64,000 nt of DNA from an uncultured Bacteroides sp. (lineage in GTDB: Bacteria; Bacteroidota; Bacteroidia; Bacteroidales; Bacteroidaceae). The stretch spans positions 62,001 through 126,000 of the forward strand of contig CANSEY010000003.1 in the NCBI GenBank assembly GCA_947646015.1, read 5' to 3'. Shown here in pieces: positions 1 to 64,000 of the stretch (position 1 is the first letter of the stretch; each line of letters begins with the position of its first letter). The translations under genes and the position numbers were made by a program. The notes beneath the pieces were generated by a model. That model was not told the DNA's origin. It ran no database searches and worked only from the letters and a program-made list of their open reading frames with translations.

Positions 1-1495
1 TAATGCCCGAAGCAATATTAAGATCATAACGACTCACCATATTGACCGAAACATCGGCAGAAGCAGCAATCATTGCCGCCTTTTCCAGATTCCGCTTACC
101 CTGTAACTCCTTATTTTCCGAATTGTTATTATCATTGATTACATTGAGCGCAATCAATTCTCTTTTCTGTTTAGTATCTCTGATGACCAAGGCAAGATTA
201 ATCAGATCTTCAATGGTATCCGGATTTGCTACCGGAATCAGAATCTGCTCCTGTTCTGTCTTCTCTTTATTATCTTCAAACTGCATCTCTTCGTGCAGAG
301 CAAAACGCCTTGCCGAACGTTCGGTTACAAGCGAACTGATGACGCACGTAAAGAGAATCATGACTACCGTGCCATTGAGCACATCGTCATTCAGCAACCG
401 CTCTCCATTTTCCATAATGATTTCATGCCCTATCAATACTGCTGCCAGCGTAGCAGCAGCCTGCGCATTGCTCAAACCGAACATCATGCTTCGTTCATTG
501 GGCTGCATATGATAAATCTTCTGTGTGATCCAAGCTGCCAACCATTTACTTAGAGTAGCGAATACGGTCATCACTACGGCAACCTTTAGAGCTTCACCAC
601 CGGTAAACAGGGTACGGACATCGATTATCATCCCCACACCAATCAGGAAATATGGAATAAACAAGGCATTTCCGACAAACTCCAACCGATTCATCAAAGG
701 AGAAACATGCGGTATCAAGCGATTCAAGACAAGTCCGGCAAGAAAAGCTCCCAAAATACCCTCCATACCGACAAACTCCATCAAACCACTACCTAAAAAG
801 ACCATCGCGAGTACAAAGACAAATTGCATTACGCTATCATCGTACTTACGGAAAAACCATCGACCGATACGCGGGAAGAAGAAAACGATCAGAAAACTCA
901 AAAATGCAACTTTCACCACTAACAGAACCCAAAACATACCGTCGACAGTTCCTTTGTACATACCACCAATGACGGCAAGAATAATCAAAGCCAACGTAAC
1001 CGTTACCGCCGTACCGCCGATGGTTATATTTACACTCCTGAGTCTGGACAATCCATAACGGCTGATAATGGGATAGGCAATCAGTGTATGGGAAGCATAC
1101 ATACTGGCGAGTAATACCGCTGTAGTAAATCCATATCCCAGCAATTCCATACTACTCCATACCCCCAATGCCATCGGAATGATAAATGTAAACCATCCGA
1201 AGACCAATCCTTTTGTCCGGTTCTTCTTAAAATCCTCCATATCCATTTCCAGCCCGGCCAGAAACATGATATAATAGAGTCCTACTTTTCCGAACAATTC
1301 GAAACTACTGTCCCGCTCGAGAACATTAAAGCCATATTCACCGATAACCACTCCGGCCAAAATCATGCCGATAATATGAGGTATATGCAGACGTCCTAAT
1401 ATCATCGGTGCGAAAAGAATAATGATCAAAACCAAGAAAAACACCCACGTGGGGTCTGTTATCGGGAGTTGTAAACTGAGGTCAAACCAATGCAT
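1..1495 (-). CDS. Cation:proton antiporter (CPA2/KefB type), 3' end cut off
   Basis: This gene runs off the left edge, so only about 498 N-terminal residues are visible. It begins with ATG at 1495 (MHWFDLSLQLPITDP). The first ~390 residues are a run of hydrophobic helices typical of the Na+/H+ exchanger domain of monovalent cation:proton antiporter-2 proteins, with segments such as LHIPHIIGMILAGVVIGEYG and GMEGILGAFLAGLVLNRLIP. After an ERSARRFAL stretch it enters a soluble C-terminal part (ILIPVANPDTIEDLINLALV) that resembles a universal-stress-like domain often found after the exchanger in Bacteroidetes. It should exchange Na+ or K+ for protons at the inner membrane. It is transcribed divergently from asd. 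The ion specificity cannot be told from sequence. Confidence 0.88.
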   Translation of the reverse strand, partial: MHWFDLSLQLPITDPTWVFFLVLIIILFAPMILGRLHIPHIIGMILAGVVIGEYGFNVLERDSSFELFGKVGLYYIMFLAGLEMDMEDFKKNRTKGLVFGWFTFIIPMALGVWSSMELLGYGFTTAVLLASMYASHTLIAYPIISRYGLSRLRSVNITIGGTAVTVTLALIILAVIGGMYKGTVDGMFWVLLVVKVAFLSFLIVFFFPRIGRWFFRKYDDSVMQFVFVLAMVFLGSGLMEFVGMEGILGAFLAGLVLNRLIPHVSPLMNRLEFVGNALFIPYFLIGVGMIIDVRTLFTGGEALKVAVVMTVFATLSKWLAAWITQKIYHMQPNERSMMFGLSNAQAAATLAAVLIGHEIIMENGERLLNDDVLNGTVVMILFTCVISSLVTERSARRFALHEEMQFEDNKEKTEQEQILIPVANPDTIEDLINLALVIRDTKQKRELIALNVINDNNNSENKELQGKRNLEKAAMIAASADVSVNMVSRYDLNIASGI

Positions 1496-1619
1496 ATATC
1501 AGTATTTTTGTATTTATCTGCAAAATAACAAAAAAGTTATCACACCGCCAATTCATAAGGAAAGAGATTTTCAAAGAGAAATCTTCTCTCTAAAATGCTG
1601 ATTATATTGCAAAATGTTA

Positions 1620-1627
1620 TAATTTTG
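1620..1627 (+). promoter_or_regulatory. Probable -7 box of the asd promoter
   Basis: TAATTTTG matches the Bacteroides -7 consensus TAnnTTTG and would give a leader of roughly 58 bases before the asd ATG. No clear -33 TTTG is seen at the usual distance, so this rests on the -7 box alone. Confidence 0.45.
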
Positions 1628-1692
1628 CAGCCAAATCCTTACGATTGGCTTGAATTGTAAGGAGAGTATTCACATAAAAACAAAAGAAAAAG

Positions 1693-2703
1693 ATGAAAGT
1701 AGCTATTGTTGGCGTAAGCGGAGCCGTAGGACAAGAGTTTCTACGTGTGCTCGATGAGAGAAATTTCCCGTTGGACGAGTTAGTTTTGTTCGGTTCTAAA
1801 CGTAGTGCCGGAACTAAATATACTTTCCGCGGTAAACAGATCGAGGTCAAACTTCTGCAACACAACGATGACTTTAAAGGGGTGGACATTGCTTTCACTT
1901 CAGCCGGTGCAGGCACGTCTAAAGAGTTTGAGAAGACTATTACCCAGTATGGTGCGGTAATGATCGATAACTCCAGCGCTTTCCGTATGGATGCCGATGT
2001 ACCCTTGGTAGTGCCCGAAGTAAATGCAGCTGATGCTAAAGATCGTCCACGTGGTGTGATTGCCAACCCGAATTGCACAACCATTCAGATGGTTGTCGCA
2101 CTGAAAGCCATCGAAGAGCTTTCTCATATAAAAACTGTGCATGTATCTACTTACCAGGCAGCGAGCGGTGCCGGTGCAGCAGCTATGGACGAACTCTACG
2201 AACAGTATCGTCAGGTTTTAGCCAATGAACCTGTCACTGTTGAAAAGTTTGCGTATCAGCTGGCCTTCAACCTGATTCCTCAAATTGATGTATTCACAGA
2301 AAACGGATATACGAAAGAGGAAATGAAAATGTATAACGAAACACGCAAAATCATGCACTCTGACGTGAAAGTAAGTGCTACTTGTGTACGTGTTCCGGCA
2401 CTTCGTGCTCACTCTGAAAGTATTTGGGTGGAAACAGAACGTCCTATTTCGATAGAAGAAGCTCGTGAAGCTTTTGCCAAAGGTGAAGGATTGGTATTGC
2501 AAGACAATCCTGCCGAGAAAGAATATCCGATGCCCTTGTTCCTGGCAGGCAAAGATCCCGTTTATGTAGGTCGTATCCGTAAAGACCTGACCAATGACTG
2601 TGGATTAACCTTCTGGATTGTAGGTGATCAAATCAAAAAAGGAGCCGCACTGAATGCTGTCCAGATTGCCGAATATCTGATTAAAGAAGGAAATATCGGA
2701 TAA
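1693..2703 (+). CDS. asd: Aspartate-semialdehyde dehydrogenase
   Basis: This 336-residue cytoplasmic enzyme reduces aspartyl phosphate to aspartate semialdehyde with NADPH. That is the branch step toward lysine/diaminopimelate, threonine and methionine. The N-terminal [10 protein letters not shown] (residues 7-16) is the NADP-binding loop, the active-site cysteine is C128 in ANPNCTTIQ, and the base histidine is H240 in [10 protein letters not shown]. The length is normal for the family. The ATG at 1693 is supported by the family N-terminus starting directly with the nucleotide-binding strand. It is a single-gene unit, divergent from the antiporter and closed by a strong hairpin at 2759-2798. 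Its product feeds diaminopimelate for peptidoglycan, but the link to the adjacent wall-degradation locus is probably chance. Confidence 0.97.
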
Positions 2704-2758
2704 ATTAAAATCCGGATTTAACCGCAGATAACCATTATAAGATTTAATATTCCAATTC

Positions 2759-2798
2759 ATCTCAGCCAGGTAGTCAATCCGGCTGAGATTTTCTTTTT
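2759..2798 (+). terminator. Rho-independent terminator after asd
   Basis: The 9-base arms ATCTCAGCC (2759-2767) and GGCTGAGAT (2781-2789) are followed by a T-rich tract, TTTCTTTTT. This ends the asd transcript. The remaining ~200 bases up to the next gene hold only an AT-rich stretch with a -7-like TATATTTG at 2971-2978. Confidence 0.85.
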
Positions 2799-2970
2799 AT
2801 AAACTTCATACAATCTATTAAATAAGAATGATTTGATCAGGTCCGACACAAGGATAAAAACAAAAGATTGTTCTGCACAAGCATTCAAAGAGGGAACTAC
2901 ATTTCCGAATGCATTTATTTGATATGAAAAAACTTTCCGATCAAAACAAATCAAATTACAAAAAATATTA

Positions 2971-2978
2971 TATATTTG
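2971..2978 (+). promoter_or_regulatory. Candidate -7 box for the BadF-type kinase gene
   Basis: TATATTTG fits TAnnTTTG. Transcription would start only about 18 bases before the ATG at 3003, which argues for that ATG rather than the in-frame ATG at 2976. No convincing -33 element is visible. Confidence 0.45.
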
Positions 2979-3002
2979 TATCCAAATCAAAAAGGCTGCG
3001 AA

Positions 3003-3851
3003 ATGAAACTTATTGCGGAAAGTGGTTCTACAAGAACGGAATGGGCATTGGTTGAAGACAATCATCTCGTACAACGTGTGTTTACCGAAGGGCTAAACCC
3101 TTTCTTCCAGACTAGAAGAGAAATTAGCAGAAGCGTCAGGTTGGGACTACCGGAATCATTCTTCAAAAAAAAACTGGATCAAGTATATTACTATGGTGCC
3201 GGATGCAGTTCATATGAAAAGAAAAATATCTTAGGTGCCTCTTTAGTGGCACAATTCAAAACTCCCATTCAGGTTGAAAGCGATTTGCTGGCAGCAGCTC
3301 GTGGTTTATTTAAATGTGAAGCCGGAATTGCCTGTATCTTGGGTACCGGATCAAATTCCTGTTTTTACGATGGTAAAATTATAGTCAAAAATGTGAAAGC
3401 TGCCGGATATATTTTAGGAGATGAAGGCAGTGGAGCCGTTCTTGGAAAACTTTTTTTAGCCGACCTTCTTAAAGGACTAGCTCCCAAAGAATTGGCAAAT
3501 GAATTTCATGAGAAGTTTCGTATCTCGGTCAATGATGTCATGGAATCTGTATATAATCTCCCTTTCCCTAATCGTTTTTTAGGAACCATTGCGTATTTCT
3601 TAGGAGATTATATGGATAATGAATATGTATATAACCTATTAACTAACAATCTCCGTAGTTTCTTTAACCGCAACGTATGCCAATACGATTATATAAACTA
3701 TCCCATCCGCTTTGTAGGCTCACTAGCTTATGCGTATCCAGATATTTTACAAGAAGTAGCACAGGAATTCGGAGTAGAGATAGATGTTATAGAAGAAACA
3801 CCTATGAATGGTTTAATCGAGTTTCACTCCATGAACATCGAAGAGTCCTAA
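3003..3851 (+). CDS. BadF/BadG-family amino-sugar kinase, paralogue of MurK
   Basis: This 282-residue cytoplasmic protein belongs to the ASKHA sugar-kinase fold that includes N-acetylglucosamine kinase and MurNAc kinase. It aligns along its whole length with the MurK gene at 27770. Both share the start LIA(E/D)SGST, the NPFFQ stretch, the ACILGTGSNSC phosphate loop (about residue 115), LGDEGSGAVLGK (about 143) and a C-terminal PMXGLI. The phosphate-1 motif differs: MurK has ADSGSTKTDW, this protein has AESGSTRTEW, so the usually invariant Asp is Glu. I chose the ATG at 3003 because the family begins there and the candidate promoter would miss the upstream ATG. It may phosphorylate GlcNAc while its paralogue takes MurNAc, or be a sensor with altered catalysis; the sequence does not decide. 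Confidence 0.85.
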   Translation: MKLIAESGSTRTEWALVEDNHLVQRVFTEGLNPFFQTRREISRSVRLGLPESFFKKKLDQVYYYGAGCSSYEKKNILGASLVAQFKTPIQVESDLLAAARGLFKCEAGIACILGTGSNSCFYDGKIIVKNVKAAGYILGDEGSGAVLGKLFLADLLKGLAPKELANEFHEKFRISVNDVMESVYNLPFPNRFLGTIAYFLGDYMDNEYVYNLLTNNLRSFFNRNVCQYDYINYPIRFVGSLAYAYPDILQEVAQEFGVEIDVIEETPMNGLIEFHSMNIEES

Positions 3852-4309
3852 AAGCGCGCACAATATCTAAAAAATGTTTCTAAACCTTAACAACCATCGT
3901 TTATAAATGTATTCACAGATCATTTTTATAAAACAGAGAAGCGTCATAATGTGAATATACAAATATAAATCTAAATTATATAAAATATTTGTTCTTGATA
4001 TTAAAATAAAATATATCTTTGCCATAGTAGAACTCCAAAGAGTTTCTAAACCTTTGTTAATAATAAACAATTTATCTCTTAAAAGAATCAACAAAGCCAA
4101 TTGATATTAATTAAACTGGCCAAAAACAAGTATTAACAGGACTTAAAAACAAATAGAGATAACATAAAAATTAAAACCTTTAAATGAAATGCCTATGATA
4201 AATAATTATCCAAACCAAGGATAGCTTAGCCTACCCTCCTATTTTACCTTTACCTGCATTTTCCTGAGAAATCAAATGAAAAACAAAACAATTAAATCAT
4301 CTATCTTTT
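3852..4309 (+). other. Long AT-rich intergenic region and untranslated leader of susC
   Basis: This 458-base gap has no credible gene. It holds the promoter at 3995-4022 and then about 280 bases of leader before the susC ATG. The leader is A-rich, then C/T-rich near 4228-4265. Only weak hairpins are visible, for example TATCC/GGATA near 4206-4222. Confidence 0.7.
3995..4022 (+). promoter_or_regulatory. susC promoter, copy 1 of a shared 28-base element
   Basis: The stretch ends in the -7 box TATCTTTG (4014-4021). The same 28 bases, with two mismatches, occur at 9533-9560 in front of the namZ operon. Similarity continues upstream (AAAATATTT) after a gap of about 11 bases. Identity well beyond the -7 box suggests a binding site for a common regulator or a recent shared origin. 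Transcription would start near 4028. Confidence 0.75.
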
Positions 4310-7300
4310 ATGAATGAAGATCGCAAGAAACGAGGATTAGCGAACAGCAACCTCCTTATAGCCATGGCTATTACTACCTTAATTATAGGTAGCAGCAATG
4401 CAATGGCTAATCAAACTGCTTCCGGCAGTAGTTACAAGGTGACTGAACAAATGCAAATACAAACCGTGACGGGTGTAGTAGTAGATGCAAACGGTGAACC
4501 GATTATTGGTGCCAGTGTCGTAGAGAAAGGGACAACCAATGGGATTGTAACCGACATGGATGGCAAATTTTCACTAAATGTAAAAGTAGGTACCACTCTG
4601 CAAATCACATTTGTAGGATACCAACCACAAGATGTGAAAGCAACTAAAAGCATGAAAGTTGTCCTGAAAGAGGACAACGAATTACTAGATGAAGTGGTAG
4701 TGGTAGGTTATGGAACCCAGAAAAAGGCAAACCTTACCGGAGCAGTATCCACTGTAGATGTCAGCAAGACTTTGGAAGCCCGTCCACAATCCGATGTGTC
4801 CAAAGCTCTGCAAGGTGTAGTACCGGGATTGACCATCACTAATACCAGTGGAAAACTAAACAGCAAACCAACCATGACTATCCGTGGTACCGGAACACTG
4901 AGTAACAGTGCAACCAGTAACCCGCTTATTGTTGTAGATGGTGTGCCAATGGACGATATCTCATATTTAAATACACAGGATATCGATAATATATCTGTTT
5001 TGAAAGATGCAGCCTCCACTTCTATCTATGGTACAAGAGCAGCATTTGGTGTTATATTAGTAACAACAAAATCTGCAAAGAAAACAGATAAAGTCACAAT
5101 CAATTATACCAATAATTTCTCCTGGGATACACCAACCATACTTCCGAACTATCCGGATGTAGCTACACAGGCCAGAGCTTTGCGTGCGGCCAACACTCGT
5201 GCCAATCTCGAGAATGAATTGTTCGGTATGTACATGGATGACAATTTCATAGCAAAAGCTGAAGCTTGGAAACAAAGACACGGAGGTAAAAAAGCCGGAT
5301 ATCGCGAAATGATTCCGGGTGATGATTTTGATTTGGGAGAAGATGGTAGCGCACTATATTATGCAGATTGGGACGTGGTTGGAATTATGTTTCGAGACTG
5401 GAAACCCGCACAAAGTCACAATATATCAATACAGGGAACCAGTGGGAAAACATCCTATTTTTTGTCCGTTGGCTATAATCACGAGGAAGGAGTGATGACA
5501 TTCAACCCGGATAAGTTGAATAAATACAACGCTAATATGAATGTCACTTCCGACATAACAAATTGGTTACAAATCGGTGGCCGCTTCAGTTATAGTGACA
5601 AGGCATACACCACCCCTAATACCCGCCGTAATACTTATACGTATATGTGGCGCTGGGGAAGTTTCTTCGGTCCTTATGGTACTTATCAGGGAATCGATAT
5701 GAAAAATGATATCGCATACCTTAAACAAGCAGGAGATGACAAGACTAATGACTCTTATACTCGTATAGGTGCCTTCTTAAAAGCAACTATTATCAAAGGG
5801 CTAACCTTGAATGCCGATTATACATTTAATATCAACAATAAAACGACCAAATCAGTAGGATTACCCGTAATATGTTGGAACTCTTGGGGAGGTAAACTAA
5901 ATACTCCTACTACCGCAGCAGGAGCTAATGGAGATACATGGGTATATCAGAATTCAGTCCGCGACAATTCTTACGCATTAAATGTATTCGCTAATTACGA
6001 ACTAACAGTTGCAAAAGACCACCATTTCAACTTTATGATCGGTGCCAATGCTGAAGAAGGTGAATATCAGAATCATTGGTCACAACGTAAAGGGCTATTG
6101 GATGATAAACTACCTGAATTCAACCTGGCAACAGGAGATCAAACTGTAGGTGGAACGCATAACGAATGGGGTACTGCCGGATGGTTCGGACGCATCAACT
6201 ATGATTATAACGGTATCTGGTTGTTGGAATTGAACGGACGATACGACGGTTCATCCAAATTCCCATCAAGTGATCGCTGGGCATTCTTCCCTTCCGGCTC
6301 TGTAGGCTATCGTATCAGTGAGGAAAAATTCTTCGAGCCCATCAAAAAAGTAGTCAGCAACACCAAAATACGTGCCTCATATGGTGAAATCGGTAACCAG
6401 GCAGTAGGTAGCAACATGTACATTTCAACTGTCTCAAAACGAACAGACGGCAATACACACTGGTTGAACGGCAGTAACAAAGTGGTAGCTTACGATCTTC
6501 CTTCTTTGGTCTCTCCGACCTTAAAATGGGAACGTATTCAAACACTGGATATCGGTGGTGATTTTGGTTTCTTCAATAACGAATTGAACATATCTTTTGA
6601 CTGGTACCAACGCACAACCAAAGATATGTTAGCACCGGGTCAGACGATGCCGGACGTGCTAGGTGCAGGTGCACCGAAAATCAATGCAGGTACCTTACGC
6701 ACACGTGGTTGGGAATTAAGTATTGATTGGCGTCATCATTTCAATGAAATAAACGTATATGCCAATGCCAGTATAGGTGATTTCAAGACTGTCATCACCA
6801 AATGGGATAACGACAGCCAACTCTTGAATGAAAACTATAGCGGTAAAGTATATGGAGATATATGGGGATTTGAGACCGATCGATATTTTACAAAAGACGA
6901 TTTTAACGCTGACGGTTCTTATAAAGAAGGGATTGCTTCTCAGAAAAAATTAGAACAAGACGGATTTGTTTACGGTCCGGGGGATATTAAATTTAAAGAT
7001 CTGAATAACGACAAAGAAATTAATGGAGGTGAAGGTACGGTAAAAGATCACGGAGACTTAAAGGTGATTGGTAATACCACTCCCCGTTACCAGTACGGCT
7101 TTCGTCTGGGTGGCGAATGGAAAGGAATAGATATTGATATGTTCTTTCAAGGTGTAGGCAAATGTGATGCATGGACACAATCAGCTTTCGTAATGCCAAT
7201 GATGCGTGGTGCCGATGCGATTTATGCAAATCAAGCTAATTATTGGACAGATGAAAATCCGGACCCTAATGCTGATTTCCCACGCATGTGGCCGGGTAAT

Positions 7301-7645
7301 GCAGGAAAAGGTACAGTCAGCGTACTTGATTTAGGTAATCATAACTTCTATCCGCAAAGTAAATACCTGGTAAACATGGCCTATCTACGTTTCAAAAATT
7401 TGACTATAGGATATACCTTACCAAAAGATTGGACACGTAAAGTTTACATGGATAAAGTACGCGTTTATTTCAGTGCTAATAATATTTGCGAACTTATAAA
7501 TAAGAGTAATGCTCCTGTAGACCCGGAAGTAAATACTTCTGAAGCTATAGCCAATGGTGGAAGCAGTGATTACGGCAATGGAACTTGGGGACGAGTAGAC
7601 CCGATGTATCGTACCGTATCGTTCGGTTTACAAGTTACTTTCTAA
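4310..7645 (+). CDS. SusC/RagA-type TonB-dependent outer-membrane transporter (muropeptide locus)
   Basis: This 1111-residue outer-membrane receptor should import a large ligand with its SusD partner, powered by TonB. It has an N-terminal signal segment (about 1-33), a carboxypeptidase-regulatory-like domain (about 52-126, VTGVVVDANGEPIIGASVVE), the TonB-box/plug start DEVVVVGYGTQKKANLTGAV (about 127), a plug with VDGVPMDDIS and KDAASTSIYGTRAAFGVILV, and a long beta-barrel ending in an aromatic residue (FGLQVTF). The susD gene follows at 30 bases. The neighbours make peptidoglycan fragments or MurNAc-containing glycans the likely cargo; this is inference from context. No anti-sigma or hybrid two-component regulator lies beside it. 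Confidence 0.95.
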   Translation: MNEDRKKRGLANSNLLIAMAITTLIIGSSNAMANQTASGSSYKVTEQMQIQTVTGVVVDANGEPIIGASVVEKGTTNGIVTDMDGKFSLNVKVGTTLQITFVGYQPQDVKATKSMKVVLKEDNELLDEVVVVGYGTQKKANLTGAVSTVDVSKTLEARPQSDVSKALQGVVPGLTITNTSGKLNSKPTMTIRGTGTLSNSATSNPLIVVDGVPMDDISYLNTQDIDNISVLKDAASTSIYGTRAAFGVILVTTKSAKKTDKVTINYTNNFSWDTPTILPNYPDVATQARALRAANTRANLENELFGMYMDDNFIAKAEAWKQRHGGKKAGYREMIPGDDFDLGEDGSALYYADWDVVGIMFRDWKPAQSHNISIQGTSGKTSYFLSVGYNHEEGVMTFNPDKLNKYNANMNVTSDITNWLQIGGRFSYSDKAYTTPNTRRNTYTYMWRWGSFFGPYGTYQGIDMKNDIAYLKQAGDDKTNDSYTRIGAFLKATIIKGLTLNADYTFNINNKTTKSVGLPVICWNSWGGKLNTPTTAAGANGDTWVYQNSVRDNSYALNVFANYELTVAKDHHFNFMIGANAEEGEYQNHWSQRKGLLDDKLPEFNLATGDQTVGGTHNEWGTAGWFGRINYDYNGIWLLELNGRYDGSSKFPSSDRWAFFPSGSVGYRISEEKFFEPIKKVVSNTKIRASYGEIGNQAVGSNMYISTVSKRTDGNTHWLNGSNKVVAYDLPSLVSPTLKWERIQTLDIGGDFGFFNNELNISFDWYQRTTKDMLAPGQTMPDVLGAGAPKINAGTLRTRGWELSIDWRHHFNEINVYANASIGDFKTVITKWDNDSQLLNENYSGKVYGDIWGFETDRYFTKDDFNADGSYKEGIASQKKLEQDGFVYGPGDIKFKDLNNDKEINGGEGTVKDHGDLKVIGNTTPRYQYGFRLGGEWKGIDIDMFFQGVGKCDAWTQSAFVMPMMRGADAIYANQANYWTDENPDPNADFPRMWPGNAGKGTVSVLDLGNHNFYPQSKYLVNMAYLRFKNLTIGYTLPKDWTRKVYMDKVRVYFSANNICELINKSNAPVDPEVNTSEAIANGGSSDYGNGTWGRVDPMYRTVSFGLQVTF

Positions 7646-7674
7646 TATACCATAAACAATTAATAGCGAATTAT

Positions 7675-9372
7675 ATGAAAAAAATTAAATATATAGCATG
7701 TCTGCTGTCATTGGCTGTAGTATCCGGTTGTGACAGTATCTTAGACAAAGGTCCTCTGGACTCTTTTACCAATGATAACTTTTGGACCGGTGAAGGAAAT
7801 ATATCCGGATATGCAAATGCATTCTACGAACAATTCTTAGGATATGGTAACGGCAATGGTTACGGTGATTTCTATTTCAAGACATTATCTGACGATCAAG
7901 CCGGAATGAGCTTTGCCAAATGGACTTATCCGGACAATGCACCCTCAACAAGTGCTACCTGGAAAAATGGCTGGATTGAGGTTCGCCGCGCTAACATCAT
8001 GCTCGAGAATGTACCGACAGTTGCTTCATTGGACGAAGCAACCAAAAATCATTGGCTCGGAGTAGCCCGCTTAATGAGAGCTTGGCAATACTATCACTTA
8101 GTACGTATGTATGGTAATCTACCTTGGATAGACAAAGCACTTAACATCAATGATGAAGGAGAAATATATGGCAACCGCGAGGATCGGGATATGGTGATGG
8201 ACAAAGTGCTGGAAGATCTGGACTTTGCGGTAACCAATATCAAAGATATTTCCAGTAAAACGACTTGGAGCCGTTCATTAGCCAACGCAATGAAAGCTGA
8301 GGTATGCCTCTACGAAGGCACTTTTCGTAAATATCGCAAAAATGAAGATGGACAGCAAGCCCCCGATGCAACAGGTGCTGCCAGGTACCTCACAGCCTGC
8401 AAAGAAGCATGTCTGGCCGTTATGAGCAAAGGTTATAAATTAAACACCTCTTATCAGGGGAATTATAACTCGACAGATTTAAGCAGTAATCCGGAAATGA
8501 TTTTATACAAAGCATACAAAGAAGGATTACTCATGCACTCCACTATCGACTACACATGCTCATCCACTCAAATCAGCGGTATGAGTAAAAATGCGTTCGA
8601 ATCCTACCTGTTTAAAGATGGTAAGCCCATGGCATTGACTTCTTTGAATAAAAGTGACGAAGCACCTTTCCAATACGGACATTTATCTTTAAAAGCCATT
8701 CTCGCTGTCCGGGATAAACGACTGGCCCAAACAATTGATACAGTACTCCTGTATAATGGCAGAGGATTTACACGATTTAACACCGGCATGGAATCAACTT
8801 CTTCGACAGGTTATGGAGTGGCTAAATACGATAATGAAGCTATCCCGGAAGGTTTTAGAAGTCAATCAGGAAAGAATTATACTCATGCTCCTTTATTTTG
8901 GTTGTCAGTAATTTATTTAAATTATGCGGAAGCCTGCGCTGAATTAGGTAATATCACTCAAGATGACTTGGATAAATCTATCAACTTACTAAAAGACCGT
9001 GCTGGATTACCACATCTAAACCCTATCGTCGGTTTCAGTGATCCTGCAAATAACCATGGGGTTAGCGATTTAATCTGGGAGATTCGTCGTGAACGCCGTT
9101 GTGAACTGATGTTCGATAATGATAACCGATATTGGGATTTAATACGTTGGCATCAACTCGATAAATTGGATACAACCAAATACCCCGATATCATCTTAGG
9201 TGCTAACGTAGCCAATGACATGGATGGTTGTGAAGCCAATAAAGTTGGTAAATATATTGACGGAAGTAAAGATGGTAGTCGTATATACGATAAAAAACAT
9301 TATTTATATCCGATTCCAACCGGACAAATAGCTTTAAATCCACAATTAGCCCCCAATAATCCGGGTTGGTAA
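7675..9372 (+). CDS. SusD/RagB-family surface lipoprotein (muropeptide locus)
   Basis: This 565-residue lipoprotein is the lid and ligand-binding partner of the preceding SusC. The signal peptide MKKIKYIACLLSLAVVSGC ends in a lipobox with Cys 19. The ATG at 7675 was chosen because it starts this signal peptide; the in-frame ATG at 7585 lies inside susC. Typical SusD features are visible: the early NFW motif, helical TPR-like segments (MRAWQYYHLVRMYGNLPW) and the C-terminal IRRERRCELMFDNDNRYWDLIRW and YPIPTGQIALNPQL. A hairpin at 9398-9447 separates it from the next gene. Confidence 0.95.
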   Translation: MKKIKYIACLLSLAVVSGCDSILDKGPLDSFTNDNFWTGEGNISGYANAFYEQFLGYGNGNGYGDFYFKTLSDDQAGMSFAKWTYPDNAPSTSATWKNGWIEVRRANIMLENVPTVASLDEATKNHWLGVARLMRAWQYYHLVRMYGNLPWIDKALNINDEGEIYGNREDRDMVMDKVLEDLDFAVTNIKDISSKTTWSRSLANAMKAEVCLYEGTFRKYRKNEDGQQAPDATGAARYLTACKEACLAVMSKGYKLNTSYQGNYNSTDLSSNPEMILYKAYKEGLLMHSTIDYTCSSTQISGMSKNAFESYLFKDGKPMALTSLNKSDEAPFQYGHLSLKAILAVRDKRLAQTIDTVLLYNGRGFTRFNTGMESTSSTGYGVAKYDNEAIPEGFRSQSGKNYTHAPLFWLSVIYLNYAEACAELGNITQDDLDKSINLLKDRAGLPHLNPIVGFSDPANNHGVSDLIWEIRRERRCELMFDNDNRYWDLIRWHQLDKLDTTKYPDIILGANVANDMDGCEANKVGKYIDGSKDGSRIYDKKHYLYPIPTGQIALNPQLAPNNPGW

Positions 9373-9397
9373 TCAACCATACCTGGTAAATACAGAG

Positions 9398-9447
9398 ATT
9401 CTTCCTGTTTCCATAGTCTTGATAGCTATGGAATTAGGAAGAATTTT
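9398..9447 (+). terminator. Imperfect hairpin terminator after susD
   Basis: The arms ATTCTTCCTGTTTCCATAG and CTATGGAATTAGGAAGAAT pair with a few mismatches and are followed by a short T run. The T tract is weak, so some read-through into the namZ operon is possible. Confidence 0.7.
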
Positions 9448-9532
9448 ACACCTTTAGCTAAAAAGTTTTACTCTGTAACAACCAATCTGTAAATTATCAA
9501 TTATAATATAAAATATTTCTAAATAATTGTTT

Positions 9533-9560
9533 TTGATATTAAAATAAAAAGTATCTTTGC
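9533..9560 (+). promoter_or_regulatory. Promoter of the 14-gene namZ-to-amidase operon, copy 2 of the shared element
   Basis: The -7 box TATCTTTG lies at 9552-9559. The element matches 3995-4022 at 26 of 28 bases. Transcription would start near 9566, giving a leader of under 30 bases before the ATG at 9593. Confidence 0.78.
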
Positions 9561-9592
9561 TACAACAAGAACTTCCTCCTAATACTATTTTT

Positions 9593-10762
9593 ATGAAAAA
9601 GATCCTACTCATAGTCGTCTTATTATGTAGTACTCTCTTTGCTCAAGCACAAAAGAGCGATGTAATTATAGGTGCTGAGCAGACTAAAGCATATTTTCCA
9701 ATTCTAAAAAATAAACGAATTGCTATATTTTCCAATCACACCGGAATGGTGGGAAATAAGCACTTGTTGGATATATTATTGGAAAACAACTTTAATGTAG
9801 TTGCAATTTTTTCACCAGAACATGGTTTCCGTGGAAATGCTGATGCCGGCGAACATGTATCCAGTACAATCGATTCAAAAACAGGAGTACCCATTCTTTC
9901 TCTTTACAACGGAAAGTCGAAGAAACCGAGTGAAGCCTCCATGAAAAAGTTCGATATATTGATTGTAGACATACAAGATGTGGGGTTACGCTTCTACACT
10001 TATTATATATCTATGGTGCGTTTGATGGATGCCTGCGCAGAATATGACCGCAAAATACTGATTCTGGACCGACCAAATCCAAATGGCCATTATGTTGACG
10101 GACCAATATTGGATATGAAATATAAATCGGGAGTAGGCGGATTACCTATCCCCATTGTACACGGAATGACACTAGGCGAACTTGCCTTGATGGTCAATGG
10201 CGAACGATGGCTACCCTCTTCACGAATTTGCGACGTGACCGTCATTCCTTGTAAGAACTATACACACCAGACAATGTATCGCCTGCCCATTCCTCCTTCG
10301 CCTAACTTACCGAACATGAAAGCGATTTATCTATACCCTTCCATCTGTCTTTTCGAAGGGACTCCAGTAAGCTTGGGACGTGGCACCACTCTACCTTTTC
10401 AAGTATACGGCCATCCTAATATGACTGGATACAATTACAATTTCACTCCCCGTAGTATTCCAGGAGCAAAAAATCCGCCGCAACTTAACAAATTATGCCA
10501 CGGAGTAAACTTGAGTAATCTTAGTGACGAAGAAATTTGGAAAAAAGGGATAAACTTAGACTACTTAATTGACGCCTATCATAATCTGAATATGGGAGAT
10601 CGTTTTTTCAGACCTTTTTTTGAATTACTGGTCGGTACCGACTATGTACGTAAAATGATAGAAGGAGGTAAAAGTGCTGATGAAATAAAAGCAAGATGGA
10701 AAAGAGATGTCGAAAGGTTCAAGATACAACGAAAGCCTTATCTACTCTATCAAGACAACTGA
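9593..10762 (+). CDS. namZ: NamZ-type exo-beta-N-acetylmuramidase (DUF1343, GH171), paralogue 1
   Basis: This 389-residue exported protein belongs to the DUF1343 family. Members NamZ/YbbC of Bacillus subtilis and the Tannerella homologue release MurNAc from the non-reducing end of wall glycans. The signal peptide MKKILLIVVLLCSTLFAQAQ fixes the start at 9593. Family motifs are SNHTGM, FSPEHGFRGNADAGEHV (with the conserved Glu), DVGLRFYTYYISM, LDRPNPNG and SLGRGTTLPFQVYG. It is the first gene of a long operon and is followed 40 bases later by a symporter. A second NamZ lies at 22421. The two share motifs but are clearly diverged, so different substrates or compartments are possible. Confidence 0.88.
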   Translation: MKKILLIVVLLCSTLFAQAQKSDVIIGAEQTKAYFPILKNKRIAIFSNHTGMVGNKHLLDILLENNFNVVAIFSPEHGFRGNADAGEHVSSTIDSKTGVPILSLYNGKSKKPSEASMKKFDILIVDIQDVGLRFYTYYISMVRLMDACAEYDRKILILDRPNPNGHYVDGPILDMKYKSGVGGLPIPIVHGMTLGELALMVNGERWLPSSRICDVTVIPCKNYTHQTMYRLPIPPSPNLPNMKAIYLYPSICLFEGTPVSLGRGTTLPFQVYGHPNMTGYNYNFTPRSIPGAKNPPQLNKLCHGVNLSNLSDEEIWKKGINLDYLIDAYHNLNMGDRFFRPFFELLVGTDYVRKMIEGGKSADEIKARWKRDVERFKIQRKPYLLYQDN

Positions 10763-10802
10763 CTAGCCCTAATAAAATATTTCATTCATTAATCTGAAAA
10801 GC

Positions 10803-12254
10803 ATGACACCTGTAGCGGTATTAATCACTATTGCCTCCTACTTCCTGATCCTGTTTACCATTTCGTACATTGCAGGAAGAAAGGCTGATAACGAAGGCTT
10901 CTTTGTGGGTAACCGCAAATCAGCTTGGTATGTAGTGGCTTTCGCCATGATCGGCTCCAGCATATCAGGAGTTACTTTTGTATCAGTTCCGGGTATGGTA
11001 GGCATCAGTAATTTTTCATATCTACAGATGGTATTGGGATTTGTAACCGGACAAATTATTATCGCCTTTGTTCTGATACCCTTATTCTACCGGATGAACC
11101 TTGTATCTATTTATGAATACTTAGAAAACCGTTTCGGTACCTCTTCCTATAAAACAGGTGCATGGTTCTTCTTCATTTCCAAAATATTGGGAGCAGCCGT
11201 ACGTTTATACCTCGTATGTCTCACATTGCAACTTCTGGTTTTTGAACCTTTCCACATGCCTTTCATCATGAATGTAATTCTCACTGTGGCATTGGTTTGG
11301 CTCTACACATTCCGCGGAGGAGTTAAATCGTTGATCTGGACCGATTCACTGAAAACATTCTGTCTGATAGTATCTGTTGTATTATGCATTTACTACATTT
11401 CCACTGATCTTAAGCTCAGTTTCACAGAAATGTTTTCCACTGTTTCAGATAGTGCTTTGTCACACATGTTCTTTTTCGATAACGTGAATGACAAACGTTA
11501 CTTCTTCAAGCAGTTTTTGGCCGGTGTGTTTACAATGATAGCTATGACAGGACTCGACCAAGACATGATGCAGCGTAATCTGAGTTGCAAAAACTTTAAA
11601 GACTCACAAAAGAATATGATTACCAGTGGCATTTCCCAATTTTTTATCATTCTTTTATTTCTAATGCTGGGGGTACTGCTCTATACATTCACATCACACC
11701 AAGGTATCACAAATCCGGCAAAGAGCGACGAACTTTTCCCCATGATCGCTACAGGAGGATATTTTCCTATCATCGTAGGCATCTTGTTCATTATTGGACT
11801 GATTTCATCCGCTTATTCTGCGGCCGGATCGGCCTTAACAGCACTGACAACCTCGTTCACTGTAGATATCTTGGGAATCAAAGGAAAGACGGAAGACACT
11901 ATACGAAAAACACGTAAGAAGGTACATGTCGGCATGGCCATAGTCATGGGAATTGTCATTTTCATATTCAACTTACTGAATAACACCAGTGTCATCGATG
12001 CTGTTTATATCCTTGCCAGTTATACCTATGGCCCCATCCTGGGATTGTTTGCTTTTGGCATTCTCACAAAAAGACAAGTACGCGATCGATACATCCCATT
12101 AGTATCTATCCTTTCACCCATCCTCTGCTTCATCTTACAAAAAAATTCGGAGACTTGGTTTCACGGCTATCAATTCAGTTATGAGCTATTGATATTCAAT
12201 GCCTTGTTTACTTTTATAGGTCTGTGCTTTTTGATTAAAAAACAATTAACTTAA
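10803..12254 (+). CDS. Sodium:solute symporter (SSS family)
   Basis: This 483-residue inner-membrane protein has about 13 hydrophobic helices and the SSS-family features: an opening ISYIAGRKADNEGFFVGNRKSAWY, a GSSISGVTFVSVPG stretch in helix 2, and YSAAGSALTALTTSFTVDI in the later helices. Relatives carry sialic acid, sugars, amino acids or other organic solutes with Na+. Here the likely cargo is a sugar or peptide product of the exported hydrolases in the same operon, for example MurNAc, GlcNAc or wall peptide. The next gene starts 7 bases after its stop. Confidence 0.9.
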   Translation: MTPVAVLITIASYFLILFTISYIAGRKADNEGFFVGNRKSAWYVVAFAMIGSSISGVTFVSVPGMVGISNFSYLQMVLGFVTGQIIIAFVLIPLFYRMNLVSIYEYLENRFGTSSYKTGAWFFFISKILGAAVRLYLVCLTLQLLVFEPFHMPFIMNVILTVALVWLYTFRGGVKSLIWTDSLKTFCLIVSVVLCIYYISTDLKLSFTEMFSTVSDSALSHMFFFDNVNDKRYFFKQFLAGVFTMIAMTGLDQDMMQRNLSCKNFKDSQKNMITSGISQFFIILLFLMLGVLLYTFTSHQGITNPAKSDELFPMIATGGYFPIIVGILFIIGLISSAYSAAGSALTALTTSFTVDILGIKGKTEDTIRKTRKKVHVGMAIVMGIVIFIFNLLNNTSVIDAVYILASYTYGPILGLFAFGILTKRQVRDRYIPLVSILSPILCFILQKNSETWFHGYQFSYELLIFNALFTFIGLCFLIKKQLT

Positions 12255-12261
12255 CATAATA

Positions 12262-15200
12262 ATGAAACCAATCCTTACCTCCCTGATTCTGCTGCTTACA
12301 GCCGGCTTATTCCCACAAGCCGCAGCAACCCAAGAGCTATCTAAGGAACTTCGTTCGCAGATAGGAGACTTTCTGAATGAAACTGCCCGGAAAGAAATCT
12401 CTGTAGGCAAAATCCATATCGATTCTGTTAATACAGAAGGAAATGACTTGATACTTTTCGCTAACATAAACTGTTCGTATATTCCCTTCCGCACAGACAA
12501 TATTACTAAAATTTACCAAGGCATCAAAGCATTACTCCCTCCAGAGCTAGCAAAACGCAAGTTACAGATCCGGACAGACCACCATGCCATCGAAGAGCTA
12601 ATTCCTCTGGCACTTCGCAATACAAGAGGGAGAAAAATTCCGACATTTAGTTACAAAGCAGATACACCTCTGATTACCCGATTATCTGTTCCTTATACCC
12701 CCACAAACGGATTGCAAAACCGTCACATTGCTCTATGGCAAAGTCACGGCTTTTATTACGAATCCAAATTGGCTCGCTGGGAATGGCAACGTGCACGAAT
12801 CTTTCAGACTGTAGAGGACCTTTATACTCAGAGTTATGTACTTCCATTTCTTGTTCCAATGCTCGAAAATGCCGGTGCAACAGTACTTCTTCCTCGAGAA
12901 AGAGACCCACAAACTGTTGAAATCATTGTCGACAACGATAGATGCAGAGACGGACATTCGGTTTATTCAGAATTAAACGGAAGTAAAATGTGGAAAAACG
13001 GGGAAGAAGCAGGATTCGCCCACTTAAAGAGAACGTATAAAGACTTCGAAAATCCTTTTCGTGAAGGTACCTACCGTCAAGTAGAAACCACCAAAAAAGG
13101 AACTGTAAGTGTTGCCGAATGGATACCTGAAATTCCTCGGGCAGGACGGTATGCCGTATACATTTCTTATAAAACAGTAAATAACAGCACGGAAGATGCC
13201 CTTTATACTGTCTATCACCAAGGCGGTAAATCACAATTCAAGGTAAATCAACAGATGGGTGGAGGGACTTGGATTTACTTGGGAACCTTTAGCTTCGGTA
13301 TCGGTAAAACAGATTGTAAAATCGTCCTTAGTAACCAATCGGCCAAAGAAGGACGCTTGGTAACAGCTGATGCAGTAAAGATAGGCGGCGGTTACGGCAA
13401 TATTGCCCGAAGTATCTCCGAAGAAGGAGTTACAGTAAATACAAAAAGTTCGGACACAATGATAACCGATACCTATCATCCGAAAGCTCAGGTGAACTAT
13501 CCATACGAGATTAGTGGCTATCCTCGTTTCTGCGAAGCAGCCCGATACTGGATGCAATGGGCAGGCATACCAGACAGTGTTTATTCAGACAGTCATGGTA
13601 AGAACGACTATACAGACGATTACAAGTCACGTGGAATTTGGGTGAATTACCTCGCAGGAGGTTCTGCTGCCAACCCTACAGAAAAAGGACTAAACATCCC
13701 GGTGGACATGGCTTTTGCTTTCCATTCGGATGCCGGTACCACTTATGGTGACACAATTATCGGCACACTCGGTATCTTTCATACTTCGGCTTATAATGGT
13801 GCATATGCAAACGGTGCCTCACGATATGCCTCACGTGATTTATGCGATCTGGTACAATCAAATATCGTGAAAGATGTCCGTACCTTGTATGAACCCGAAT
13901 GGACACGCCGGGGAATGTGGAATCAATCTTATTACGAAGCACGTGTACCGCGAGTACCAACGATGTTATTAGAACTACTGTCACACCAAAACTTTGCCGA
14001 CATGCGTTACGGACTTGATCCTCGTTTCCGCTTCACCGTCAGTCGTGCCATTTACAAAGGAATTCTACAATTCATCTGCTCCCAATATAAAATGGAGTAC
14101 GTAGTACAACCTTTACCCGTCGATCACATGAGTCTCCGCTTTGAAGAAGGCAACCGAATCAAACTTTCCTGGCAACCGGTAGACGATCCGCTGGAAACCA
14201 CCGCAAAAGCCGACCAGTATATTGTGTATACGCGTATCGGGGACAGCGACTTCGATAATGGTGTGATTGTAAATTCTCCAACCTATCAAACGGTTATCCC
14301 TTCAGGGGTGGTTTGCAGTTTCAAAGTGACCGCCTTAAACAAAGGAGGAGAAAGCTTTCCATCAGAAATCCTTTCTATCGGAAAAACTTTTAACGACAAA
14401 GGAACCGTATTGATCATAAACGGATTTGACCGGGTCTGTGCTCCCGCAGATTTTACGGCAGACGCAGATACTTTAGCCGGATTCTTAGACGAGCTAGACC
14501 ACGGAGTACCCTACAAAACCGACATAAGTTACATCGGTCCGATGAAAGAGTTTCGCCGACAGATACCATGGATGGATGACGACGCCTCCGGATTTGGTGA
14601 TAGTTACGGTACACACGAAACAATGGTAATTGCCGGTAATACATTTGACTACCCTGCTATACACGGAGAAGCGATTTTGAAAGCAGGCTACTCGTTTACA
14701 TCTTGCAGTGACGAAAGTATCGTCCATCCAGACTCTTCTCCTAAAGAGAGAGAAACACAAATCTGTATGAATGACTATAAATACGTAGATCTTATATTAG
14801 GGAAACAATGCCAGACAAAAATGGGACGTGGTGGAATCCGCCCATTGGAATTTAAAACATTTAGTAAAGAGATGCAGAATGCCATCACAAACTACTGCCA
14901 GGCAGGAGGTAATTTCTTCGTATCAGGCGCCTATGTGGCATCGGACTTATGGGATAATCGTCTGGTGAAAGCCAATGAAGAAGACAAAAAGTTTGCTATG
15001 GAGGTATTGAAATACAAATGGCGTGTAGGACAGGCTGCCCGCAACGGAAAAGTAAAAAGTGTAGCCTCTCCATTCCCGGAAATCACAGGGAGCTACACTT
15101 ATTATCAAGATCTAAACCCGGAATCATATGTCGTAGAGTCGCCAGATGCTCTTGAACCGGCTGCACAAGGTGCATTCACTATACTGCGATATTCGGAAAA

Positions 15201-15333
15201 CAATCTGAGTGCCGGCATAGCTTATAAAGGGAATTATAAAACCTGCGTACTGGGATTCCCATTCGAAGCGATACGTACAGTCACAGAAAGAGAACTATTG
15301 ATGAAAGCCATACTGACTTTCTTCGAACACTAA
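12262..15333 (+). CDS. Exported N-acetylmuramoyl-L-alanine amidase-like protein with golvesin-like and Fn3-like domains
   Basis: This 1023-residue exported protein starts with the signal peptide MKPILTSLILLLTAGLFPQA. An Amidase_3-like fold appears split. Its first half holds ALWQSHGFYYE (about 153-163) and a long helix; after an inserted beta-rich golvesin-C-like domain (about 225-375) come MAFAFHSDAG (about 490) and LLELLSHQN (about 573), which supply the expected zinc-binding His and catalytic Glu. A fibronectin type III-like domain follows (about 625-705), then a C-terminal alpha/beta domain (VLIINGFDRV). Relatives are often labelled xanthan lyase, without strong support. In this operon it most likely cuts the MurNAc-L-Ala bond of imported wall fragments in the periplasm. 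The C-terminal domain has no clear function. Confidence 0.78.
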   Translation: MKPILTSLILLLTAGLFPQAAATQELSKELRSQIGDFLNETARKEISVGKIHIDSVNTEGNDLILFANINCSYIPFRTDNITKIYQGIKALLPPELAKRKLQIRTDHHAIEELIPLALRNTRGRKIPTFSYKADTPLITRLSVPYTPTNGLQNRHIALWQSHGFYYESKLARWEWQRARIFQTVEDLYTQSYVLPFLVPMLENAGATVLLPRERDPQTVEIIVDNDRCRDGHSVYSELNGSKMWKNGEEAGFAHLKRTYKDFENPFREGTYRQVETTKKGTVSVAEWIPEIPRAGRYAVYISYKTVNNSTEDALYTVYHQGGKSQFKVNQQMGGGTWIYLGTFSFGIGKTDCKIVLSNQSAKEGRLVTADAVKIGGGYGNIARSISEEGVTVNTKSSDTMITDTYHPKAQVNYPYEISGYPRFCEAARYWMQWAGIPDSVYSDSHGKNDYTDDYKSRGIWVNYLAGGSAANPTEKGLNIPVDMAFAFHSDAGTTYGDTIIGTLGIFHTSAYNGAYANGASRYASRDLCDLVQSNIVKDVRTLYEPEWTRRGMWNQSYYEARVPRVPTMLLELLSHQNFADMRYGLDPRFRFTVSRAIYKGILQFICSQYKMEYVVQPLPVDHMSLRFEEGNRIKLSWQPVDDPLETTAKADQYIVYTRIGDSDFDNGVIVNSPTYQTVIPSGVVCSFKVTALNKGGESFPSEILSIGKTFNDKGTVLIINGFDRVCAPADFTADADTLAGFLDELDHGVPYKTDISYIGPMKEFRRQIPWMDDDASGFGDSYGTHETMVIAGNTFDYPAIHGEAILKAGYSFTSCSDESIVHPDSSPKERETQICMNDYKYVDLILGKQCQTKMGRGGIRPLEFKTFSKEMQNAITNYCQAGGNFFVSGAYVASDLWDNRLVKANEEDKKFAMEVLKYKWRVGQAARNGKVKSVASPFPEITGSYTYYQDLNPESYVVESPDALEPAAQGAFTILRYSENNLSAGIAYKGNYKTCVLGFPFEAIRTVTERELLMKAILTFFEH

Positions 15334-15348
15334 AACAGAAGATTCTTA

Positions 15349-15370
15349 ACCTCCTTTTTATAAGGAGGTT
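15349..15370 (+). other. Perfect intercistronic hairpin
   Basis: AACCTCCTT and AAGGAGGTT form a tight hairpin between two genes of the operon, with no T tract after it. It may stabilise or process the mRNA, or partly attenuate transcription, rather than end it. Confidence 0.5.
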
Positions 15371-15428
15371 ACCCACAGGATCTAAAGTTATATAAACAGT
15401 AAAGTTATAACAAATAAAATCATCATCT

Positions 15429-17294
15429 ATGAATAGAAGGCTTTCTATATTCGTAATCATTTTGTTTTTCCTGTTACCTGTTGCCGCACGGGCACAGGTA
15501 ACAGGTTCTTTCCGCTTCGCACAGTTGACAGACATACATCTCAATCCCAACAATCCGAAGCCGACAGAAGACTTGAAACGTTCCGTCGAACAAATTAACG
15601 CCACACCGGGAGTAGACTTTGTATTAGTCACCGGAGACCTTACCGAAGAGGGTGATCGCACGACCATGTTAGTTGTAAAATCTATCCTGGACCGACTGAA
15701 AGTGAAATATTACGTTATACCGGGCAACCACGAAACAAAGTGGAGTGATTCAGGTTGCACTGCTTTCAGCGAAATATTCGGGGGAGAACGCTTTAAATTC
15801 GAACACAAAGGATTCTTGTTTTTAGGGTTTAATTCAGGACCACTGATGCGTATGGCCTACGGACATGTAGTACCGCAAGACATCACATGGATGAAACAAG
15901 AAATGGATAAAGTTGGAAAAGATAAGCCTGTAATCCTGGTCACCCATTATCCTATGCAGGATGGGGATGTGGACAATTGGTATGATGTTACCGATGCCGT
16001 ACGTCCATACAATATCCGCACTTTTATCGGAGGACACTATCATCGTAATCGCTTCCTCTCATACGACGGTATACCAGGTATTCTTACCCGCTCAAACCTA
16101 CGTGACAAAAACGGTTCAAGCGGCTATAGCATTTTTGATATCACTCCGGACTCTATCATTACTTACGAGCAACGCATAGATGAACCAATGAAACGCTGGA
16201 CTGCCCTATCACTCACCAAATCTTATTATAACCGTACCGGAAAGGCAGTGAAATATCCCAGTTTTTCGGTGAATAAAGAGTATCCACAAGTAAAAATAGG
16301 CTGGCAGGTGCAGACCGGTGTCGGCATCTATTGTTCACCTGCCCTCTGGAAAGGCAGAGTTTATGTAGGCGATGACTTGGGTTTCCTAACTTGCTACACC
16401 CTGAAGGAAGGACGTAAATTATGGAGTTTCCAATCAGGGAAACGCATTGTGGGCACACCTGCCGCAACCGACGGGATTGTGGTTTTTGGCTCCGCTGACC
16501 ACAACATCTACGGATTGGATGCTGTAACCGGTAAAGAACGCTGGAGGGTTACGGTTGCCCAACCGGTATTGGGAGCGGTAACTATTGAAAAAGGTATCGC
16601 TTACATAGGTGGCAGTGATTCCACTTTTCGCGCCATTCGTATCAAAAATGGTAAAGTAGTATGGACTTATACCGGTATCAAAGGTTACATCGAAACAAAA
16701 CCTCTGGTAGAAGGTGACAAGGTCATATTCGGTGCATGGGACAATACTCTCTATGCTCTCAATAAATCCAACGGCAAGGAACTCTGGAAGTGGACCGGCG
16801 GACTGACCCGTATGCACTTCTCCCCTGCTGCCGTATGGCCTGTAGCAGCACATGGAAAAGTATTCATCACCGACCCACAACGTGCCATGACCGCTATCAG
16901 CCTAAAAACAGGAAAAACAGTTTGGCGTACCTTCCAGTCAATGGTTCGAGAAACAATCGGTCTATCCGCAAACAAAAATCAGATTTATAGCAAAACGATG
17001 AATGACAGTGTCGTATGCTATTCCACCATCAGCGACACTCCGAAAGAGATCTGGGCATCTAATGTAGGCTTTGGCTACGAACATGCTCCATCCATGCAGA
17101 TGGAAAAAGACGGTATAGTATTCAGTAGTACCAAAGAAGGACTTATCTTTGCATTGGATGCAAGTACCGGACAAGTATTGTGGAAACATAAGATCGGCAA
17201 TTCACTGATTAACACCGTACTCCCCATCAGCCGCCATCAAGTACTGTTTACAGCCACCAGTGGTGAAACAGGCTTACTTGAGTGGAAAGAATAA
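15429..17294 (+). CDS. Exported metallophosphoesterase fused to a PQQ-type beta-propeller
   Basis: This 621-residue exported protein has a signal peptide (MNRRLSIFVIILFFLLPVAARA) and a calcineurin-like phosphoesterase domain (about 28-250). The metal-ligand motifs are all present: TDIHLN, VTGDLTEEGD, PGNHE, VTHYP and GGHYHRN. The C-terminal half (about 280-621) is a series of PQQ-like blades (YCSPALWKGRVYVGDD, GTPAATDGIVVFGSADHNIYGLDAVTGKERW shortened here to its ends) forming a beta-propeller. The substrate is unknown. Within a wall-degradation operon it might remove phosphate from wall-linked glycopolymers or act on a phosphodiester in imported material; this is a guess. The propeller may only be a scaffold. 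Confidence 0.85.
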   Translation: MNRRLSIFVIILFFLLPVAARAQVTGSFRFAQLTDIHLNPNNPKPTEDLKRSVEQINATPGVDFVLVTGDLTEEGDRTTMLVVKSILDRLKVKYYVIPGNHETKWSDSGCTAFSEIFGGERFKFEHKGFLFLGFNSGPLMRMAYGHVVPQDITWMKQEMDKVGKDKPVILVTHYPMQDGDVDNWYDVTDAVRPYNIRTFIGGHYHRNRFLSYDGIPGILTRSNLRDKNGSSGYSIFDITPDSIITYEQRIDEPMKRWTALSLTKSYYNRTGKAVKYPSFSVNKEYPQVKIGWQVQTGVGIYCSPALWKGRVYVGDDLGFLTCYTLKEGRKLWSFQSGKRIVGTPAATDGIVVFGSADHNIYGLDAVTGKERWRVTVAQPVLGAVTIEKGIAYIGGSDSTFRAIRIKNGKVVWTYTGIKGYIETKPLVEGDKVIFGAWDNTLYALNKSNGKELWKWTGGLTRMHFSPAAVWPVAAHGKVFITDPQRAMTAISLKTGKTVWRTFQSMVRETIGLSANKNQIYSKTMNDSVVCYSTISDTPKEIWASNVGFGYEHAPSMQMEKDGIVFSSTKEGLIFALDASTGQVLWKHKIGNSLINTVLPISRHQVLFTATSGETGLLEWKE

Positions 17295-17317
17295 AACAAA
17301 TCAAAACATAAGCATAT

Positions 17318-18784
17318 ATGAAATCAACAATCAATTGCTTCATCCCTTACGCGGGAGCAGTACAAGCAGAAAGAACAGTTCAAGGATTACAAGCAACAGG
17401 TTTGGTGAAAAAAATCTACCTTCTTGTCACCTCACCCAGCTTCGATCCACTACCAGGATGCGAACTACTTTATGTAGACAAGCTTACCAACAGCGCCTCC
17501 ATGTACGCCATTGCTACCTATTCGGATGCAAGCTACACATTACTTTATACCAAATATACATCACTTGAACTGGGACTATTTGCCCTTGAACGGATGATTC
17601 ACATTGCCGAAGATTCGGCTGCCGGCATGGTATACGCCGACCATTATCAAGTGACAGAAGGTAAACAGAGTAATGCCCCGGTCATCGATTACCAGTTCGG
17701 AAGTCTCCGTGACGATTTCAACTTCGGTTCTGTCCTCCTTTTCAAAGCCTCAGCCTTGAAAGAAGCCGCCAAACGAATGAAATCCGACTATGACTTTGCC
17801 GGATTCTACGATCTGCGCCTTAAACTTTCACAGAAATATCCATTAGTACATATCAATGAATACCTTTATTCGGAAGTAGAAAACGACACCCGAAAAAGTG
17901 GTGAAAAAATATTCGACTATGTAGATCCTAAAAATCGTGACCGACAGATTGAGATGGAAGAGGCATGTACCGAACATCTGCAAGAGATAGGCGGTTATCT
18001 GAAGCCTGAATTCCAGAAAATAGAATTCAACACCGGCAACTTCCCATACGAAGCTTCTGTGATTATTCCGGTACGCAACCGTATTCGTACCATACGCGAT
18101 GCCATCCGTTCTGTACTCAGCCAGAAAGCAGATTTCAAATTCAACCTGATCATTATCGACAATCACTCTACCGACGGTACCACCGAAGCCATTGATGAAT
18201 TTAAAGACGATGAACGCCTGATCCACTTGATTCCCGAACGTAATGATTTGGGTATAGGCGGTTGCTGGAATCTGGGAGTTCACCATCCTCTTTGCGGTAA
18301 ATTTGCTGTCCAACTTGACAGTGACGACGTATATGCCCACGACGGTACTTTGCAGGTCATGGTCAATGCATTTTACGAACAAAACTGTGCTATGGTAGTA
18401 GGCACCTATATGATGACAGATTTTGATATGAACATGATCGCTCCGGGCATTATTGATCACAAAGAATGGACACCAGAAAACGGGCGTAACAATGCACTAC
18501 GCATCAACGGGTTAGGTGCTCCTCGTGCATTCTACACACCAATACTCCGTGAATTGAAGGTACCCAATACCAGCTATGGCGAAGATTACGCATTAGGACT
18601 GAATTTCTCACGCCAGTATCAGATCGGACGCGTATACGAAGTCGTTTATCTATGCCGCCGTTGGGATGATAACTCGGATGCCTCTCTCGACATCGTAAAG
18701 ATGAATGCTCACAACCTTTACAAGGACCGCATACGCACTTGGGAATTACAGGCACGAATTGCATTAAATAAGAAACAAAGATGA
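17318..18784 (+). CDS. Family 2-like glycosyltransferase with two GT-A-like halves
   Basis: This 488-residue protein has no signal peptide and no membrane segment. The C-terminal half (about 245-460) is a clear GT-A glycosyltransferase: ASVIIPVRNRIRTIRDAIRS, IIIDNHSTDGT, the DXD-like QLDSDDVY, and GEDYALGL near the end. The N-terminal half (about 1-200) looks like a second, weaker GT-A-like domain with VYADHYQV in place of a DXD motif. Its stop overlaps the start of the DUF4922 gene by 4 bases (ATGA), so the two should be translated together. A sugar-adding enzyme in an otherwise degradative operon is odd. The donor and acceptor are unknown. Confidence 0.8.
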   Translation: MKSTINCFIPYAGAVQAERTVQGLQATGLVKKIYLLVTSPSFDPLPGCELLYVDKLTNSASMYAIATYSDASYTLLYTKYTSLELGLFALERMIHIAEDSAAGMVYADHYQVTEGKQSNAPVIDYQFGSLRDDFNFGSVLLFKASALKEAAKRMKSDYDFAGFYDLRLKLSQKYPLVHINEYLYSEVENDTRKSGEKIFDYVDPKNRDRQIEMEEACTEHLQEIGGYLKPEFQKIEFNTGNFPYEASVIIPVRNRIRTIRDAIRSVLSQKADFKFNLIIIDNHSTDGTTEAIDEFKDDERLIHLIPERNDLGIGGCWNLGVHHPLCGKFAVQLDSDDVYAHDGTLQVMVNAFYEQNCAMVVGTYMMTDFDMNMIAPGIIDHKEWTPENGRNNALRINGLGAPRAFYTPILRELKVPNTSYGEDYALGLNFSRQYQIGRVYEVVYLCRRWDDNSDASLDIVKMNAHNLYKDRIRTWELQARIALNKKQR

Positions 18785-19713
18785 ACAAAGAAATAGAAAC
18801 TCTACTGAGCGAACAGCTCTCCTCTTGGGAGACGGCACAAAACAATTACGCTGCCCTGAAACGGGTACGAATAAAAGATGTGAAAGTGAACGGTTGCCTG
18901 TACAGAATACAGTTCAACCCGGCACGTATTGTTTCTTCTGCTGCCAAAGTAGATAGTAAATCGATTCAAGAGCGTAAATGCTTCTTGTGTCCGGCCAATC
19001 TTCCACCGATGCAAAAAGGCATTCCTTTCGGAGAACACTACCAGATATTGGTCAACCCATTTCCTATCTTTCCCAAGCACTTGACAGTTCCCGAGCTACA
19101 ACATGTTGAACAGCGTATCTTACATCGCTTTAGTGATATGCTCGACCTGGCTACTTATGCCGAAGATTATATAATCTTCTACAATGGTCCCCAATGTGGT
19201 GCATCGGCTCCCGACCATCTGCATTTTCAAGCAGGTAATAAAGGTTTTCTACCTATCGAACAAGAGTCGAAAGAGAAAAGAGGAGAGAAAGTAATCACCT
19301 GTAAAGATGCTACTCTTTGGGCACTAAACGATTACCCCCGTGCAACTCTGCTAATTGAGGCGGGAAGTAAAGAAACAGCTATCATGTTGTTCAATACCGT
19401 ATACCAGGCCATGCCCTCAACATCGGGTGAAGATGAGCCTATGATGAATGTATTGGTATGGAAAGAACAGAAAAATTGGATTGTCTGCATCTTTCCCCGC
19501 AACAAACACCGTCCCTCCTGCTACACAGCCGAAGGGGATACCAATATCCTGATCAGCCCTGCATCAGTAGACATGGGGGGAGTGTTCATCACTCCACAAG
19601 AAAAGGATTTTGAAAAAATTACAGCAAATGATATTGCCGACATTCTCGGTGAAGTATGCCTGAGACCGGCAGCCTTCCGCATATTGATAGAACGCATAAA
19701 ACAACAATTATGA
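18781..19713 (+). CDS. DUF4922 protein with a HIT/GalT-like nucleotidyl-transfer motif
   Basis: This 310-residue cytoplasmic protein carries [10 protein letters not shown] (about 145), the HxHxQ active-site pattern of the GalT branch of the HIT superfamily, and an N-terminal CFLCPANLP (about 62) that could bind a metal. Relatives include GDP-L-galactose phosphorylase-like and ATP adenylyltransferase-like enzymes, which swap a nucleotide between a sugar phosphate and phosphate. It overlaps the glycosyltransferase gene by 4 bases on one side and the SpoIID-like gene by 4 bases on the other. That makes a nucleotide-sugar role beside the glycosyltransferase plausible. The exact substrate is not known. 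Confidence 0.72.
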
Positions 19714-21065
19714 AAGAACCCAAAGTACAGGTCGGCATTTTATTCGAACCTCAAATCAAATTCATACTGCTGACCCCCTATCATATCAACGGGGAAGAGG
19801 TCAGCGGCAAACAGGTTGTGACCTATGATAACGGACACATCCTCTGGCAAGGGCATTCATATGACGAACTGCTGTTTGAGCCCCTACACGAAAAAAGCGA
19901 TGCTTTTGAACTGCAGGATGTCACCATCGGTATCAATTTTCATTGGGAACGAAAGGAAAACCAGCGTTTTATCGGAGCACTGAAAATTATTGTAGAAAAT
20001 AAAAAGTTAACGGGAATCAACGTAATTCATGTGGAAGATTACCTGACCAGTGTGATCTCTTCTGAAATGAGTGCAACGGCAAGTCTGGAATTACTGAAAG
20101 CACATGCTGTGATTTCAAGAAGCTGGTTATTAGCGGGGCTTTCCCTACCCTATTCCAAAGATAGAGAAAAAAGTAATACCACTCCCGAGAAAGTGCCCTA
20201 CTCTACATCTTCTTTTCCACCCCTTGCACAAGAGGCCGAAAATAAAATTCTAATCCGCTGGTATGAACGTGACGCACATACTCACTTCGATGTCTGTGCC
20301 GACGATCATTGCCAACGTTACCAAGGTATTACCCGTGCCTCAACCGACATGGTGAGGCAAGCCATCTCTGCCACCCGAGGAGAGGTACTTATGTCGGAAG
20401 GAACTATTTGTGATGCGCGCTTCTCCAAATGTTGCGGTGGTGCTTTTGAAGAGTTTCAGTATTGTTGGGAAAATATCAGACATCCATACCTATCCAAACA
20501 AAGAGATAGCAAAAAAGCAACCGATCTACCCGATCTGTGTAAAGAAGCCGAAGCCGAGCGATGGATACGTACTTCTCCCGAAGCCTTCTGTAATACAAAA
20601 GACAAGAAAGTACTGTCACAGGTACTGAATAACTATGATCAGGAAACTACCGACTTTTATCGTTGGAAAGTAGAATATGAACAGGAAGAACTGTCCAAAC
20701 TGATTCTGAAACGTTCAGGAATTGACTACGGACAAATTCTCGACTTGGTACCAGTGGAACGGGGAACTTCCGGACGACTTGTCAGACTCAAAATAATAGG
20801 TACTAAACGGACCATGATCATTGGCAAAGAACTGGAAATACGTCGTACCCTCTCCCCATCACACCTCTATAGTTCTGCTTTCACCATTGATAAAGTAGAC
20901 GTCACAAACGGAATACCGGATCGCTTTATCCTTACCGGGGCCGGATGGGGACACGGAGTAGGACTCTGTCAGATAGGAGCAGCCGTCATGGGCGAGCAAG
21001 GTTATACATACGACACCATCTTGCTGCATTATTACATCGGGGCAACGATAGATAAACTTTATTAA
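19710..21065 (+). CDS. SpoIID/LytB-domain protein without signal peptide
   Basis: This 451-residue protein matches the SpoIID family, whose Bacillus founder is a lytic transglycosylase acting on peptide-free wall glycan. The core is [15 protein letters not shown] followed by [18 protein letters not shown] (about 110-145), including the conserved Glu. The family's closing motif [19 protein letters not shown] lies near residue 415. A cysteine-rich insert ([25 protein letters not shown]) is in the middle. The ATG at 19710 overlaps the previous stop (ATGA), and no upstream start gives a signal peptide, so it is probably cytoplasmic. A wall-glycan lyase in the cytoplasm could act on imported denuded oligosaccharides. 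Confidence 0.85.
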
Positions 21066-21080
21066 ACACACACCATTATC

Positions 21081-22379
21081 ATGAAAAACAAAAATATATC
21101 ACCGTGGGCATGGATTCCGACTCTTTACTTTGCACAAGGATTACCTTATGTAGCCGTAATGACTATCTCGGTAATTATGTACAAAAATCTGGGTATCTCC
21201 AACACAGATATCGCTCTTTATACCTCTTGGCTCTATTTACCATGGGTTATCAAACCTTTCTGGAGTCCATTTGTCGACTTATTAAAAACCAAACGTTGGT
21301 GGATAGTCAGCATGCAGCTATTGGTAGGTGCCGGACTGGCAGGAATCGCTTTCACCATACCTATGTCAAACTTCTTCCAAACGACCCTTGCCATTTTTTG
21401 GCTAGTGGCATTCAGCTCGGCTACACATGATATTGCTGCAGACGGATTCTACATGTTGGCACTCAACGTACAGGACCAGGCACTTTATGTAGGTATCCGC
21501 AGCACTTTCTACCGCATTGCCACAATTGCCGGCCAAGGCTTGCTGGTGATGCTCGCAGGTGGACTTGAAATATGGACAGGCAGCATTAAATATGGATGGA
21601 GTATCACGTTCTTTATTCTGGCAGGACTCTTCCTCGCCTTCTGTCTCTATCATAAATGTATATTGCCAAAGCCCGACAGCGATAAAGCAGTAGTAGGTGA
21701 AAATAGTGCCAGTGCTATTTTCAGTGGATTCATAGAAACCTTCGCTTCCTTCTTCCGCAAAAAACAAGCAGGAGTTGCTATCCTTTTCATGCTATTCTAC
21801 CGTTTTCCGGAAGCACAATTAGTGAAACTTATCAACCCATTCCTACTTGATCCCATTGACAAAGGCGGACTGGGGTTGACAACAGCTGAAGTCGGATTGG
21901 TTTACGGTACTATCGGTATCATCGGGCTGACCTTGGGAGGCATTATCGGAGGTATCTGTGCAGCAAAAGGAGGACTTCAAAAGTGGCTTTGGCCAATGGC
22001 ATGGAGCCTTTCATTGACTTGTCTCACCTTTGTATATCTAGGCTACTTCCAACCACAAAATTTTGTGATAATCAACCTATGTGTATTTATCGAGCAGTTC
22101 GGTTATGGCTTCGGGTTCACAGCCTACATGCTTTACCTGATTTACTACTCCGATGGTGAACATAAGACAGCACACTATGCGATCTGCACCGCTTTTATGG
22201 CATTGGGTATGATGCTGCCGGGTATGGCTGCCGGTTGGTTGCAGGAACTGATCGGATACGAAAACTTCTTTATCTGGGTAATGGTTTGTTGTACCGCGAC
22301 AATAGCCGTATGCGCCTTTATTAAGATAGATCCCAACTATGGCAAGAAAGCAGAGGGTATTCCCCAAAAAACAAAATAA
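21081..22379 (+). CDS. ampG: AmpG-like major facilitator permease
   Basis: This 432-residue inner-membrane protein has about 12 predicted helices and the AmpG-family opening PTLYFAQGLPYVAVMT, then WLYLPWVIKPFWSPFVD. It also has the conserved ATHDIAADGFYM segment in helix 4. AmpG proteins import GlcNAc-anhydroMurNAc and its peptides into the cytoplasm during wall recycling. That fits the surrounding genes and gives the SpoIID-like enzyme and MurK/MurQ a source of substrate. It sits 15 bases after the SpoIID-like gene. Confidence 0.85.
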   Translation: MKNKNISPWAWIPTLYFAQGLPYVAVMTISVIMYKNLGISNTDIALYTSWLYLPWVIKPFWSPFVDLLKTKRWWIVSMQLLVGAGLAGIAFTIPMSNFFQTTLAIFWLVAFSSATHDIAADGFYMLALNVQDQALYVGIRSTFYRIATIAGQGLLVMLAGGLEIWTGSIKYGWSITFFILAGLFLAFCLYHKCILPKPDSDKAVVGENSASAIFSGFIETFASFFRKKQAGVAILFMLFYRFPEAQLVKLINPFLLDPIDKGGLGLTTAEVGLVYGTIGIIGLTLGGIIGGICAAKGGLQKWLWPMAWSLSLTCLTFVYLGYFQPQNFVIINLCVFIEQFGYGFGFTAYMLYLIYYSDGEHKTAHYAICTAFMALGMMLPGMAAGWLQELIGYENFFIWVMVCCTATIAVCAFIKIDPNYGKKAEGIPQKTK

Positions 22380-22420
22380 ACCCATTTCTATTTACCGGAT
22401 ATTTAAAACATACTGAGAAT

Positions 22421-23695
22421 ATGACATATAGAAGAAGTATATTAAAGTTATTACTCACTTTTTTCGTCTTTATGACCTCCACTCTCCTCTCACGAGGGGC
22501 CGAACCGAGATCAAAACCTCCGAGAATCTGTATAAAAACCGGAATTGAGGTCCTGAAAGAGCAAAACTTCAAATGCCTTGAAGGAAAGCGCGTAGGATTA
22601 ATTACCAATCCGACCGGCGTTGACAATCATTTAATATCCACCATTGACATTCTGCACGAAGCACCCAATGTCAACTTGGTAGCCCTTTATGGCCCCGAAC
22701 ATGGTGTACGGGGTGATGTACACGCCGGTGATAAAGTAGATAACGCCAACGATTCCAGTACCGGATTGCCTGTTTATTCACTTTACGGAAAGACACGCAA
22801 GCCGACTCCCGAAATGCTAAAAGACATCGATGTGCTGGTATACGACATACAAGATATCGGTTGCCGTTCATTCACCTATATCAGTACGATGGGAGTAGCG
22901 ATGGAAGCTGCCGCCGAAAATAACAAAGAATTTATCGTTCTCGATCGTCCCAATCCCATAGGCGGATTAAAAATTGAAGGAAATGTGGTAGAAGATGGAT
23001 ATATATCTTTTGTCAGCCAATTTAAAATTCCGTACCTTTACGGGCTTACTTGTGGCGAGTTGGCTCTGATGCTCAATGGCGAACAGATGTTGAGTAAACC
23101 ATGCAACTTGCACGTTGTGAAAATGAAAGGTTGGAAGCGCAAGATGGACTACGTTCAGACAGGGCTGCAATGGATTCCTTCGTCTCCCCATATCCCGCAT
23201 CCGCATTCCGCTTTCTTTTATCCGGTATCCGGGATACTCGGTGAACTAGGTTATATGTCAATTGGCGTAGGATACACCATTCCGTTCCAGATGTTTGCTG
23301 CCCCTTGGGTGGAAGCAGAGAAACTGGCAGATAACCTCAATCGCCTGCACCTGCCGGGAGTAATATTCCGGCCGATGCATCTCAAGCCTTTCTACTCAGT
23401 AGGTAAAGAAGAGCATCTGCAAGGAGTACAAGTGCATATTGTAGATTTTAACAAAGCCTCACTAAGCGAGATACAGTTTTACGTGATGCAGGAAGTAACC
23501 GCCCTCTATCCGGATCGTGCCGTATTCGACCATGCCGATAAAGAGCGCTTCCATATGTTCGATCTCGTCAGTGGCTCTAAAGAGATACGCGAGCGCTTCA
23601 GTCAACGCAACCGTTGGGAAGATGTCCGCGATTACTGGTACAAAGATGTCGACGACTTTCGACGGCTATCGCAAAAGTACTATTTATATAAATAA
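22421..23695 (+). CDS. namZ: NamZ-type exo-beta-N-acetylmuramidase (DUF1343, GH171), paralogue 2
   Basis: This 424-residue member of the DUF1343 family has an N-terminal hydrophobic signal segment (MTYRRSILKLLLTFFVFMTS). The family motifs are clear: GLITNPTGVD, LYGPEHGVRGDVHAG with the conserved Glu, YDIQDIGCRSFTYISTMG, LDRPNPIGG and SIGVGYTIPFQMFAAPW. It is about 35 residues longer than paralogue 1 at 9593 and differs in its C-terminal half. It should release MurNAc from glycan ends in the periplasm. Keeping two copies in one operon suggests a division of labour, for example by chain length or peptide substitution. Confidence 0.88.
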   Translation: MTYRRSILKLLLTFFVFMTSTLLSRGAEPRSKPPRICIKTGIEVLKEQNFKCLEGKRVGLITNPTGVDNHLISTIDILHEAPNVNLVALYGPEHGVRGDVHAGDKVDNANDSSTGLPVYSLYGKTRKPTPEMLKDIDVLVYDIQDIGCRSFTYISTMGVAMEAAAENNKEFIVLDRPNPIGGLKIEGNVVEDGYISFVSQFKIPYLYGLTCGELALMLNGEQMLSKPCNLHVVKMKGWKRKMDYVQTGLQWIPSSPHIPHPHSAFFYPVSGILGELGYMSIGVGYTIPFQMFAAPWVEAEKLADNLNRLHLPGVIFRPMHLKPFYSVGKEEHLQGVQVHIVDFNKASLSEIQFYVMQEVTALYPDRAVFDHADKERFHMFDLVSGSKEIRERFSQRNRWEDVRDYWYKDVDDFRRLSQKYYLYK

Positions 23696-23730
23696 AAAAC
23701 TGGGCTGAGTGCCGAACAAACAGAGAAACA

Positions 23731-26601
23731 ATGAAAATGGAAAGAAACTACAGTGCGTTCTTGCAAGATATCGGACGATTTATCCCGCGAGACAGATTAT
23801 TTACTGACGAACTCCATCGTTTGGCGTGGGGGACAGATGCCGGTTTCTATCGACTGATTCCTCAAATCGTAATTCATTCAATCAATGATGACGAAGTAAT
23901 AGAAATCATCTATCTAGCCGACCGGTACAATATACCGGTTACTTTCCGTGCAGCAGGAACCAGTCTTTCGGGTCAAGCCATTAGTGACTCTGTTCTGATT
24001 ATAGCCGGAAAAGGTTGGGAAAACTACGAACTTTCACCCGACCACGAAAAAATCTATCTGGAGCCCGGCATTGTCGGACAGCGAGTAAACGAGATTTTAG
24101 CACCTTACGGACGTAAATTTGCCCCGGACCCGGCTTCTATAAAAAGTGCCATGGTGGGTGGAATCGTGATGAACAATGCTTCGGGTATGAACTGCGGAAC
24201 ACATGCCAACAGTGATAAAATGTTGCTATCTGTACATATCATATTTCCTGACGGATATTATCTCAATACAGATAGTCAGGAGTCACGTGAGAATTTTAAA
24301 GAAGATTATCCCGAATTCCTCCAGCGCATCTGCGAACTCCGTGACCAGATACGCAGTAACGAGAAGCTTAGCGCACGCATCCGCTACAAATATTCAATCA
24401 AGAACGTAACAGGCCTGAATATTCTACCGTTCCTCGTATACGACGATCCTTTCGACATTATCGCTCACCTGATGGTAGGTTCAGAAGGTACACTGGCTTT
24501 CCTTGCCGGTGTAACCATGAAAACAGAGTATGACTATCCGTATAAAGCCAGTGCCATGCTCTACTTCAGCGATATCAAAGAGGCATGCCGTGCAGTGGTA
24601 GCTATGAAAAGACTCGTCAACGCAAATGGAGAATGGATTGTAAAAGGTGCGGAATTACTCGACTGGAAATCCTTGGCTTCAGTCAATGATCCGACAGGAG
24701 AAGGGTTGACCGCTGTCCTGACCGAGACCAAAGCATGTACACAGGAAGAACTCAATCAGAATATCGCCATCATCGAGGAGGCATTAAAAGCATTCGATAC
24801 ATATATTCCGGTCCATTTTACGGATCAACCCGAAGAATATTCAAAATACTGGGCAATTCGGGCAGGTATTTTTCCATCTGTAGGTGGAACACGCCCTTCG
24901 GGAACGACTTGCCTGATCGAGGACGTTGCTTTTCATATCGAGGATCTTCCTGAAGCAACCGCCGAACTGCAACAGCTCATCGCCCGCCACGGATACGATG
25001 ATGCCTGCATTTACGGTCATGCCTTGGAAGGCAATTACCATTTTATCATCAATCAGTCATTCAGCAGTGAGGCTGAGGTAAAACGGTACGAAGCCCTGAT
25101 GAATGATGTAATAGATTTGGTAGTAGGCAAATATGATGGTTCACTAAAAGCCGAACACGGCACAGGAAGAAATATGGCTCCATTTGTAGAATACGAATGG
25201 GGAGAAGAGGCCTACGCAATAATGAAAGAAGTAAAACAACTCTTCGACCCCAAAGGATTATTTAATCCGGGAGTTATCTTTAATGATGATCCTCAATGCC
25301 ATATCAAGCACTTCAAACCCCTCTCTCCATTGACAATAGGACAAGATACCCAAGTAACCCGACAGATAGACCGGTGCATCGAATGTGGGTTCTGTGAAGT
25401 AAACTGCCTGTCATGCGGATTTACACTCTCCTCACGACAGCGTATCGTTATTCAAAGAGAGATCTCACGCTTGAAGAAAAGCGGTGAGAATCCCCAATTA
25501 CTGGAAACGTTATCTGAGCTATACCGGTATTCTGGTAACCGGACTTGTGCCGGCGACGGTTTATGTGCTATGTCTTGTCCGATGGGCATCAATACCGGTG
25601 ACCTGACCCACATCCTGCGTCAGTCTGAGTTTCCTCCCGGAAGTACCGGTTACAGAGCCGGTAAGTTTGCTGCCAATCATTTTGCAGGAATCAAAAGTAC
25701 TTTGCGCCCAGTATTATCACTTGCCAATGCGGCACATAGCTTATTGGGTACATCAACAATGACCTCCATTACCCGGAAAATGCACAGTGCGTGGGGACTC
25801 CCACAATGGACACCGGCCATGCCCAAAAGCTATAAAATACGGAAAAGCGATCAGACTCCGGCAATGAATAACAAGGTAGTCTACTTTCCCAGTTGCATCA
25901 ATCAAACGATGGGGCTGGCAAAAGATTCTCCTGTAAATCAACCTTTGGTAAAACAAATGCTCTCCCTGCTTCAAAAAGCCGGATACGAGGTCATCTTCCC
26001 TCCTAAAATGGAAAAACTCTGTTGCGGAACCATTTGGGAAAGCAAAGGTATGCTGGATATCGCCGACAGTAAATCGACCGAACTGGAAGCCGCTTTATGG
26101 GAAGCCAGCGAACAGGGACGTTATCCGGTGCTTTGTGACCAAAGTCCTTGCTTACACCGCATGCGTGCCACTATCCAAAAGATAAAGTTATATGAACCGG
26201 CAGAATTCATTTATACTTTCTTGCGGGACAAACTGGAATTTACCCCAACCGACCGACCGATTGCCATACACATCACATGTTCCATGCGCAAAATGGGATT
26301 GGCGAATATACTAATCTCACTCGCAAAGCTTTGCTCAACCCAAGTATTCATTCCGGAAGAGGTCGGTTGTTGTGGTTTTGCCGGAGACAAAGGATTCACG
26401 CAGCCGGAACTCAACACTTATGCTTTACGCAAGCTGCGTCCGCAATTGACGAAAGCCGGTATCGGTATCGGTTACTCAAATAGTCGTACCTGTGAAATCG
26501 GTCTCGCCACCAATACCGGTATCCCCTATGTATCGATTGCATATCTGGTCGATCAGTGTACCCGGCCTATAAAACAAGAAAATAACTTAACACTTAAATA
26601 A
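23731..26601 (+). CDS. FAD-linked oxidase/Fe-S protein, probable D-lactate dehydrogenase
   Basis: This 956-residue protein fuses a flavin oxidase and an iron-sulphur electron-transfer half. FAD-binding type 4 lies at about 40-220 (FRAAGTSLSGQA, PDPASIKSAMVGGIVMNNASG), and the FAD-oxidase C domain runs to about 530 (GSLKAEHGTGRNMAPFV). Two ferredoxin-like clusters follow: CIECGFCEVNCLSCG (about 548) and CAGDGLCAMSCP (about 610). Two CCG domains end it (CCGTIWESKG, VGCCGFAGDKGF). This layout is shared by respiratory D-lactate and glycolate dehydrogenases (GlcD plus GlcF). D-lactate is the second product of MurQ, encoded three genes downstream, which makes D-lactate the best guess. It would pass electrons to the quinone pool at the inner membrane. 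Confidence 0.85.
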   Translation: MKMERNYSAFLQDIGRFIPRDRLFTDELHRLAWGTDAGFYRLIPQIVIHSINDDEVIEIIYLADRYNIPVTFRAAGTSLSGQAISDSVLIIAGKGWENYELSPDHEKIYLEPGIVGQRVNEILAPYGRKFAPDPASIKSAMVGGIVMNNASGMNCGTHANSDKMLLSVHIIFPDGYYLNTDSQESRENFKEDYPEFLQRICELRDQIRSNEKLSARIRYKYSIKNVTGLNILPFLVYDDPFDIIAHLMVGSEGTLAFLAGVTMKTEYDYPYKASAMLYFSDIKEACRAVVAMKRLVNANGEWIVKGAELLDWKSLASVNDPTGEGLTAVLTETKACTQEELNQNIAIIEEALKAFDTYIPVHFTDQPEEYSKYWAIRAGIFPSVGGTRPSGTTCLIEDVAFHIEDLPEATAELQQLIARHGYDDACIYGHALEGNYHFIINQSFSSEAEVKRYEALMNDVIDLVVGKYDGSLKAEHGTGRNMAPFVEYEWGEEAYAIMKEVKQLFDPKGLFNPGVIFNDDPQCHIKHFKPLSPLTIGQDTQVTRQIDRCIECGFCEVNCLSCGFTLSSRQRIVIQREISRLKKSGENPQLLETLSELYRYSGNRTCAGDGLCAMSCPMGINTGDLTHILRQSEFPPGSTGYRAGKFAANHFAGIKSTLRPVLSLANAAHSLLGTSTMTSITRKMHSAWGLPQWTPAMPKSYKIRKSDQTPAMNNKVVYFPSCINQTMGLAKDSPVNQPLVKQMLSLLQKAGYEVIFPPKMEKLCCGTIWESKGMLDIADSKSTELEAALWEASEQGRYPVLCDQSPCLHRMRATIQKIKLYEPAEFIYTFLRDKLEFTPTDRPIAIHITCSMRKMGLANILISLAKLCSTQVFIPEEVGCCGFAGDKGFTQPELNTYALRKLRPQLTKAGIGIGYSNSRTCEIGLATNTGIPYVSIAYLVDQCTRPIKQENNLTLK

Positions 26602-26609
26602 AAAACACA

Positions 26610-27773
26610 ATGAATCAAACAGTCAACAAACGCCTACTCGCTCTTGATGTATTGCGAGGCATCACTATCGCAGGTATGATTATGGTCAACAACCCCGGCA
26701 GCTGGAGTTATGTATATGCTCCCCTTGGGCATGCGGCATGGATCGGCTTAACCCCGACCGATCTGGTATTTCCTTTCTTTATGTTTATCATGGGTATCTC
26801 TACCTACATCTCATTAAGAAAGTATAACTTTGAGTTCAGCCACTCGGCCGCTTTGAAAATCCTTAAAAGAACCATCGTAATCTTTGCCATTGGTTTGGGA
26901 ATCGCATGGTTCTCCATGTTTTGCCGTACCTGGAATTCACTCTCCGGTGAAGATATTTCATTCTTCTCCCGTCTGTATGAGTCGGTCTGGACTTTCGGCC
27001 ACATCCGCATTCTGGGTGTCATGCAGCGATTGGCGCTTTGCTACGGTGCAACAGCCATCATCGCTTTAATTATGAAGCACAAATATATCCCCTATCTGAT
27101 TGCCATCCTGTTGATCGGCTATTTCATCATCCTGATCAACGGAAACGGATTCGAATACAACAGCAGTAACATCCTATCAATAGTAGACCGTACCGTATTG
27201 GGTGAAGCACATATGTACAAGGATAATGGCATTGATCCGGAAGGTCTGTTAAGTACCATCCCTTCTATCGCACACGTACTGATAGGTTTCTGTGTGGGTA
27301 AACTCCTGATGGAAGTAAAAGATATCCATGAAAAGATAGAGCATCTGTTCCTCATTGGCACTATTCTCACTTTCGCCGGATTCCTGCTTAGCTACGGTTG
27401 TCCCATCAGCAAGAAGATATGGTCACCTACTTTCGCTATCGTCACCTGTGGGTTGGCATCCAGTTTCCTGGCATTACTTGTATGGATCATCGATGTGAGA
27501 GGCTATACACGCTGGAGCCGTTTCTTCGAATCATTCGGTGTCAACCCCTTATTTATTTATGTGATGGGAGCCGTTCTCTCCATTCTCCTGGGCAGCATAC
27601 TGATACCTTATGACGGAGGTAGCATCAGCCTACACGGATTCGTGTACAACGCAATTCTTCAACCCGTGCTTGGAGACTATCCCGGTTCTCTGGCATTCGC
27701 AATCTTGTTCGTAGGGCTGAACTGGTGTATCGGATATATTCTGTATAAGAAAAAAATATATATAAAAATATGA
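26610..27773 (+). CDS. murT: COG4299/DUF5009 multi-pass membrane protein, MurT-like MurNAc transporter
   Basis: This 387-residue protein has about 10-11 hydrophobic helices and belongs to the group often named heparan-alpha-glucosaminide N-acetyltransferase-like (ALDVLRGITIAGMIMVNNPGSW at the N-terminus, WIGLTPTDLVFPFFMFIMG). Its stop overlaps the murK start by 4 bases, and murQ follows. A murT-murK-murQ arrangement is known from Tannerella forsythia, where MurT brings MurNAc across the inner membrane. That gene order is the main reason for the call. An acyltransferase acting on cell-surface sugars is the alternative. The match of this protein to the Tannerella MurT family is from memory and should be treated as likely, not proven. 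Confidence 0.72.
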   Translation: MNQTVNKRLLALDVLRGITIAGMIMVNNPGSWSYVYAPLGHAAWIGLTPTDLVFPFFMFIMGISTYISLRKYNFEFSHSAALKILKRTIVIFAIGLGIAWFSMFCRTWNSLSGEDISFFSRLYESVWTFGHIRILGVMQRLALCYGATAIIALIMKHKYIPYLIAILLIGYFIILINGNGFEYNSSNILSIVDRTVLGEAHMYKDNGIDPEGLLSTIPSIAHVLIGFCVGKLLMEVKDIHEKIEHLFLIGTILTFAGFLLSYGCPISKKIWSPTFAIVTCGLASSFLALLVWIIDVRGYTRWSRFFESFGVNPLFIYVMGAVLSILLGSILIPYDGGSISLHGFVYNAILQPVLGDYPGSLAFAILFVGLNWCIGYILYKKKIYIKI

Positions 27774-28606
27774 TATTAATAGCAGACAGTGGTTCTACCA
27801 AGACCGATTGGTGTGTGGTAGAACATGGACAGTTGATCCAACAGATTTTTACGAAAGGTACCAATCCTTTCTTTCAGTCTGAAGAAGAAATCAGTAATGA
27901 AATAGCAACTGCACTGATTCCTCAGTTAAAGACAAACAAGTTCGAGGCTGTTCATTTTTACGGAGCCGGTTGTGCTTTCCCCGACAAAATAGAGACAATG
28001 CGCAAAGCCATAGCCTCGCATCTGCAAGTTAGTGGAGAAATCGAGGTTAGTACGGATATGCTCGCTGCTGCCAGAAGTTTGTGCGGTCATCAACCGGGTA
28101 TTGCCTGTATCATGGGTACAGGATCGAATTCATGTTATTACGATGGTAAAAACATTGTCACCAATGTATCTCCTCTAGGATTTATACTGGGCGATGAAGG
28201 CAGTGGTGCGGTATTGGGCAAACTGCTGGTAGGCGACATCCTTAAAAACCAGATGACTCCGGGACTTAAAGAAAAATTTCTGGAACAGTTCAATCTGACC
28301 CCCGCCGAAATCATCGACCGGGTGTATCGTAAACCATTCCCTAACCGTTTCCTTGCAAGTTTCTCCCCATTTTTGGTTCAACACCTTGACGAACCGGTCA
28401 TACGTGAATTGGTCCTTAACAGCTTCAAGAAATTCCTGAAGCGCAACGTGATGCAGTACGATTACCAGCACGCCCCGGTTCATTTCATCGGTTCTGTAGC
28501 ATTCTATTACAGAGAGTTACTTTCCGAAGCATGTAAAATAATGGGAGTACACTTAGGAACCATTATCCAAAGTCCGATGGAAGGATTGATTAAGTTTCAC
28601 GAGTAA
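27770..28606 (+). CDS. murK: N-acetylmuramic acid kinase (BadF/BadG family)
   Basis: This 278-residue cytoplasmic ASKHA kinase should turn MurNAc into MurNAc-6-phosphate. Motifs are ADSGSTKTDWCVV (phosphate 1), STDMLAAARSL with a conserved Asp, ACIMGTGSNSCYYDG (phosphate 2) and LGDEGSGAVLGKLL. It starts inside the end of murT (ATGA overlap) and is followed 23 bases later by murQ, which consumes its product. The similar gene at 3003 lacks the first Asp. GlcNAc is a possible additional substrate in this family. Confidence 0.9.
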   Translation: MILIADSGSTKTDWCVVEHGQLIQQIFTKGTNPFFQSEEEISNEIATALIPQLKTNKFEAVHFYGAGCAFPDKIETMRKAIASHLQVSGEIEVSTDMLAAARSLCGHQPGIACIMGTGSNSCYYDGKNIVTNVSPLGFILGDEGSGAVLGKLLVGDILKNQMTPGLKEKFLEQFNLTPAEIIDRVYRKPFPNRFLASFSPFLVQHLDEPVIRELVLNSFKKFLKRNVMQYDYQHAPVHFIGSVAFYYRELLSEACKIMGVHLGTIIQSPMEGLIKFHE

Positions 28607-28629
28607 AAATATGAATAAAGAACAAAAAC

Positions 28630-29475
28630 ATGAATAGTAATATAGAAAAATCAGATAAACCCTCCTTCATCAAAATCTCTGAGCAGCCCTCACTTTACGA
28701 CGATCTTGAAAAGAAGTCGGTCCGCGAAATACTGGAAGACATCAATAAGGAAGACCAGAAAGTAGCTATTGCCGTACAGAAAGCAATTCCTCAAATAGAG
28801 AAACTAGTCACACAAATAGTTCCCCGAATGAAACAGGGGGGACGCATTTTCTATATGGGAGCCGGCACCAGCGGACGCCTCGGAGTACTCGACGCTTCAG
28901 AAATCCCACCTACCTTCGGTATGCCCCCCACATTAATTATTGGCCTGATAGCAGGCGGTGATACTGCTTTACGCAATCCGGTAGAAAACGCCGAAGATAA
29001 TACGATCCGGGGCTGGGAAGAACTGACAGAACATAACATCAATGACAAAGATACGGTTATCGGTATTGCAGCCTCAGGCACCACCCCTTACGTAATCGGA
29101 GCTATGCATGCAGCCCGCGAGCATGGTATCCTGACCGGCTGCATCACCAGTAACCCGAACTCTCCAATGGCAGCAGAGGCCGATATCCCCATCGAAATGA
29201 TCGTGGGTCCCGAATATGTAACGGGTAGTTCACGTATGAAATCGGGAACGGGACAAAAGATGATCCTGAATATGATCACAACCTCGGTAATGATTCAATT
29301 AGGACGCGTGAAAGGTAACAAAATGGTCAACATGCAACTCAGCAACCGGAAGCTCGTAGACCGTGGTACTCGTATGATTATTGAAGAACTCGGACTTGAA
29401 TATGATAAAGCAAAAGCCTTGTTGCTGATGCACGGTTCCGTGAAAAAAGCAATAGATGCTTATAAAGCCGGATAA
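28630..29475 (+). CDS. murQ: N-acetylmuramic acid 6-phosphate etherase
   Basis: This 281-residue cytoplasmic SIS-domain enzyme splits MurNAc-6-phosphate into GlcNAc-6-phosphate and D-lactate. The family signatures are present: YMGAGTSGRLGVLDASEIPP (about residue 75), IAASGTTPYV, and GPEYVTGSSRMKSGTGQKM, a hallmark of MurQ. Length and N-terminus agree with the family. It lies between murK and the beta-lactamase/SGNH gene. The D-lactate it makes can be taken by the flavin/Fe-S dehydrogenase upstream. Confidence 0.97.
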   Translation: MNSNIEKSDKPSFIKISEQPSLYDDLEKKSVREILEDINKEDQKVAIAVQKAIPQIEKLVTQIVPRMKQGGRIFYMGAGTSGRLGVLDASEIPPTFGMPPTLIIGLIAGGDTALRNPVENAEDNTIRGWEELTEHNINDKDTVIGIAASGTTPYVIGAMHAAREHGILTGCITSNPNSPMAAEADIPIEMIVGPEYVTGSSRMKSGTGQKMILNMITTSVMIQLGRVKGNKMVNMQLSNRKLVDRGTRMIIEELGLEYDKAKALLLMHGSVKKAIDAYKAG

Positions 29476-29507
29476 CCGAACCACTCTAACCCACAATACC
29501 ATTGAGC

Positions 29508-31391
29508 ATGGAAAACAAAATCAACTTTTCTCCTCCCTCAACAAGAGAGGGGAAAGGTGTGAGGTTTTTACTCACTACCTTTTCAATATTGCTTTGTAGT
29601 CTGCAAGCTGTGGCACAATCTCTGCCACGTGTAGCTCCCGAGCAAGTGGGCATGGACTCTCATCGCCTGTTACATGCCGATGAAGCTATTCACCGGGCAA
29701 TCGATCACAAAGAAATACCGGGAGCCGTACTCGCTGTCATCCGTCATGGCAAAATGGCTTATCTCAAGGCTTATGGCAACAAACGAATCTATCCCAATGT
29801 AGAGCCGATGGAAATAAACACTGTTTTCGACATGGCTTCCTGCAGTAAATCTATGTCAACAGCTGTTTCGGTTATGATTCTGGTTGAACGAGGACAACTT
29901 CGTTTGCTCGATCGTGTCAGCTTTTACCTCCCCGACTTCCAGGAATGGCGGGGAGAAAACGGGGAGAAGAAGGATATTCGTATCATAGACCTTATGACAC
30001 ATACTTCAGGTCTCCCTCCTTATGCACCGGTATCCGAACTGCAGGAAAAATATGGTTCTCCCAACCCCAAAGGACTGATGGAGTATATTTCCACTTGCAA
30101 ACGTGAATTTAAACCTCAGACGAAATTTCAGTATAGTTGCCTTAATTACATCACTTTGCAACATATCATCGAAACCATTACCGGGCAAAGCTTGCGAGAC
30201 TTTGCAAAAGAAAATATCTTCGATATACTGGGAATGCAATACACGGATTATCTGCCTACCATACAACAGCAGGACGGAAAGTGGATCAATACGGTGGCCT
30301 GTCCCTGGATGGACCGGATTGCACCTACCGAAAAACAAAAAGACGGAAGCGTACTCTGCGGGCAAGTACACGATCCATTGGCACGTATCCTGAACGGAGG
30401 GATCTCCGGCAATGCAGGTATCTTCTCTAATGCAAATGACATTGGCATCCTCGCAGCCGCTCTTCTCAACGGAGGCGAATACAATGGTCACCGCATCCTC
30501 AGCCCGCTGGGAGTAAAAACCATGTGTACAGTTCCCCGTGAGCTAACCGCATTTGGCCGTACTCCGGGGTGGGATATTTTCTCTCCCTATGCCTCAAACA
30601 AGGGTGATCTTTTCAGTCCGAATACCTTTGGCCATACAGGATATACAGGAACTTCCATCATCATCGATCCGGACAACGACACGGCCGTCATTCTGCTGGT
30701 CAACGCTGTTCATCCGGAAGACCGGCATAGCATAGTCCGTCTCCGTTCGTTGGTAGCCAATGCAGTAGCCGCCTCTATCTGTCCTCCCGCACAGGTATAT
30801 ACAGATCATTATTACAAACGCTTCCTGCAATTTGAAACAGAAACACCCATCAGCCCCAAAGATATTGTGATGGTGGGCAACAGTCTCACGGAAAATGGTG
30901 GGAATTGGAGCAAGCGCCTAAATAAAAAAAACATAAGAAATCGGGGGATCATCGGTGACGAAGCATTGGGAATCTGTCAACGTCTTTTTCAGATCTTACC
31001 GGGGACTCCCCAAAAACTTTTCCTAATGGCCGGAATCAACGATGTGTCACACGACCTGAGCACCGATAGTGTAGTCAGTTTGATAACCAAAGTCATTGAG
31101 AAAATCCAAACCGAATCACCACGCACCAAACTCTATATACAGAGTCTTCTGCCTATCAACGAATCGTTCGGACGATATAAAACGATGACCGGGAAAACTG
31201 ACCTGATACCCGAAATTAACCGCAAACTTGAAGCACTTGCCAAAGAAAAGAAAATACCTTTTATCCACCTCTTTCCATTATTTACGGAGAAAAACAGCAA
31301 CGTGATGCGAAAAGAACTGACTACGGACGGATTACACCTGACAGAAGAGGGGTATAGAATCTGGAGTAAAGCACTGAAACGGTATCTGTAG
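29508..31391 (+). CDS. Exported beta-lactamase-family hydrolase fused to an SGNH (GDSL-like) esterase
   Basis: This 627-residue exported protein begins with a signal segment (FLLTTFSILLCSLQAVAQ); the ATG at 29508 is preferred over the in-frame TTG at 29502. Residues about 45-410 are a beta-lactamase/penicillin-binding fold with MASCSKSMS (SxxK), FQYSCLNY (YxN) and HTGYTGTS near its end. Residues about 445-627 are an SGNH hydrolase: MVGNSLTENG, GIIGDEALG, MAGINDVSHD and DGLHLTEEGY supply Ser, Gly, Asn and Asp/His. Bacillus AmiE, a beta-lactamase-fold amidase coded beside namZ and nagZ, is a useful parallel. A plausible role is removing the peptide and an O-acyl group from MurNAc. It is the last gene of the operon. 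Confidence 0.82.
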   Translation: MENKINFSPPSTREGKGVRFLLTTFSILLCSLQAVAQSLPRVAPEQVGMDSHRLLHADEAIHRAIDHKEIPGAVLAVIRHGKMAYLKAYGNKRIYPNVEPMEINTVFDMASCSKSMSTAVSVMILVERGQLRLLDRVSFYLPDFQEWRGENGEKKDIRIIDLMTHTSGLPPYAPVSELQEKYGSPNPKGLMEYISTCKREFKPQTKFQYSCLNYITLQHIIETITGQSLRDFAKENIFDILGMQYTDYLPTIQQQDGKWINTVACPWMDRIAPTEKQKDGSVLCGQVHDPLARILNGGISGNAGIFSNANDIGILAAALLNGGEYNGHRILSPLGVKTMCTVPRELTAFGRTPGWDIFSPYASNKGDLFSPNTFGHTGYTGTSIIIDPDNDTAVILLVNAVHPEDRHSIVRLRSLVANAVAASICPPAQVYTDHYYKRFLQFETETPISPKDIVMVGNSLTENGGNWSKRLNKKNIRNRGIIGDEALGICQRLFQILPGTPQKLFLMAGINDVSHDLSTDSVVSLITKVIEKIQTESPRTKLYIQSLLPINESFGRYKTMTGKTDLIPEINRKLEALAKEKKIPFIHLFPLFTEKNSNVMRKELTTDGLHLTEEGYRIWSKALKRYL

Positions 31392-31405
31392 CAGATACCG
31401 TTTCA
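31375..31405. terminator. Bidirectional terminator hairpin overlapping both convergent stop codons
   Basis: TGAAACGGTATCTG (31375-31388) and CAGATACCGTTTCA (31392-31405) are perfect 14-base arms around the 3-base loop TAG. The loop is the stop codon of the beta-lactamase/SGNH gene, and the last three bases of the right arm are the stop codon of the convergent crp gene. Confidence 0.8.
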
Positions 31406-32089
31406 GATATATTCTTTGAGTGCCGCCATATCTTCCAACGTCACTACTTTCTTATTGATCGAAATCAGCCCCTCTTTCATCATCTTATTTATCTCCTTCG
31501 AGAGTGCCGGACGCGTCACTCCCAGATATTCTGCCAATTGAACCTGATTGTGCTCCAGCAAGGCTGTATCCGGAGAAATCTTATGCTCCATAAAATAATA
31601 GACCAAACGGCTGCGCAGCATCTTATAAGACAGGATGCGCAGACGGGTAACCGTACATTTGTTGCAATTACCCGTCACACACAAGAAGCGATGCAACAAA
31701 TCGGGTACAGAACTAATCAATTTAAAAACGGAACTACGGGTAGCCATCAACAATACAGAATCTTCACTGGCAGTAAACGTAGCAGGTAAAAGATTCTTAT
31801 CACCAAACAAATGAGGAGTGGCAAAAGCACGGGGAGCACGAATATCTTCTACTTTTACCAGGTTTCCCGCCACATCGACAATATTAACCTCCAGTTCCCC
31901 TTTCAGTAGCACATATAAATGATTGCAATAGGTATCCTGCTTCAATACGATCTCTTTTCTGGCAACCTCGTACACCGAAAGTTCCAGCTCTTGTGGCAGC
32001 CGACGTTGCAAACTGTTATCCATATCCTTAAACAAAGATATCTGCCACAAAATCTTTTGATATTCGTCTGTAAACTCTACTTTTACCAC
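31403..32089 (-). CDS. Crp/Fnr-family transcriptional regulator
   Basis: This 228-residue DNA-binding protein has a cyclic-nucleotide-binding-like sensor domain (about 20-135, LKQDTYCNHLYVLLKGELEV), a dimer helix and a C-terminal winged helix-turn-helix (VQLAEYLGVTRPALSKEINK, about 180-200). A CNKC cluster at about 144-147 could bind a metal or cluster; the usual Fnr N-terminal cysteines are absent. It is the last gene of the minus-strand nrf block, 46 bases after the porin gene. It is the obvious candidate to bind the palindrome at 37611-37626 upstream of nrfH. The effector is unknown; nitrite or nitric oxide sensing, as with HcpR-like proteins, is possible. Confidence 0.9.
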   Translation of the reverse strand: MVKVEFTDEYQKILWQISLFKDMDNSLQRRLPQELELSVYEVARKEIVLKQDTYCNHLYVLLKGELEVNIVDVAGNLVKVEDIRAPRAFATPHLFGDKNLLPATFTASEDSVLLMATRSSVFKLISSVPDLLHRFLCVTGNCNKCTVTRLRILSYKMLRSRLVYYFMEHKISPDTALLEHNQVQLAEYLGVTRPALSKEINKMMKEGLISINKKVVTLEDMAALKEYI

Positions 32090-32135
32090 GATGCTTGTCT
32101 TTTGAGCAAAGATAGCATTTTCTCCCGTACCAATC

Positions 32136-33401
32136 TTACCACTTAGTAAATAAAATGCGTGGATTGATATTCAGTGTCAACCAGCCCCAGTCCTGCCAAC
32201 TTTTATGGTTGCCTCCCTTTACTATATCCATATACTTAGTTCCAAGCATAGTAGAATAACCGGCAGTCAGTTTTACGTCTTTCATCAAAGTATAATCTAC
32301 CTGCATATCCAATTCCGACCCCAGGCAGCGTCCTTCCTTACCATCTGTAGCCATAACGTCATATGTAGTAGAGAAGTGATGATAATTCAACGAGAAACTC
32401 AATTTCTTAGTCGGTTTAAAGTCTACGCTCAAAATCTTATCCCACAACCCCTTATTGTAAGCCGATGCATAGAAATAGTCCATACCTCCGTAAAATTTAT
32501 GATGTGTTCCATATAACGGGTCAAAAGTGCTCACTTTTTTACTATCGGGATCGCCGCTAAGATAGTCCGTACCCAGACTTACGCTCCACTTCGGATCAAT
32601 TTTATAACCGGCTTTCAAGCTAAACATATAAGCAGATACTTTCTTGTCAGCCTTATTCTTTCCGAACTGATAATAAGCGCTGCCATTGAACAGCCACGCT
32701 CCGGGCGTGTATACCCAATAAGTGCCCATTGTCTGCATATTAGCTGTTTTACCATTTCCCTCCGTACCCGTTTCAAATCCGGTATTCATAAAAAGCAGCG
32801 AAACAGTGAAATCTTTAGCCCAATGACCGTTATACCAAACCGTTTGCATCGTTTTATAAGGTTGCGCTCCGGAAGCATAATAAGTGCCTCCGTATGAACG
32901 GTTTTCATCATTCTGATTGAAAGCCAATATCAAATGCAACTTATGCAGTTTACTTTCATATCCCAATTTTAATGCATCGTGAAATCGCCCGGCCACATTC
33001 CAGTCCAGTCCGCCAAGCAGACGCTCATCATCATACGACAACGGTTGCCTTCCCAACTGCGCAAATAATCCTTTTGAGAAGTCAAGGCGAGCCCACGCTT
33101 CATGCAAAATAAACCTTCCATTCTTATCAATCTGAGGATCCTGCCCCCACACTCCTACGTGCTGTGCAGAAAGTCTCATCTGTAACCTGTCACGCTGATA
33201 CCCCAAAGAAAGCCGGGCACGCTCGTTAACAAAGAAAGTGGGTTCTTCTCCTTCCGGACGAGGATTCAATACTCCATTGCGGTATTCACCACGGGTACGT
33301 ATCTGTGCATCAATCGTAAACAGATTCTCTTTCTGTTGCTGTGCAAAGACAGACAGTGGGGCTAAAAGCACAACTGTCCAAAATAGATTTGTGATTCTCA
33401 T
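32136..33401 (-). CDS. Alginate-export-like outer-membrane beta-barrel protein
   Basis: This 421-residue protein has a signal peptide (MRITNLFWTVVLLAPLSVFA) and then alternating amphipathic strands, with a conserved HEAWARLDFSKGLFAQLGRQPLSYDDERLLGG stretch, quoted here only by its ends (HEAWARL and DDERLLGG), typical of the alginate_exp porin family. It ends in an aromatic-flanked strand (LNINPRILFTKW). Placed between ccsA and crp in the nrf block, it may let nitrite or another small anion cross the outer membrane. That is inference from position only. Confidence 0.82.
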   Translation of the reverse strand: MRITNLFWTVVLLAPLSVFAQQQKENLFTIDAQIRTRGEYRNGVLNPRPEGEEPTFFVNERARLSLGYQRDRLQMRLSAQHVGVWGQDPQIDKNGRFILHEAWARLDFSKGLFAQLGRQPLSYDDERLLGGLDWNVAGRFHDALKLGYESKLHKLHLILAFNQNDENRSYGGTYYASGAQPYKTMQTVWYNGHWAKDFTVSLLFMNTGFETGTEGNGKTANMQTMGTYWVYTPGAWLFNGSAYYQFGKNKADKKVSAYMFSLKAGYKIDPKWSVSLGTDYLSGDPDSKKVSTFDPLYGTHHKFYGGMDYFYASAYNKGLWDKILSVDFKPTKKLSFSLNYHHFSTTYDVMATDGKEGRCLGSELDMQVDYTLMKDVKLTAGYSTMLGTKYMDIVKGGNHKSWQDWGWLTLNINPRILFTKW

Positions 33402-33433
33402 AACTCGGTTCTAAATTAGTAGTTAACGATTTA

Positions 33434-34225
33434 TCAATTCAGATTATACGTATGTACGCTGGTCCCCTGTGCCGATGGCAGATAATTAATGCCATACCAG
33501 CACATCTGCAGTAATACGAAGCAAATGAGAAGTCCGACAAGCGCCGTACGCACTTTTTGCCTCCGGTTCATCCGAAAATGTATATAGCAAAGGTAACCGA
33601 GCCACGTAGCAGCCGCCCACGTTTCTTTGGGATCCCAACTCCAATAATGCCCCCAAGCTTCTTTTGCCCACAATGCACCAAACAACATTCCCAGCGTCAT
33701 AAATGCCAGTCCCACATTGACCAGATTGTCACACAGTTCCATCTCACGTTCTTCCGGAGTTTTCTTTTTGATCCAAAGCAGATAAACAGCCATGACAGCC
33801 GCCGCTCCCAACATAGCGTAAGCAAACATATAAACAATAACATGCGGTGCAAACCAAGGACTCTGCAGAGCAGGCATTAAAGTTTTATTGTGTATCTCAG
33901 GCTTAAACAGATTGATACAGACGAACACCAGCGAAAGAATAAAACTGAAACTCAAAATCCATTTATATCGCCAGCGGCTATACGTTATGATACCTGCCAA
34001 AGGTAAAAAGAAAGAGTACCACAAACGGGTTTCACCCATCGTACGCATCGGAGGCCGTTCCAGAGAGATCCACATCCCGAGAATGAAGGCAAAAAAGACA
34101 GCCAATCCCGCTAATGTAGCCGTATAGACCATCCATTGCCGCTTTCCTCTCCAGGCGGCAACCGCACCGATTCCCCAGCATAAAAGTGCTACAATGGCAA
34201 AAATCACAAATTGATCCCAACTCAT
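33434..34225 (-). CDS. ccsA: Cytochrome c biogenesis protein CcsA (haem handling)
   Basis: This 263-residue inner-membrane protein has about eight helices and the tryptophan-rich haem-binding motif WGHYWSWDPKETW (about residue 175), the signature of CcsA/CcmC. With the preceding ResB-like protein it forms the System II machine that moves haem out and attaches it to CxxCH sites, which NrfH and NrfA need. The ATG at 34225 overlaps the stop of the upstream gene by 4 bases. An in-frame ATG at 34318 lies inside that gene and is less likely. Confidence 0.92.
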   Translation of the reverse strand: MSWDQFVIFAIVALLCWGIGAVAAWRGKRQWMVYTATLAGLAVFFAFILGMWISLERPPMRTMGETRLWYSFFLPLAGIITYSRWRYKWILSFSFILSLVFVCINLFKPEIHNKTLMPALQSPWFAPHVIVYMFAYAMLGAAAVMAVYLLWIKKKTPEEREMELCDNLVNVGLAFMTLGMLFGALWAKEAWGHYWSWDPKETWAAATWLGYLCYIHFRMNRRQKVRTALVGLLICFVLLQMCWYGINYLPSAQGTSVHTYNLN

Positions 34226-35463
34226 GTGTTGTCCTCCTTTCTTTTCTGTGACAAGGCAAACAGGCAGACAGCTCCCGCTATCATCATCCAGATACCGGTA
34301 TAAACGACCGGCAACCATGGATCACGAACCAGTTCGAATACGCTGATATCACTCCAACGCCCTTTCGACTCGTCATAACTCAATTGATATATTTTCCACC
34401 CTTCCAACTCAAAAGGCTTATTCACCTCAATCGTAGCCGAATCACGGCATCCCGATTCCGTATAAACCTTGACTTCGGATGCAAAACGACGGGGTTCACG
34501 TTCCGGCATCACCAGACTGGTCTGATCGTCAAGCCGGATAGCTTTATAAGGAAACATAAAACTCCCGCAACTCACCCATCCTTCACGCTGCTGTCCTGTC
34601 TTATTATTCACAGCTTTCAGATAAACAGCATAAGTAGCCCCCATTGAATGAAATTCTACAAAATTCAACGTATCCTGAGTCGCTACACTGGCAGCCAGAG
34701 GTATTTTCTTCTCGATACCAATTTCCCAATCAAGCAATCGTCCGGTATGAAAATTTTCTTCAATCAACAGGTTTTCCGGTTTCTTTGACGGTAATGCCTC
34801 ACCTGTTTCATTATTTATCAGCATCAACTTCGGGGGGTATTCATCAATCGTAAAGTCCTGGAGTTCTATTGCCAGAGGTAACTCCCGCATTTTCTGGTTC
34901 TCGTCCAACGCGCGCCATTCTGCCTGTCCTGTTTTTGTAGTCATCCGCAAACGCTCCATATCGGCATTGCCCAAGATAGCACCGGTCAGTGCAAGGAACA
35001 GTCCCAAGTGATTCAATACAAAAGGAAAATCACACCAGCGGAAATGGTGTATCCTCCGAATTGTGGTCAGTCCCAACAAAGTGATCATCCAAAGGAACAA
35101 CAGCACAAACGAACATGCCGACAACATCTGCGAAAACCCCAGCCAGCTCTCAGCACCTAACAGAGGTACATCGGACTTCACTTGGCGAATCAGCCCCATC
35201 ACTACAGTCAGCATCGCGACTGATACCATAGATGAAACGGCAGCCTGGCAGCTTCCCATCCACCGGATGAAATAACTCTTTTGCGAAAAGGCGTAGATCA
35301 GTAACAAGATAACAAGATACAATACTCCCACGCACACATTCATAGGGTATGAAAGAATGGAAAGCTCACATTTTCCTATCGTTATTTGCAGGAAAGTGCC
35401 TGTAAGAAAGAGCCCGCCACAGATAGCGAACCCCTCTTTATATCCCCAAGGTTTCTGCCACAT
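34222..35463 (-). CDS. ccsB: ResB/CcsB-like cytochrome c biogenesis protein
   Basis: This 413-residue inner-membrane protein has four N-terminal hydrophobic helices, a large periplasmic beta-rich domain (about 165-370) and a last helix near the C-terminus (LPVVYTGIWMMIAGAVCLFA). That is the layout of ResB/CcsB proteins that work with CcsA in System II cytochrome c maturation. It begins 3 bases after the nrfA stop and overlaps ccsA, so all three are surely co-translated from one mRNA. Confidence 0.88.
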   Translation of the reverse strand: MWQKPWGYKEGFAICGGLFLTGTFLQITIGKCELSILSYPMNVCVGVLYLVILLLIYAFSQKSYFIRWMGSCQAAVSSMVSVAMLTVVMGLIRQVKSDVPLLGAESWLGFSQMLSACSFVLLFLWMITLLGLTTIRRIHHFRWCDFPFVLNHLGLFLALTGAILGNADMERLRMTTKTGQAEWRALDENQKMRELPLAIELQDFTIDEYPPKLMLINNETGEALPSKKPENLLIEENFHTGRLLDWEIGIEKKIPLAASVATQDTLNFVEFHSMGATYAVYLKAVNNKTGQQREGWVSCGSFMFPYKAIRLDDQTSLVMPEREPRRFASEVKVYTESGCRDSATIEVNKPFELEGWKIYQLSYDESKGRWSDISVFELVRDPWLPVVYTGIWMMIAGAVCLFALSQKRKEDNT

Positions 35464-35466
35464 AGT

Positions 35467-36948
35467 CTACAGTTTAGCCAGACGACCGTTGGCCCTCGCT
35501 TTCTCCAACCACTCAGGTACTATTGTTTTCAGGAATTTGTCTTTCGCCTTACGCTCCTTCTCCATATCCAGACCGATGTATTCCTGTGCTTTTTCCTTTG
35601 TCGAAATATCAGGCATCGGAACGTCAGCCGTGTAGCCGTGCTGAGCCAGTACTTTCGAAATAGCCAACCGGGCCTGCAAAGCCTTGTCAAGCCCATGCCC
35701 CAGAATACGTTGTATCTCTTGCGGAGCATGGAATGCGCCTCCATGCGAAGCTACTCCGAAATCCCATCTCCACTGAGCCTGGCGAATCAACTTTAATGCC
35801 TCTGCCATTTGGACATCTGTCGCACCCTTGTCCCATGCAAATTTAGCCTCAATATGTGCCTTAGCCAATTCCTGCTCCAAACGGCCGCGAATTTCGTTCG
35901 CTTTACGCTGGCGATCATATACATTATTTCTTAAAGTCTCTTCACTCTCCCTATGACACACCTGGCAAGTCCGGTCGATCATAGCCAACGGACTTTGAAT
36001 ATGGTGATCGCTGAACTTCATGCCTCCCTCACTTTTGTAGGGCATATGACAATCGGCACACGATACTCCGCGTTGGGCATGAATCCCCATCTGAGAAATT
36101 TCATAATCCGGATGCTGCGCTTTCAGTATACGGGCTTTGCTCAACGCATGTGTATAATCAGCGAAGTCGGCCTCATCATAGTAGGCTTCCATATCTTCTA
36201 CCGAGAATCCCTTATCCCAAGGGAAAGTCAGATATTTACCATCCCCCTTAAAATAGTACTCTACATGACATTGCGCACATACCAGCGAACGCATCTCCTG
36301 TGGAGTCGCTTTGTCTATATCTTTTCCCTGGCGGGCAAAAGCCTCTCGTAAAGCCGGACGGCTGATATGCAATTTCATATTTGTCGGTTCATGACAGTCT
36401 GCACAACCTATCGGATTGACAATCTCACTGCCGAAAGCTCCCCACTTGTTGTTATAAAACGAGTCCACTCCAATCGCCTCCATCATGCGAGGCACATCCG
36501 GACTCTTACAAGTCCAGCAGGTAGAAGGCTGCGGACCACTTTTATCATCCATCGGCGCACCGGTACGAAGTGAATGAGTAATGTCCTCAATGGCATGCAT
36601 GTGCCCCCGTGGAGTCGAGTAATCCTTTGAAAATGCATATCCGGCCCATAGCACCACCATCTCAGGGCGCTGTTCAAGCACATCTACCGCTTCATTGCCA
36701 TTAAACTCGCTTTTAAAATCGGTTTTTGCCGTTTCTTTCCACGTCTCGTACTGCCGGGGATAATTTTCTCCAAACACTTCGTTCCGGGCTTCTATTCCGG
36801 TAATCTCCACCCGTTTGTTATTGAAAACACTTACCGTTTCCGCCCTGCGCTCCATCAGTGAAGAGACTACAAGCCCGAGTACAAAAACGACTGCCATCGC
36901 TCCGCAGAACAACAGCCATCCCTGCCATGATTTCAGTTTCTTTTCCAT
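35467..36948 (-). CDS. nrfA: Ammonia-forming cytochrome c nitrite reductase
   Basis: This 493-residue periplasmic pentahaem enzyme reduces nitrite to ammonia with six electrons. The catalytic haem site is CWTCK (about 135), the lysine-ligated variant that marks NrfA. Four normal sites follow: CADCH, CAQCH, CADCH and CQVCH. A single N-terminal helix (about 10-30) anchors or exports it. Electrons come from NrfH, encoded just upstream. It allows anaerobic respiration or detoxification of nitrite in the gut. Confidence 0.97.
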   Translation of the reverse strand: MEKKLKSWQGWLLFCGAMAVVFVLGLVVSSLMERRAETVSVFNNKRVEITGIEARNEVFGENYPRQYETWKETAKTDFKSEFNGNEAVDVLEQRPEMVVLWAGYAFSKDYSTPRGHMHAIEDITHSLRTGAPMDDKSGPQPSTCWTCKSPDVPRMMEAIGVDSFYNNKWGAFGSEIVNPIGCADCHEPTNMKLHISRPALREAFARQGKDIDKATPQEMRSLVCAQCHVEYYFKGDGKYLTFPWDKGFSVEDMEAYYDEADFADYTHALSKARILKAQHPDYEISQMGIHAQRGVSCADCHMPYKSEGGMKFSDHHIQSPLAMIDRTCQVCHRESEETLRNNVYDRQRKANEIRGRLEQELAKAHIEAKFAWDKGATDVQMAEALKLIRQAQWRWDFGVASHGGAFHAPQEIQRILGHGLDKALQARLAISKVLAQHGYTADVPMPDISTKEKAQEYIGLDMEKERKAKDKFLKTIVPEWLEKARANGRLAKL

Positions 36949-36971
36949 AATTTGTTATCTTGATTTTTTAT

Positions 36972-37559
36972 TTATTCTATCATCTTTCTCAACCACTCCG
37001 GTGTGGGAGAATCCGGATAAGGTACTAATGCGTCAGGAGTGGAGGCAGCACTGTTGCTTCCGCCATGCGGTACGTCCCGATGACAGTCCCAACAAGCTTT
37101 CCCTTCACCTACCTGAGACATCATATAATCTATTCGTCCCGTATTTACAAATTCCGTATTCAGTTGTGTATGGCAACGAATGCAATTGTTCATAATCACC
37201 TCCGCACTCTCTTTATTGGCCCGAAGCACATCCTTCTCGCCCCGTGTCAGAAATACAGCAACGTGACGCATGCCATCCATTCCCTTGAACACCCATTTTT
37301 TCACAGGATTTTCGTGGGGAACATGACAGTCATTGCACGTAGCATTCCTGCTATGCGAACTATGGAACCAGGTTGCATAATAAGGTCCCATGATGTGACA
37401 GTTGACACAGGCAGCCGGATCATCGGTCAGATAGGTATGTGCCCGAAGCATATAAAGAAAAAAAGCTCCTCCACCTACAACCATCCCTAAAAATATGATT
37501 GCAAGTACTTTCCATTTATGGGAAGGAAGTAACCACTGGATATATTCTCTTATTTTCAT
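36972..37559 (-). CDS. nrfH: NrfH tetrahaem quinol dehydrogenase
   Basis: This 195-residue membrane-anchored cytochrome has one N-terminal helix (VLAIIFLGMVVGGGAFFLYM) and four haem sites: CVNCH, CNDCH, CIRCH and CWDCH. It takes electrons from menaquinol and passes them to NrfA. The ATG at 37559 (MKIREYIQWLLPSHKWK) fits the family; a longer in-frame ATG at 37652 would cover the promoter region. It is the first gene of the nrf block. Confidence 0.95.
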   Translation of the reverse strand: MKIREYIQWLLPSHKWKVLAIIFLGMVVGGGAFFLYMLRAHTYLTDDPAACVNCHIMGPYYATWFHSSHSRNATCNDCHVPHENPVKKWVFKGMDGMRHVAVFLTRGEKDVLRANKESAEVIMNNCIRCHTQLNTEFVNTGRIDYMMSQVGEGKACWDCHRDVPHGGSNSAASTPDALVPYPDSPTPEWLRKMIE

Positions 37560-37581
37560 AGTATACACGCTATGTTTTATG

Positions 37582-37589
37582 CAAAGAAA
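37582..37589 (-). promoter_or_regulatory. Probable -7 box of the nrfH promoter
   Basis: On the minus strand this reads TTTCTTTG, one mismatch from TAnnTTTG. Transcription would begin near 37575-37578, about 16-19 bases before the nrfH ATG. Confidence 0.5.
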
Positions 37590-37610
37590 AGGATTTTCAT
37601 TTATAAAAGA

Positions 37611-37626
37611 TGTAATCCAGATTACA
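37611..37626. promoter_or_regulatory. Candidate Crp/Fnr operator upstream of nrfH
   Basis: TGTAATCCAGATTACA has perfect 7-base arms around a 2-base centre, the size and form of Crp/Fnr half-sites. Its centre lies about 41-43 bases upstream of the predicted transcription start, the standard place for a class II activator. The likely protein is the Crp-family regulator at 31403-32089. Confidence 0.65.
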
Positions 37627-37713
37627 TTTGCCAAAGAAAACAATCCATGCAAAAAAAATCAAAAGAGAGACTTTACCTCACTCTTTTTGTTTCTTTCCTA
37701 ATCAGTCAGGACA

Positions 37714-38202
37714 TTATTGATCGGTCTTCTTGCATTTTCCTGATACGGATTCAATAATCAATTTTAAGACATGGGTACGATGAAAAGATTTCTCCATATA
37801 TTTCAACCCGATTTTTTTATCCTCGGGCGAATATTTATCGAGCAAAAGTTCTAATGCCATACGTTTCTCCGCTTCTTCTAACTGGCAAATCATAGTTCCG
37901 CTGATAACGATACTTTCATATTCGGTACTAAATTGATTGGAAATTATCCGAGTATGCCCTACCACACAGAACGATACCCGATTACATCCATTAAGGATAC
38001 GAAGTTCACGGCCTTCGGGAGCACAATGAAAATAGATAGACCTTTGTTTATCCCACACATAATTAATAGGAATGCCATAAGCATCTTCGTCGGGTAAGAC
38101 CATGGAAAGCACCCCGTATTCCCCGTTCTCAAGCAACATCATAGCTTCGTTTTCCGGTAAAAGGCGATCTTTCCGCCTGATTAGATCATTGATATATTCC
38201 AT
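37714..38202 (-). CDS. Nim-like pyridoxamine 5'-phosphate oxidase-family flavoprotein
   Basis: This 162-residue protein has the split-barrel flavin-binding fold of the PNPOx-like family: LENGEYGVLSMV, GIPINYVWDKQRSIYFHCAPEG and RVSFCVVG. The HCAPEG stretch is typical of NimA-type nitroimidazole-resistance proteins and their chromosomal relatives. Such relatives are common in Bacteroides and do not by themselves show drug resistance. It is a single gene divergent from nothing, lying between nrfH and the FKBP gene on the same strand. Confidence 0.82.
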   Translation of the reverse strand: MEYINDLIRRKDRLLPENEAMMLLENGEYGVLSMVLPDEDAYGIPINYVWDKQRSIYFHCAPEGRELRILNGCNRVSFCVVGHTRIISNQFSTEYESIVISGTMICQLEEAEKRMALELLLDKYSPEDKKIGLKYMEKSFHRTHVLKLIIESVSGKCKKTDQ

Positions 38203-38227
38203 TATCGAGATAAAAAAATATGAATAT

Positions 38228-38276
38228 CAAAAAAACAAATACAGGCTACGAAAATAGCTTTATCTTCGTAGCCTGT
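38228..38276 (-). terminator. Terminator after the FKBP gene
   Basis: The 12-base arms ACAGGCTACGAA and TTCGTAGCCTGT (38241-38252 and 38265-38276) are perfect. Read on the minus strand they are followed by a T-rich run (ATTTGTTTTTTTG), so this ends the glyS-FKBP transcript. Confidence 0.85.
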
Positions 38277-38302
38277 ATTCATTTAAAACAAATCAGCAAG
38301 CA

Positions 38303-38884
38303 CTACTCATGCACAATTCGCTGTAATTGTATATCAAAAATCAAGGTAGAATATCCCGGGATTTTATCTTTATCCTTTGTACCATACCCCATTTCATAAG
38401 GTAAGTATATAATCCAGTGCTGACCTACTTTCATTCGTTGCAGAGTCTCTCCCCAACCACTAATGACAGATATATAAGCTGAAGTTTGTGTGGTACTCTT
38501 AAATGGATCTACATAACATTTCAAAGGTACATCAAAATCAGGATTTGGTTGACTACCGGTAAAATTACCATCAAAAGATTCTCCAAAGATATAGTATCCC
38601 CGATAGAATACCTCAACTGAATCCGTATAGAATGGTTGATCACCTAATTCTCTGTCAGCAGGTGTTTTATCTTTATAATAGATTCGTAACTTCGGATTTA
38701 TTCCCGGCGCAAAAGCTTTCAGTTCCGGATCGGTTTTTTCATCAAATACCGTCTTCAAAGAATCGATATATCCTTCGTTACGTGCCCGCCAGTTATCAAA
38801 CTTCGTAGCTTCTTTCGTCTCCTCACAGGAAACAAAGATAAGAGCCAGTAACAGCAACGGCAATAAATAGATTTTTTTGTTCAT
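38303..38884 (-). CDS. FKBP-type peptidyl-prolyl isomerase lipoprotein
   Basis: This 193-residue lipoprotein has the signal peptide MNKKIYLLPLLLLALIFVSC with Cys 20. The C-terminal half (about 85-190) has FKBP features: VEVFYRGYYIFGESFDGN, GWGETLQRMKVGQHWIIYLPYEMGYG and STLIFDIQLQRIV. It should speed folding of exported proteins. It begins 11 bases after the glyS stop and is probably co-transcribed with it. Confidence 0.88.
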   Translation of the reverse strand: MNKKIYLLPLLLLALIFVSCEETKEATKFDNWRARNEGYIDSLKTVFDEKTDPELKAFAPGINPKLRIYYKDKTPADRELGDQPFYTDSVEVFYRGYYIFGESFDGNFTGSQPNPDFDVPLKCYVDPFKSTTQTSAYISVISGWGETLQRMKVGQHWIIYLPYEMGYGTKDKDKIPGYSTLIFDIQLQRIVHE

Positions 38885-38895
38885 TCGCTAAAGGG

Positions 38896-40437
38896 TTATT
38901 GGATTGTTTTCAACAACGAGGTAATACTTACCCGGTCGGCAATGATATTATTCAATTCAGAGATTGCCACACGTTCCTGCTCCATAGTGTCGCGGTTACG
39001 TAGTGTCACACAGTTGTCTTCCAATGTCTGATGGTCAACAGTCACACAGTACGGAGTACCGATGGCGTCCTGACGACGGTAACGTTTACCGATACTGTCT
39101 TTTTCATCATACTGGCAATGGAAGTGGAACTTAAGATTGTCAATGATCTCACGGGCCTTTTCAGGCAGTCCGTCTTTCTTTACCAACGGCATTACAGCCA
39201 GTTTCACCGGTGCCAATGCAGCAGGCAATTTCAATACAACACGGCTTTCACCATTTTCCAATTGTTCTTCGCAATAAGCAGCCGACATAATACTGAGGAA
39301 CATACGGTCAACACCGATCGACGTTTCAATTACGTACGGAGTATACGATTCGTTCAGTTCCGGATCGAAATATTTAATGCTCTTTCCCGAGAATTTTTCG
39401 TGCTGAGAAAGGTCGAAATTCGTACGGGAGTGAATACCTTCTACTTCTTTGAAACCAAATGGCATCAAGAACTCAATGTCGGTAGCGGCGTTTGCATAGT
39501 GAGCCAGTTTATCGTGATCGTGGAAACGATAATGATCGTCACCAAAGCCCAGTGCCTTGTGCCACTTCAAACGAATTTCTTTCCATTTCTTGAAATATTC
39601 CAATTCGCTGCCCGGACGAACAAAGAACTGCATCTCCATCTGTTCGAACTCACGCATACGGAAGATGAACTGACGAGCTACAATCTCGTTACGGAAAGCT
39701 TTACCGATCTGAGCGATACCGAAAGGAACTTTCATGCGGCCGGTCTTCTGTACGTTCAGATAATTGACAAAGATACCCTGTGCCGTCTCCGGACGAAGAT
39801 AGATTTTCATCGAACCATCGGCAGTAGAACCCATATCGGTAGAGAACATCAGATTGAACTGACGAACTTCTGTCCAGTTCTTAGTACCGGAAATCGGGCA
39901 AGCTATTTCTTCGTCAACAATGATCTGACGGAGCTCTTCCAGATTGTTATCGTTCAGCGCTTTTGCGAAACGTTCGTGCAATGCATCGCGCTTTGCCTGA
40001 TGCTCAAGAACACGCCCATTGGTGCTGCGGAACTGAGCTTCGTCGAAAGCTTCACCAAATCTTTTGGCAGCTTTGGCCACCTCTTTATTAATCTTATCAT
40101 CGTACTTAGCCAATTGATCTTCAATCAGCACATCGGCACGGTAGCGTTTTTTAGAGTCTTTATTATCAATCAACGGATCGTTAAATGCATCCACATGTCC
40201 GGAAGCCTTCCAGATGGTAGGGTGCATAAAGATTGCAGAGTCAATACCGACAATGTTTTCGTGCAGCAACACCATGCTGTCCCACCAGTATTTTTTAATA
40301 TTGTTTTTCAGTTCAACACCCATCTGTCCGTAGTCATACACCGCGCCCAGTCCGTCGTAGATATCGCTTGAGGGGAACACAAAACCGTATTCTTTGCAAT
40401 GTGATACTAACTTCTTAAAAACATCTTCTTGTGCCAT
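38896..40437 (-). CDS. glyS: Glycyl-tRNA synthetase (dimeric, eukaryote/Gram-positive type)
   Basis: This 513-residue class II aminoacyl-tRNA synthetase attaches glycine to tRNA-Gly. The features are YGFVFPSSDIYDGLGAVYDYG at the N-terminus, the motif 2 region FRNEIVARQFIFRMREFEQME (about 240-260), ETSIGVDRMFLSIM (motif 3) and a C-terminal anticodon-binding domain. It is the single-chain homodimer type, not the alpha2-beta2 type. It is divergent from parC. Confidence 0.97.
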   Translation of the reverse strand: MAQEDVFKKLVSHCKEYGFVFPSSDIYDGLGAVYDYGQMGVELKNNIKKYWWDSMVLLHENIVGIDSAIFMHPTIWKASGHVDAFNDPLIDNKDSKKRYRADVLIEDQLAKYDDKINKEVAKAAKRFGEAFDEAQFRSTNGRVLEHQAKRDALHERFAKALNDNNLEELRQIIVDEEIACPISGTKNWTEVRQFNLMFSTDMGSTADGSMKIYLRPETAQGIFVNYLNVQKTGRMKVPFGIAQIGKAFRNEIVARQFIFRMREFEQMEMQFFVRPGSELEYFKKWKEIRLKWHKALGFGDDHYRFHDHDKLAHYANAATDIEFLMPFGFKEVEGIHSRTNFDLSQHEKFSGKSIKYFDPELNESYTPYVIETSIGVDRMFLSIMSAAYCEEQLENGESRVVLKLPAALAPVKLAVMPLVKKDGLPEKAREIIDNLKFHFHCQYDEKDSIGKRYRRQDAIGTPYCVTVDHQTLEDNCVTLRNRDTMEQERVAISELNNIIADRVSITSLLKTIQ

Positions 40438-40544
40438 CGTCTTATTTACAATTTAATCATTTACAATTTACATTTCGTACATCTGCCTGTAAGCCAGACT
40501 CAGAAATAATCTGCAAAGTAAATGATTTTTTTCAATTAAATTCG

Positions 40545-40552
40545 TATTTTTG
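40545..40552 (+). promoter_or_regulatory. Probable -7 box of the parC promoter
   Basis: TATTTTTG matches TAnnTTTG and would give a leader of about 60 bases. No clear -33 box is seen. Confidence 0.45.
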
Positions 40553-40621
40553 CCTGCACATCACCCAATAATGGTGTAAAAAAGATAATTTGTTGTTAAA
40601 ACCAGAGGGAAATTTGATTTT

Positions 40622-43270
40622 ATGAGCGAAGAGAACAACGAGATTACGGAAGGACATTCTGACTATAAGCCGGCGGACTCACATAACGAAAGCATTAAAC
40701 ATCAACTTACAGGAATGTACCAGAATTGGTTTCTGGACTATGCTTCATACGTTATCCTCGAGCGAGCCGTGCCCCACATCAATGACGGACTGAAACCGGT
40801 GCAACGCCGCATCCTGCACTCCATGAAACGCATGGACGACGGGCGGTACAATAAGGTGGCCAACATCGTAGGACATACCATGCAGTTTCACCCTCATGGC
40901 GATGCATCCATCGGTGACGCATTGGTACAGCTGGGGCAGAAAGACCTGTTGGTTGACTGCCAGGGAAACTGGGGTAATATCCTTACCGGTGACGGTGCTG
41001 CTGCTCCTCGTTATATTGAAGCACGCTTGTCGAAGTTTGCACTCGATGTAGTATTCAACCCCAAAACCACCGAATGGAAGTTGTCGTACGACGGACGCAA
41101 CAAGGAGCCTATTACCTTACCGGTAAAGTTCCCGCTTTTGCTGGCGCAAGGTGTAGAGGGTATCGCCGTAGGACTTTCATCCAAGATACTGCCACACAAC
41201 TTCAACGAACTGTGCGACGCATCCATCAGCTATCTGCGTAACGAGGAATTCAAACTATATCCCGACTTCCAGACCGGAGGTTCTATTGACGTATCGAAAT
41301 ACAACGACGGCGAACGCGGTGGAGCAGTCAAGATACGGTCTAAGATCAATAAAGTAGACAACAAGACGCTGGCTATCACCGAAATCCCTTATGGCAGAAC
41401 CACGACTTCGGTCATCGACTCCATCCTGAAAGCTGTCGATAAAGGAAAGATAAAAATACGCAAGGTAGACGACAATACGGCGGCCAACGTCGAGATTCTG
41501 GTCCACCTGGCACCGGGCACCTCGTCCGATAAGACAATCGATGCTCTTTATGCATTTACGGACTGCGAGGTGAGCATCTCGCCCAACTGCTGCGTCATTG
41601 ACGACCAGAAACCGCACTTCCTCACCATCAGCCATGTGTTGAGAAAATCGGCCGACAATACATTGTCCCTGCTCCGCCAGGAACTGGAAATCAAGAAAGA
41701 CGAACTACAGGAAAACCTGCATTTCGCCTCACTTGAAAAGATATTCATCGAAGAACGCATTTATAAAGATAAAGAGTTCGAACAATCCAAAGACATGGAT
41801 GCCGCCTGTGAACATATCGACCGACGGTTGACTCCTTTCTATTCACAATTCATACGCGAAGTGACAAAGGACGATATCCTCCGCCTGATGGAGATCAAGA
41901 TGGGGCGTATCCTGAAGTTCAACTCCGACAAAGCTGAAGAGGCGATTGCCCGCATGAACGAAGATATTGCCGAGATCAACAACCACTTGGCCAATATCGT
42001 GGAATATACCATCCAATGGTACCGGATGCTGAAAGAGAAATATGGCAAAAACTTCCCTCGTCGCACAGAGTTGCGCAACTTCGACACCATCGAAGCCGCC
42101 AAGGTAGTGGAAGCCAACGAAAAGCTCTATATCAACCGTGAAGAAGGCTTCATCGGAACGTCCTTAAAGAAGGACGAATTCGTGGCATGCTGTTCGGATA
42201 TCGACGATGTGATTATATTCTATCGCGACGGACGTTACATGGTGACTCCGGTAGCCGACAAGAAGTTTGTGGGCAAAAACGTGATTTACGTCAATGTCTT
42301 TAAGAAGAATGACAAACGTACCATCTACAACGTAGCCTACCGTGACGGCGCAGAGGGAACACATTATATCAAACGGTTTGCAGTCACTTCCATCGTACGT
42401 GACCGTGAATACGACGTGACTCAAGGCAAGCCCGATTCACGCATTTCCTACTTCAGCGCCAACCCCAATGGGGAAGCGGAAATTATCAAAGTCACCTTGA
42501 AACCGAATCCGCGTGTACGACGCATCATCTTCGAACGTGACTTTAGTGAAGTGACCATTCGTAGCCGGCAAAGCCAGGGCGTCATCCTGACACGCCTGCC
42601 GGTACACAAAATTGTTTTGAAACAACGGGGTGGTTCCACACTGGGCGGACGTAAAGTATGGTTTGACCGTGACGTGCTCCGCCTCAACTACGACGGACGA
42701 GGCGAATATCTGGGTGAATTCCAGAGCGACGACAACATTCTGGTTGTACTGAATACCGGAGAATTTTATACTTCGAACTTCGACCTGAGCAATCACTACG
42801 AAGACAATGTAAGCATCGTCGAGAAGTTCGATCCCAATAAGATATGGACAGTTGCCCTTTACGATGCCGACCAGCAGAATTACCCGTACCTGAAACGTTT
42901 CTGCTTTGAAGCCACTACACGCAAACAGAATTACCTGGGCGAGAACAAACACAATCGCTTGATCCTGATGACAGACGAGTATTATCCAAGATTGGAAATC
43001 ATCTTCGGAGGCCATGACAGTTTCCGTGACCCTGTTGTCGTCGACGCCGAAGAGTTCATTGCCGTCAAAGGTTTTAAAGCGAAAGGGAAACGCCTCACGA
43101 CTTATACGGTAGAAACCATCAATGAACTGGAGCCAACCCGCTTCCCCGATCCGCCACAAAACAACGAAGAAGATGACACCGGGGAAGAGCCGGAAAATCT
43201 GGACCCGGACAGTGATAAAACAGAAAACGACATACTCGACGAAATGACCGGACAGATGAAACTGTTTTAG
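40622..43270 (+). CDS. parC: DNA topoisomerase IV subunit A (GyrA/ParC family)
   Basis: This 882-residue type IIA topoisomerase subunit breaks and rejoins DNA to unlink daughter chromosomes. The catalytic tyrosine is in APRYIEARL (about residue 130), within a winged-helix domain opened by VPHINDGLKPVQRRIL. A six-bladed C-terminal beta-propeller with weak repeats occupies about 520-830. The GyrA box, diagnostic of gyrase, was not found, which favours ParC. The acidic tail (about 840-875) is typical of Bacteroidetes. The quinolone-determining stretch reads HPHGDASIGDALV, with Ala at the usual Ser position. Confidence 0.9.
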   Translation: MSEENNEITEGHSDYKPADSHNESIKHQLTGMYQNWFLDYASYVILERAVPHINDGLKPVQRRILHSMKRMDDGRYNKVANIVGHTMQFHPHGDASIGDALVQLGQKDLLVDCQGNWGNILTGDGAAAPRYIEARLSKFALDVVFNPKTTEWKLSYDGRNKEPITLPVKFPLLLAQGVEGIAVGLSSKILPHNFNELCDASISYLRNEEFKLYPDFQTGGSIDVSKYNDGERGGAVKIRSKINKVDNKTLAITEIPYGRTTTSVIDSILKAVDKGKIKIRKVDDNTAANVEILVHLAPGTSSDKTIDALYAFTDCEVSISPNCCVIDDQKPHFLTISHVLRKSADNTLSLLRQELEIKKDELQENLHFASLEKIFIEERIYKDKEFEQSKDMDAACEHIDRRLTPFYSQFIREVTKDDILRLMEIKMGRILKFNSDKAEEAIARMNEDIAEINNHLANIVEYTIQWYRMLKEKYGKNFPRRTELRNFDTIEAAKVVEANEKLYINREEGFIGTSLKKDEFVACCSDIDDVIIFYRDGRYMVTPVADKKFVGKNVIYVNVFKKNDKRTIYNVAYRDGAEGTHYIKRFAVTSIVRDREYDVTQGKPDSRISYFSANPNGEAEIIKVTLKPNPRVRRIIFERDFSEVTIRSRQSQGVILTRLPVHKIVLKQRGGSTLGGRKVWFDRDVLRLNYDGRGEYLGEFQSDDNILVVLNTGEFYTSNFDLSNHYEDNVSIVEKFDPNKIWTVALYDADQQNYPYLKRFCFEATTRKQNYLGENKHNRLILMTDEYYPRLEIIFGGHDSFRDPVVVDAEEFIAVKGFKAKGKRLTTYTVETINELEPTRFPDPPQNNEEDDTGEEPENLDPDSDKTENDILDEMTGQMKLF

Positions 43271-43294
43271 CACAAGTCCAAGATAAAACTGCGT

Positions 43295-44164
43295 ATGAAA
43301 GTAAAAACAAGCATACTGCTATTACTGATGATAGCAACCGCTCTCCCCTCTTTCGGGGGGAACGGAAATGGCAACGGCACAGACTCACTTCAGGCTACCC
43401 GCTATGTGACACGCGCCACCATGTACGGTGTGGGATATACCAATGTATTCGACACCTACCTTTCTCCGCAGGAATACAAGGGAATCGAGTTCCGCATCAG
43501 CCGTGAGACCATGCGTATGACAACTCTGGGTGACGGCAATGTCTCGGTTCAGAACTTTTTTCAGGCAAACCTGGCATACACTCACAACCGGGTAGATAAC
43601 AACAACACCTTTGCCGGACTGGTGAACTGGAACTACGGATTGCATTATCAGTTCCGCATTACAGACAACTTTAAGTTGCTTGCCGGAGGAATGGGAGACT
43701 TCAACGGCGGTTTTGTCTACAACTTACGTAATACGAACAATCCGGCCTCGGCACGCGCCTACATCAACCTCGACGCTTCGGGAATGGCCATCTGGCATAC
43801 CAAGATAAAAAATTATCCGCTGGCTTTGCGCTATCAGGTCAATCTGCCGGTAATAGGGGTCATGTTCTCCCCCCACTACGGGCAGTCCTATTATGAGATA
43901 TTCACACTCGGACATGCCAGCGGAGTGATCCGCTTCACCTCCCTGCACAATCAGCCCGCATTGCGGCAGATGCTATCGGTCGACTTCCCGATCAGATATA
44001 CCAAAATGCGCCTCAGCTATTTGTGCGATCTTCAGCAATCCAAACTGAACGGAATTAAGACACACACGTATTCGCAAGTATTCATGGTGGGATTTGTACA
44101 CGACCTGTTCCGCATCCGCAACAAGAACGGCACTCCCCTGCCACCGGCTGTCAGAGCCTATTAA
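43295..44164 (+). CDS. DUF3316 exported protein
   Basis: This 289-residue protein has a signal peptide (MKVKTSILLLLMIATALPSFG), a short Gly/Asn-rich linker and then alternating strand patterns consistent with an outer-membrane barrel-like or periplasmic beta protein (TRATMYGVGYTNVFDTYLSP, GIEFRISRETMRM). It matches the Bacteroidetes DUF3316 family, which has no known function. It lies 24 bases after parC and 12 bases before the S41 peptidase, so the three probably share a transcript. Confidence 0.75.
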   Translation: MKVKTSILLLLMIATALPSFGGNGNGNGTDSLQATRYVTRATMYGVGYTNVFDTYLSPQEYKGIEFRISRETMRMTTLGDGNVSVQNFFQANLAYTHNRVDNNNTFAGLVNWNYGLHYQFRITDNFKLLAGGMGDFNGGFVYNLRNTNNPASARAYINLDASGMAIWHTKIKNYPLALRYQVNLPVIGVMFSPHYGQSYYEIFTLGHASGVIRFTSLHNQPALRQMLSVDFPIRYTKMRLSYLCDLQQSKLNGIKTHTYSQVFMVGFVHDLFRIRNKNGTPLPPAVRAY

Positions 44165-44176
44165 CAGAAAAGCGCC

Positions 44177-45208
44177 ATGAAGAATCCGATCATTTATAGA
44201 ATACTGCAACAGGGTTTCTGCCTGATTTTCTGCCTGGGGCTTCTCTCTTCCTGCATTCGGGAAGAGGAGTTTGTCAATAATCCACAGGGAAATTTCGAGC
44301 AGTTGTGGAAAATCATCGACGAGCAATACTGTTTTCTCGACTACAAACAGATAGACTGGGACGAGATTCACACCCGGTATCAAAAGCTTATCACCCCGAA
44401 TATGGGCAGCGAAGGACTATTTGAAGTATTGAGCGAAATGCTCTACGAACTACAGGACGGACATGTCAATCTGGCCTCGGCTCACAACGTGTCTTATTAC
44501 GACGCCTGGTATCAGGACTATCCCCGCAACTTCCGTGCAGACCTGCTGGAAGATTCCTATCTGGGACGCGCCAGTACGGATTATCGCACGGCAGCAGGCC
44601 TTAAATACAAGATACTGAAAGATAATATCGGCTACATACGGTACGAAAGTTTCGCCGACCCGGTCGGTAACGGTAATCTGGACGAAGTGCTCTCCTATCT
44701 GTCGGTATGTAACGGACTGATTATCGACGTGCGCGACAATGGCGGCGGAAATGCAACCAACTCCGCCCGTATCGCTTCCCGTTTCACCAATGAAAAGATA
44801 TTGACGGGATACATCTCCCATAAGACAGGCACCGGACACAACGACTTCTCCAAGCCTTATGCCATCTATCTGGAGCCTGCCAACGGAGTACGCTGGCAAA
44901 AGAAGGTAGTAGTGTTAACCAATCGCCGCTCTTTCAGTGCGACCAATGACTTTGTCAACCACATGCGTTGTCTGCCCAATGTCACCACCATCGGAGACAA
45001 AACCGGAGGAGGTTCGGGTATGCCTTTTACTTCCGAACTGCCCAACGGATGGAGCGTACGTTTCTCTGCCAGCCCCCATTTTGATGCGGAGATGAATCAC
45101 ATCGAGTTTGGCATTGAACCGGACATCAAGGCAGATATGCTGCAAGAAGATGAATTAAGAGGAAAAGATACGCTGATAGAAATGGCCCGTAAACTCCTCA
45201 GTGAATAA
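44177..45208 (+). CDS. S41-family peptidase lipoprotein
   Basis: This 343-residue lipoprotein (CLIFCLGLLSSC, Cys about 26) carries an S41 C-terminal-processing-type peptidase domain: DNIGYIRYESF, LIIDVRDNGGGN, VVLTNRRSFSATNDF with the catalytic serine, and TIGDKTGGGSGMPFTSELPNGW. No clear PDZ domain is seen. The last ~30 residues (EPDIKADMLQEDELRGK and on) recur as a diverged fragment at 50161-50253. Confidence 0.9.
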   Translation: MKNPIIYRILQQGFCLIFCLGLLSSCIREEEFVNNPQGNFEQLWKIIDEQYCFLDYKQIDWDEIHTRYQKLITPNMGSEGLFEVLSEMLYELQDGHVNLASAHNVSYYDAWYQDYPRNFRADLLEDSYLGRASTDYRTAAGLKYKILKDNIGYIRYESFADPVGNGNLDEVLSYLSVCNGLIIDVRDNGGGNATNSARIASRFTNEKILTGYISHKTGTGHNDFSKPYAIYLEPANGVRWQKKVVVLTNRRSFSATNDFVNHMRCLPNVTTIGDKTGGGSGMPFTSELPNGWSVRFSASPHFDAEMNHIEFGIEPDIKADMLQEDELRGKDTLIEMARKLLSE

Positions 45209-45255
45209 CTTTATTACTCATAAGTTTGCAAAATCAGAGAGTAAATATTTATTAA

Positions 45256-45320
45256 GCGAATGTGGTATGTATAACCGGTAGTCGCACCAGACTTAGGATC
45301 TGGTTATACGACTACATAAG
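45256..45320 (+). pseudogene. Degenerate tRNA-Leu remnant (left copy)
   Basis: The 5' part resembles the intact tRNA-Leu at 50335: GCGAATGTGG against GCGGATGTGG, then an identical 17-base anticodon arm, CCAGACTTAGGATCTGG. The T-arm and 3' acceptor are missing or unrecognisable, and the promoter box present before the right copy is absent. It directly follows the intact peptidase gene. Confidence 0.75.
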
Positions 45321-45363
45321 TATTTCTACTCATTATCCGATATATCTGACGGCTCAGAAAGCA

Positions 45364-46851
45364 TTAATGCGGATTTTGCACCATATTCGGGTTAGCATCT
45401 ATCTCTGCCTGCGGAATAGGTAATGCTACCCGCGGATCAGACGGACTAATAACTGCAGCAGCTGCTACAGAAGGCAAATGCCAGCCACCGGTGCGGCTTA
45501 CAGACAAACCATTACGCATAGCATCGAAGAAAGCATGTCCCTCTCCTACCAATTCTTTACGACGTTCTTTCAGTATACGCTCCAGGCTCAACTCCGTTTC
45601 TTTCACGGACTTCACAGGATTGGCACGACTCACTATGGCATTAAGGCAATCCAAAGAAAACTTTAGGTTCTCTGCTTCCCCCAACTTAAAGGCAGCCTCG
45701 GCAGCATTCAGGTAAACTTCGGAGAGACGGATAATACAGATGTCGTTATCCTGCGGATTATCTCCGGTCTTGCCCGGATACTTATTTAGATATTTAGGAT
45801 AACCCTTGGAACCTTCGGGCAATATGTCCTCTTCCGGTTTCTCCGGCAAACGATTCAATGAATGACGCACGTCATCCGGATCTTCTCCCAACAGATCGAG
45901 GAATGCTTTGGTCAGTACAAGGTTGTTCCAATCCTTTACATTATCGGCATAAACCATTGGAGCACCTTCTCCCCCCGTCCCACCATCAGGCTCAGAAAGA
46001 GTGTAGTAAAATTCAAACAGTGACTCAGAACTGAAATCTTTTCCCCATACAGTAGGGTATTCATCATGTGTGAACAACTGATACAATCCACCGTTATTCA
46101 TCACTTCCTTGGCCAATGCAAGAGCCTTTTCATTATCATTCATATAAAGATATACCCGTGAAAGTAATGCTTTGACACTCCATACATTAAGATAACCGTT
46201 TTTCTTATCAGCAGAGAGTGCCGAGAGTTTCAATGCACCTGTCATATCGTCTATCACCTGCTGATAACATTCGGCTACCGTATTGCGGGCAGGCTGGTGA
46301 GTAGGCAAAGTCGTTTTAATCTCGATGGGTACTCCCAAAGAAGTTCCGTTATTCAAGGTATAGGGCATAGCAAACAGACGGGTGAGATCGAACAAAGCCA
46401 ATCCACGTAAAGCAAGCGCTTCAGCTTTGATGCAGTTGAGAGCAACAGCATCATCAGTAACCACCGCACCGGACTCTATTCTTTCCAGCAGGCTATTTGC
46501 CTGATGAATGACACTATAAGGCTGATTCCATACACGGGTAATATTCAAGGCATCATCTGCCGTAACATTAAACTCATAATAAGGTGATACACGTTTTCCG
46601 GCTCCCTTGCTGACACGCGCTTGAACATCTTCACCACGGCAATCGGCATAATAGAGATAATTGTCGCCATAATAACTATGTGAAGCAGCAATGCGATAAA
46701 TGCCGTTCAAAGCTATTTGCGCCTCCTCAAGCGTACGGATGGCTTGTGGAGTAGTCACAGAAGTAGATGGATTCAAATTCAGCCAGTCGCCGGAACAAGA
46801 AGAACCCACAAGCGACATAGCGGCAAACATGTATATAAGTGTACGTTTCAT
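45364..46851 (-). CDS. SusD/RagB-family lipoprotein (accessory pair)
   Basis: This 495-residue lipoprotein has the signal peptide MKRTLIYMFAAMSLVGSSC (Cys 19) followed by SGDWLNLNPS. SusD helices are visible in AEALALRGLALFDLTRLFAMPYT, shown here as a short part of the motif, and the C-terminal LKERRKELVGEGHAFFDAMRNG and ALPIPQAEIDANPNMVQN. It follows its susC partner by 28 bases. No hydrolase or regulator accompanies the pair, so the substrate is unknown. Confidence 0.93.
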   Translation of the reverse strand: MKRTLIYMFAAMSLVGSSCSGDWLNLNPSTSVTTPQAIRTLEEAQIALNGIYRIAASHSYYGDNYLYYADCRGEDVQARVSKGAGKRVSPYYEFNVTADDALNITRVWNQPYSVIHQANSLLERIESGAVVTDDAVALNCIKAEALALRGLALFDLTRLFAMPYTLNNGTSLGVPIEIKTTLPTHQPARNTVAECYQQVIDDMTGALKLSALSADKKNGYLNVWSVKALLSRVYLYMNDNEKALALAKEVMNNGGLYQLFTHDEYPTVWGKDFSSESLFEFYYTLSEPDGGTGGEGAPMVYADNVKDWNNLVLTKAFLDLLGEDPDDVRHSLNRLPEKPEEDILPEGSKGYPKYLNKYPGKTGDNPQDNDICIIRLSEVYLNAAEAAFKLGEAENLKFSLDCLNAIVSRANPVKSVKETELSLERILKERRKELVGEGHAFFDAMRNGLSVSRTGGWHLPSVAAAAVISPSDPRVALPIPQAEIDANPNMVQNPH

Positions 46852-46879
46852 ATATCTGAATATTAATAATGATGAATGA

Positions 46880-49800
46880 TTAGAAAGTTATCTCAACCCC
46901 AAAATTGAAGGTACGCATGGGAGGAGCCTCGCAGAACACCTCACCATTAACCGGTACTTCAGGATCATATTGTTTCCATTTGGCCCATGTCAGCAGATTA
47001 CTTCCTGAGAAGTAGACACGTGCATTCTCTATCAATGCCTTTTGTACCCATCTGCCAGGAAGTGTGAAACCAAGTGTCAGGTTCTTGAGGCGGATGTGGT
47101 CGGTACTGTGAATATAGCGGGATGAATTTTGTGGTCCGGCTCCCTGTTCCAATACAAAACGGGGAACATCAGTTCTATCTCCCGGCTTCTGCCAACGGTC
47201 CAAAGCATATACAGGCAGGTTGTATGATTTTTCTTTACTACCGTCAGTTTCTATCAGAGTACCTGTCTTGTCAAAAGAATATCCTCCCAGCGAATAGGTA
47301 AAGGTAAGTCCCAGATCAAACCACTTATAAGAAAGGATGTTAGTAAACCCTCCCGATATCTTAGGATCAGCAGATTTATACGGAATAGCTTGTGCTTTAG
47401 AAGCATCATCAGTCATCTCCCTATTATAATTCCCCTTTTCATCTTGCGTATTGAGATAATAAAGCCCTTTCCCGGTCGACGGGTCTACTCCGGCAAACTC
47501 TTTCACATAAAAACTATTGTAAGGAAGTCCTATTTTATGAATAAACCAAGAGCCCTCGACAGATTGCTTTATATCTCCGTCCAGTGCCACGATTTTATTA
47601 CGGTTATGTGTCAAGTTCAACACCGATGTCCAGTTGAAGTCAGGACCGGCAAAATTAATTGTACGCAGTTCGAACTCCACCCCTTTGTTGTTAAGCTGAC
47701 CGATATTTGCAAGATAATTCAGAAAACCGGTAGTGGAACTGATAGGGCGATTATAAAGCAAGTCCTTTGTATCGCGGTTGTAGTATTCGAGATTCACAAA
47801 GATACGGTCAATAAAAGTCAGGCTAAGCCCAATATTCAGATTATAGTTCTTTTCCCATTTCAGTTTGGGATTGGCTTGAGCAGACTCGTATGAACCTGCT
47901 GCCCCCATATAGTTCTGCCCATAACTGTATAACCCCATATATCCGTAAAAAGCTCCCGGCTGATTACCATTGACACCATAAGAAGCACGGATTTTCACAT
48001 CGTTCAATACCGGCTTCACAGCCTCCATAAAAGGTTCACTACTCAGATGCCACATACCGGAAACAGACCAAAAGTCTCCCCACCGGCTTTCCGGAGCAAG
48101 GCGTGAACTGCCATCGCGGCGATAACTACCTGCAATGTAATAACGATTATCGTAATCATAGTTCAAACGGGACAGATAAGAAATCATTCTGTATGCCTGT
48201 GTAGAAGAAACAAAGCTTTTCAGCACAGCGGCATTATCCGGCTCAAGCAACACATCCGAAGGGAGCTTAGCCTTCTCTCCCATAGCTTTATCACTCTGAT
48301 AGCTTTCCAATTCATAGGCAGCCAAAATGTCAAGGTGATGTTTAGCGGCAAATGTATGGGTATAATTGAGTGAAGTAGATGACAATAACTTACCATATTC
48401 GGTAAATCCCTTTGAGGTCTGAGCATCACTTCCGCTCTTGGGGCCTGCCCCGCTAAGCGGATTCAAATAGCGGGAATCTTTCTGTACAGTATAGTCATAG
48501 CTCAGAGTCTCTTTCAGTTTCAATCCTTTGATGATATCTACCGAAGCATAACCGGTGGAAAACATACGGGTCATACGACTGCGGTTATAGTCAGTACGGA
48601 TGTCACGAAGCGGATTCACATTGGTGCCTGCATAGGACCCCACATAGTTGCCCGAAACGTCGCGCACAGGCATAGAAGGTGTGGCAGATACAGCAACACA
48701 AAGAAAGGGATTGATATTGGAACCGCGCTCCTCGTTCATCTCCTGGCTTATCTGGGTGAACATCATGTTACCTCCTACTTCGACACGGCTACCTATTTTA
48801 TGTGTCATGTTCAGGCGGGCAGAGTAACGGTCCAGATTAGAATTCTCGACCAAACCTTCCTGACGGTTAAAGCCGAGAGAAGCATAAAAAGTAGTTCGCT
48901 CGTTGCCTCCGGAAGCAGTCACCTCGTAGTTTTGATTATGAGCGGTTCGGATCAGTTCTTTCCTCCAGTCAGTATATCCCAGTTCCGGTATTCCTGCATA
49001 TGTATCAATATTGGCATTTGCATATGCTTCGGGAGATTGGAGCCCCTTGTCTACTGCAGAGTTATAAAGACCTTCATAAATCATTTCACGGCGTTGTTCA
49101 CCGTTCAATGTGGGACGGAAGTTGACAGCTGCATTAGAAAAACCTCCGCTGGCACTCAAAGTGACTTTAGTCCGTCCTACCGCTCCTTTCTTGGTAGTGA
49201 TCAGAATCACTCCATTCGCGGCACGCGAGCCGTAAAGAGAAGCGGCGGCGGCATCCTTTATCACTGTAATATTCTCGATATCGGCAGGATTAAGGGTACT
49301 CATTACATTTGTTTTGGCATTATTCATATAGGCGGCATCAGCTCCCGTACCGGCTCCCATACTGCCGGAAGTGACCGGTATACCATCGATAACAAAAAGC
49401 GGTTCATTGGATGCATTGAATGACCCCATACCACGGATACGAATGCTCTGGTTAGCTCCCGGCTGACCGGAACCGGAAGTTATGTTTACCCCCGTTGTCA
49501 TACCTTGCAACTTCTGTTCTACAGAAAGTACCGGTACGTTTTTCAGCATGTCGGCCCGTAAGGTGTTAGCTGATCCGGTAAAGGATGACTTTGAAAAATT
49601 TCCGTATCCAGTCACCACTACTTCATCCAGATTAAGTGATTCGGGTTGCAACACCACATTCAAGACTCCATTCTTCGGCACTTTGACCTCAGACGATTTC
49701 ATTCCTATATAGGATATGACAAGGATTTTATCTGATGGTTCTATTTTCAGAGTGTAACGGCCATCCATATCCGTTACCACTCCCCTTCCCGGTACCCCTT

Positions 49801-49939
49801 TTACGGCAACCGTAGCTCCGATAAGCGGCTGTTTATCCTCCGATGAAGTCACTAAACCTTTTATTTCCAACTGTTGTGCTTGCACATGTATACCACACAG
49901 ACACAACAATACAATCAATATCGCTTTCAAATTTCTCAT
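46880..49939 (-). CDS. SusC/RagA-type TonB-dependent transporter (accessory pair)
   Basis: This 1019-residue outer-membrane receptor has a signal peptide (MRNLKAILIVLLCLCGIHVQA), a carboxypeptidase-like domain (about 25-100, IKGLVTSSEDKQPLIGATVA), the plug start LDEVVVTGYGNFSKSSFTGS and plug motif VIKDAAAASLYGSRAANGVI, and a barrel ending FGVEITF. It lies with its susD between two copies of the peptidase-tail/tRNA-Leu sequence. No polysaccharide-degrading genes or regulator flank it, unlike most such pairs. Confidence 0.95.
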   Translation of the reverse strand: MRNLKAILIVLLCLCGIHVQAQQLEIKGLVTSSEDKQPLIGATVAVKGVPGRGVVTDMDGRYTLKIEPSDKILVISYIGMKSSEVKVPKNGVLNVVLQPESLNLDEVVVTGYGNFSKSSFTGSANTLRADMLKNVPVLSVEQKLQGMTTGVNITSGSGQPGANQSIRIRGMGSFNASNEPLFVIDGIPVTSGSMGAGTGADAAYMNNAKTNVMSTLNPADIENITVIKDAAAASLYGSRAANGVILITTKKGAVGRTKVTLSASGGFSNAAVNFRPTLNGEQRREMIYEGLYNSAVDKGLQSPEAYANANIDTYAGIPELGYTDWRKELIRTAHNQNYEVTASGGNERTTFYASLGFNRQEGLVENSNLDRYSARLNMTHKIGSRVEVGGNMMFTQISQEMNEERGSNINPFLCVAVSATPSMPVRDVSGNYVGSYAGTNVNPLRDIRTDYNRSRMTRMFSTGYASVDIIKGLKLKETLSYDYTVQKDSRYLNPLSGAGPKSGSDAQTSKGFTEYGKLLSSTSLNYTHTFAAKHHLDILAAYELESYQSDKAMGEKAKLPSDVLLEPDNAAVLKSFVSSTQAYRMISYLSRLNYDYDNRYYIAGSYRRDGSSRLAPESRWGDFWSVSGMWHLSSEPFMEAVKPVLNDVKIRASYGVNGNQPGAFYGYMGLYSYGQNYMGAAGSYESAQANPKLKWEKNYNLNIGLSLTFIDRIFVNLEYYNRDTKDLLYNRPISSTTGFLNYLANIGQLNNKGVEFELRTINFAGPDFNWTSVLNLTHNRNKIVALDGDIKQSVEGSWFIHKIGLPYNSFYVKEFAGVDPSTGKGLYYLNTQDEKGNYNREMTDDASKAQAIPYKSADPKISGGFTNILSYKWFDLGLTFTYSLGGYSFDKTGTLIETDGSKEKSYNLPVYALDRWQKPGDRTDVPRFVLEQGAGPQNSSRYIHSTDHIRLKNLTLGFTLPGRWVQKALIENARVYFSGSNLLTWAKWKQYDPEVPVNGEVFCEAPPMRTFNFGVEITF

Positions 49940-50160
49940 TGGCTAATCCTTTTAAATCTACAAATACCTATTTGCATTTATACTCCAATAATTATACCTC
50001 AAAAAATACTGGTGAAGTAAGCAAATCATAAACATCAGTATATAAAAGAATTAAGTCTTCAAGAAAGAGCCGGAATAAAAAGACGGATTGTAGAATTGTT
50101 CCACATTTATGAGGAGCAGTTCTACAACCCGCTTTACAAAACATCGATATCACAAAACAG
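49940..50160. other. Upstream region of the accessory susC
   Basis: This AT-rich region presumably carries the susC promoter on the minus strand. I could not pick a convincing -33/-7 pair. No gene was found in it. Confidence 0.5.
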
Positions 50161-50253
50161 GAACCAAGCATTAAGGTAGATATGCTGCAAGAAGACGAAA
50201 TGAGAGGAAAAAATATATTGATAGAGATCGCCCGCAGATTCCTCAGTGAATAA
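50161..50253 (+). pseudogene. Diverged 3' fragment of the S41 peptidase gene (right copy)
   Basis: The frame reads EPSIKVDMLQEDEMRGKNIL to a TAA stop and matches the last ~30 residues of the peptidase at 44177-45208 (EPDIKADMLQEDELRGKDTL). The similarity also runs on through the untranslated bases into the tRNA. The rest of the gene is absent. Confidence 0.82.
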
Positions 50254-50269
50254 CTTTATTGCCTATAAA

Positions 50270-50300
50270 TTTGTAAAATCGGAAAAAGTATCTATCTTTG
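50270..50300 (+). promoter_or_regulatory. tRNA-Leu promoter
   Basis: TTTG (50270-50273) and TATCTTTG (50293-50300) are separated by 19 bases, a very good match to the Bacteroides -33/-7 pattern. Transcription should start near 50308. Confidence 0.75.
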
Positions 50301-50334
50301 CAGCGCAAACTCCAAACGAGTGAGCATTTAGTGA

Positions 50335-50416
50335 GCGGATGTGGCGTAATTGGTAGCCGCGCCAGACTTAGGATCTGGTGTCTCGCGACGTGTAGGTTCG
50401 AGTCCTATCATCCGCA
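50335..50416 (+). tRNA. tRNA-Leu (anticodon TAG)
   Basis: The acceptor arms GCGGATG and CATCCGC pair, followed by discriminator A. The anticodon stem CCAGA/TCTGG encloses the loop CTTAGGA with anticodon TAG (50369-50371). A variable arm and the T-loop GTTCGAGTC are present. It reads CUA-type leucine codons. It is followed by a terminator at 50446-50476. Confidence 0.95.
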
Positions 50417-50445
50417 CAAACTTTCAATGTTTTACAGACAGAAAC

Positions 50446-50476
50446 CCGCTAAAACTGTAGTTTTAGCGGTTTTTTT
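50446..50476 (+). terminator. Terminator after tRNA-Leu
   Basis: CCGCTAAAAC (50446-50455) and GTTTTAGCGG (50460-50469) pair around TGTA and are followed by seven Ts. Confidence 0.9.
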
Positions 50477-51422
50477 ATCTGTAACAGATAAGCTATCCGA
50501 AAAATACAAACAAAAAAAACAGACACCGGCTGAATAAGATAGCTCAGGTTTCGGAAGTGAGTTTACGCCGTCTGAACCGGTATCTTCCTCCTTATACCTT
50601 TCTTCAATTAACATTGTTAACGTCTTTTGCAGGTTGTCAGGTTCTTGTGCGCAAATAACAAGTCTTTTGCATTTAAAGAACTTCTTATTCACATCCAAAG
50701 AACAAGCTTTAACTCTGTGTTAAAACAAAGCTTTTGAGGACAGAAATCTTACTTCTTAAAGATATTGATTTTCAGATGGTTTAGTCTAAGATTCGCTTCC
50801 TCACCTCACGGATGGACTCTGCGGGCGAAAGCCGGGATACTTCCTTTTTTGTCAACTATAAAAGAGGGCTTACACGTCCGAAAACTGAATTAGATTCCAT
50901 GAGTAAAAGAAAACTTACCACCAAATTTGAAGAAGAACCATTTTTCGCCTTTCGATCTTCCATCTTACACCCGCCGTTTTGGGAGCACATCAGGAACTAA
51001 TTCACTGACTTACAACAGAAAGAAGTTCACTTTTCAAGTAAAAATATCGTTTAGAGCATTTTGTTTTCCTTTAATGTTTAACCGAAAATGGTATACTATG
51101 TTATATCAGCCCGGGTAGCAGGACTCATCATAAAACACTTAGATACAATCCATTAAAGAGTTTATGTTTTAAGATACCAACTGCCTTGTTTCTTCCAGAT
51201 TCTTATTTGATATTGATTTGAAAACTCACTAACCTGACCGATAATCTATCTTAAGGTTAAACCCAATAGCATCACTTAGTCTGATAATTGCAAAGCAAAA
51301 AGAGAACCGCTGTCCTCCGGGGGGATAGAGTGACAGCGGTTCGGCGAGCTAACTGGTTAGGTGAGCGGGATTTAGATTCAAGGCCAATTATAAAAGAAAA
51401 TTGATCATGAAAGATTAAAGTG
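50477..51422. other. Gene-poor stretch after tRNA-Leu
   Basis: I see no credible gene here. Short frames lack family features or starts with a binding site. One strong hairpin lies at 51304-51342. Confidence 0.6.
51304..51342. repeat. Strong hairpin with 11-base arms
   Basis: GAACCGCTGTC and GACAGCGGTTC pair perfectly around a 17-base loop containing GGGGGG. There is no T tract on either side, so a terminator role is uncertain. It lies about 80 bases past the stop of the small minus-strand frame at 51423. Confidence 0.6.
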
Positions 51423-51773
51423 CTATAGTCCGTCTATAATGACAGGCGTTTTGTGATAACGGCTCTTTTTGCACATTTGGTTGATTCGGGATTTATATTT
51501 AGGAGTAGCATAGGCATAACTTGGCGTAACTTTTAAATATGAATATTTCACCTTATGAATTTCTAAAAGAAGTTCGGCCACAAAGACAATCATTTCTGAA
51601 CGTTCGACCATGCAGGGGGAGCAGAAACAAACTAAATATTCAGGGTCACGAGTGGAAAGCACATAACGTAGAGTCTTCTTACCTCGCTGGAAAATATATT
51701 CCAACCGATACCATCCGCTTGCGTTGGTTCTCCGCCGATGGAAATACAGGATTTTAATAATAGGTTTGCCCAT
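51423..51773 (-). CDS. Small basic protein of unknown function (uncertain gene)
   Basis: This 116-residue frame has no family I recognise. It is rich in Lys, Arg and Tyr, with a hydrophobic helix-like patch (MIVFVAELLLEIHKV, about 61-75) and CFCSPC near residue 50. It is the only plausible coding frame in a 2-kb gap, and its length exceeds what chance easily gives in AT-rich DNA. Against it are the lack of a clear ribosome site and of any known neighbour. It may be real or a relic of a mobile element. Confidence 0.35.
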   Translation of the reverse strand: MGKPIIKILYFHRRRTNASGWYRLEYIFQRGKKTLRYVLSTRDPEYLVCFCSPCMVERSEMIVFVAELLLEIHKVKYSYLKVTPSYAYATPKYKSRINQMCKKSRYHKTPVIIDGL

Positions 51774-51805
51774 AGCACAAACGTATAATCGGGCAGGGAA
51801 GAATG

Positions 51806-51909
51806 AACGGCCCTGCTGACCCGCTTGTACTATCAGACTTTCAAAGCCGAAACAAAGAAAGAAAAATATGCTAACCCATTACAAGTTAGACACGGGGGCA
51901 GGAGCCGTT
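51806..51909. repeat. Structured repeat R1
   Basis: The ends AACGGCCCTGC and GCAGGAGCCGTT pair with one bulged A. The inside contains ACCCGCTTG, then AACAAAGAAA and ATATGCTAACCCATTACA. These inner blocks recur in R2 at 52139-52240, while the stem bases differ in a compensating way. It may be a non-coding RNA or a miniature element. Confidence 0.6.
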
Positions 51910-51920
51910 TTTATCCAGAA

Positions 51921-51952
51921 ACTGTAGGTATATAAAATTATACACCTACAGT
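51921..51952. repeat. Near-perfect 32-base palindrome
   Basis: ACTGTAGGTATATA and TATACACCTACAGT are inverted, with one mismatch and an AAAT centre. It follows R1 by 11 bases. It could end R1 transcription or be a protein or recombination site. Confidence 0.55.
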
Positions 51953-52138
51953 TAGTGTAAAACAAAGGTGATTTCTCCCCTTTGTTTCTGCCTTACAAAA
52001 ATCTGATAGTACACCACAAAGATGGTGATAATTTTTGAATTACCATAGCAAACGGCTAAAAAATGTATAATGAAACACTTTTGGCGATGGGATTGTTTGC
52101 TGAACGCTCTTTGTATAGGGGGAATTTAACGAGAAGAG

Positions 52139-52240
52139 AACGGTTCTACTTACCCGCTTGAACTACATCAATTTCAATGCGAAACAAAGAAAAAAACATA
52201 TGCCGACCCATTACAGTATCAGGCACGGAGCAGAACCGTT
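52139..52240. repeat. Structured repeat R2
   Basis: The ends AACGGTTCT and AGAACCGTT pair perfectly. Inner blocks ACCCGCTTG, AACAAAGAAA and ATATGCCGACCCATTACA match R1. Two C-G pairs of the R1 stem are T-A here, so pairing is kept while sequence changes. Confidence 0.6.
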
Positions 52241-52310
52241 TATCTAAAGCTATCAAATAGCCGTCTTTCAGCAGCCGCCAAGTAACAGGCAATGCTGACG
52301 CTTGGGGGAA

Positions 52311-52409
52311 CACACAAAGGTGCACATAATTTCCGGTATCACCAGCACAGTACCTACACATTTTTTTCCTTTTTTCTTAAACTCTCCTAAGGACACGGAC
52401 GGACAGCCG
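52311..52409 (+). repeat. Direct repeat, left copy (flanks the rhuM gene)
   Basis: About 99 bases, closely matching 53386-53483 in the same orientation with about ten differences. Shared blocks include AAAGGTGCACATAATTTCCG and GACACGGACGG. Confidence 0.85.
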
Positions 52410-52432
52410 ACCTGTCCTTGTGTGAATAAGGA

Positions 52433-53304
52433 TTATAATAAATCAGTGATTATCTTGGCTGGCATTTCCATTTTAGAAAAAGCAAAAAGTTTTTTGCCAA
52501 GATCCTTAAGTGAAGCTCCTATATGATAGACCTCTAAATTATCTATAATTAAAAATCGATCATGTGCGTGCTGGTAGGTACGTATATCTATTGGGGGTAT
52601 TGACTGTTGTGCTTTGTCAAATCTAATTCTAACTGTGGAGTTACTTGCTTGGTATATATGATAGAAGTCACTCCGGGCAAACGTTTACTCAATAGTAAGA
52701 GCACGCTTTCATCGACAAAGTTGTCAATCAATACTAAAGATGACTTTGCAGACTTTATCAACTGAGCGGAAAAGACATAGGCATCGAAAATCTGTCCGTT
52801 GAAAAAGACACCTTCAATAGGAGGTAATGAAGTCCGGACGAAAAAGTCGACTTTGTTTGTTAACTCTTCCAGTTGCCGGTCATGGGTGTTTGCTTTGTTT
52901 TCCAACTGCTCCACGCGCTGATTGATTGCGTAGCCTTTTAATAGATATTCTTTAAGTACTCCTGTTGACCATTGGCGGAACTGGACTCCTCGCTTGGAAT
53001 TCACACGATAACCTACGGAAATAATCATATCCAGATTATAATATTCAAGAATGCGGGTAACCTTTCTATTACCTTCCATTCGAACTGTTCGGAATTTCCG
53101 AACAGTTGATTCAGCAGATAATTCATCTGAGTCATATATATTTCTTATATGCTCACTGATATTGGCTTTACTTGACTGGAATAAGTTAACAATTTGTGCT
53201 TGTGTCAACCAAACGGTTTCATTCTCTATTCGCACTTCCAGTTTTATAGTATTGTCTGGTTGGTATAGTATTATTTCTCCGTGTTCCATATTAGTATTTG
53301 CCAT
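52433..53304 (-). pseudogene. RhuM-family gene with a frameshift near its 3' end
   Basis: The protein starts MANTNMEHGEIILYQPDNTI (ATG at 53304; an in-frame ATG at 53358 is also possible). It has the RhuM/Fic-associated N-terminal region (VWLTQAQIVNLFQSSKANIS, YYNLDMIISVGYRVNSKRG, FRQWSTGVLKEYLLKGYAIN) and a C-terminal segment (LVLIDNFVDESVLLLLSKR). The frame stops at 52588 after NSQYPQ. One extra C in the C5 run (G5 at 52593-52597 on the plus strand) would restore PIDIRTYQHAHDRFLIIDNL and GASLKDLGKKLFAFSKM, the expected family ending, down to a stop at 52433. So it is a recent pseudogene, a phase-variable gene or a sequencing error. RhuM proteins are linked to virulence and defence islands, with no settled function. 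Confidence 0.8.
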
Positions 53305-53358
53305 ATTTTTCAAAATTATTTTTTCGTAATCAAGTGATTCACGGCTCTGTTGCCCCAT

Positions 53359-53710
53359 TACGAAATTAATATGGGTGTGGAATCACACACAAAGGTGCAC
53401 ATAATTTCCGGTATCACCAGCGCAGCCCCTACACATTTTTTCCTTTTTTCTTAAACATCCATCAAGACACGGACGGGCAGCCGGCAATGAATTTCGGCAG
53501 AAAATACCGCACGACGTAGGAGCGCAGGATATTTTGTGCTGAAATAGCGTAGCGGTCATTGATGGATGAACGTCTGCGGCCTATCTTTGTGCGAGAAAAG
53601 AGGAAAAAGTACGTCTATCGCTTGCCTTCGTCTTCCGGGTTGAAAGGGTAGTTGAATCATAAATCTTTGTAATTGCTGAACTTTTCGTTTGTTTATATGT
53701 AATATATACG
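53359..53710. other. Intergenic region between rhuM and higB
   Basis: Besides the right direct repeat it contains a GC-richer stretch (about 53484-53640) that looks like a leftover of other DNA. I recognise no gene in it. Confidence 0.5.
53386..53483 (+). repeat. Direct repeat, right copy (flanks the rhuM gene)
   Basis: See the left copy at 52311-52409. The two copies enclose the rhuM gene, giving a unit of about 1.1 kb. Confidence 0.85.
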
Positions 53711-53730
53711 TTACCATTGTCGAATGGTAA
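53711..53730. promoter_or_regulatory. Candidate HigA operator
   Basis: TTACCATT and AATGGTAA are perfect 8-base arms around GTCG, 40 bases before the higB start. Antitoxins of this type bind such palindromes in their own promoter. Confidence 0.65.
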
Positions 53731-53770
53731 AGAAGGTTAGGGAACTCCTTTTGCATAAGTCGTACTTTAT

Positions 53771-54055
53771 ATGGAGCAATCTCCAAAAGTACAAAACAAG
53801 ATTACTAAAATCTTAGAATATATAGAATGTATCCCGACGAAGTATCTTAAACACATGGAGAGCACAGACGGTCTGTATGAAATGCGTATCACCTTAGGGA
53901 GCGATATATTTTGTGTCTTCTGTTTTTTCGATAAGGGACGATTAGTGGTTTTGCTTTCCGGTTTTCAGAAAAAGACGCAGAAAACCCCTAAAAAAGAGAT
54001 AGACAAGGCTGTCCGATTGATGGCCCAATATTATGATGATAAAAAAAGGAGGTAA
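53771..54055 (+). CDS. higB: HigB/RelE-type toxin (phage Gp49-like family)
   Basis: This 94-residue protein has the RelE-superfamily pattern: KYLKHMESTDGLYEMRITLGSDIFCVFCFFDKGRLVVLLSGFQKKTQKTPKKEIDKA, of which GLYEMRI, RVLCFF-like FCVFCFF and LSGFQKKTQKTP are the useful parts. Members cut mRNA on the ribosome. Gene order is toxin first, then antitoxin, as in HigBA. Its stop TAA shares its last A with the ATG of higA. Confidence 0.9.
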   Translation: MEQSPKVQNKITKILEYIECIPTKYLKHMESTDGLYEMRITLGSDIFCVFCFFDKGRLVVLLSGFQKKTQKTPKKEIDKAVRLMAQYYDDKKRR

Positions 54056-54348
54056 TGATGGATATAACAACATTAGATCAATTTAAAGATGAAATTTACG
54101 GTGTAAAAGGTACACCCAGACGAGACAATTTGGAGCGTGAGCTGGAAACACTGCGCATTGGTGTTCAAATCCGCAATGCCCGTCAGAAGAAAGAAATGAC
54201 GCAGGCACAACTGGCCGAGCGCATTAATAAAAAGCGTACGTTTATCTCTAAAGTAGAGAATGATGGAGGTAACTTGACCCTGAAAACCCTGATAGATATA
54301 GTTGAAAGGGGGCTTGGCGGTAAACTGAATATCGAAGTAAAAATTTAA
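54055..54348 (+). CDS. higA: HigA-type antitoxin, helix-turn-helix
   Basis: This 97-residue protein has a XRE helix-turn-helix at about 35-90 (GVQIRNARQKKEMTQAQLAERINKKRTFISKVEN, quoted by its core TQAQLAERINKKRTFISKVE). It should neutralise HigB and repress the operon. The start overlaps the toxin stop by one base (TAATG). A full AAAGGAGGT ribosome-binding site just before is rare in Bacteroides and suggests foreign origin or strong antitoxin translation. Confidence 0.92.
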   Translation: MMDITTLDQFKDEIYGVKGTPRRDNLERELETLRIGVQIRNARQKKEMTQAQLAERINKKRTFISKVENDGGNLTLKTLIDIVERGLGGKLNIEVKI

Positions 54349-54353
54349 ACGGT

Positions 54354-54387
54354 TTCGCCCGGATGATAGAAATATCACCCGGGCGAA
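54354..54387 (+). terminator. Terminator hairpin after higA
   Basis: TTCGCCCGG and CCGGGCGAA pair, extended inward by TGATA and TATCA around GAAA. The T tract is weak (AATTATTT). Confidence 0.7.
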
Positions 54388-54478
54388 TTATTTATGGCCG
54401 GTCCATTCAAAGAGCTATATATAAAACATACAACTCCTATCAAAAATCTATTAAGGTATTGATAGCCGCCACGGAATA

Positions 54479-54907
54479 TTACTCACTCATACGGGGATAT
54501 CTCGGTGTTGAGATCGTTACATCCGGATAGAAACTCAATGCGGAAGCCAAAGGCGTACAATAATCTACGAAAGCATTGGCAGTCCAGTCACTGGGCGCTG
54601 TACCTTGTAAACGATTCAGGCGTAGTCTGGCATCAGCACTTGTCGTTCCCTCGACAGCGGGAAATACCTGACCGACATCTGTTTTGATATTAGCCATAAA
54701 ATAGAGATACTGTGCAGAGCTGGGCACACCGCTGATAGTACCCCCTTTTCCACTTGTCGCCGCAAAGGAAGTGTTGGCTAGCGTAGTCACTTCTTCCGGT
54801 ATCAACTGGCGTTGGAAAATACTGGTATAAGCATTATCGAGGACTTATCATCACAAGCAAACAGTGCCCCAACTAACATTGTCAGTAAAATCGTTTCTTT
54901 TAATCAT
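54479..54907 (-). pseudogene. Broken lipoprotein gene of unknown family
   Basis: The longest frame (54479-54805) encodes a domain without a start (IPEEVTTLANTSFAATSGKG, ending PDVTISTPRYPRMSE). Reading upstream, a different frame gives a lipoprotein signal, TILLTMLVGALFACDDKSS. Joining them needs a one-base change near 54840, and linking the signal to the ATG at 54907 needs another in an A run. I do not recognise the family. It is probably a decayed lipoprotein gene whose neighbours were lost. Confidence 0.6.
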
Positions 54908-55302
54908 AACTAGTTTTTTATGAGTTGATAATAGAGATTTCGCCATTTTGGACACCATCTATCATGAAAAAATTTTCTAGCATCATTGTTTATTTTATCC
55001 AGCCTAGACAATTAACAATTAGATAATAGATGCAATTCGAAAAGCTCTTTAATTAAAGCACATAATTCCATACAATTATATAGAATCCAACAACCATCAT
55101 AAGGTAAATATATCATACTAGAAACTTCTTCTACATTTGTCGGATTCCAAGTCCGATATATGTTAAAAGTGCAGGGAGTTTCCATCTGTTCACATCTTTT
55201 TCGACTTTTATTTGTTTCATTGGATACTTTTGCCGTCGATATAACTATCGAGTATCTGAAAGAGAGCTGGCAGAAGATGTGTTAAATCAAAAGAGTTATA
55301 CA
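54908..55302. other. Upstream region of the right-hand susC
   Basis: AT-rich, no gene seen. A -7 box TACTTTTG (55225-55232) would give a leader of about 64 bases. No regulator gene lies here. Confidence 0.5.
55225..55232 (+). promoter_or_regulatory. Probable -7 box of the beta-glucan susC promoter
   Basis: TACTTTTG fits TAnnTTTG; no good -33 box at 19-21 bases. Confidence 0.45.
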
Positions 55303-58300
55303 ATGGTAAAATTTAATGCAATGAAGACTAAACCTTTACGACTTCTTCGGCAGAAGAGAGCCTCCTGGCTGAAAAGTGTATTTGTCCTGACTTGCCTGCT
55401 ACTGAGCACATCGGTGGCCATGGCTCAAACGAAGACAGTGACAGGTACTGTTACAGATTCATTTAACGAGCCCCTGATCGGTGCATCTATCCTGGTAAAA
55501 GGCACTTCTACCGGGGCCGTTACCGATATGGATGGCAAATACTCCATTTCGGTAACGCCCAACGATGTACTCGTATTCTCGTATGTAGGATATGAAAAGC
55601 AGGAAATCAAAGTGGGGCAGCAAACTGTGATAAATGTCACGCTTAAAGACGACTCACAAATGCTTGCCGAAACAGTAATTATCGGTTACGGTAGTGCCAA
55701 GAAGCGCGACCTGACCGGTTCTATCACCAACATCAAGGGTTCGGAAATAGCCAACAAACCGGCAACCAACCCGTTATCGTCCCTCCAAGGAAAGATAGCA
55801 GGTGTACAGATCGTCAACTCCGGACAAGCCGGTGCCGATCCGGAAATACGTATCCGCGGTACGAACTCCATCAATGGTTACAAACCACTGTATGTTGTAG
55901 ACGGACTGTTCAACGACAACATCAACTTCCTGAATCCGGAAGACATTGAGTCGATGGAAGTATTAAAAGACCCTTCCTCACTGGCCATATTCGGTGTGCG
56001 TGGTGCCAACGGTGTAATTATCGTAACCACCAAACGTGCCAAAGAGGGACAGACGCTGGTCAACATCAACACCTCTTTCGGCTGGAAAAGCGTAGTAGAC
56101 AAAATCAAAATGGTGAATGCACCCCAGTTTAAGGAACTCTATAACGAACAAATGGCAAACCAGGGAAATGCCCTGTTCGACTTCAGCAACTGGAATGCGA
56201 ATACGGACTGGCAAGACGAGATCTTCCAGACGGGATTCATTACAAACAACAATGTCAGCATCACAGGTGCTTCTGAAAAACATAGCTTCTATCTCGGCGT
56301 GGGTTACTCTCACGAACAGGGAAACATCAAGCATGAAAAATACAGCAAAGTGACCATCAATGCAAGTAATGATTATAAGATTACCAAAGACATCAAAGTA
56401 GGCTTCCAATTCAACGGAGCACGCATGCTGCCGGCCGACAGCAAAACGGTTCTGAACGCTATCCGTACCACTCCGGTGGCTCCGGTATATAACGAAGAAT
56501 ACGGACTATATACTTCATTGCCGGAATTCCAGAAAGCACAGATGAACAATCCGATGGTAGACGTCAATCTGCGTGCCAACACCACCCGCGCGGTCAATTA
56601 CCGGGCATCTGGAAGCATCTATGGTGAAGTAGATTTCCTGAAACACTTCACTTTTAAGGCAATGTTCTCTATGGACTATGCCACCAATGACAGCCGGACT
56701 TACAAACCGATTATCAAGGTATATGACGCAACCGTGGCCGGGAACGTTGCTACGCTCGGAAACGGAAAAACAGAAGTGAGCCAGAACAAGCAAAACGAAA
56801 CCAAGGTTCAGAGTGACTATCTGTTGACTTACCAAAACAGTTTTGCCGACGGTACACATAACCTGACTGCCACCGCCGGCTTCACAACCTATTATAATTC
56901 GCTCAGCGGACTGGATGCTTCCCGCGGACAGGGCATCGGACTGGTGATTCCGAACAATCCCGATAAATGGTTCGTCAGCATCGGCGACCTGGCTACCGCC
57001 ACCAACGGAAGTACACAATGGGAGCGCACCACCGTATCTATGCTGGCACGTATCATCTACAACTATAAAGGTAAATATCTGTTCAACGGTTCGTTCCGCC
57101 GCGACGGTTCTTCAGCTTTCGCATATACCGGCAACCAGTGGCAGAATTTCTACTCCATAGGTGCCGGATGGTTGATGACCGAAGAAGAATTTATGAAAGA
57201 TATCACGTGGCTGGACATGTTGAAACTGAAAGGTTCGTGGGGTACACTGGGAAACCAGAATATGGATAAGGCTTATCCGGCAGAACCTCTGTTGGAAAAT
57301 GCTTTTGCTGCCGTATTCGGCAAACCGGCTATCATCTATCCGGGCTACCAACTGGCTTATCTGCCCAACCCACGTCTCCGTTGGGAGAAAGTAGAAGCAT
57401 GGGAAACCGGTTTTGAAACCAATATGTTCCGTAACCGTTTCCATTTCGAAGGAGTGTACTATAAGAAGAATACCAAGGACCTGCTCGCCACCGTACCGGG
57501 TCTGTCGGGAACCGTACCGGGCATCGGCAATCTTGGAGAGATTGAGAACAAAGGTGTCGAACTGATGGCTTCCTGGAGAGATCAGATCGGTGACTGGGGA
57601 TACTCTGTCAGTGCAAACCTGACTACCATCAGCAACAAAGTGAAAAGTCTGGTACAGGATGGATACTCCATCATCGCAGGCGATAAGAGCCAAAGCTATA
57701 CAATGGCAGGCTACCCGATCGGTTATTTCTACGGCTATAAAGTAGCCGGTGTTTACCAAAACCAAGCTGAAATCGATGCTTCTCCGGTGAACACACTGGC
57801 AACCGTCACTCCGGGTGACCTGAAGTTTGCCGATGTAAACGGAGACGGAAAAATCACACCGGACGACCGTACAAAAATCGGTGATCCGACTCCGGACGTA
57901 ACCTATGGCATCAGCCTCGGACTCTCATACAAGAACTGGGAACTCAGCATGGAAATGATGGGACAAGGCGGCAACCAGATCTATCGTACGTGGGACAACT
58001 ATAATTGGGCGCAGTTCAACTATATGGAACAACGTCTCGACCGCTGGCACGGAGAAGGCACTTCGAACACACAACCCCTGCTGAATACGAAGCACGCCAT
58101 CAACAGCGAGAACTCCGAATACTTCATCGAAGACGGAAGCTTCTTCCGCATCCGTAACCTGCAACTGGCCTACAGTTTCGACAAAACTTTGCTGTCAAAG
58201 ATACGTATGCAGGCCCTGAAGGTTTACGTCAACATACAGAACCTGAAGACATGGAAGCACAACACAGGTTACACACCGGAAATCGGTGGGTCAGCCATTG

Positions 58301-58371
58301 CTTTCGGAGTGGACAACGGGACATATCCGGTACCGGCAGTCTATACATTTGGTATTAACTTAACATTTTAA
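55303..58371 (+). CDS. SusC/RagA-type TonB-dependent transporter (beta-glucan locus)
   Basis: This receptor of about 1022 residues has a signal segment (SVFVLTCLLLSTSVAMAQ), a carboxypeptidase-like domain (TVTGTVTDSFNEPLIGASIL), the plug start AETVIIGYGSAKKRDLTGSI, plug motif VLKDPSSLAIFGVRGANGVI and a barrel ending FGINLTF. I place the start at 55303; ATGs at 55279 and 55321 are alternatives. It is followed by its susD and by glycoside hydrolases that suggest oligo-beta-glucan as cargo. Confidence 0.94.
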   Translation: MVKFNAMKTKPLRLLRQKRASWLKSVFVLTCLLLSTSVAMAQTKTVTGTVTDSFNEPLIGASILVKGTSTGAVTDMDGKYSISVTPNDVLVFSYVGYEKQEIKVGQQTVINVTLKDDSQMLAETVIIGYGSAKKRDLTGSITNIKGSEIANKPATNPLSSLQGKIAGVQIVNSGQAGADPEIRIRGTNSINGYKPLYVVDGLFNDNINFLNPEDIESMEVLKDPSSLAIFGVRGANGVIIVTTKRAKEGQTLVNINTSFGWKSVVDKIKMVNAPQFKELYNEQMANQGNALFDFSNWNANTDWQDEIFQTGFITNNNVSITGASEKHSFYLGVGYSHEQGNIKHEKYSKVTINASNDYKITKDIKVGFQFNGARMLPADSKTVLNAIRTTPVAPVYNEEYGLYTSLPEFQKAQMNNPMVDVNLRANTTRAVNYRASGSIYGEVDFLKHFTFKAMFSMDYATNDSRTYKPIIKVYDATVAGNVATLGNGKTEVSQNKQNETKVQSDYLLTYQNSFADGTHNLTATAGFTTYYNSLSGLDASRGQGIGLVIPNNPDKWFVSIGDLATATNGSTQWERTTVSMLARIIYNYKGKYLFNGSFRRDGSSAFAYTGNQWQNFYSIGAGWLMTEEEFMKDITWLDMLKLKGSWGTLGNQNMDKAYPAEPLLENAFAAVFGKPAIIYPGYQLAYLPNPRLRWEKVEAWETGFETNMFRNRFHFEGVYYKKNTKDLLATVPGLSGTVPGIGNLGEIENKGVELMASWRDQIGDWGYSVSANLTTISNKVKSLVQDGYSIIAGDKSQSYTMAGYPIGYFYGYKVAGVYQNQAEIDASPVNTLATVTPGDLKFADVNGDGKITPDDRTKIGDPTPDVTYGISLGLSYKNWELSMEMMGQGGNQIYRTWDNYNWAQFNYMEQRLDRWHGEGTSNTQPLLNTKHAINSENSEYFIEDGSFFRIRNLQLAYSFDKTLLSKIRMQALKVYVNIQNLKTWKHNTGYTPEIGGSAIAFGVDNGTYPVPAVYTFGINLTF

Positions 58372-58382
58372 CGAAGCAGAGT

Positions 58383-59903
58383 ATGAAACTAAATAAATAC
58401 ATTCTACCCATTGCATTAGCTGTATCGGCTCTGAGCTTCAGCAGTTGCAACGATTTTCTGGACCGTCACCCACAGGGACAGTTTACCGAAGACGATAATC
58501 CCGGAGCACTTGCCGAAGGAAAGGTCTTCAACATTTACACCATGATGCGTAATTATAACATCACCGCCGGTATCCCCGCCTTTGCCATCGAATATTTCCG
58601 TTCGGAAGATTCGGAAAAAGGAAGTACCGCCAGTGACGGGGCCGATCAGGCTGCGATGTACGATGATTTTCAGTACAACGCCAGCAACGGACTGATAAAA
58701 GCCTACTGGAGTCAGAATTACGCCGTCATCTACCAGTGTAACGATGTTATAGAGACGATTGAGAAAGGTAACCTGACGGAGGAGAACGACCTTCGTAACA
58801 AGGGTGAAGCCCTTTTCTTCCGTGCTTATTGTTACTTCAACCTGGTTCGTGCATTCGGCGAAGTGCCACTGGTCACTTTCAAAGTGAACGACGCCTCGGA
58901 AGCAAACGTGCCGAAGACCACCGCCGAAGAAATTTACAAACAGATCGACTCCGACCTGACACAGGCCGAAGGGCTTTTACCCCGTCAATGGCAGTCCGCT
59001 TATCTGGGACGACTCACCTGGGGAAGCGCCCGTGCACTGCATGCCCGTACGTACATGATGCGCAATGACTGGCAGAACATGTATACCGCTGCGACCGATG
59101 TAATGAATTCAGGGCAATACAATCTGAATACTCCTTATGATGTCATCTTCACCGATGAAGGCGAGAACAGCAGTGAGTCGGTATTCGAGTTGCAATGCGC
59201 ATCTACTGCCGCTTTGCCCGCAAGCGATAAAATCGGCAGCCAGTTCTGCGAAGTACAAGGTGTACGCGGTTCCGGCCAATGGGACCTCGGCTGGGGATGG
59301 CACATGGGTACCGAGCTGATGGGTGAAGCGTTCGAACCGGGCGACCCCCGCAAAGATGCTACGCTGCTTTACTTCCGTCGTTCGGATACTGATCCGATCA
59401 CTCCCGAGAATACCAACAAACCTTATGGAGAGTCTCCGGTATCTCAGGCCGACGGTACTTATTTTAACAAGAAAGCTTATACCAACCCGGCACTCCGTGA
59501 AGAGTTTACCCGGCACGGCTTTTGGGTAAACATCCGCATTATCCGCTATGGTGACGTGGTGCTGATGGCTGCCGAGTCGGCCAATGAATTGGGTAAAACA
59601 GGTGAAGCTTCCAACTATCTGGAAATGGTACGAGCCCGCGCCCGTGGCAACAACCCGGACATTCTGCCTAAAGTGACTTCATTAGATCAGACCGTGCTGC
59701 GTGATGCCATCCGCCACGAACGACGGGTAGAACTGGGACTGGAATCGGGACGTTTCTACGACCTGGTACGCTGGGGCATCGCTTCGCAAGTGCTCCATGC
59801 TGCAGGCAAAACGGGTTATCAACCCAAGAATGCCTTGCTACCGCTTCCGCAGGACGAAATAGATAAATCAAAAGGCGTACTGGTACAGAACCCGGATTAT
59901 TAA
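58383..59903 (+). CDS. SusD/RagB-family lipoprotein (beta-glucan locus)
   Basis: This 506-residue lipoprotein (MKLNKYILPIALAVSALSFSSC, Cys about 22) has the SusD pattern NDFLDRHPQGQFTEDD, GEALFFRAYCYFNLVRAFGE and the closing IRHERRVELGLESGRFYDLVRW, ending LPLPQDEIDKSKGVLVQNPDY. It starts 11 bases after susC and is the surface glycan-binding partner. Confidence 0.95.
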   Translation: MKLNKYILPIALAVSALSFSSCNDFLDRHPQGQFTEDDNPGALAEGKVFNIYTMMRNYNITAGIPAFAIEYFRSEDSEKGSTASDGADQAAMYDDFQYNASNGLIKAYWSQNYAVIYQCNDVIETIEKGNLTEENDLRNKGEALFFRAYCYFNLVRAFGEVPLVTFKVNDASEANVPKTTAEEIYKQIDSDLTQAEGLLPRQWQSAYLGRLTWGSARALHARTYMMRNDWQNMYTAATDVMNSGQYNLNTPYDVIFTDEGENSSESVFELQCASTAALPASDKIGSQFCEVQGVRGSGQWDLGWGWHMGTELMGEAFEPGDPRKDATLLYFRRSDTDPITPENTNKPYGESPVSQADGTYFNKKAYTNPALREEFTRHGFWVNIRIIRYGDVVLMAAESANELGKTGEASNYLEMVRARARGNNPDILPKVTSLDQTVLRDAIRHERRVELGLESGRFYDLVRWGIASQVLHAAGKTGYQPKNALLPLPQDEIDKSKGVLVQNPDY

Positions 59904-59908
59904 GAGCA

Positions 59909-59983
59909 CACCACAGAGTAACACAGAGTCCCACAGAGATTTATATATCCCGTAGAGATTAAAACTCTGTGCCCTCTGTGGTG
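59909..59983. repeat. Intergenic palindromic repeat, copy 1
   Basis: It starts CACCACAGAGT and ends CTCTGTGGTG, with inner CACAGAGT direct repeats. A related copy lies at 62342-62440. Both lie between genes of one operon. Confidence 0.75.
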
Positions 59984-60005
59984 AAGTAAAAAAACATATA
60001 CAGTT

Positions 60006-62306
60006 ATGAACAAGAAATATTCTTTACTCATTCTGCTTGCACTTTTACTCCCGTTGGGGCTGCAAGCGCAAAAACCTCCTCAGGATATGGACCGTTTCCT
60101 CGACAATCTGCTGAAACGGATGACCCTGGAAGAGAAAATAGGTCAGCTTAACCTACCGGTAACTGGTGAAATCACCACCGGACAAGCTAAAAGCAGCGAC
60201 ATCGCCACCAAGATAAAGCGAGGTGAAGTAGGCGGATTGTTCAACCTGAAAGGGGTGGATAAAATTCGTGACGTACAGCATCTGGCCGTAGAGAACTCCC
60301 GGCTGGGTATCCCTCTGCTCTTTGGGATGGACGTAATTCACGGATACGAGACCATTTTCCCTATCCCCTTGGGACTTTCGTGTACATGGGACATTCCGGC
60401 TATCGAAGAATCGGCACGCATCGCCGCCGTTGAAGCCAGTGCCGACGGCATTTCGTGGACCTTTAGTCCGATGGTAGATATCAGTCGCGATCCACGCTGG
60501 GGACGGGTATCCGAAGGTTCGGGCGAAGATCCCTTCCTCGGTGCACTGATAGCCCGGGCCATGGTGCGTGGATACCAGGGAAAAGATATGAGTCGCAATG
60601 ATGAAATCATGGCCTGCATCAAGCACTTTGCTCTGTATGGGGCAGCCGAGGCAGGACGGGATTATAACACCGTAGACATGAGCCGCCAACGGATGTTCAA
60701 CGATTATATGCTCCCCTATCAGGCCGGTGTAGAAGCCGGAGCAGGTAGTGTAATGGCTTCTTTCAACGAAGTGGAAGGTGTGCCGGCAACAGCCAATAAA
60801 TGGCTGATGACCGATGTGTTGCGCGGTGCATGGGGATTTAATGGTTTCGTGGTAACAGACTTCACCGGAATCTCCGAAATGATAGAACACGGAATCGGCG
60901 ACCTGCAAACCGTGTCGGCACGGGCCATCAATGCCGGAGTAGATATGGACATGGTCAGTGAAGGCTTCATCGGTACATTGAAGAAGTCTGTCGAAGAAGG
61001 CAAAGTATCGGTCGAAACAGTCAACACAGCTTGTCGCCGTATCCTGGAAGCCAAATACAAACTGGGGTTGTTTGACAATCCCTATAAATACTGCGACCTG
61101 AAACGTCCGGCACGTGACATCTTCACAAAAGAGCACCGTGCCGCAGCCCGGAAAATTGCGGGAGAAAGCTTCGTGCTACTGAAAAATGAAGGACTTTCAC
61201 CTACCCTCGCACCTGTACTTCCTCTCTCTCCTACCGGTACTATTGCAGTGATCGGCCCTTTGGCCAACACCCGTTCGAATATGCCGGGCACATGGAGCGT
61301 AGCTGCCGTACTGGACAAAAGTCCTTCTCTGGTAGAAGGTTTGACCGAATGGGTGGGCAATCAGGGAAAAATACTTTATGCCAAAGGCAGTAACCTGATC
61401 GGTGATGCTGCTTATGAAGAGAGGGCAACCATGTTCGGCCGTTCGCTGAACCGCGACAACCGCACCGATCAACAACTGCTGGACGAAGCGCTGAAAATAG
61501 CTTCACAAGCGGACGTGATTGTTGCCGCATTGGGTGAATCGTCGGAGATGAGCGGTGAAAGCAGTAGCCGCACCAACCTCAATCTGCCGGATGTACAGCA
61601 CACTCTGCTGGAGGCTTTGCTGAAAACAGGAAAGCCCGTAGTTCTCGTACTGTTTACGGGACGTCCGCTGGTACTCAATTGGGAACAGGAGCATGTCCCT
61701 GCCATCCTGAACGTATGGTTCGGGGGTTCGGAAGCCGGTCCGGCTATCGGAGACGTATTGTTCGGTGCAGTCAACCCGGGCGGAAAACTGACCATGACTT
61801 TCCCGAAAAGTGTAGGACAGATCCCACTTTATTATGCACACAAGAATACCGGACGACCGCTGAAAGAAGGCAAATGGTTCGAGAAATTCCGCAGTAACTA
61901 TCTTGACGTGGACAATGATGCTCTCTATCCGTTCGGATACGGACTGTCGTATACGACCTTCCGATTCAGTGACATCACATTGAACCGTTCGTCCATCGGA
62001 ATGGACAATGAACTGGTAGCCTCCGTCACCGTAACCAATACCGGAGACCGTGCCGGCAGTGAAGTGGTGCAACTCTACATCCGTGACTTGGTGGGCAGTG
62101 TCACCCGTCCGGTCAAGGAACTGAAAGGATTTGAAAAGATCTATCTGCAACCGAATGAATCAAGAACCGTCCGCTTTACAATAGCTCCGGAAATGTTGAA
62201 GTTTTACAATGCCGACTTGAAGTTTGTAGCTGAGCCGGGCGATTTCGACGTGATGATAGGCCCGGATAGCCGGAATGTGAAAACAGCACGGTTTACATTG
62301 CGTTGA
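60006..62306 (+). CDS. GH3-family beta-glucosidase, exported
   Basis: This 766-residue enzyme has a signal peptide (MNKKYSLLILLALLLPLGLQA), the GH3 N-terminal barrel with IKHFALYGAAEAGRDYN, the nucleophile region GFVVTDFTGISEM with Asp, the alpha/beta domain with GESSEMSGESSSRTNL supplying the acid/base Glu, and a C-terminal fibronectin-like domain (VTNTGDRAGSEVVQLYI). It removes glucose from the non-reducing end of beta-glucosides. The next gene is GH144-like, so beta-1,2-linked gluco-oligosaccharides (sophoro-series) are the best guess; BT_3567 of B. thetaiotaomicron is a characterised GH3 of that kind. It is not a NagZ: no KHFPGHG motif is present. Confidence 0.92.
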   Translation: MNKKYSLLILLALLLPLGLQAQKPPQDMDRFLDNLLKRMTLEEKIGQLNLPVTGEITTGQAKSSDIATKIKRGEVGGLFNLKGVDKIRDVQHLAVENSRLGIPLLFGMDVIHGYETIFPIPLGLSCTWDIPAIEESARIAAVEASADGISWTFSPMVDISRDPRWGRVSEGSGEDPFLGALIARAMVRGYQGKDMSRNDEIMACIKHFALYGAAEAGRDYNTVDMSRQRMFNDYMLPYQAGVEAGAGSVMASFNEVEGVPATANKWLMTDVLRGAWGFNGFVVTDFTGISEMIEHGIGDLQTVSARAINAGVDMDMVSEGFIGTLKKSVEEGKVSVETVNTACRRILEAKYKLGLFDNPYKYCDLKRPARDIFTKEHRAAARKIAGESFVLLKNEGLSPTLAPVLPLSPTGTIAVIGPLANTRSNMPGTWSVAAVLDKSPSLVEGLTEWVGNQGKILYAKGSNLIGDAAYEERATMFGRSLNRDNRTDQQLLDEALKIASQADVIVAALGESSEMSGESSSRTNLNLPDVQHTLLEALLKTGKPVVLVLFTGRPLVLNWEQEHVPAILNVWFGGSEAGPAIGDVLFGAVNPGGKLTMTFPKSVGQIPLYYAHKNTGRPLKEGKWFEKFRSNYLDVDNDALYPFGYGLSYTTFRFSDITLNRSSIGMDNELVASVTVTNTGDRAGSEVVQLYIRDLVGSVTRPVKELKGFEKIYLQPNESRTVRFTIAPEMLKFYNADLKFVAEPGDFDVMIGPDSRNVKTARFTLR

Positions 62307-62341
62307 ACCGGATACACAAGGGAATAGAAAAGAATAAGATT

Positions 62342-62440
62342 CACCACAGAGTCACACAGAGTTCCACAGAGATGATTTTCTCTTAATATGCTATAAACAA
62401 AAGATTAAAACTCAGTGAAACCCCATGTTACTCTGTGGTG
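62342..62440. repeat. Intergenic palindromic repeat, copy 2
   Basis: It starts CACCACAGAGT and ends CTCTGTGGTG, with AGATTAAAACTC shared with copy 1 near the right end. It lies between the GH3 and GH144 genes. Confidence 0.75.
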
Positions 62441-62471
62441 AAACAAAAACCATTACAAACAAGAAATCATT

Positions 62472-63827
62472 ATGAATATCCAACTTGTCACTCACAACAG
62501 CAAGCTCCTCTTCGTCCTCTTCGCTCTTTTTCTTTTTGTAGCATGCAAGCCAAAAGAAAAGCCCTCGCCCGCCACATCGCTGACAGATGACGCTCTGATG
62601 GATACCGTCCAGCGACGAACCTTCAACTACTTCTGGGATGCTGCCGAACCTAACAGCGGACTGGCACGCGAACGCTATCACATGGATGGCGAATACCCGG
62701 CAGGGGGGCCGGAGATTGTTACCTCAGGAGGCAGCGGCTTCGGCATTATGGCTATCCTGGCCGGTATTGATCGGGGATACGTCAGCCGGGAAGAAGGCTT
62801 ACGGCGTATGGAGAAAATAGTCGGTTTTCTGGAGAAAGCCGACCGCTTTAAAGGTGCATATCCGCATTGGTGGAACGGAGAGACAGGGCATGTACAGCCT
62901 TTCGGACAAAAGGATAACGGAGGCGACCTGGTAGAGACAGCCTTCCTGATGCAAGGTCTGCTGGCCGTACACCAATATTATGCAGAAGGCTCGGCGGAAG
63001 AAAAAAAACTTGCCGGACGTATAGACAAGTTGTGGCGGGAAGTGGACTGGAACTGGTACCGCCATGGCGGACAGAATGTGCTGTATTGGCATTGGAGTCC
63101 CGAATATGGCTGGGAAATGAATTTCCCGGTACATGGCTACAATGAATGTCTGATTATGTATATCCTTGCCGCTGCTTCTCCTACCCATGGAGTACCGGCA
63201 GCAGTCTATCATGAAGGATGGGCACAAAACGGAGCCATCGTTTCACCCCACAAGGTAGAAGGCATCGAACTGCACCTCCGCTATCAGGGTGGAGAAGCGG
63301 GTCCGTTATTTTGGGCACAATACTCTTTCCTCGGACTCGATCCGGTGGGGCTGAAAGACGAGTATTGTCCGAGCTATTTTAACGAAATGCGAAATCTCAC
63401 ACTGGTAAACCGTGAATACTGCATTCGCAACCCGAAGCACTACAAAGGCTACGGACCTGACTGTTGGGGACTGACCGCCAGTTACTCCGTGGACGGATAT
63501 GCTGCCCATGGACCGTTGGAACGTGACGACCGGGGAGTCATCTCTCCCACTGCCGCTCTCTCTTCTATTGTCTACACACCGGATCAGTCACTGCAAGTAA
63601 TGCATCACCTGTACGAAATGGGAGACAAAGTATTCGGTCCTTACGGATTCTATGACGCTTTCAGCGAAACTGCCGATTGGTATCCGAAGCGATATCTGGC
63701 CATTGACCAAGGCCCGATAGCCGTAATGATAGAAAACTACCGGACAGGACTATTGTGGAAACTCTTCATGAGCCATCCCGATGTACAAAACGGACTAAAG
63801 AAACTGGGATTCAATGTAAAGAAATAA
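62472..63827 (+). CDS. GH144-type (glycoamylase-like domain) beta-1,2-glucanase lipoprotein
   Basis: This 451-residue lipoprotein has a signal peptide ending LFVAC (Cys about 26). The rest is an (alpha/alpha) barrel of the glycoamylase-like PF10091 family: RRTFNYFWDAAEPNSGLARE, TSGGSGFGIMAILAGIDRGY, HWSPEYGWEMNFPVHGYNE, GLTASYSVDGYAAHGP, and YGFYDAFSETADWYPKRYLA. Members acting on beta-1,2-glucan form GH144, some endo-acting and some releasing sophorose. It lies after the GH3 beta-glucosidase and would supply it with short oligosaccharides at the cell surface or in the periplasm. Confidence 0.82.
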   Translation: MNIQLVTHNSKLLFVLFALFLFVACKPKEKPSPATSLTDDALMDTVQRRTFNYFWDAAEPNSGLARERYHMDGEYPAGGPEIVTSGGSGFGIMAILAGIDRGYVSREEGLRRMEKIVGFLEKADRFKGAYPHWWNGETGHVQPFGQKDNGGDLVETAFLMQGLLAVHQYYAEGSAEEKKLAGRIDKLWREVDWNWYRHGGQNVLYWHWSPEYGWEMNFPVHGYNECLIMYILAAASPTHGVPAAVYHEGWAQNGAIVSPHKVEGIELHLRYQGGEAGPLFWAQYSFLGLDPVGLKDEYCPSYFNEMRNLTLVNREYCIRNPKHYKGYGPDCWGLTASYSVDGYAAHGPLERDDRGVISPTAALSSIVYTPDQSLQVMHHLYEMGDKVFGPYGFYDAFSETADWYPKRYLAIDQGPIAVMIENYRTGLLWKLFMSHPDVQNGLKKLGFNVKK

Positions 63828-64000
63828 ATGATAAAATCAATACTTATCGCTTTATGCACAGTTCTCCTCTGCTGGAATAGCATTCCGGCAGAGGCACAGA
63901 CGCCACAGGATTCAGTACGCTTCATCGGATATCTTCCCGTCCGACACACCGACCCCACGAAATGGATAACCCGGTATCAAAGTGAAATAGACCGATACCA
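63828..64000 (+). CDS. Exported protein, cut off by the window edge
   Basis: The ATG follows directly after the GH144 stop (TAAATG). It encodes a signal peptide (MIKSILIALCTVLLCWNSIPAEA) and then VRFIGYLPVRHTDPTKWITR before the window ends after about 57 residues. Too little is left to identify it. The tight junction shows it belongs to the same operon. Confidence 0.75.
   Translation, partial: MIKSILIALCTVLLCWNSIPAEAQTPQDSVRFIGYLPVRHTDPTKWITRYQSEIDRY

Follow-up and report, generated by a model that had tools for sequence, protein, structure and literature searches.

A Bacteroides locus predicted to import and salvage peptidoglycan fragments, with SusCD and catabolic genes behind a shared promoter element

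The closest described counterpart of the locus analyzed here is the peptidoglycan/MurNAc salvage operon of T. forsythia, for which co-transcription, AmpG function and muropeptide-dependent growth were shown (PMC5388701, accessible text). Genes Tanf_08345-08385 run in the order xanthan-lyase-like, two gtf, lytB, ampG, ybbC/NamZ, murT, murK and murQ, with a K1058-type kinase upstream of the operon (PMC5388701 and PMC10465942, accessible text). Neither paper contains the term SusC. In Sus-type polysaccharide utilization loci (PULs), a SusCD pair adjoins the operon that degrades one class of glycan. Gut bacteria frequently carry invertible regions close to susC/susD (PMC10939037, accessible part). 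In the accessible parts of the CC-licensed PMC literature, including PMC7670621, PMC12280919, PMC11658791, PMC6281302 and PMC13114119, no SusCD joined to NamZ or to murein uptake was found.

The window, a 64,000-nucleotide stretch of contig CANSEY010000003.1 from an uncultured Bacteroides sp., carries the features listed in Table 1. Judged by gene families and order, its core (12262-29475) is the known T. forsythia operon with extra genes; the two gtf correspond to GT2 and, by position, DUF4922. Genes beyond that operon are the phosphoesterase, the PBP4B-like protein, another NamZ accompanied by the SSF symporter, SusCD with the shared element, and the FAD/Fe-S oxidase, the one extra gene between namZ and murT. 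Profile searches recovered the positions and families that an initial annotation had given, all on the + strand, for SusCD, two NamZ, symporter, MurK, MurQ and the beta-lactamase/GDSL protein, and families together with gene order support its reading of the enzymes as a murein-sugar catabolic operon. Its AmpG- and MurT-like permeases matched these families at NCBIfam scores below both cut-offs, and its D-lactate-type dehydrogenase is a GlcD-like FAD and Fe-S protein scoring below every listed NCBIfam cut-off. NamZ_N and NamZ_C domains exceeded the Pfam cut-off in both NamZ proteins. From namZ to the last gene, all genes run in one direction with gaps of ≤95 nt, followed by a 15-pair hairpin; the terminator-like scan totaled 17 against a shuffled mean of 17.2, i.e. 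not above it, and the promoter- and terminator-like scans as a whole stayed at shuffle level. The proposed gene-order comparison across Bacteroides returned the same order in many related genomes, so the arrangement is not chance. The initial annotation did not mention the T. forsythia operon as the match of the ampG-mur part, nor did it name the kinase at 3003-3851, the phosphoesterase, GT2, DUF4922 or SpoIID/LytB.

Table 1. Features of the locus, in window coordinates
Feature	Position	Strand	Evidence or remark
BadF-type sugar kinase (kinA position)	3003..3851	+	449-451 bits to 8oqk/8ow7; K1058 ortholog; second MurNAc-binding kinase
Shared promoter element, copy 1	3990..4021	+	288 nt 5' of susC
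Degenerate recombination core AGTATTAACAGGACT in susC leader	4129..4143	+	alignment of five leaders
SusC, TonB-linked outer-membrane transporter	4310..7645	+	TIGR04056, 875 bits
SusD surface lipoprotein	7675..9372	+	PF07980, 117.7 bits; lipobox
Shared promoter element, copy 2	9528..9559	+	33 nt 5' of namZ
NamZ exo-beta-N-acetylmuramidase family, paralog a	9593..10762	+	residues 20-389 identical to PDB 4jja
SSF sodium:solute symporter	10803..12254	+	PF00474
Exported protein, golvesin-like domain and sub-threshold Amidase_3 similarity	12262..15333	+	"xanthan lyase" of T. forsythia operon by position
Calcineurin-like phosphoesterase and beta-propeller, exported	15429..17294	+	
GT2 glycosyltransferase	17318..18784	+	
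DUF4922 protein	18781..19713	+	
SpoIID/LytB protein	19710..21065	+	
AmpG-type muropeptide permease (MFS)	21081..22379	+	TIGR00901, 178.7 bits, below cut-off 350
NamZ paralog b	22421..23695	+	ybbC position of T. forsythia operon
GlcD-like FAD/Fe-S oxidase	23731..26601	+	below every listed NCBIfam cut-off
MurT/NagX-type membrane protein	26610..27773	+	NF046061, 117 bits, below cut-off 480
MurK MurNAc kinase	27770..28606	+	394-396 bits against MurK chains of T. forsythia; 279-280 against K1058
MurQ MurNAc-6-phosphate etherase	28630..29475	+	TIGR00274, 313 bits, above cut-off 302
PBP4B-like beta-lactamase fold and GDSL/SGNH hydrolase, exported	29508..31391	+	
Terminator-like hairpin, operon end	31374..31406	+	15 pairs

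The two kinases were distinguished by their matches. The 3003-3851 enzyme scored 449-451 bits to 8oqk/8ow7 versus 246-247 to MurK chains, 8ow7 being K1058 (PMC10465942). Its lactyl-ether loop reads KAA, compared to SPL in MurK (27770-28606); the lactyl-ether pocket residues of MurK are named in the accessible text of PMC10465942, which also gives slow MurNAc turnover for K1058 and doubts that MurNAc is its natural substrate.

Resemblance to a PUL, as drawn in the initial annotation, holds for SusC-SusD adjacency beside the catabolic operon. The locus differs in consisting mostly of amino-sugar salvage genes: among the + strand genes of 3003-31391, no glycoside hydrolase besides NamZ (Pfam, E 0.001) and no regulator or sensor linked to the locus was found. 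Localization was assigned by a crude pattern scan. SusD alone in the window's locus carried a lipobox by this simple pattern, which yielded no surface lipoprotein glycoside hydrolase there; some relatives have such a protein beside alternative SusCD pairs. A periplasmic place seems likely for NamZ and for the amidase-like, phosphatase and beta-lactamase-type proteins. No surface enzyme able to open polymeric murein was seen in the window. The originally proposed "complete" locus for dedicated bacterial-cell-wall foraging is not supported in that form, and uptake and salvage of soluble fragments is the better fit.

A 32-base element was mapped by a fixed-length scan and whole-genome searches. 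Both window copies end in TATCTTTG, and at ≤3 mismatches the 4.9-Mb assembly, in which 56 SusC genes were scored, holds exactly two copies, both at this locus (reversed control 1). Across a genus sample of 158 genomes, 73 matches at ≤2 mismatches were obtained in 46 (reversed control 0), while NamZ at E 1e-140 was present in 111. The next gene 3' was namZ in 42 cases and susC of this locus in 30, with one match at a contig end. By distance, 41 lay at the namZ promoter, 23 at 1.2-8.5 kb 5' of namZ and nine on contigs without a scored namZ. At 3 mismatches, 3/34 matches (59 genomes) were at sites other than the promoters of SusC, NamZ or the operon. In L140 and L239, whose mur operon is apart from namZ, an element-bearing kinA-SusCD precedes the mur operon, and a weaker copy (3-4 mismatches) stands before its first gene. 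Loci L229-L259 were sampled for carrying the element, and any count that includes them depends on that choice. A dedicated element common to the susC and namZ-to-PBP4B units suggests that they are probably one regulon. Near-exclusive sharing of the element and recurrent placement support tying SusCD to the murein operon, as the initial annotation had done; the murein ligand it proposed is retained as a putative one.

The element was kept although the SusCD 3' of it has been replaced repeatedly. SusC proteins in this slot range from 24% to 100% identity to that of the window, with several SusD families, so their ligands may differ. Several genomes (L039, L048, L050, L054) retain both namZ and the operon, and no SusCD was seen nearby; the core can thus do without SusCD. 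At the end of some alternative SusCD pairs lie genes for DUF4623 and GHL10 proteins. The GHL10 protein beside an alternative pair of G057 matched Cwp19 (E 1.3e-68), a Gram-positive surface protein and peptidoglycan lytic transglycosylase (PMC6016235, accessible text). Cwp19 relatives were found at neighboring alternative pairs in 7/58 genomes scanned, six of the seven with a lipobox pattern; the window's locus has none. These pairs are linked to the locus by place, and some also by a core in the leader; the element stands directly before such a pair in 0/7 genomes as sequenced. More weakly than the element, these lytic transglycosylase relatives may also point to a murein role. NamZ homologs of ~50% identity, such as the third copy at G000:C4, occur in another context, mostly without SusCD, and were set aside.

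At the place aligned with the window's degenerate core, the leaders of relatives carry AGTYC-N5-GRACT. Matching inverted cores flank the element, the adjoining kinase gene, or both, in 11/48 loci examined; spacers match in all 11 loci with two flanking cores, and ten different spacers occur among them. Between sibling species, an inversion was resolved to the base, with 97.4% identity over 11.2 kb reversed beside 98.2% over 12.2 kb direct and the junction inside GTTCTCTTGGAACTTAGC. Genome-wide at 2 mismatches, the core pattern gave many matches and non-zero controls, and it was therefore used locally only. DNA inversion beside susC/susD genes was reportedly seen in older B. fragilis work. The same kind of inversion characterizes the invertible SusC/SusD regions of Bacteroides (PMC10939037, accessible part), from which the window's relatives differ in usually carrying the kinase gene and the murein-operon promoter element on the invertible segment. 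The window itself, unlike those regions, showed no intact core pair around the promoter, only one degenerate core, and no pair of inverted repeats around kinA (the longest was 71% complementary, 8 kb apart). With the core decayed and a single SusCD, the switch in this window, which is of the B. fragilis type, is apparently locked. Phase variation within a strain is predicted from these arrangements, the resolved inversion being between two species.

The replacements could instead mean that SusCD is a passenger, the asd/kinA-namZ stretch being a recombination hot spot that collects SusCD pairs of any specificity and the element a promoter surviving next to the recombination site. The spread of slot SusC and SusD types, the cores in leaders, the commonness of invertible regions near susC/susD (PMC10939037, accessible part) and the lack of an element directly before the Cwp19-like-bearing pairs in any of the seven genomes fit this explanation. 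We nevertheless consider it unlikely: at ≤2 mismatches, 0/73 matches in the 158 genomes were found to precede another kind of gene (one being cut off by a contig end), and the element also lies 5' of namZ, with the weaker copies before the operon in L140 and L239. Recycling of own-wall or generic GlcNAc-rich material, with porin entry of fragments and a SusCD for mucin- or chitin-type oligosaccharides converging on the same kinases, would suit the persistence of NamZ, AmpG and mur genes without nearby SusCD in some relatives and the doubted substrate of K1058, whose ortholog adjoins susC, but is improbable given NamZ as the only glycoside hydrolase that Pfam gave among the + strand genes of 3003-31391 and a peptidoglycan enzyme match for the GHL10 protein beside alternative pairs.

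We therefore favor, at a probability of about 0.6, a locus that imports and burns soluble peptidoglycan fragments, with SusCD co-regulated with salvage and phase-variable in relatives; from sequence we infer the ligand, the transport direction and co-expression of SusCD with the operon. SusCD would carry GlcNAc-MurNAc glycan or muropeptide fragments, released from other bacteria or by host lysozyme, over the outer membrane. In the periplasm, both NamZ paralogs, together with the exported proteins of amidase-like and PBP4B-like type, would cut them down to peptides and the sugars MurNAc and GlcNAc, and AmpG, the symporter and/or MurT would carry these products inward. Phosphorylation by MurK, and perhaps the K1058-like kinase, would precede conversion of MurNAc-6-P by MurQ to GlcNAc-6-P and D-lactate, plausibly the substrate that the FAD/Fe-S protein may oxidize. 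The two predicted transcription units, susC and namZ-to-PBP4B, share one dedicated promoter element. In relatives, the susC-driving copy, usually with the kinase gene, lies between inverted cores, and inversion would select one of two or three unlike SusCD pairs for expression, the catabolic operon keeping its own copy.

To our knowledge, how peptidoglycan fragments pass the outer membrane during salvage in Bacteroidota is still an open question; in the gut, muropeptides act as immune signals. A broader proposal, at close to even odds but just short of them, is that in Bacteroides a dedicated, phase-variable SusCD system imports foreign peptidoglycan fragments. A promoter cassette, in most cases with a sugar-kinase gene on it, would flip by site-specific recombination among two or three unlike SusCD pairs, of which some include a Cwp19-like lytic transglycosylase lipoprotein, the periplasmic and cytoplasmic murein pathway remaining under a constant copy of this promoter. 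If so, variation would affect the surface parts, driven perhaps by phages or immunity, with the food unchanged. A promoter that marks the SusCDs of the pathway would offer a candidate importer open to testing in genomes of the B. fragilis type. Unlike SusCD pairs serving one conserved catabolic operon would also constitute a natural experiment, in which the contributions of ligand choice and of surface variation to the evolution of SusCD could be told apart.

The protein at 12262-15333, initially called an exported amidase, has an exported look. Amidase identity is unproven, since its Amidase_3 score was 20.3 bits (cut-off 27), a profile search of the PDB gave the golvesin-like part of a xanthan lyase as the sole match at E 0.01, and its predicted structure had a pLDDT of 40. 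Doubt likewise attaches to "xanthan lyase", the name used in T. forsythia, the match being limited to the golvesin-like part. Residues H162, H488 and E571 were invariant across 11 sequences and form a candidate metal site.

Gene calls and family scans confirmed the gene list that the initial annotation had assigned to a murein utilisation locus (3003–31391), except for its amidase label, which was not borne out, the score lying under the curated cut-off. The AmpG label and the predicted MurT role are likewise supported by scores below the curated thresholds. The locus is real, and its core is an already known operon. PMC5388701 describes Tannerella forsythia Tanf_08345–08385 (xanthan lyase, two gtf, lytB, ampG, ybbC and murTKQ) as a co-transcribed unit in which AmpG transports muropeptides; growth on muropeptides and MurNAc is reduced when GppX, the operon regulator, is mutated. 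Window 12262–29475 matches that description in gene content and order, apart from two insertions, a phosphoesterase and an FAD/Fe-S oxidase, and a PBP4B-like gene added at the end. PMC10465942 places another T. forsythia kinase, K1058, upstream of the cluster. The gene at 3003–3851 (kinA) is its ortholog (449–451 bits versus 246–247 bits to MurK chains), and 27770–28606 is MurK (394–396 bits versus 279–280 bits to K1058), scoring higher still, at 427 bits, against the uncharacterised chain 1zxo. Judging by domain content, the name 'xanthan lyase' for the T. forsythia counterpart of 12262–15333 may come solely from a golvesin-like domain; outside this part the window protein shows weak Amidase_3 likeness, with H162, H488 and E571 invariant. 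The window is 99.46% identical to one relative (G109) across 15.6 kb, and NamZ a residues 20–389 are identical to PDB 4jja, which we take to be a B. fragilis protein. Within the salvage operon, 17318–19713 encodes a GT2 glycosyltransferase and a protein of the DUF4922 family, both present again in many relatives; we know of no role for either in murein salvage.

A 32-base predicted promoter element is present in two copies at the locus.

Copies of the predicted promoter element in the window
Feature	Position	Strand	Sequence and location
Element, copy 1	3990–4021	+	TGTTYTTGATATTAAANNANNNNNTATCTTTG, upstream of susC
Element, copy 2	9528–9559	+	TGTTYTTGATATTAAANNANNNNNTATCTTTG, upstream of namZ a

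The sequence TGTTYTTGATATTAAANNANNNNNTATCTTTG did not occur in 100 shuffles, and its end, TATCTTTG, resembles the Bacteroides -7 box, TANNTTTG. When the 4.9-Mb assembly (74.7% complete) was searched with a 33-base form differing slightly from it (≤3 mismatches), there were two matches, both at the locus, and one for the reversed control; 56 SusC genes were scored in this assembly, out of 126 first-look candidates. With three mismatches allowed, 59 relatives yielded 34 matches in 20 genomes (control 0). Three of these, each with three mismatches, lay off susC, namZ or operon promoters (G022:C8:694416, G054:C17:38777 and G057:C1:803954). Across 158 Bacteroides genomes, including that of the window, a limit of two mismatches gave 73 matches, spread over 46 genomes; the control gave none in any genome. 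Forty-one lay ≤200 nt upstream of namZ, 23 more lay 1.2–8.5 kb upstream, and nine were on contigs without a scored namZ. A second check, of the next gene (same strand, within 1.8 kb) gave namZ for 42 matches, one in a broken frame (G124), SusC for 30, and no called gene for one (G143), where the contig stops 322 bases further on. NamZ was detected at E 1e-140 in 111/158 genomes, so a recognisable element is absent from most NamZ genomes.

Occupancy of the SusCD position between kinA and namZ was compared across relatives, 95 of 100 sampled genomes having a NamZ match at E 1e-30. Outside the window's genome there were 44 window-type NamZ loci (≥53% identity), of which 40 were fetched (L034–L073) and four left out (G002, G008, G010 and G041). 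Among L034–L058 (NamZ 75–89%), SusC or SusD was found upstream, on either strand within the fetched stretch, in 16/24 judged loci and in the other eight was not; L034 was not counted because its contig end lay too near upstream. BLAST with a SusC/SusD reference set found neither upstream in the 15 loci L059–L073 (NamZ 53–74%). SusC identity to the window's protein ranged from 82% (L049) and 79–81% (L036, broken pieces) through 58% (L038), 44% (L045) and 39% (L035) to 24% (L042), while NamZ identity in these six loci was 80–84% despite the strongly divergent SusC. No work connecting SusCD with NamZ or with the uptake of murein turned up in a search of CC-licensed papers. In L140, L152/L058 (taken as B. 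pyogenes) and L239, NamZ-symporter and mur operon are on separate contigs, and an element-bearing kinA-SusCD precedes the mur operon.

The putative recombination core AGTYC-N5-GRACT was sought within 3 kb at 48 loci that contain kinA, the element or both. Two cores flanked one or both in 11 loci: both in nine, kinA alone in L248 and the element alone in L255. The flanking pair was absent from 37/48, the window included. Core spacers were exact reverse complements within each locus (11/11), with ten different spacers among the 11. In L036, L232 and L246 the kinase gene is directed toward namZ; in L035, L037, L230, L234, L235, L241 and L248 it is directed away. B. timonensis AP1 (G194) and G057 gave a reverse match of 11.2 kb at 97.4% and a direct match of 12.2 kb at 98.2%, with the inversion junction inside GTTCTCTTGGAACTTAGC; each of the three susC leaders in G057 contains GTTCTCTTGGAAC. 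At the place aligned with the core, the window reads AGTATTAACAGGACT, for which inverted-repeat and core scans found no partner, and its locus has one SusCD. Invertible regions near susC/susD are known, and PMC10939037 lists them among those differing most in orientation between IBD patients and controls. On sequence grounds, the predicted regulatory bond to SusCD and the apparently swappable importer, invertible in relatives, are a new form of known kinds. Elsewhere in the window's genome (G000:C25:27186–27466), a related core occurs twice in inverted orientation (two mismatches per copy, 260 bp apart), within a few hundred bases of a SusC match; this may be another invertible SusCD promoter.

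The alternative SusCD pairs offer a functional hint. Behind some type II pairs lie genes for a DUF4623 protein and a GHL10 protein; the two GHL10 proteins tested scored 228 and 218 bits, and the GHL10 protein of G057 matches Cwp19 at E 1.3e-68. PMC6016235 reports lytic transglycosylase activity for purified Cwp19 and names its domain as GHL10. GHL10-type proteins occurred in fetched stretches of 12/58 genomes and the Cwp19-like type in 7/58, the scanned set including loci selected for carrying the element. A lipobox pattern was present in 6/7 Cwp19-like proteins and 7/7 accompanying DUF4623 proteins. As sequenced, the element stood directly before the GHL10-bearing pair in none of the seven genomes. 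The window's own SusCD pair is without a GHL10 gene; five other GHL10 matches (40–77 bits) lie elsewhere in its genome.

In a crude scan of the window's locus, only SusD carried a lipobox; NamZ a, NamZ b, the amidase-like protein, the phosphoesterase and the PBP4B-like protein had hydrophobic, signal-like N-termini without one. Since these enzymes lack a lipobox, outer-membrane crossing of soluble fragments would have to precede NamZ action, and SusCD would be the natural carrier. D-lactate is a product of MurQ chemistry, which would fit the presence of the FAD/Fe-S oxidase nearby.

A third NamZ (~50% identical; G000:C4:1731–2861, L074) sits in another gene context, one that recurs and has no SusCD. 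Window 31403–37652 (-), encoding a CRP-type regulator, porin, CcsB/ResB, cytochrome c552 and a NapC/NirT-type cytochrome, appears to be a nitrite-reductase (nrf) cluster convergent with the murein operon. A RhuM-family protein (52588–53358, -) lies in an AT-richer stretch past tRNA-Leu at 50335. The stretch 55279–63827, where a SusC-like gene at 55279 (+) is followed by GH3 and a putative glucoamylase, is another carbohydrate locus.
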